This document shows positions 1 to 20,795 of a stretch of DNA of 20,795 nt, piece after piece. Each line of letters opens with the position of its first letter. The stretch's first letter is position 1. The stretch spans positions 1 to 20,795 of the forward strand of contig NZER01000487.1 in the NCBI GenBank assembly GCA_002690445.1, given 5' to 3'. The DNA is from Candidatus Pacearchaeota archaeon (GTDB lineage Archaea; Nanoarchaeota; Nanoarchaeia; Pacearchaeales; GW2011-AR1). The position numbers and the translations under genes are program-made. A model generated the notes under the pieces. It saw only the letters and a program-made list of their open reading frames with translations, was not told where the DNA came from and did not search any database.

Positions 1-42
<42 letters not shown>

Positions 43-62
43 CTAGGAGGGATAGGGATACG

Positions 63-85
63 CTCATGTGAATTTTTCACAGGAG
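63..85 (+). repeat. Palindromic intergenic element, copy 1
   Basis: CTCATGTGA, a 5-nt ATTTT centre, then TCACAGGAG. The arms pair at 8 of 9 positions. This is the leftmost of six copies. It lies in the G/T-rich leader about 125 nt before the first ORF, so unlike most other copies it is not next to a recognised start codon. Confidence 0.75.
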
Positions 86-174
86 TGGGTGGGGGTGGTA
101 GTAGTAGTGGGAGTAGTCATAGTAAGAAAAGTAGGTAGACTAGGACATATTTGGGGATGTTTTAGGTAGGAGAC

Positions 175-203
175 TTGACAAATGGGTTGGAATTGGTTAT
201 ATT
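175..203 (+). promoter_or_regulatory. Sigma-70-type promoter
   Basis: A perfect -35 hexamer TTGACA (175-180) is followed by exactly 17 nt and then TATATT (198-203), which matches the TATAAT -10 box at 5 of 6 positions. This is the best promoter-like sequence I can find in the window and it points into the late operon. A start about 7 nt past the -10 would fall near position 210, exactly on the ATG of the first ORF. That transcript would have little or no leader. The surrounding leader is purine- and T-rich and otherwise has no gene. Confidence 0.65.
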
Positions 204-209
204 CGGGTT

Positions 210-470
210 ATGAGGATGGATCCGCCGATTAAACGGATTTGGCAGCTCAGCGCAGGAATCCGTGAGGGCATTGCTGCCGGCAAAACCGACGCGTTGATTG
301 CGGATGAGTTGGATTGCACTATGGACGTGGTGCAGAAGGTCCGTGCCGGCAAGATTATGAGGCCGGGGGGTGGAGGGGTCTGCACCTGGGCCGAAAGCGA
401 AGCGAGTGAACCTGCAGGGGCTGGAGTAACGCATCGCAAGGTCGCCGCCAGCCCGTCCTTAGTGGAGTAG
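210..470 (+). CDS. Small HTH-like protein upstream of the terminase
   Basis: An 86-residue ORF (ATG 210, or ATG 216). Residues about 15-50 read as a helix-turn-helix of the resolvase or small-terminase kind: a helix, then DALIADELDCT, then a second helix containing VVQKVRAGK. The last 35 residues are Gly/Ala/Ser rich and look poorly conserved. No Shine-Dalgarno sequence precedes either ATG, and the promoter at 175-203 predicts a transcript starting at about 210, so translation might be leaderless. The position just before terS suggests a DNA-binding role in packaging or late control, but that is inference. It could be a duplicated or decayed terminase N-terminus. Confidence 0.5.
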   Translation: MRMDPPIKRIWQLSAGIREGIAAGKTDALIADELDCTMDVVQKVRAGKIMRPGGGGVCTWAESEASEPAGAGVTHRKVAASPSLVE

Positions 471-489
471 AGCTTCATACCCCTGCAGG
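411..489. repeat. Long-range inverted repeat before the small terminase gene
   Basis: CCTGCAGGGG at 411-420 is the exact reverse complement of CCCCTGCAGG at 480-489. Both contain the palindrome CCTGCAGG. Inside the interval, GGGCTGG (418-424) can also pair with CCAGCCC (448-454), so two mutually exclusive foldings exist. It spans the end of the 86-aa ORF and the leader of terS, a place where packaging-recognition sites (pac or cos) are often found. No function is shown by the sequence alone. Confidence 0.5.
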
Positions 490-507
490 TCGTAGGAGCG
501 TAGTGAG

Positions 508-1257
508 ATGAGACAGCCAAAGGCTAATGGGAGTGGGAACGGCAGGGGTCGGCCGCAGGAATACTCTACGGCGCTTTTGCTGGAGGCGTTGGCGGTGAGT
601 CGGACGGTGGAAGAGGCGGCGAGTAAGGCAGGGTGTAGTGGGGCTCTGATTCATACGCGTGGGAGAGATGATTTTAAAATCCGGCAAGCCATTAAGAAGC
701 AGAAGGAAGAGCGGGAGGACGAAATAGCCCGGTCGATTATTCAACATAGGGGGATCCTAAGTAAGGTCGCGACGGAGTTAGACTTAGGTAGCGCAGCTTC
801 AGTCCGTTATCACATCACTAGATCTCCGGCGCTGCAACAAGTGTTTGCGGATGCCCGTGATAGGATGATCGATACGGCGCAAGATAATATCTTCACTGCA
901 GTGGACGCCGGAGACCTTACGTATTCATGGAAGCTGCTGCAGACCCTAGGCAAGGATTTGGGTTATACTGAACGACGTGAGGTGGACACGACAGTGACCC
1001 ACACGCTTGACGACACCGACACCGGCAGTTTGGTCGAGATGCTGAATCGCCTAGCGGAGAGTCATCCCGAAGCAGTGGAAGCAGAATTCAGCGTGTTAGG
1101 TGATGAGGATAGGGCATTGTTAAGTGGGGCGCTGGAGCGAGAGGGTGGTGGAGACGAGCGGGGTGGGGCAGGGCCTGCACTTGGGGATGGAATAGGGCAG
1201 GGGCCTGGAGTGCATACGTCTGAGGGGCCTGCATCCGATGGAGCCGTGTCCGCATGA
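508..1257 (+). CDS. terS: Terminase small subunit
   Basis: A 249-aa protein that would recognise phage DNA and load it onto the large terminase for packaging. The N-terminus is basic and Gly/Arg rich. A first HTH-like unit covers residues about 22-52, and a second about 75-105 (SKVATELDLGSAASVRYHIT). A segment at about 118-160 with WKLLQTLGKDLGY resembles the oligomerisation region of small terminases that end in a GY-E-R motif. The Gly/Glu/Asp-rich C-terminus is low complexity. The start is supported by AGGAG at 494-498, nine bases before the ATG. The stop overlaps the terL start by 4 nt (ATGA), the usual coupling of the two subunits. The assignment rests on the HTHs, this motif and synteny. 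Confidence 0.85.
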   Translation: MRQPKANGSGNGRGRPQEYSTALLLEALAVSRTVEEAASKAGCSGALIHTRGRDDFKIRQAIKKQKEEREDEIARSIIQHRGILSKVATELDLGSAASVRYHITRSPALQQVFADARDRMIDTAQDNIFTAVDAGDLTYSWKLLQTLGKDLGYTERREVDTTVTHTLDDTDTGSLVEMLNRLAESHPEAVEAEFSVLGDEDRALLSGALEREGGGDERGGAGPALGDGIGQGPGVHTSEGPASDGAVSA

Positions 1258-2879
1258 CTGTCGCTGCGATTAATCCAGCTGTCCAGCCCGCAGCGGCGCG
1301 GGAGCCTAAGGAAGTATTGGAAACCGTACTTGGGCGGGAGCGGGCGAGGGTAGGGTTGATAGATTATGCGAAGTTCGTGGATGATGTTTATGAGCCTTAT
1401 GCGGTGCATCGGTATATAGCAAGGAAGCTAGAAGCGGTCGAGGCTGGTCTGCTACGCAGGCTGGCTATTTTTGTGCCGCCGGCAGTCGGCAAGTCCCGCA
1501 TTGCTAGTGAGATCTTTCCGACTTGGGTGATGGGCCGGAATCCTAATTTCGAAATAATCGAAGCGTCGTATAATAAGGACAAGGCTGCGGAGTTCGGCGG
1601 AGTGTCGAGGGATATTATTAAGAGCGATGCGTATAAGATCCTATTCCCGAAGACACAGATATCGACTACGGCAGCAGCGGCGGATGCGTGGAAGACCACT
1701 ACCGGCGGATCGTATAAGGCCAGCGGGACTGCCGGAGGTATTATAGGTTTCCACGCACATATCGCTATTATTGACGATCCATTCAAAAACTATGCCGAAG
1801 CCGCTAGCCTGCAGAACCGGCGAGACGTCTGGGACTGGTACTCCGGCGTGCTGCTGAATAGGCTGCGTTCGTACAAAGGCGACGTCGGTGCTGTGATCCT
1901 GATCATGCAGCGCTGGCATGATGATGACCTTGGAGGACGATTGGAGAAGCTTCATGACCAAGGTGAAGAAGAATGGGACATTATCTCGATTCCAAGCATT
2001 GCGGAAGAGCATGATGCGCTTGGTCGGGAAGTCGGAGAAGCCTTGTTGCCGGACGGACCTAACCGGCGACCCATTGAAGAACTCCACGCTATCAGAGCCC
2101 GGAACCCAGGCCTTTTTATCGCTCTGCATCAGCAGAAGCCTGTAAGCGATGAAGGGGATATGTTCAAGCCCAGTTGGCTGATGGAATATGAGCCGGGGCA
2201 ACTGCCGGAAGCATTGACGCATTACGGGACTAGTGATTGGGCACTGACCAAGGGTAGTGGAAACTACACCGTCCATATGGTCTTTGGAGTGGATGCAGTT
2301 GGGCATATCTGGATCAAGACACTGTATCGCCAACAGGTGGATATAATCGAAGGCACTGATGCAGCGTGCCAACTGATGCTTGAATTCCAGCCGTTGAAGT
2401 GGTTCAGTGAGCGGGTGATGCTGCAGAAGGCGATTGGTCCAGTCTTACGGAAGCGCAAAGCGGAACTTGGAGCATGGACAGTGTTAGAGGAAGTAAGCGT
2501 AGTGGGATTCGGTGGGAAGGATTCGCCGGATCGTGCCGGCGCGTTTGCCGGCGCGTGCCAGGCAGGTTATGTGCACATTCCCTCCGGCGCGCCCTGGACC
2601 GAAGAATTCAAGTTTGAACTCTCTCGGTTCCCGAACGGTAAGTATGACGACATAGTTGATGCGTGCGCGCTCGTAGGTATGAACATTAATAAGTTGCGTG
2701 GCATGAAGCCGGCGCCGATTGAGCCTTCCGGCGTGCCGGTCGTGACTCCGACCATATACACTTTCGACCACCTCATGGGGCAGAGGAAACTACAACGCTA
2801 CGGCATCCGGCCCCGTAAAGAAAGTATAGTAGTCCCGTTCGAAGAAGGTCCGCAATTCCCGGACACTGTCGTTGACTAA
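1254..2879 (+). CDS. terL: Terminase large subunit (ATPase and nuclease)
   Basis: A 541-aa packaging motor, the usual size for the family. The ATPase domain carries a Walker A-like P-loop PPAVGKS at residues 75-81 and a Walker B AIIDD at 171-175. The coupling segment ILIMQRWHDDDL lies at about 215-226. The C-terminal RNase H-like nuclease shows D328 in HYGTSDWAL, an acidic residue at about E386, and the final acidic cluster DDIVDA at 465-470. It pumps DNA into the procapsid through the portal and cuts concatemers. It overlaps terS by 4 nt. Its closest architectural match is the terminase_6 / psiM2-ORF9-like group found in P22- and BPP-1-type phages. All catalytic motifs appear intact. Confidence 0.96.
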   Translation: MTVAAINPAVQPAAAREPKEVLETVLGRERARVGLIDYAKFVDDVYEPYAVHRYIARKLEAVEAGLLRRLAIFVPPAVGKSRIASEIFPTWVMGRNPNFEIIEASYNKDKAAEFGGVSRDIIKSDAYKILFPKTQISTTAAAADAWKTTTGGSYKASGTAGGIIGFHAHIAIIDDPFKNYAEAASLQNRRDVWDWYSGVLLNRLRSYKGDVGAVILIMQRWHDDDLGGRLEKLHDQGEEEWDIISIPSIAEEHDALGREVGEALLPDGPNRRPIEELHAIRARNPGLFIALHQQKPVSDEGDMFKPSWLMEYEPGQLPEALTHYGTSDWALTKGSGNYTVHMVFGVDAVGHIWIKTLYRQQVDIIEGTDAACQLMLEFQPLKWFSERVMLQKAIGPVLRKRKAELGAWTVLEEVSVVGFGGKDSPDRAGAFAGACQAGYVHIPSGAPWTEEFKFELSRFPNGKYDDIVDACALVGMNINKLRGMKPAPIEPSGVPVVTPTIYTFDHLMGQRKLQRYGIRPRKESIVVPFEEGPQFPDTVVD

Positions 2880-2902
2880 CTCATGTGAAATAATCACATA
2901 AG
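2880..2902 (+). repeat. Palindromic intergenic element, copy 2
   Basis: CTCATGTGA, an AATAA centre, then TCACATAAG, with 8 of 9 arm positions pairing. It fills the whole gap between the terL stop and the HNH start: the next base after the element is the A of the ATG. No separate Shine-Dalgarno is present, so the 3' arm itself would occupy the ribosome-binding position. Confidence 0.85.
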
Positions 2903-3394
2903 ATGACTATAGACACTAAAAACGTTCTCCCTTATATGTCCGATAGCGATGTAGAATACTTCTGGAGCGGTATTCAGAAATCGGATGACTTAGATGCCTG
3001 CTGGGAATGGAGCAGGGCTCTATCCTCCTATGGATATGGAGTGTTGCGTATACAAGATGGAACGTGGACATCCCATCGAATAGCTTATATGCTGGAGTAT
3101 GGAGATATGCCTAACGGGGTGTATATACTTCATAAATGTGATAACCCTCCCTGTTGCAATCCTTCTCATCTGGAGCTAGGAAGTCACTCTGATAATCAGC
3201 ACGATCTGTATCATAAGAATCCCGATGAGGTAAGGGGTCATGCTAAACTTACTTTAAATCAGGTGAGGGAGATTAGAAGAAGGTATACTGCTGCACAGGG
3301 GCGTAGAGGGATTCAAGTAGATCTGGCTAGGGAATATAAAGTAACTAAGAACAATATAGGTCGTATCATTCATAATCAGACGTGGGTGGAATAG
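2903..3394 (+). CDS. Free-standing HNH (homing-type) endonuclease
   Basis: A 163-aa protein with a classic HNH_3 core: the SHRIAY segment at 57-62, then HKCDNPPCCNPSHL at 77-90, holding the catalytic histidine and the metal-binding Asp, Asn and His positions. The N-terminal CWEWSRALSSYGYG is typical of this family. Residues 114-160 form a helix-turn-helix-like DNA-binding tail (VDLAREYKVTKNNIGRII). Such enzymes cut DNA at a specific site and spread by recombination. It sits between terL and portal, a common insertion site. Codons are richer in AGA, ATA and TAT than in terL, suggesting separate acquisition. A role in packaging nicking, known for some HNH proteins beside terminases, is possible. 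Confidence 0.92.
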   Translation: MTIDTKNVLPYMSDSDVEYFWSGIQKSDDLDACWEWSRALSSYGYGVLRIQDGTWTSHRIAYMLEYGDMPNGVYILHKCDNPPCCNPSHLELGSHSDNQHDLYHKNPDEVRGHAKLTLNQVREIRRRYTAAQGRRGIQVDLAREYKVTKNNIGRIIHNQTWVE

Positions 3395-3399
3395 ACCTT

Positions 3400-5526
3400 A
3401 TGCCTTATCCTTCTAAAACTAGTGATAGAGTACAGTATTGGACGGACCAGATAGAATATACTAGAAGAAAGGTAAAGCCTCTATTTGAAGCGTGTAACGT
3501 ACTGGTTTCACAGTATTATAATGAACCCACCACCGAAGCGGAGCGAAACCAGGGGGACTTTGGTGAGGAAGAACACATCCGGCGAACTAAGTCGAATATA
3601 GTCTTCGGGTTCATTGATCAGAGTTTGAGTAACATGCTGGAACGAGATCCTACGTTCCAGTGTCATCCTGAGACTAAACAAGCAGCGCAGCGCATTAATC
3701 CAGCCGATCCGAATTCGCTCTCTCTCGCTGCCGGCACCAGCAAAATCGTCAACTATCGCTACCGTGAGACTAACCAACTCCGAGTAGACGAACGTGTAGC
3801 ACTCAACGCATTCCTCTTCCCTTATGGCGTAGCGAAGATCGGCTATACAGTCGACTTTGATCAGCGATTCCAGGAGCTATTGCAGACAGATATTAGCCCT
3901 GACCTGGAATTCGAGGATCCAGAGGACGAGAACCTGTTTCTGCAGACTGGCCAGGGCGTGCGGGTGACTGAGGAACAGGATCACGTCGCTCATATTGAGT
4001 CGCATACTAGACTACTGCAAGATGTGTCAGTGGGGATTCTGTCAGACGACGTCGAAGTGCGGGAATCCGTGGTCAAAGAGCATCTTGATCTGCATAAGAA
4101 GTTCCACGATCGGGGTAGTCCTGATGCGAACACTAACGTGCAGCGAGAGTCGCCGTTTGCAGTAAGTTGGCCGCCGGATATGTTCTTCACGGACCTGCTC
4201 AGCATGGAGGGTCCGCAAGATGCTCGATGGATGGCGTTCGAGTGGGAGGTGCCAGTTGATGAGGTGCAGGGGAATCCGACTTATTCGAATACGAGTGAGT
4301 TGAGGGGGAACAGGTGGAAAGACGCGCCTGACCGGCCGCAGCATTTGGACACTGATGGTTTCGATATGGTGAGAGGGTGGGAAATCTGGGCTAAGAATTT
4401 CCCTGTAGGTCGTGGTAAGTTCCGGGATTTGCTCATCGTAGTGGCAGATGACCATGATAAGTTCCTTCGGTATGAGGAAGAATGGCCTTATGATCGGATA
4501 GATGACTATCCAGCGGAGGTCCTTGCGTTCCACACAGGTATCAAGAGTTGGTTCCACAAGCCTCCAGTGTTGATGGGTGGAGGGGACACGGTCCAGAGCC
4601 TCGTGAATGAGGTCTTGGATGCGAATCTTTCCATTATACGGAAGATGAAGAACATCTGGTTGGTCGATCCGGCAGCTGGGATTGATCAGACCACTATTCA
4701 GCGCATTCTGCAGGCCCCTGACGGTAGTGTGGTGGAAGTGCCGGGACTGATGGAGATGAAGGGGAGTCCTGTAGTCGCGCTTCCGTTTCATAATATTCCG
4801 CCTGAGAAGCATCAGTTGCTTGGTGATTTGCAGAGTATGTTTGACAGGGCGCTCGGGACACCGCAGCCGATTTCGCTGCCGGATACTGATACTGCAACTG
4901 AGGCGCAGATTGTTGAGAAGAGGAATACGTCGAGAGAGAATAGGAAGTCTGGGCTGCTTTCTGAGTTCCAAACGCGTAAAGCGAGGAAGATGTGGCAGCT
5001 GGACGCGCAATTCCGGCCCGCTCGGCTCTTCCCCCTGATGAACGATGCGGAAACGTTCCTGGAAATCGGAGCGGAGATAGCTAGAGGGGAGTATTTGTTC
5101 ACTATGGACATTACTTCCCATACGACGGCAGTATCAGTGGAGCGCAGCCAGTGGATGGACTTGTTGAACTTGTTTGCAGGCTTGACACCAGTGTTTATGC
5201 AGGCGTTCGGGGCTCCGCCGAACTTGCCGGAGTTGGCGCGTAGGCTGCTAGTGCGGGGATTTAATGAACAGATGATAGAGCAGATCCTTCCGATGCTGCA
5301 GCAGGCAGCGGGGGGTGGTGCTGGGGGTGGCACTGGTCCTGGCGCACTGTTCGGTCCTGATGGTCAACCCCTTCAGGAGCCCCCTGCGGTGCAGGATCCC
5401 GGTGCAGCGGCGGCGGTTGCAGCGGGGAGAGAGGGAGATAGGGGGATAGGGCCGGCGCAACCGGATAACTTTAATAGGGATCTACCGAATCCAGGCCGGC
5501 AAGCCGGCGAAGGAGTGACAGCGTAA
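3400..5526 (+). CDS. Portal protein
   Basis: A 708-aa portal, the dodecameric ring at the head vertex through which DNA enters and leaves. N-terminal helices (KVKPLFEACNVLVSQYYNE) and the segment NIVFGFIDQSLSNML are typical of large podovirus/siphovirus portals, as are FPYGVAKIGYT (about 140-150) and the later helix region DTATEAQIVEKRNTSRENR (about 500). The C-terminus (about 635-690) is Gly/Ala/Pro rich and probably disordered. I prefer ATG 3400, just after the HNH stop and with GGTGGA upstream; a GTG at 3382 would add six residues. It follows terL apart from the HNH insert, and its stop overlaps the next start (TAATG). Confidence 0.9.
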   Translation: MPYPSKTSDRVQYWTDQIEYTRRKVKPLFEACNVLVSQYYNEPTTEAERNQGDFGEEEHIRRTKSNIVFGFIDQSLSNMLERDPTFQCHPETKQAAQRINPADPNSLSLAAGTSKIVNYRYRETNQLRVDERVALNAFLFPYGVAKIGYTVDFDQRFQELLQTDISPDLEFEDPEDENLFLQTGQGVRVTEEQDHVAHIESHTRLLQDVSVGILSDDVEVRESVVKEHLDLHKKFHDRGSPDANTNVQRESPFAVSWPPDMFFTDLLSMEGPQDARWMAFEWEVPVDEVQGNPTYSNTSELRGNRWKDAPDRPQHLDTDGFDMVRGWEIWAKNFPVGRGKFRDLLIVVADDHDKFLRYEEEWPYDRIDDYPAEVLAFHTGIKSWFHKPPVLMGGGDTVQSLVNEVLDANLSIIRKMKNIWLVDPAAGIDQTTIQRILQAPDGSVVEVPGLMEMKGSPVVALPFHNIPPEKHQLLGDLQSMFDRALGTPQPISLPDTDTATEAQIVEKRNTSRENRKSGLLSEFQTRKARKMWQLDAQFRPARLFPLMNDAETFLEIGAEIARGEYLFTMDITSHTTAVSVERSQWMDLLNLFAGLTPVFMQAFGAPPNLPELARRLLVRGFNEQMIEQILPMLQQAAGGGAGGGTGPGALFGPDGQPLQEPPAVQDPGAAAAVAAGREGDRGIGPAQPDNFNRDLPNPGRQAGEGVTA

Positions 5527-5693
5527 TGCCAGGCGAAGCATCTTATAGTCCCGCTTTTGGGAGTGTGCTTTCCAGCACTCATCTTCACACTCCATTCAAG
5601 AAACGTAAGCCGAGGGGGAGGAAGAAGAAACCGCTTCGGCGGGCGGCGCTGAAGGTTTCGAGTGCTACTAGAAGGTCATTGAGGAGGAAATAA
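5526..5693 (+). CDS. Very basic 55-residue protein
   Basis: A small ORF joined to both neighbours by one-base TAATG overlaps: it starts inside the portal stop and its own stop overlaps the next ATG. That perfect coupling is the main reason to believe it. Of 55 residues, 17 are Lys or Arg and only one is acidic; the C-terminal 31 residues hold nearly all the charge (KKRKPRGRKKK, then LRRK at the end). It is too short and too basic for a membrane or enzyme role. A nucleic-acid-binding or virion-packaged peptide is plausible. I do not recognise a family. Confidence 0.75.
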   Translation: MPGEASYSPAFGSVLSSTHLHTPFKKRKPRGRKKKPLRRAALKVSSATRRSLRRK

Positions 5694-6331
5694 TGCCTGT
5701 AAAGAAGGGAACTTGGGGAGAAGCGATTAACAGGTTCGCGAGGGAGAAACGCGGCAAGAAGATCAGGAAGATCGGAACTGGTCCTATTGCGGAGAGCTCA
5801 GGGCCGGGTCGGAAGGCGGCCACTGCTAAGCAGGAGCGAGCAAAGAGGCTGAGAAGTAAGCTAAGCGCGTCTATGAAGAAGAAGGCTGCGGGCCGCGAGC
5901 CTCACGGGGGTTACCCTTTCCCCTCTGTACCTTATAGAGGTAACGTAGGCATGGCTGATCCTAGTGGGATAGTGAATGCAAGCCGTTATCCAGCGCAACA
6001 GCATAAGCTTTCTACTAGGTATAGATATAAGAGGCGTTACGCAATAGATAAGGCCATGAACGCTCCGCGGATTAAAAGGGAGGCTGAAGCAGAGGCTAAA
6101 GCCAAGACTAGTCCGTCTGTAGGCCCTGGTCAGGCATCTGCCCGTGCAAAGCAGGTAGGAGGACTAAAGCCTACAAAGAAACAGTATTACTCTTATCTTG
6201 GAGAGACAGGAGCCGATACGAAGTCTGGGACTAGGGGAGTGAGTGAGCTAGAGCTTTCCTATAGAAGGCATGCGGTGCCAAGGAATGCGAGGAAGAAGTG
6301 GAGAAGAGGGAGTCTTAAGAAGGGTGGTTAG
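5693..6331 (+). CDS. Highly basic protein of unknown function
   Basis: A 212-aa protein in which 53 residues are Lys or Arg, about a quarter, with few acids. Basic clusters occur at about residues 15-26 (AREKRGKKIRKI), 50-65, 108-115 (RYRYKRR) and at the C-terminus (NARKKWRRGSLKKGG). The middle has Gly/Pro/Tyr-rich stretches and an Ala/Glu/Lys repeat at about 128-138. It shows no transmembrane segment or catalytic motif. It is coupled to the preceding basic peptide by a TAATG overlap and lies in the portal-scaffold interval. A DNA-condensing or internal virion protein is the reasonable guess, not a recognised family. Confidence 0.8.
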   Translation: MPVKKGTWGEAINRFAREKRGKKIRKIGTGPIAESSGPGRKAATAKQERAKRLRSKLSASMKKKAAGREPHGGYPFPSVPYRGNVGMADPSGIVNASRYPAQQHKLSTRYRYKRRYAIDKAMNAPRIKREAEAEAKAKTSPSVGPGQASARAKQVGGLKPTKKQYYSYLGETGADTKSGTRGVSELELSYRRHAVPRNARKKWRRGSLKKGG

Positions 6332-7358
6332 TCCAACTTTGAGCGAAGCATCCGCTGCAAGTCTGCAGCCTAAGGAAGCTGGTGCTGACAATACTAGAGT
6401 GGAGCTGGAACGTAGGCTCCAGCGCGGGCAGCTACTCACGCGGGCCGAGCTGGATCTTGCCGCAGCGAAGCAGTGGATTCAGCCTTGGATCGACTCGTTT
6501 AAGATCGCCGGCCAAGCCTTGGCACAGTTGAAGCAGCGGGCGAGTGAGATGGAACGGAAGGTTGTAGGGGCTGGGCTGGAGCTTGGGGGCCAAGCTATGG
6601 AAGCGTGGCCGCCGAGTAGTGGAGCCGGCAAAGTGGCCTTGGCGGTCCCTGGCAGATTCGCGGGAATGAAGGGGTTCTTGAAGGGTGGGCAGAAGACCGG
6701 CAAGGAGATGATGGGAGACCTGGGAGTGGGTGATGCGGTTAAGAGTGCTAAGCCTAAGTTCCATATGATTGAAGGGCCGGAGGAGCTAGCAAAAAATGCT
6801 CCGAAGAACTACAAAGTCGCTCCTGGTGCTGAAGGCCTGGTAGGAAAGACTGCAAAGGCAAGCGATGCGACGAAGGAGAGTATTAGGGCTGTCGTCGCTG
6901 CCAAGAAAGTTGGCGGCTCTAAGGACGCCATCGCTATTGACCTTCCTCAAACGTCTTTCGATCTAGATGAGGTGTTGGAGACTACGTCTTCGGCGTATTG
7001 GGGAGACTTGTGGAATGCTATGAAGGCTGCGGATGTATCCAAATTGTCTAAGGAGTCTACATTACTGTTTGAAAGAGCGCTTAGAACTCTTGAAAAAGGT
7101 ATTATTTATGGAAGGGGAGAAACTGGAGGGCTCTTAGATGTGGATACAGTTATGAGTCTAGGACTTTCTATGAAGCCCTTGTATATACGTAAGAAGAAGG
7201 CATTAGATATCTTACGTAAGCATAGTGTATCTCCAGATACTGATATGACAGTAGATGGAGCTACTGGAGCTTCGGTAAAGGGCACTTCCTTTTTGAGTGA
7301 GTTAGGGGATAAAGATACTTATTCTGTAAAAGATTTATTCGAATGGTTAGGTTATTGA
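6270..7358 (+). CDS. Unrecognised 362-residue protein of the head region
   Basis: No known domain is evident. The N-terminal third is helical and Ala/Glu/Gln rich (VELERRLQRGQLLTRAELDLAAAKQW), followed by a Gly-rich amphipathic stretch (about 95-155). The C-terminal half is mixed and ends in DLFEWLGY. The start is uncertain: ATG 6270 would overlap the previous gene by 62 nt, whereas GTG 6324 (8-nt overlap, AGAGGG upstream) or TTG 6339 fit the tight packing better. The stop overlaps the next ATG (TGATG). From about 7020 the DNA becomes more AT-rich than the first half, hinting at a mosaic gene. An internal or ejected virion protein is possible from its position. Confidence 0.75.
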   Translation: MRCQGMRGRSGEEGVLRRVVSPTLSEASAASLQPKEAGADNTRVELERRLQRGQLLTRAELDLAAAKQWIQPWIDSFKIAGQALAQLKQRASEMERKVVGAGLELGGQAMEAWPPSSGAGKVALAVPGRFAGMKGFLKGGQKTGKEMMGDLGVGDAVKSAKPKFHMIEGPEELAKNAPKNYKVAPGAEGLVGKTAKASDATKESIRAVVAAKKVGGSKDAIAIDLPQTSFDLDEVLETTSSAYWGDLWNAMKAADVSKLSKESTLLFERALRTLEKGIIYGRGETGGLLDVDTVMSLGLSMKPLYIRKKKALDILRKHSVSPDTDMTVDGATGASVKGTSFLSELGDKDTYSVKDLFEWLGY

Positions 7359-7783
7359 TGCCTACTTACACATTCCAATGTATGAAGTGTGGAGGCTACG
7401 CAGACATGGTTCGCACTGTGGATGAGCGGAACAATACTGTGGCTTGCCGGTGCGGCACGCTGATGCAGCGGGTGCCGGAGCGGTTCGATGCGAGGGTATT
7501 CACACCGCACTTCGATGAGGCCTTAGGCGAGGATCTGCACTCATTCGCCGACAAGCGGCGTAGTATGCAGGAACTCGGTGTGGTGGAGACCGGCGATCGA
7601 GTAGGCGGCGCGAGGAACTTTGATAAGCATTCAGACGACTACATCACGAAACGACCGCTGCAAGGCATTAGGCGGAAGCAGGCTGACAAGAACTATGATC
7701 CAGTGGTTGAAGTGCTGGACGATAAGGACAAGGTCGTGGAGCGGAAGCGCTTCAGCGACTTGCCGGATTACGATCCAACTTAG
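7358..7783 (+). CDS. FmdB-like zinc-ribbon protein
   Basis: A 141-aa protein. The start at 7358 is fixed by the MPTYTFQC opening, which matches the FmdB-type zinc ribbon (MPxYxYxC), and by the TGATG overlap with the upstream stop. Zinc ligands are C8 and C11 (CMKC) and C30 and C32 (ACRCG), the second pair being CxC rather than the usual CxxC. The rest is charged and ends with VVERKRFSDLPDYD. FmdB was named as a putative regulator in Methylophilus, and related ribbons are frequent in phage structural regions with no proven role. It immediately precedes the scaffold. Confidence 0.8.
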   Translation: MPTYTFQCMKCGGYADMVRTVDERNNTVACRCGTLMQRVPERFDARVFTPHFDEALGEDLHSFADKRRSMQELGVVETGDRVGGARNFDKHSDDYITKRPLQGIRRKQADKNYDPVVEVLDDKDKVVERKRFSDLPDYDPT

Positions 7784-7801
7784 GTGATTTTTTCACATGA
7801 G
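7779..7801 (+). repeat. Palindromic intergenic element, copy 3
   Basis: CTTAGGTGA, a TTTTT centre, then TCACATGAG. The left arm is the most diverged of the six and overlaps the stop codon of the zinc-ribbon gene; the right arm is intact. It is followed directly by a second small palindrome, GCGTTG-G-CAACGC (7801-7813). The scaffold ATG lies 41 nt downstream, the longest gap apart from copy 1. Confidence 0.75.
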
Positions 7802-7842
7802 CGTTGGCAACGCACTAATATCCTATCTGGCGGAGGGATAAG

Positions 7843-8766
7843 ATGTCTGAAGTAGTTGATGGACGAACGGACCAACTGGTTGAGGATACTTTCGCTGCTA
7901 TGATGGAAGAGAATCCAGTCGACCATGAGGCCGTAATGGATGGCATAGTGACTGAAGGGGGCGAGGACGCTGATAAGGATGCACAGCCGGCGGCGGCTGC
8001 GGATTCTGACGGAGTCGTCCATGTTGGTGAAGCTTCGCCCCGCGAAGGCACTGACACTGTGCTGGCAAGGCTGGAAGAAAGCGATCCTGCCGCGCATGAA
8101 ATAGTGCGTGGAATGCAGCAGAATATGACCAGGATGCAGAACGAGTGGAATGACTTGAGGGATAGCACGCTGGATACCCGACAGGAACTCCTGGATCGGC
8201 TGGAGATTATGGGGTCCGAGGATGAAGGGGAACCAGAGCCTGATCCTTTGGAAACTCAGGGGATTACTGAAGAGCATCTCAATATGTTCAAGACTATGGC
8301 AGAGCACTTGGATTACGTCCCACGCTCTGAGTTGGAGTCTCGAGACGTCATGGCTTCGGCTGAGGACTACACTAATACGATGTTGACGAAGGGTGTAGAA
8401 GAGTTCGGTGAGGATTTTGGTACCCTTAACGAAGATGGGACAGTGAGTGTGAAACCGGAGGTCCAAGAACGGTTGACTAGTCGGCTGGAAAGCCTGACTG
8501 ATGCTTCGAAGGGAATTACGGCTTATGAGTTGTTCAAGTTGGAATTCGAGCCGAAACCAGAACCCGCATCTGAGGCGGCAGCGGTGGGGGAGGGTGGGGC
8601 GGTGCCTGACGCGCCGCGCACGACTCCGAGTCCTAATGCGAACGTCTTGCGCCGTAGTACTGGCAGCGGGCAGCCAGTGAAGATTTACGATCCCTCAAGG
8701 GGGGACACTCCAGAAGACGTCATTGAACGCGCGTTCACGCTGACGCGGCGGGAGTTAGGTGTTTAA
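7843..8766 (+). CDS. Capsid scaffolding protein (probable)
   Basis: A 307-aa, strongly acidic protein directly before the major capsid gene, the usual place for a scaffold that templates procapsid assembly and then leaves. Residues 1-75 are Asp/Glu/Ala rich and likely disordered. About 75-125 forms a coiled coil (GMQQNMTRMQNEWNDLRDSTL). About 240-285 is Pro/Ala/Glu rich linker, and the extreme C-terminus is a short charged helix (DVIERAFTLTRREL) of the kind that contacts the coat protein. No protease motif is seen. GGAGGG at 7832-7837 is a strong Shine-Dalgarno, but it could pair with TATCC at 7819-7823. The call rests on composition, coil and synteny rather than a sequence signature. Confidence 0.75.
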   Translation: MSEVVDGRTDQLVEDTFAAMMEENPVDHEAVMDGIVTEGGEDADKDAQPAAAADSDGVVHVGEASPREGTDTVLARLEESDPAAHEIVRGMQQNMTRMQNEWNDLRDSTLDTRQELLDRLEIMGSEDEGEPEPDPLETQGITEEHLNMFKTMAEHLDYVPRSELESRDVMASAEDYTNTMLTKGVEEFGEDFGTLNEDGTVSVKPEVQERLTSRLESLTDASKGITAYELFKLEFEPKPEPASEAAAVGEGGAVPDAPRTTPSPNANVLRRSTGSGQPVKIYDPSRGDTPEDVIERAFTLTRRELGV

Positions 8767-8771
8767 ATATA

Positions 8772-8791
8772 AAAGAGACGGGAGTCTCTTT
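8772..8791 (+). promoter_or_regulatory. Perfect hairpin in the leader of the major capsid gene
   Basis: AAAGAGAC (8772-8779), a GGGA loop, then GTCTCTTT (8784-8791) form an 8-bp perfect stem six nt after the scaffold stop. The capsid Shine-Dalgarno (GAGAAGG, 8797-8803) follows, leaving it unpaired. No U-tract follows, so intrinsic termination is unlikely. A 5' stabilising stem or an RNA processing site that lets the capsid gene be expressed above the scaffold is the more likely reading. Confidence 0.6.
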
Positions 8792-8808
8792 AACTAGAGA
8801 AGGTATAC

Positions 8809-9789
8809 ATGGCAGGAGAAGGCGCACCTACCCTAACTTGGGCCACAGTACTGAGCGGCACTTTGATGAAGTATATCGAAAGTGGCGCGCTGTTGGACCA
8901 GGTACATAACCGCTCACCACTATGGCAGTGGGTGAGAGAGAAGGGTCGGCTTAAGACCCTTACGGGCGGTGAGAGGATAAGCGTCCCTGTGATGTATGAG
9001 GACAGTGGGAACTTTAAATATTACTCTGGGACCGAGCAGCTGAATGTGACCGGGTATGAGGGTATTACGAGAGCCTTCTATCCGTGGCTACAGGCGGCAA
9101 CGGCCGTGGTGCTTTCGGGCATCGATCAGAGAGTCAATATGGGAGAGTCCAAAGTCCGAGACATCAGCAAGGACAAGATCATGCAGGCCGAGTCGGCGCT
9201 TGCGGATAACTTGGCGACCGGGTCGTATAGTGACGGCACGGGAACCAGTAATAAGCAGGTCGATGGCTTGGAAGCCATGATCGCGACTACTAACACGAGC
9301 GGGACGTACGCCTCGATTAACTTCGGGACGAACACGCTGTGGAGGAACCAGGTCACGACTGGTGTTGGTAACGCGGCGGCGAATCTGTTGGCTAATATGC
9401 GAGTCGTCTTCAACGACTGTGGTGAGGTCGCTGGAGTGCAGGGGCAGCCAGATGGTATTTTCACGGAGCAAGGTTCGGCGGAAGCGCTGGAGGCATTGGT
9501 TGTGCCGGCGATCCGTTACTCACCTGATGGTTCAGGTGAGCTCTCAATCAAGCCCACGTTCCGTGGCGCTTCGATCAATTGGGAGGCCAAGTGCACGTCT
9601 GGTATGCTTTACGTCATAAATTCGAATCACTTCTTCCACTTCGTTCATCGAGATGCGAATCTCAAGATGAATCCTGAAGGCTTCCAGCGGCCGATCAACC
9701 AGGACACGTTGATCGCGCAGTTGCTGTATCAGGGCAACTTCGGCACGAATCTTCGTTCCGCGTTGGGCAAGCTGACGGGTATAACCTAG
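8809..9789 (+). CDS. Major capsid protein, HK97 fold
   Basis: A 326-aa coat protein. The N-terminal arm (LSGTLMKYIESGALLDQVHNRSPLWQW) leads into GERISVPVMYEDSGNFKYYSG (about 55-75). A long helix-rich spine follows (about 105-145), then YSDGTGTSNKQVDGLEAMI (about 147-165), a pattern common in HK97-fold coats of short-tailed phages. The C-terminal P-domain strand set ends NPEGFQRPINQDTLIAQLLYQ. No N-terminal protease delta region is obvious and a separate scaffold precedes it, as in P22-type assembly. The Shine-Dalgarno is GAGAAGG, five bases before the ATG. Confidence comes from architecture, size and position. Confidence 0.9.
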   Translation: MAGEGAPTLTWATVLSGTLMKYIESGALLDQVHNRSPLWQWVREKGRLKTLTGGERISVPVMYEDSGNFKYYSGTEQLNVTGYEGITRAFYPWLQAATAVVLSGIDQRVNMGESKVRDISKDKIMQAESALADNLATGSYSDGTGTSNKQVDGLEAMIATTNTSGTYASINFGTNTLWRNQVTTGVGNAAANLLANMRVVFNDCGEVAGVQGQPDGIFTEQGSAEALEALVVPAIRYSPDGSGELSIKPTFRGASINWEAKCTSGMLYVINSNHFFHFVHRDANLKMNPEGFQRPINQDTLIAQLLYQGNFGTNLRSALGKLTGIT

Positions 9790-9803
9790 AATAGGGGGGT
9801 AAT

Positions 9804-10088
9804 ATGGCTGCTGGAGATATTAGCTATGACACCGCCCCTGTGAGGCGAAGTGGGAACTTGATGGTTATCCACGGGACTATTGAAGTGGATGACACTTTTA
9901 GAGCCTTCGCGATTCTTGATACCAAATCCAGGATAGCGCACTGTGTGCTGACTCCTGAGGATGGGCTTGGGACTGCGGAGGTGGACATCAACTTGAATGC
10001 GTCTGGAACTGCGACCAATGGGACTATTGCTGTGATAGGCAATGATCCCACTGCGAACACTTTCCGCTTTCGGGTTGAATACGCGTAG
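9804..10088 (+). CDS. Small beta-rich head protein, unrecognised
   Basis: A 94-aa protein that directly follows the capsid gene, with an extended Shine-Dalgarno (GGGGGG) five bases upstream. Alternating hydrophobic and polar residues (GNLMVIHGTIEVDDTFRAFAIL) and a C-terminal TFRFRVEY strand suggest a compact beta sandwich. There are no Cys pairs, signal peptide or enzyme motif. A minor head or decoration protein is the best guess from its place between coat and cement genes. Confidence 0.75.
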   Translation: MAAGDISYDTAPVRRSGNLMVIHGTIEVDDTFRAFAILDTKSRIAHCVLTPEDGLGTAEVDINLNASGTATNGTIAVIGNDPTANTFRFRVEYA

Positions 10089-10102
10089 GAGGAACTAGTC
10101 TT

Positions 10103-10561
10103 ATGATGCTTCAAACCGTGAATCGCGAGATAGCTGAGAAAGTCTATATCGTGGTTCTGAATAATCAGTCAGCTGAACTGGCTCCTGGCGAGGTTGTGGA
10201 GTGGGATGTCCACACTACAGACTCGTATCAGGGGTATGCAGTGGAGTTGGTAGACGAGGCTATTAACGCGTCTTCTGGTATTGCTGGGAATAAGGTAGCA
10301 GGGGTTGTTGACTCTACTATCGCCACTGATGCTGTGGGCGTGCTGCAGGTCTATGGAGCGGCAAATGTTCGAGCCAGTGCTTCTATTGACGGCGGGAACA
10401 TGGTAGTTGCCGGCTCAATTAACGCCACTAATATCGGACATGTGTCGAGCTATGCAGCCAGTACGGATGATGGGCTCGGTCTTATTGGTGCTCTAGTGGG
10501 TTGGACTCTGGAAGCAGGGCCTAATGCCACTAATGCGACGGTTATGCTGAGCATTTTGTAG
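10103..10561 (+). CDS. Head decoration (capsid cement) protein, probable
   Basis: A 152-aa protein with a very strong Shine-Dalgarno (AGGAGG, 10087-10092). Sequence is Gly/Ala/Val/Asn/Thr rich with short beta strands. The segment GVLQVYGAANVRASAS (about 79-94) resembles the strand seen in phage cement and DUF2190-like head proteins, where a QVYG-type motif is common, and the C-terminus GWTLEAGPNATNATVMLSIL ends in a strand. Such proteins bind the outside of the expanded capsid to stabilise it. It is the last gene before the enzyme cassette. Confidence 0.65.
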   Translation: MMLQTVNREIAEKVYIVVLNNQSAELAPGEVVEWDVHTTDSYQGYAVELVDEAINASSGIAGNKVAGVVDSTIATDAVGVLQVYGAANVRASASIDGGNMVVAGSINATNIGHVSSYAASTDDGLGLIGALVGWTLEAGPNATNATVMLSIL

Positions 10562-10573
10562 CAGGGCATAGTG

Positions 10574-10600
10574 GAGGAGGGCATGAGGCTAGCCCTCCTC
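10574..10600 (+). terminator. GC-rich hairpin after the capsid block (possible weak terminator)
   Basis: GAGGAGGGC (10574-10582) and GCCCTCCTC (10592-10600) form a perfect 9-bp stem with a 9-nt loop. A run of six T residues appears only eight nt later (10609-10614), inside palindromic element copy 4. That spacing is poor for intrinsic termination, so it may be a partial terminator, an attenuator or a stem that hides the AGGAGG at 10576-10581. Confidence 0.45.
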
Positions 10601-10622
10601 TGCTGTGATTTTTTCACACGAG
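10600..10622 (+). repeat. Palindromic intergenic element, copy 4
   Basis: CTGCTGTGA, a TTTTT centre, then TCACACGAG. The inner five base pairs and the outer two pair. It lies between the capsid-block hairpin and the sulfotransferase start, 7 nt upstream of that ATG, and its GAGGG tail doubles as the Shine-Dalgarno. Confidence 0.85.
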
Positions 10623-10629
10623 GGCTGGC

Positions 10630-11307
10630 ATGAAGAATGTATTAGTGATGGGAGCGCCTAGAACAGGGACGTCCTTGGTTACAAAGGTCTTATCAGAACA
10701 TGGGTGGGATATAGGGGATCGATGCAGGAATAGTCTGGCGCATAGGGATCCTTCTTGTTATGAAGATCCTACAATGGTCCAGACGAATTATCAGATCTTT
10801 AGCAGCAACGAGGCACATCCAATGATGCCTTGTGATCATGTAAATGCAGCGATTAGTGCGGAAGCGTTAGAGATTCTTACAGAAGACAAGAAAGAGCCTT
10901 GGGTGATTAAGGACCCTTCGTTGAGTGTGACTTATCCATTTTGGAGGCAGCATTTTCCTGGCTGTCATGTAGTAGCGACTTTGAGGCATCCAGTGCCGGC
11001 AATTGAATCTATGATGAAGCGCAGCCACTTCCCGCACCACCGCTTTCCGCAAGTATGGTGGAGGTACACGCATAATGTGTTTGCTTGGGGAGAGATCTAC
11101 AACAACGTCTCATGGGTGCATTTTCCGACACTGCAAGGAATGGAATCTGCTGTATCCGACTCTGGTGGACAGTACGATAGTACTATCTATGATAGAGTTT
11201 TTGATAGCACTTTGGTTCATGGGACTCCTCAGGAGATGGAAGGTAACTATAGTTATATGGAACATTTGTACTCTAAAATCTTTACGACTAAAATATCTAA
11301 GCGATAG
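10630..11307 (+). CDS. Sulfotransferase-family protein
   Basis: A 225-aa protein with the two signatures of PAPS-dependent sulfotransferases. The 5'-phosphosulfate loop GAPRTGTS is at residues 8-15, and the 3'-phosphate-binding segment LRHPVPAIES is at 118-127. A VIKDP segment at 93-97 is also usual in the sulfotransferase_3-like group. These enzymes move a sulfuryl group from PAPS to a hydroxyl of a sugar, lipid or protein. The length is near the family minimum. It is the first gene of a four-gene modification cassette followed by a glycosyltransferase, so a glycan acceptor is likely. Codon use is more AT-rich at the 5' end than in the capsid genes. Confidence 0.85.
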   Translation: MKNVLVMGAPRTGTSLVTKVLSEHGWDIGDRCRNSLAHRDPSCYEDPTMVQTNYQIFSSNEAHPMMPCDHVNAAISAEALEILTEDKKEPWVIKDPSLSVTYPFWRQHFPGCHVVATLRHPVPAIESMMKRSHFPHHRFPQVWWRYTHNVFAWGEIYNNVSWVHFPTLQGMESAVSDSGGQYDSTIYDRVFDSTLVHGTPQEMEGNYSYMEHLYSKIFTTKISKR

Positions 11308-11321
11308 AAAGGCTGGCACGT

Positions 11322-12470
11322 ATGAGTGATGAAGAGAAAGTTCTAGAAGGACCTGAGTACGAGATCCCTGATGATGTTAAGATTCTCATAGGGACTCCGA
11401 ATTATACGAATGAGTTCTCAAGCGAAGTCCACGCTAATCATGTGCATTTGAGTGTGGAGTGGTCGAAGTGGGGGCTTGACTTTAATCACATGATTATAGG
11501 CAGGACTTTCGTGCACTTTGCTCGTTCCCAGATGTGTGATATGACAGTTAAGGGCAAGTGGAGTCATCTGCTTTGGCTGGATGATGATGCGGTGATAGAT
11601 GAGCATGTGCTGCCTAAGATGCTTGCAAGGGATTTGGATGTGGTAATTGCGCCTTATCCGATGCGCCGGCCCGCGTATGAGATCGGTATCTTGAGATCGA
11701 CGGCTTATAGCTGTCTTGACTGCGGCTGGTATGGGTTTATTGTATTCTCGTATGCGGAGGACAAGGTAGTGTTTCTTGATAGCCTGAAGCCCGGCGATAT
11801 AGACGAACATGGGCCTAGAGGCTGTCCTCCGAATGATGATGAGGTGCATTGTCCTAAATGCGAGTCTGAGAACCTGTGGAGGGATTTTCATAATCACAAG
11901 TCTTATAAGAATGTGTCGATCTTTCACAATGTCTCGAAGGGTGGGCTGATGGAAGTGGATGGAGGCGGGACGCACTGTATGTTGGTAAAGACTGGAGTGT
12001 TCGAGCACCAGGGAGAAAAGGGCGGGCCGGATACTATGCCGCCTGAAGTACAGAAGATTGTGGATCGTATGAGGGATAGTTTGAGTCCTGAGGAAGTGGA
12101 GCATTATAATCATTACTTGGGGGATTTGCCGGACGAGACGCAGTCGTTCAAACAAGAGGATAAGGCCGGCAAGCCTTACTTCCTGATGCCCAAACGCGGC
12201 ACTGAAGATATGTACTGGTGTTATAGGGCTAGGCGTAAAGGCCTTAAAATCTACATGGACAATGATGTCTTCGCATCTCATGTAGGCTTCCCGCAAGTCA
12301 TTACAAAGGGCTTTAGAGAGAGAATCGAAAGCCAGGGCTTGCATAAGAGTAAGGACAAGCAATTCGGTGGGAATCCTAATACAGTGGAGATCATGGACCA
12401 AAAAGGTGATGGAAGTCTTCCACTACGGCAGGCTGGTGTTCATGCGCGTAAGGCTAGTTCGTTGATATGA
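11322..12470 (+). CDS. GT-A type glycosyltransferase with zinc-ribbon insert
   Basis: A 382-aa protein. ILIGTPNYTN (21-30) begins a nucleotide-sugar Rossmann-like fold. WLDDDA (85-90) supplies the metal-binding DxD. TEDMYWCYRARRKGLKIY (294-311) is the catalytic E-D plus helix of GT2-like enzymes, and H320 is a likely third metal ligand. Between them lie two Cys pairs, C131/C134 (CLDC) and C177/C180 (CPKC), which look like an inserted zinc ribbon, uncommon in this family. It would transfer a sugar from an activated nucleotide donor; donor and acceptor are unknown. The Shine-Dalgarno is GAAAGG, nine bases upstream. The stop overlaps the next ATG by 4 nt. Confidence 0.85.
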   Translation: MSDEEKVLEGPEYEIPDDVKILIGTPNYTNEFSSEVHANHVHLSVEWSKWGLDFNHMIIGRTFVHFARSQMCDMTVKGKWSHLLWLDDDAVIDEHVLPKMLARDLDVVIAPYPMRRPAYEIGILRSTAYSCLDCGWYGFIVFSYAEDKVVFLDSLKPGDIDEHGPRGCPPNDDEVHCPKCESENLWRDFHNHKSYKNVSIFHNVSKGGLMEVDGGGTHCMLVKTGVFEHQGEKGGPDTMPPEVQKIVDRMRDSLSPEEVEHYNHYLGDLPDETQSFKQEDKAGKPYFLMPKRGTEDMYWCYRARRKGLKIYMDNDVFASHVGFPQVITKGFRERIESQGLHKSKDKQFGGNPNTVEIMDQKGDGSLPLRQAGVHARKASSLI

Positions 12471-12745
12471 ATAGTGATGAGGCTGTAACAAGTCGTTATG
12501 ATACTAGCCCTTTGGTCAAGTATAATGTTCTGCGATGTAAGTCGTGCAGAAGAGGCTTGGTCGTGATGGGAGTAGACGCCCCTGATAAGTATTGTAAAAA
12601 GTGTGGGTCAAGGGGACCTTGGACGAACGTATTAGGTCCTATCTCCCTTATAGAGACTCTGAGTATTTTACGTAGGACAAGAGGACAGTTAATGCTGGTT
12701 AACCCTGGCGGGCGTTTAGAGAGTTTACTCAGGAGGGTTTTGTAG
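12467..12745 (+). CDS. Small zinc-ribbon protein
   Basis: A 92-aa protein with four cysteines placed as a zinc ribbon: C24 and C27 (CKSC), then C43 and C46 (CKKC). The rest is basic, ending LESLLRRVL. Its start overlaps the glycosyltransferase stop (ATGA) and its stop is one base from the methyltransferase start, so it is a tightly coupled member of the cassette. It may bind one of these enzymes, a glycan or nucleic acid; nothing decides between them. Confidence 0.8.
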   Translation: MNSDEAVTSRYDTSPLVKYNVLRCKSCRRGLVVMGVDAPDKYCKKCGSRGPWTNVLGPISLIETLSILRRTRGQLMLVNPGGRLESLLRRVL

Positions 12746-12746
12746 A

Positions 12747-13568
12747 GTGCCTAAGAATGGAGTGTTTACGAAAGAAGAGATGGTTTTATCAAGATCTTAT
12801 ATGAGCAAGTGTAAGCCTCCGTCTATGGAGGCTAAGAATGGTACGAGGGTGAAGCTATGGGCAGACGTAGATGCTGAGACTCCTGTGGCAGAAGGCGGGA
12901 CACTGAAAGTTGAGCCTAATGCGCTGGTTTGTCGTGGGGATAGGGGAGATAAGGAGTATAGGGTTATGCCTATATTTCCGGCGCGCGCTATAGAAATTCA
13001 GCATCTTAAATTATGGAGTGTCGATGAGGGGTCGGCTTCGGTGCTTACGAGTATGGTATATAGTCTCCAGCCTGAATTAGTGGTGGAAGTTGGAACTAAC
13101 TGGGGCCGTAGTACTAGAGCTTTAGCTGAGGGATTGTCTATGAATGGTAAAGGTCACTTGTGGACTGTGGATATGATAGATTATGATATTCACAATAGCG
13201 GAGCATTGCTAGAAGATCAGAAGGACTATGTAACGCAGATTGTAGGTAGCACTCCTGACGTATATACGAATGATGAGACGTTAAGAGATATGAAGGGAAT
13301 TGAGTTAGCCTTCTTGGATGGAGAGCATACAGCGGAGGGAGTGGAACAGGACCTGGAGTATGTAGACGCTCATAGAGCTATGGAGTGCTTAGTTATAGTG
13401 GATAACGCTAGGGATGATCAGTGGGATACCGAAGCGGAGTTCTTTAATACTTATGATAAGTATCCTCATATCAACATTCCCACTATGTGTGGGTTTGAGT
13501 TGATATGGATGGCGGATAAAAGCGTGCAACAGCGAAAGGGAGTTTGGAATGGCAATTCATGCGCCTAA
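12747..13568 (+). CDS. Class I SAM-dependent methyltransferase (methyltransferase_24-like)
   Basis: A 273-aa protein starting at GTG 12747, with AGGAGGG at 12731-12737 giving nine-base spacing. SAM-binding motif I is LVVEVGTNWGRST (111-123). The acidic second-strand residue is D142 (LWTVDMID). IELAFLDGEHTAEGVEQDL (185-203) is the characteristic metal-site strand of the methyltransferase_24 family, which methylates small molecules and sugar hydroxyls. About 100 residues precede the fold and are unassigned. It ends the modification cassette and overlaps the next structural gene by 20 nt, so that gene's Shine-Dalgarno lies inside this coding sequence. Confidence 0.85.
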   Translation: MPKNGVFTKEEMVLSRSYMSKCKPPSMEAKNGTRVKLWADVDAETPVAEGGTLKVEPNALVCRGDRGDKEYRVMPIFPARAIEIQHLKLWSVDEGSASVLTSMVYSLQPELVVEVGTNWGRSTRALAEGLSMNGKGHLWTVDMIDYDIHNSGALLEDQKDYVTQIVGSTPDVYTNDETLRDMKGIELAFLDGEHTAEGVEQDLEYVDAHRAMECLVIVDNARDDQWDTEAEFFNTYDKYPHINIPTMCGFELIWMADKSVQQRKGVWNGNSCA

Positions 13569-13929
13569 CGCGAGAACTGCAGCAGCCTTCAAGGGCGAGA
13601 ATGATATATCCAACTCGGAGCATTATCAGAATGATGCAGTGGATGAGACAGATGTGGAAGTGCGAGCTGGTGCAGTCGTGTTGACTGGATATGAGTTGCA
13701 TAACACGACTGGCTCAGACGCCTTCCTACAGCTATTTGATGCTCTGGCCGCCAACGTAACAGTCGGAACGACTGCGCCTGATTACGTTATTACGCTTGCG
13801 GCGAATGCAGCTCGGGGTCGATCGTTTACGAAGCCGTTGGAGTTCAAGAACGGCCTGACGATTGCCGGGACTACGGCTTGGGCCGGCAACACTGGCGCTG
13901 CCATCGACGTATCGTTGGACTTTGCTTAA
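13549..13929 (+). CDS. Small structural protein, unrecognised
   Basis: A 126-aa protein translated from within the 3' end of the methyltransferase (AAAGGGAG at 13535-13541). It is rich in Ala, Thr, Asn and Gly with strand-like segments (VRAGAVVLTGYELHNTTGSDAFLQLFDA, GLTIAGTTAWAG, AIDVSLDFA). The pattern suggests a beta-rich particle protein, similar in flavour to the cement-like genes before the cassette. The exact role (decoration or connector) cannot be told. Confidence 0.75.
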   Translation: MAIHAPNARTAAAFKGENDISNSEHYQNDAVDETDVEVRAGAVVLTGYELHNTTGSDAFLQLFDALAANVTVGTTAPDYVITLAANAARGRSFTKPLEFKNGLTIAGTTAWAGNTGAAIDVSLDFA

Positions 13930-13952
13930 CTGATGTGAAATAATCACACGAG
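13930..13952 (+). repeat. Palindromic intergenic element, copy 5
   Basis: CTGATGTGA, an AATAA centre, then TCACACGAG. It starts right after the stop of the 126-aa structural gene and ends 11 nt before ATG 13964. The GAGGGGAG that overlaps its 3' end is the Shine-Dalgarno of the next gene. Confidence 0.88.
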
Positions 13953-13963
13953 GGGAGTAGCTA

Positions 13964-14605
13964 ATGCCTGTAACGATTGATATGGAAACTCAGGTCGATC
14001 CTTCCGATCATGATCTGGAGAATGGAGTGGATCTAGTCCTGGATGATGCGGCGCGAGGGCAGGTCGTGATGACTAAGTTCATTACGACTAATCCTAATCG
14101 CTATGGATTCCGGCCCGAAGGGGAGTGGATCGACCAGGTCACCACTGACGTAGGTGGCGGGAAGAAGAGCGCTAGGATTCTGACTACTGGCCTGGACGGA
14201 CAACCAAGGTCTGTGAATATAGACGATGGCCTTATCATAGACATGGTCGGAACACTTACTCGCGTTGTCGGCTTGCTTCCTGGCCGTCCTCCACTAGACG
14301 AGTCGGAGATAGATCTCTATATCGAGCAGACTGACGAGCCGGTGCCTTTATTCCAGCAGTGGGACTTTAGGGTGACACGGGTTCGGAAGACTAACGGCCC
14401 GGAAGGCCGATTGAGTCTGACTCGTTCCGAGGAACAAAAGCGTTTGAAGGCCCAGACCGAGATGCTGGATACACAGGCCGAGATGATGGAAGCGTTCCGG
14501 CAGATGTTTTCTGCTGGGGCGCAGCAACTTAATTCCGATGGCGAGCTGGCACCTAAGGCCCAGGCCGCGCTGAATGAAGGAGTAAAGGCACTCAAAAAGG
14601 GATAA
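13964..14605 (+). CDS. Virion protein of unknown role
   Basis: A 213-aa protein. The first 145 residues are acidic and strand-rich (QVVMTKFITTNPNRYGF, GLIIDMVGTLTRVVGLLPGRPP). A coiled-coil or helical tail follows at about 155-190 (EEQKRLKAQTEMLDTQAEMMEAFRQM), then Ala/Lys-rich helix to KALKKG. No family is recognised. The place between head and adaptor genes, and a helical C-terminus, would fit a head-completion or connector role. Confidence 0.75.
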   Translation: MPVTIDMETQVDPSDHDLENGVDLVLDDAARGQVVMTKFITTNPNRYGFRPEGEWIDQVTTDVGGGKKSARILTTGLDGQPRSVNIDDGLIIDMVGTLTRVVGLLPGRPPLDESEIDLYIEQTDEPVPLFQQWDFRVTRVRKTNGPEGRLSLTRSEEQKRLKAQTEMLDTQAEMMEAFRQMFSAGAQQLNSDGELAPKAQAALNEGVKALKKG

Positions 14606-14612
14606 GCCTACC

Positions 14613-15614
14613 ATGAACTTCGGGGAAATTGTTGATCGAGTTCTGGATCTGTCTGGTCAAGGCAGTGGCGGTGCCTTTGAAAAATTGGTAAAGTTCGGGA
14701 TTAATGCTGCGTATTTGAGAGTACTAGACACGGGCCTGATCCCGCATGAGCATAGGGAATTCACACTTGCGTCGGTGGCAGATACGTCTCAATACGGCTT
14801 GCCGCTTTATGTTCGGAAGGTGCTGAACCTTGAAGATCCGACGAATGACATCTCGCTGTGGACGACTAGTGCTAGACAATATGATCAGTCTTATCCTGGT
14901 ACTTCAGATAGCGGGACTCCTAGGCTTTCTTATTCTCTTGGAACGCGGGGGGTAGAGAAGTTTCCGGCAAGCGATGGGACGCTGTCCCTGGTCAGCGACG
15001 ACACAGGCGATGATGGGTCGAACTATAAGGTCCGAGTTACTGGGTTTAACACTAGTGGAGTGCTGGTCACTGAACAGGTGACGATGGATGGCACGACTGC
15101 GGCTACCACGACGAATAGCTATGATTCGACCCTTGGAATAGAACGCATCGCTAAAGAGCCGGCTGAGGGTATTACATTCAGTGGTAATATTACCGTCAAA
15201 GACGATGACTCGAACACGATCTCCATCGTGCCGATCTGGTGGGACTCGCCTGATTACGTCTGGATCGAGTTCCATCCTATTCCTTCTGCAGTGATTACTT
15301 ACACGGTCCGAGTGGAGATGCGTAAACCACCGCTGGTGAATGATGGAGACTGGCCGGAGTTCGATCAGGAATTCCATGATCTGCTGGTATGGGGTACTAC
15401 GCAGGAACTCTTGCCGGCATTTGGGAAATCTCCGGTGGCGGATAGGCATAGGGCTTCGTTTGATCAACGTCTTAAGGACTTCCGGCGAGAGAAGGATGCT
15501 ACGCCGAACGCTGTATGGACGTTCTCTAACGTGCAGAATCGTGCCGGCTATGGCCAGCGCCCGCACAGGCCGCTGATTCCTGGTGTAGATGTCGGACTGG
15601 GGACTGCGACATGA
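14613..15614 (+). CDS. Head-tail adaptor (connector) protein with Ig-like insert
   Basis: A 333-aa protein. The helical N-terminus (EIVDRVLDLSGQGSGG, KLVKFGINAAYLRVL) and the C-terminal region (WPEFDQEFHDLLVWGTTQELL, about 247-267, then a helix DRHRASFDQRLKDFRREK) match the adaptor proteins that sit under the portal in short-tailed phages (T7 gp11 / P22 gp4 functional class). Between them, residues about 115-208 form a repeat-like beta domain (GTLSLVSDDTGDDGSNYKVRV, VTGFNTSGVLVTEQVTMDG) that I read as an inserted Ig-like fold; the segment GTPRLSY precedes it. The stop overlaps the next start by 4 nt. The family is assigned by architecture, not by exact homology. Confidence 0.7.
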   Translation: MNFGEIVDRVLDLSGQGSGGAFEKLVKFGINAAYLRVLDTGLIPHEHREFTLASVADTSQYGLPLYVRKVLNLEDPTNDISLWTTSARQYDQSYPGTSDSGTPRLSYSLGTRGVEKFPASDGTLSLVSDDTGDDGSNYKVRVTGFNTSGVLVTEQVTMDGTTAATTTNSYDSTLGIERIAKEPAEGITFSGNITVKDDDSNTISIVPIWWDSPDYVWIEFHPIPSAVITYTVRVEMRKPPLVNDGDWPEFDQEFHDLLVWGTTQELLPAFGKSPVADRHRASFDQRLKDFRREKDATPNAVWTFSNVQNRAGYGQRPHRPLIPGVDVGLGTAT

Positions 15615-15844
15615 AAACTGTAAAACTTTCACAAGATATGTCGGAATTAGTGGCTATCGCGGCGATTAAGTCTACTCCCTTGTCTATCTTGATCGTTCCT
15701 AAGATACAAGTCGATGATGAAGGAGGATTCACATGGACTGGGGAAGCGGATATTCGATGCAAGGGGATAGTGCCCAATCCTAAAGGCCGTGCCTTCACTA
15801 TCGCGGTCTTGGACCTAGTTGCAGACCAATTGAGGCAAGGATGA
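15611..15844 (+). CDS. Small 77-residue protein between adaptor and nozzle
   Basis: An ORF overlapping both neighbours by 4 nt (ATGA at each end), which strongly supports translation. It opens with KTVKLSQDMSELVAIAAI, then alternates strands (LSILIVPKIQVDDEGGFTWTGEADIRCKG) and ends in a short helix LVADQLRQG. It has one cysteine and no transmembrane segment. I do not recognise a family; a minor tail or assembly factor is possible. Confidence 0.7.
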   Translation: MKTVKLSQDMSELVAIAAIKSTPLSILIVPKIQVDDEGGFTWTGEADIRCKGIVPNPKGRAFTIAVLDLVADQLRQG

Positions 15845-17397
15845 CTGTAGCCTCGAGTAGGGTATCAGAGCAGCTCATTACAAGCCCTGTATTCAGGGTG
15901 CGAGGGCAGAGATCTGGATATACGTATCCTAATGAGAACTTGACTCCAGAGCATTGCGAGGTCCTCAGGGATGTGAATATTTCAGAGAGGGGGATTGCTC
16001 AGAGCCGATATGGAACGGCTTATTACAATTCGACTGTTCTGGCTGGCAGTGAAGTGGCGACCGGACTGTGGCAAGGGACTTTTAAGAATGGGGACGTGAA
16101 GCAAGTAATCGTCACGCCTACGAAGGTGTATTCAGATGATGGGACTACGAGGGTAGATATTACCGGAGCGGATCTAGCCGGCGGCGCAGACGATCGGGTC
16201 CAATTCGTCTTCGTCAAAGACACCCTCATTATTAATAACGCAGTGGATGATCCTAGAACCTGGGGTGGGGATGATACTACCCCGACCAACACTGCTGACC
16301 TGACTACGATTCCTTTTACCAAATGCAATGCTATGATGGTTCATCAGAACTTGCTCATAGCTATGGGAACGACAGAGAGCGGAACGTACTTCCCGACTAG
16401 ATTCAGATGGTGTGATATAAATAGACAGAACTACGTAGTGGACATTAACACCTGGCTCACGGATGATTTCTATGAGATATACGACGGCGGTCCAGCGATC
16501 GTCGGAGGCGTTGACAACTGGGGTCTAGCGTTGGTGTTCAAAGAAGACGGCGTGTATCCTGGCCAGATCGTATACGGCCCCCTTGGATACTATGACTTCC
16601 AACTCGGCCAGCCGCAGCATGGATTTAGTCCTGTATCGAATATGAGTTTGGTGGCTAGGCCTGAGTTCGTGTTTGGAGTGGCTCGGGAAGGGATCTTCGT
16701 CTTACGTCCTGACATGTCCTTTGAGATCGTGAATACTCATGATTCTGATGAGTGGTTTGGCTTGAACCAAGGCAGGTTGAAGTTCGCCCAATCCTATGTA
16801 AGGGAGAAGGACCATCAAGTCAGGACGATCGTGTCGTCTTCTGGGAATACTACTAACCATGACTTAGAGTTGGTCTGGGACTGGGAGGATGGGGATTTGT
16901 GGCTAGATCGGCCCAGCGTGAAGAAGAACTACGTGCGTAGTGCGATAGTGAGTAATGAGGAACTGGACTGGTTTGCCGGGACGGATAGTTATTTATATCA
17001 GGGGAATAAATCTACGTATCTGGATGATAATGGCACTGGGTTTAATTGGCGTATTAAGATGACTCCGAATGACCTGGACCTGCCGGGAGTGAACAAGCAC
17101 TTCGTTAATCTGGTCACACTTCATAGAAAGCGTGCCGGAGCTCAGATCCTCAATGTGAAGGCTCACATTAATGAGGGGCGATCTGGAATTGCTTCTGGGC
17201 AGCTGATGGTTGGAGCGGAGTATCAGTGGAATACGGGGATTAAGTGGAATAGCGGCAAGAAATGGCCTGGCGCAACGTCTAAGCGAGCGGATTTCTTCGT
17301 AAATCTTACAGGTGAGACTATCGCTCCAGAGTGGTCCAGTGATGACCCTGCGAATGTGATAGGCTACCAAGTTGAATATATTCCATTAGAGGGATGA
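15841..17397 (+). CDS. Tail nozzle / stabilisation protein (beta-propeller-like), probable
   Basis: A 518-aa protein following the adaptor, the position of T7 gp12 (nozzle) and P22 gp10. The N-terminus has the familiar pattern of a residue-rich lead-in, [20 protein letters not shown], typical of phage nozzle proteins in which each blade begins near a Gly-rich strand. Blade-like strands recur, such as [41 protein letters not shown] and [16 protein letters not shown]. The C-terminal domain (about 420-518) is strand-rich with a Trp/Lys/Gly segment ([15 protein letters not shown]). It would close the tail tube and bind the fibre. The family is inferred from order, size and repeat style. Confidence 0.65.
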
Positions 17398-17401
17398 ACG
17401 C

Positions 17402-19447
17402 ATGGCGACTATAACTGTTCCTGACACTGACTTGCCGGATCCTGGCGATGATATGGATGCGGAGCAGGTAAGGGATTGGATAACTAATGTAAGAACCTTC
17501 CTCGAGGGGACGAATATTGACGAAGCTAATGTAGACTTAACTGGCTCAGATGGTGTTGTAGGTAAGTCTACGGCGCAGACTATTACAGGGTTGAAGAGCT
17601 TTGAGAATACTGCGGCAGCCGCTGGCGGGATGCGGGAGGTGGCGCAGTTTGGTCTAGATCCATCAAGTGGAACCGCAGCGGGTAATGATGGAGCACGGAT
17701 TGTCTTCTATGGAGACGATGATGGGGGAGCTGAGACTGACTTCGCTCAGATAGATGTAGTGTTTTCTGATGTGAGTGCAGGGAATGAAGATGCTCAGTTT
17801 AAGGTAAATACAATGGTCAGTGGGACTTTGAGGAACATCTCGACTGCCTCAGATGGAACCCACACAATGTATGCTTACCAAGCCGCTGCGGCCTCGATTC
17901 GAACTATGTTGGTGCTGGATTGGGATCCTTATGACGGATCTAACCTGACTGACAACTCGTCTGGTATAGGCATCAACTTTTCTATGCCGGACTCTGCAGA
18001 TAATCAGGATACGTTCGCTTCTCTAGATGTCCTATGCGTAGACGACACGTCCGGGAGTGAAGATGGAGAGTTTAGCTTCAAAGTGATGGTAGGAGGGACA
18101 GAGACTGAAGTGTTGACGCTTCAGTCAGGACTGACCACAACAGGGACAGTGTTGAATCTCTCTACTGGAGAGACGACAGTTGTAGACGGGGATATTCTAG
18201 GAAGGATCGATTTTCAAGCTCCGCTTGAAGCCTCTGGGACGGATGCTATACTGGTATCAGCAAGTATATGGGCTGAAGCGGATGCTACATTTGATGCCTC
18301 GACGAATACAACAAGTCTGGTTTTTGCCGCAGGCACTTCAGAAGCTGCTGCTGCTCAGATGCGGATGAATACTACGGATTTGTCTCCGGAGACCAGTGAT
18401 GGATTAGCACTAGGTACTACGGCTTTAATGTGGGCAGATGTATTCTTGGCTAGCGGGGCGGTTGTCAACTGGAACAATGGTGATGTTACTCTTACGCATA
18501 GCGCTAATACGATTACGGTTGCTGGAGGAACCTGGGCTACGGCAGCGTTGACGGCTACTACGATTACAGGATCTGGAGTTCTTTCTATTGATGATATTAC
18601 GGAGTCTACATCAACTACTACAGGCTCTATTCATACAGATGGCGGACTTGGCGTAGCCGGCGATATCTATGCTGGGGATGACATCTTCCTAGCCTCCGGC
18701 GCGGTGTGGAATTTCAATGCAGGAGATGTGACTGTTACCCACAGCGCCAACACGCTAACGATAGCTGGGGGAGATGTGGTCGCTAATACAATTACTGGCA
18801 GCTCACCTGCTGGACCCGCGATCATTGGAGATGAAAACGCTACAGCGACAAACCCCACATTGATTCCAAACAAGGCTGAAGAGGACACTGGCATTGGTTG
18901 GGCCGCAGCAGATACCTTAACAATGGTTACAGGCGGCACAGAGCGGATGAGAATTGACTCTGCGGGCAAGGTTGGAATCAATAAGACGCCAGAAGCCTGG
19001 ACCTCCTTGTTCGATGTGCTCCAGATTGGTGGAAATGGATCAATCTTCTCTACTGCCACGGAGGCGGCAGGGAACAACATGTCGATAGGTGTAAATACCT
19101 ATTACGATGGCTCCTGGAAATACATATCCACTGACGAGGCCTCGTATTATCAGCAGGGCAACGGAGCGCATTATTGGGCATACGCTGTCTCAGATACGGC
19201 TGATACGGTTGTTTCATGGCTTCCAGTCCTGCAAACTACGGCACTGGGGAGCACCCTGATAGGCAATGGCGGCATTGCCACCAATTCAACAGACGGATTC
19301 CCTTACATACCTTCAATGGCCGGTGCACCATCTGGCACCCCCACGGACCACAGTAATCGCTCTGCGATAGTGCATGATACAACCAATAATAGACTGTATG
19401 TATACGACCATGTATCCAACGCATGGCAATACGCTTCTCTGACATAG
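17402..19447 (+). CDS. Tail fibre / receptor-binding protein
   Basis: A 681-aa protein with a helical N-terminal anchor ([21 protein letters not shown], about 14-34), then long Thr/Ser/Gly/Ala/Asp-rich beta repeats. Two 30-residue units are nearly the same: [20 protein letters not shown] and [20 protein letters not shown], each followed by SANT and an AGG ending. The segment [19 protein letters not shown] (about 510-530) and the C-terminal [20 protein letters not shown] are commonplace in trimeric phage fibres and their tip domains. It would recognise the host receptor. From about 18,790 base composition shifts (more ACC, GCC and C-ending codons), suggesting that the C-terminal tip was exchanged. 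GAGGGA precedes the start. Confidence 0.8.
18440..18772 (+). repeat. Two 90-bp repeat units inside the fibre gene
   Basis: Units at 18440-18529 and 18683-18772 encode nearly the same 30 residues (LASGAV...GDVT.THSANT..AGG) separated by 51 codons. Similarity is stronger in protein than DNA because many third positions differ, so the duplication is old or purged of identity. Such repeats form the beta shaft of fibres. Confidence 0.7.
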
Positions 19448-19458
19448 GAAACAAGACA

Positions 19459-19653
19459 ATGGCCGCAACGATCAATTTATCAAGCTCGCGACAAGCCTCG
19501 ATGGATGCCTACGCCAAGGCCAATGGGACCACTTCCACGGCGCTGATTCAGAAGTGGGCTGAAGGCGAGGCTGACGCTCTGGCTGAGAATGATGTGAATA
19601 GTTGGTGGAACAGCAAAACGCTCGCAGAGAAAGAGGCAATCAAGGCTGCATGA
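19459..19653 (+). CDS. Small 64-residue protein after the tail fibre
   Basis: The start at ATG 19459 has AGGA nine bases before it and lies 12 nt after the fibre stop; an upstream ATG at 19423 would overlap the fibre gene and lacks support. The protein is helical and acidic (MAATINLSSSRQASMDAYAKANG, then KWAEGEADALAENDVNSWWN, KTLAEKEAIKAA). Third-position C is as frequent as in the fibre tip just upstream. It could be a fibre assembly factor or co-inherited with the tip domain, but I recognise no family. Confidence 0.65.
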   Translation: MAATINLSSSRQASMDAYAKANGTTSTALIQKWAEGEADALAENDVNSWWNSKTLAEKEAIKAA

Positions 19654-19706
19654 ACCGGCACCCCAGACGATTCTTGGCTGGTGCAACTATTCAAGTGGAT
19701 ACTTAA

Positions 19707-19889
19707 ATGACTCCGCAGGATACAAAAGCCAAGAAGACCCGGCAAAACACTCGTGACCAGACTACTATCATCTGCACTAGTGTTATGGCTATTGTTTCAG
19801 CTATGTTCCCAGACATTCCTGATGGAGCTACAGAAGGAATGACAGGCTTGTTAATCGTTATGACTCATAGGGCCCATCATGGCATCTGA
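19707..19889 (+). CDS. Small membrane protein, holin candidate
   Basis: A 60-aa ORF. Basic, charged N-terminus (KAKKTRQNTRDQ), then a hydrophobic helix TIICTSVMAIVSAMF (about 20-34), a Pro/Asp turn, and a second hydrophobic segment GMTGLLIVM (about 44-52). Two short membrane spans with a positive N-tail fit a class II holin layout, but hydrophobic stretches are short. Its Shine-Dalgarno is weak. It overlaps the next gene by 11 nt. A decayed ORF remains possible. Confidence 0.5.
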   Translation: MTPQDTKAKKTRQNTRDQTTIICTSVMAIVSAMFPDIPDGATEGMTGLLIVMTHRAHHGI

Positions 19890-20103
19890 TGATATAGGAA
19901 ACAGTTGGGAGAAATATCAGAAACTGGTGTTGAGTTCACTGGACCGCCATAATGATCTCTTGGAAAAACTCAGGGATGAGATCATTGGGCTGAGAAGTGA
20001 TATGATAGCCCTTAAGGTCAAAGTTGCCCTTGTGGGCATAGGGACCGGGACGGTGGGAGGCGGGTCTATGGTCTATCTAATAAAGTTTATAGGCGGGGAA
20101 TGA
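19879..20103 (+). CDS. XhlA-like holin / lysis protein candidate
   Basis: A 74-aa protein with a coiled-coil helix at about 10-45 (heptad-like LVLSSLDRHNDLLEKLRDEI, then LRSDMIALKVKV) and a single C-terminal transmembrane stretch at about 48-70 (ALVGIGTGTVGGGSMVYLIKFI). This layout, soluble coil then C-terminal span, matches the haemolysin XhlA-type holin family. It may act with the 60-aa hydrophobic protein just upstream, whose end it overlaps. AGGG about seven bases before the ATG supports the start. Confidence 0.65.
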   Translation: MASDDIGNSWEKYQKLVLSSLDRHNDLLEKLRDEIIGLRSDMIALKVKVALVGIGTGTVGGGSMVYLIKFIGGE

Positions 20104-20145
20104 TCTCGTATTTTATAAGCACCCCCTTAAGGAAAGGTGGGCACT

Positions 20146-20577
20146 GTGAAGTGGATGCTTTTGTTCCTAATCCCCTTGTTTGCCTGCTCCTCCAATCCAG
20201 TGGCTTCAGTCGAGGAGGTGGACATTCTTCATGGGATTGTAAGCACTCGAGATTCCAGCGTCAGGACTGCAGTCAAGGACCATGATGCTATTGTAAGATT
20301 CTCCTTCCACAGTGGAGATTGGAGATTTACTCGGAAGTGGGAAAGCGGGTTTCAGGACATGGAGCAGGAGGGGACTTATGATTTTGCGTATTGCACAGAC
20401 AAGTGGACCTGTACGTATTTCTTTGAGAGCGAAGATGGTAAACGTTATGATTATAGAACAGGGTGGCATACAATAGAAAGCGCTGTGTGGTATGCTACTG
20501 TTACTGTGGGAAAGCGTCATGTGCTGATGGGAAGGACTATTTATGATATAGTAGTGGATCCCGCCGCGGTTGAGTAA
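20146..20577 (+). CDS. Phage-encoded lipoprotein
   Basis: A 143-aa protein. GTG 20146 is preferred over the in-frame GTG 20137 because AGGAAAGG (20130-20137) then has good spacing and the product begins MKWMLLFLIPLFAC, a signal peptide ending in a lipobox (LFAC, Cys at residue 14). The +2 residue is Ser, the outer-membrane rule in Gram-negative hosts. The mature part has a two-Cys segment (YCTDKWTCTYFF), several aromatic strands and no proline-rich Rz1-like composition, so I do not call it a spanin. It lies after holin-like genes; superinfection exclusion by a surface lipoprotein is a possible role. Confidence 0.7.
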   Translation: MKWMLLFLIPLFACSSNPVASVEEVDILHGIVSTRDSSVRTAVKDHDAIVRFSFHSGDWRFTRKWESGFQDMEQEGTYDFAYCTDKWTCTYFFESEDGKRYDYRTGWHTIESAVWYATVTVGKRHVLMGRTIYDIVVDPAAVE

Positions 20578-20587
20578 GCTGTATTAA

Positions 20588-20610
20588 CTGATGTGATGTT
20601 TTCACACGAG
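20588..20610 (+). repeat. Palindromic intergenic element, copy 6
   Basis: CTGATGTGA, a TGTTT centre, then TCACACGAG. It lies 11 nt upstream of ATG 20622, the same spacing as copy 5, and AGAGG at its 3' end provides the Shine-Dalgarno of the next gene. Confidence 0.88.
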
Positions 20611-20621
20611 AGGAATGCAAA

Positions 20622-20795
20622 ATGGCTGAGCAGAGGGAAACGGAAGTGGTGGAATTGCCGGACGGGATAGATTTTAATCAGGCTCTCTATGATATGAACA
20701 GGAAGCCCGTTACGGAGATCTTCTTTGAGGATGATGACGAAGAAAGGGGGAATCATCTCCAAGCTAAGTTCCAACTCACGAAGCGTCTGTCAGAC
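20622..20795 (+). CDS. Unidentified gene, cut off at the window end
   Basis: An open frame of 58 codons from ATG 20622 to the window edge, with no stop reached. It begins MAEQRETEVVELPDGIDFNQ and continues acidic (EIFFEDDDEERGNHLQA). AGAGG provides a ribosome-binding site and palindromic element copy 6 precedes it. Nothing in these first residues identifies a family. It marks the start of a new gene block. Confidence 0.7.
   Translation, partial: MAEQRETEVVELPDGIDFNQALYDMNRKPVTEIFFEDDDEERGNHLQAKFQLTKRLSD

Follow-up and report, generated by a model that had tools for sequence, protein, structure and literature searches.

What is the short palindrome that recurs at gene boundaries along this phage DNA, and which protein might read it? 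The window, by which we mean the whole 20,795-nt stretch analysed, is contig NZER01000487.1 (GCA_002690445.1, a Candidatus Pacearchaeota archaeon), a fragment that carries six copies of a 23-bp near palindrome composed of a 9-nt arm, a 5-nt A/T-rich centre and a second 9-nt arm. Our best reading is that these are parS-like docking sites, dispersed on phage genomes, for a ParB-methyltransferase, and we consider it probable that the element is the DNA recognition site of this phage-encoded protein. The six copies claimed by the initial annotation are all present at the positions it gave:

63..85, no strand assigned: copy 1, CTCATGTGA/ATTTT/TCACAGGAG, about 420 nt upstream of ORF 508-1257
2880..2902, no strand assigned: copy 2, CTCATGTGA/AATAA/TCACATAAG, abutting the stop codon of the terminase large subunit and 0 nt from ORF 2903-3394 (HNH)
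7779..7801, no strand assigned: copy 3, CTTAGGTGA/TTTTT/TCACATGAG, with one arm mismatch, 41 nt before ORF 7843-8766
10600..10622, no strand assigned: copy 4, CTGCTGTGA/TTTTT/TCACACGAG, 7 nt before ORF 10630-11307 and two ORFs past the capsid gene
13930..13952, no strand assigned: copy 5, CTGATGTGA/AATAA/TCACACGAG, abutting the stop codon of ORF 13549-13929 and 11 nt before ORF 13964-14605
20588..20610, no strand assigned: copy 6, CTGATGTGA/TGTTT/TCACACGAG, 4 or 11 nt before an ATG by the window end

The sequence also agrees with the description of the TGTGA/TCACA core as invariant save for one base in copy 3, TGTGA-N5-TCACA being exact in five of the six copies, and with the start-codon distances given for copies 2 to 5; that for copy 6 depends on the choice of ATG. 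The statement that all copies are intergenic holds except for copy 3, which overlaps the 3' end of ORF 7343-7783 and contains its stop codon, and the shared orientation that was noted has little meaning because the site is nearly palindromic.

A chance origin of the element in the window is ruled out by two scans with null models. An arm-agnostic scan (5-nt arms, A/T-rich centre, at most one mismatch) returned eight TGTGA matches, whereas no arm exceeded four in any of 30 Markov-resampled controls, and a 23-mer finder returned six copies as against two or fewer in 10 resampled controls; the two TGTGA matches beyond the six copies (15615 and 15968) do not have the CT/AG ends. Allowing up to two mismatches without further constraint gave 11 matches in the window, which is not above the chance mean of 8.45, and thus what matters is a near-exact core combined with the A/T centre and the CT..AG ends. 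Two-fold symmetry is evident across 148 unique sites of the 9+5+9 form, in which 1109 of 1332 arm pairs are Watson-Crick. The two refuting conditions set by the initial annotation both came out in favour of the motif, the second through its presence at matching junctions in relatives. The motif is not at chance level in coding DNA: among 158 sites on 17 contigs, 120 are intergenic as against 24 expected. The copies are spaced at averages of 2-9 kb, with a median gap of 3.8 kb, and over the same contigs and sites the spacing is more even than that of random gene junctions (combined p 2.7e-15).

Relatives retain the 9+5+9 shape, often at identical gene junctions, with arm letters that have changed, a behaviour that the initial annotation could not have anticipated. 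Counterparts of copy 1 lie about 290-520 nt upstream of ORFs homologous to ORF 508-1257 (a small-terminase candidate from its position only, with no family match), and have other arms (L096 2201, L098 6162 and L095 10378). The copy 2 junction is also occupied in L011-L018 (TGTGA), L096, L098 and L101 (GTAAC), L102 (GTTGA) and L050 (GTTCC). Copy 3, which together with ORF 7843-8766 is located upstream of the major capsid gene, is matched by GTAAC arms at L097 98, L099 2070, L101 11341 and L006 1340, and copy 4 by sites past the capsid gene at L097 2859, L102 7863 and L006 4181. At the copy 5 junction we find L140 14215 (TGTGA, one mismatch), L102 11650 (GTTGA, one mismatch) and L007 6939 (TGAAC).

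Within each genome the arm letters vary in concert, as TGTGA, GTAAC, GTTGA, GGGGA, GTCCC and others, and a table of 19 contigs against six arm types is mostly diagonal, with off-diagonal counts of 1-2; each phage lineage seems to have its private version of the site. Such concerted change calls for a co-evolving DNA-binding protein. Desulfofustis phage LS06-2018-MD01 is informative in this respect, having only its early genes in common with the phage family of the window (by tblastn) and nine GTCCC-arm copies, some of them among unrelated virion genes. A half-site test in this phage gave 10 sites as against one or fewer for permuted half-sites; an arm-only scan of its A/T-rich genome did not single out GTCCC (nine matches, null maximum nine). 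The site travels with the early genes.

Several scans gave little or nothing. An arm-agnostic scan did not find an enriched arm in the named phages Pam1, ppBjS10J-1, ctMlz233 and Mel-JY34, searching IMG/VR with the complete consensus of the window copies gave no matches, and a first scan with 6-nt arms had no output. Sites in G008 at up to five mismatches barely exceed the control (13 versus a mean of 10.6), and just five sites with at most two mismatches were used from this genome.

The early module encodes a protein in which ParB_N and a ParB/Noc-type helix-turn-helix are fused to an N6/N4 DNA methyltransferase, and we think it very probable that this ParB-methyltransferase is the predicted reader of the sites. 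In profile comparisons its N-terminal part matches solved chains of ParB, Noc and KorB (among them the KorB chain 8qa8), and the remainder matches DNA methylases; a predicted model with a pLDDT of 83.6 has a helix-turn-helix with its recognition helix at residues 159-174, and Foldseek with this model returns both ParB-type proteins and DNA methylases. The gene is absent from the window fragment itself, and the link is made through the 33-kb relative G009 (L139/L140), whose arms are the same, whose virion genes are homologous (37-61% identity) and which, like other ParB-methyltransferase loci, encodes a ParB_N and helix-turn-helix protein. When loci were chosen solely for the ParB-methyltransferase gene, lineage-specific sites of the same shape were found, and automatic arms kept, in 40 of 89, and in 27 of the 44 that are at least 12 kb long. 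No site was detected for two distant homologues, at 22-23% identity, in Microcystis phage Mel-JY34 and in ctMlz233. Five loci come from bacterial bins: the site in L256 resembles that of its helix look-alike L163, L254 is borderline, and in the remaining three no site at spacing 5 stands out from the null. Early ORFs of about 172 aa, our first candidate for a regulator, were set aside, just two of five being clearly alike. Aphanizomenon phage Yong-DA has a ParB match, but its gene list is plasmid-like, with ParA/ParB.

A correlation between residue and base gives the reader its most specific test. From 43 loci we removed L156, L180 and L198, whose automatic arms are false or ambiguous, leaving 40 that reduce to 29 representatives. 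An Arg in the recognition helix is present in nine of nine representatives whose arms end in C and in none of the 19 whose arms end in A (one falls in neither group); the nine include L120, a fragment that does not differ from L134 across 270 columns, without which the count is eight of eight. The predicted base is the arm position adjoining the centre. This column is the only perfect separator, the runner-up within the ParB-methyltransferase scoring 0.84, and none of eight other early proteins has a column that divides the two groups without error: the best are 0.93 for PolA, 0.86 for primase, 0.88 for exonuclease, 0.93 for Sak4 and 0.82-0.88 for four small early proteins. On a tree of 56 branches built without the helix-turn-helix each trait changes five times, and in four cases the two traits change together on one branch. 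In a simple alignment the key column corresponds to N178 of Caulobacter ParB, which is a parS contact, and changes at a small number of DNA-binding-domain residues are known to alter ParB/Noc specificity (PMC7383237).

The correlation has evident bounds. Among held-out two-copy families 14 of 21 obey the residue rule, many of the fits coming from clades already used, and the code is incomplete, since GTTCA arms are found whether the key residue is Q, D or E. The mutual-information z of the ParB-methyltransferase is 8.5, and the similar values for PolA (7.8), primase (9.3) and Sak4 (9.8) imply that phylogeny accounts for part of the signal; this ranking alone is insufficient as evidence for the reader. 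Arm similarity correlates alike with the ParB_N domain (0.30) and the helix-turn-helix (0.31), and does not correlate with identity in the methyltransferase domain (rho 0.06).

ParB-parS and Noc-NBS, which have multiple site copies per replicon, likewise join a palindromic site to a reader with ParB_N and a helix-turn-helix. Here, in contrast, a DNA methyltransferase follows the helix-turn-helix and replaces the dimerisation domain, the site spans 23 bp around a 5-nt A/T centre, with one-turn arm spacing and arms that are highly variable between lineages, and the systems lie on phage genomes, with ParA not found in the 12 records searched. KorB, whose OB sites differ from the 23-bp phage element, is another ParB-type clamp, with multiple sites on the small replicon RK2, a plasmid. 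Its binding sites number 12 according to the title of a work that PMC11790492 cites, and it partners KorA, a methyltransferase not being described for KorB in the available part of that paper. Fusions of ParB to N6/N4 methyltransferases are reported to be frequent in phages, their function not being established (PMC12704722), and mention has been made of a ParB-methylase from Bacillus cereus that nicks non-specifically (PMC5512222). A cognate DNA site for such fusions was found neither in the open-licence literature, which excludes most subscription papers and all bioRxiv preprints, nor in the accessible portion of PMC12704722.

Other dispersed repeats differ in kind. The stoperators of cluster A mycobacteriophages are dispersed, intergenic and thought to co-evolve with a phage protein; they are asymmetric 13-bp repressor sites, whereas the sites described here are palindromes accompanied by a ParB-methyltransferase. 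A CRP site is TGTGA-N6-TCACA, 16 bp in length, and is excluded, as the initial annotation had indicated from the spacing, by the spacer of 5 in the window copies and also by the other letters in relatives. The initial annotation was reminded of cluster K start-associated sequences (SAS), with a different motif. Both are dispersed short repeats adjoining gene starts, and the type of sequence differs, SAS being the 13-bp asymmetric GGGATAGGAGCCC and ESAS having 17-bp arms and a variable spacer (PMC3203893). The window copies are fixed 9+5+9 palindromes without SAS, and do not belong to that class.

How such sites could work is suggested by their geometry and by related clamps. A dimer of the protein would contact both arms, the distance between arm centres being 10 bp, one turn of the helix; the methyltransferase stands where a C-terminal dimerisation domain is usual. 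If the protein behaves as ParB, Noc and KorB do, each copy would load it as an NTP-dependent sliding clamp, which may carry the methyltransferase across the DNA between copies, and the phage would thereby mark its own genome, regulate it, or both; with lineage-specific arm letters each protein would be directed to genomes of its own kind alone. We are about evenly divided on whether the sites serve as dispersed loading points for spread over the genome. More tentatively, the clamp may write a self mark from evenly spaced private sites, in which case self and non-self would be told apart by address and clamp and not by the sequence specificity of the enzyme.

Of the three ideas offered by the initial annotation, an operator for a phage regulator comes nearest, in that a dyad is apparently read by a phage protein, for which the ParB-methyltransferase is the best candidate found. 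Control in the manner of KorB, in which the protein or its ParB part binds operators at the heads of gene blocks to silence or time genes, and methylation is secondary or limited to the sites, is unlikely. In its favour, the CTP clamp KorB can repress from afar (PMC11790492), window copies 2-6 are within 41 nt of a start, and by simple ORF calls the flanking genes of the 120 intergenic sites are mostly co-directional (49 ++ and 48 --). Nine of these sites, however, lie between convergent genes, and operon heads do not demand even spacing. Inspection by eye shows a -10-like TATGAT immediately before the capsid-upstream copy in the GTAAC clade and no such box at a fixed distance from the window copies; a fixed upstream -10 box, present at some junctions only, was rejected as part of the element. 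We doubt more strongly that the site is itself the methylation target, an epigenetic on/off mark (of packaging or replication timing, for example) to which the ParB part simply directs the enzyme; the fusion does place a methyltransferase on a candidate site-specific reader, and the sites contain modifiable A and C, but the catalytic part is seemingly not tuned to the arms, as its rho of 0.06 indicates, and the arms are so divergent that a shared target within them is improbable. Slightly less probable again is that another early protein, perhaps a small unknown one, reads the site and common ancestry produces the ParB-methyltransferase correlation. The equally high mutual-information values of control proteins could be so explained, and homologues of L145:7738-8121 and L139:1213-1635 occur in 27 and 19 of the 29 representatives (the latter by tblastn; four of 29 in an ORF set starting at 150 codons), but only the recognition-helix column of the ParB-methyltransferase separates the arms perfectly and changes in parallel on the tree, the four small early proteins peak lower, and the remaining shared early proteins scanned belong to replication/recombination families or uncharacterised families, or have no match.

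Partition by centromere-like sites, as in the ParABS of a plasmid-like prophage, would suit a ParB/Noc-like reader with several sites per genome; it is very improbable, the ParA family (PF13614) being found in none of 12 records, which are possibly incomplete, and in 14 of 14 control genomes. We give equally little credence to a recombination boundary for module exchange, another of the annotated ideas, which is unsupported as a primary role. Cargo differs beside some copies, as with the HNH gene after copy 2, and the genes at 10630-13568, in the interval between copies 4 and 5, have no homologues in the relatives compared; exchange between phages, however, predicts letters common across lineages, and the arms are largely lineage-private. 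The remaining idea, an RNA hairpin close to the ribosome-binding site with a role in translational control or mRNA processing, we regard as the least probable of all. The inverted repeats frequently lie just upstream of start codons, but mismatches on the mRNA strand are more often of the A-C type (49) than the G-U type (20) over 94 sites, some sites are at convergent locations, Rfam has no match in the window at gathering scores, and a hairpin does not need arm letters that are largely uniform per genome.

In summary, reading these elements as ParB-methyltransferase docking sites supplies a predicted target for many ParB-methyltransferase fusions, together with a first residue-base rule for their recognition helix and a natural series of protein-site pairs for studying how DNA recognition changes. 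A repeat can evidently stay in position and keep its form as the letters turn over, and plain motif searches miss repeats of this sort. If the clamp reading is true, these phages would have an unusual way of methylating only their own genome.

The six copies of the 23 bp palindrome reported in the initial annotation are present in the window (63-85, 2880-2902, 7779-7801, 10600-10622, 13930-13952 and 20588-20610), and the invariance claimed for the inner letters also holds, with five exact TGTGA-N5-TCACA cores and a single altered base in copy 3. An arm-agnostic scan returned TGTGA as the leading arm, with 8 matches, whereas no arm exceeded 4 in 30 resampled controls, and a 23-mer finder recovered 6 sites against at most 2 in 10 such controls; in a loose search allowing 2 mismatches the motif would stay hidden (11 matches, 8.45 expected). 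The window, a virus record of 20,795 bases, encodes terminase, capsid and further virion genes. Megablast found no near relative in the phage collection searched (0 matches), where the best terminase identity was 39.7% and the top-ranked capsid record shared 28.9% identity across 92% of the window protein's length. The record opens with 42 consecutive G residues (1-42), probably a sequencing or assembly artefact, and the following ~130 bases likewise appear G-rich.

Comparison with terminase relatives (80 of 131 kept) shows that the shape of the site and often its position are preserved, but not the letters of its arms. At the terminase stop, L011-L018 carry a TGTGA site, while other clades have GTAAC or GTTGA arms (the five inner letters of the left arm) within the same 9+5+9 frame and CT...AG ends, and L050 has a GTTCC form.

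Corresponding junctions, from gene comparison of the window with its relatives
Upstream of the ORF at 508
After the terminase
Before the ORF at 7843 and the capsid
Two ORFs past the capsid
Before the gene at 13964
Between 15841-17397 and 17402; site in relatives L097, L099 and L102, absent from the window

Weak or lost copies occur in L103 and L097. When 19 contigs were scored for six arm types, own arms predominated, with off-diagonal counts of 1-2 and a window row of 6,0,0,0,0,0; G008, L007 and L033 had no clear own type in this table. L033 carries a longer palindrome around CTACCATTATGTTAG in six copies (2640-11580), several with outer CTTA..TAAG, and L095 has a chimeric site near the capsid-upstream junction (3545-3567), one arm TGTGA-type and the other GGGGA-type, which is perhaps an evolutionary intermediate. 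Two parts of the window lacked homologues among the relatives compared: an HNH endonuclease ORF (2903-3394; tblastn), which follows the terminase-end site and precedes the next conserved gene, and a cargo block between copies 4 and 5 (10630-13568; sulfotransferase-like, phrog_1574 and methyltransferase-like).

On the 33 kb contig G009 (L139+L140), TGTGA sites extend across both early and virion regions. Desulfofustis phage LS06-2018-MD01 (L145, OP947158.1; a circular record of 44,443 bases found via its DNA polymerase) has nine copies resembling CTATGTCCC-AAATT-GGGACATAG. With up to 5 mismatches allowed it yields 10 sites, and permuted half-sites no more than 1; an arm-only scan did not single out its arm (9 matches, equal to the null maximum of 9). 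By tblastn it has only early genes in common with the window's family (exonuclease, Sak4-like ATPase, ParB-methylase, polymerase, primase and small ORFs), so the early module probably encodes the site's reader. Its virion genes match Microcystis phage Mel-JY34 and not the window's family; the record joins the family's early module to Mel-JY34-related virion genes.

Among the common early proteins, a plausible site-specific DNA binder is the ParB-methylase, which combines ParB_N, a helix-turn-helix (HTH) and an N6_N4 methyltransferase. Profile comparison matches it to solved chains of ParB, Noc and KorB and to DNA methylases. In an 18-row alignment A67, G68, R70, R71, E104, N105 and R108 are invariant in the ParB part, as are D250, P251, F410, G412, S413 and G414 in the methylase part, with P252 and Y253 nearly so; we take the ParB residues as its nucleotide boxes and the methylase residues as the motifs DPPY and FxGSG. 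LS06-2018-MD01 has DFPY in place of the DPPY found in the other five proteins aligned. In the structural model (mean pLDDT 83.6), helices 148-155 and 159-174 are read as the HTH, and Foldseek ranks N6/N4 methylases first and ParB, Noc and KorB chains next, at modest TM-scores (0.37-0.51, normalised by target). The window, a fragment, lacks a ParB-methylase gene and is absent from the 89 ParB-methylase loci; the association is extended to it because G009 shares its arms and carries homologues of its virion genes.

In the recognition helix, the residue just before the conserved Asp (164 of L139:6062-7438, 163 in the trimmed alignment) is Arg with 9/9 arms ending in C and 0/19 ending in A (29 representatives; L163 is in neither group). 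Since fragment L120 duplicates L134, its removal gives 8/8, and three of the nine Arg-C cases (L120, L134 and L193) fall in one GTAAC clade. This is the sole perfect column among all those of ParB-methylase, PolA, primase, exonuclease and Sak4 from the same loci; the best columns of four small early proteins reach 0.82-0.88 (a fifth, in only 5/29 loci, was left out). On a tree made without the HTH, Arg/non-Arg changes five times, at least three of them forced by well-supported branches, and the C/A ending changes five times, four on a branch shared with an Arg/non-Arg change, of 56 branches. Some caution is due, as raw mutual-information z values reach equal heights in control proteins. Arm similarity correlates at 0.30 with the ParB_N domain, 0.31 with the HTH and 0.06 with the methylase, and 14/21 held-out two-copy families fit the residue rule. 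When the GKS-R stretches are aligned in a simple way, the residue falls on Caulobacter ParB N178, one of those listed as contacting parS (PMC7383237).

IMG/VR loci selected solely for encoding ParB-methylase (80 of 130 kept) frequently have their own repeated 23-mers, with CT..AG ends (GTTCA, GTCCA, GTTGA, TGCAA, GTTAC, GGTAA, GATAC and GTAAA arms) or, at some loci, without them (GAGCGGTCA, GTCTGTTCA). Automatic arms were accepted at 43/89 loci, and 40 were kept once L156, L180 and L198 were dropped. The repeated palindrome of L154 has a seemingly 6 nt centre rather than one of 5 nt. The Aphanizomenon phage Yong-DA record (L252, ON073792.1) resembles a plasmid: its annotation lists many polysaccharide genes and ParA/ParB but no obvious virion genes.

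Gene context was examined for 158 accepted sites on 17 contigs (up to 3 arm mismatches, but 2 for G008 and 4 for G027). By simple ORF calls, 120 are intergenic against 24 expected, flanked by ++ (49), -- (48), +- (9) and -+ (8) gene pairs or piece ends (6). The median of the 141 gaps is 3,789 bases, three gaps exceed 10 kb, and the sites are more even than randomly chosen gene junctions, with a combined p of 2.7e-15 that is over-optimistic because the contigs are partly related; individually, G002, G003, G008 and G034 are not significant, nor is G033 (0.053). G033 also has two doublets, 14336/14376 and 43317/43357, each exactly 40 bp apart. An RNA hairpin is disfavoured: in 94 co-directional sites, read on the mRNA strand, the mismatched pairs comprise 20 G-U, 49 A-C and 70 others, and G-U below A-C is the reverse of what a hairpin should leave. 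No ParA match was found in the 12/12 records searched.

The sites are evenly spaced, are indifferent to gene direction and occur in both halves of the genome, a pattern better suited to a sliding clamp loaded there than to a promoter set or signals for translation. Alternatively, ParB-methylase may act at the sites as a KorB-like repressor. The protein type itself is already known; in open-licence papers we did not find a dispersed, lineage-private site for it. Judged from sequence, the best explanation of the sites is parS-like docking of ParB-methylase, which would load there and then slide as a clamp, and we file them with the parS/NBS/OB kind.
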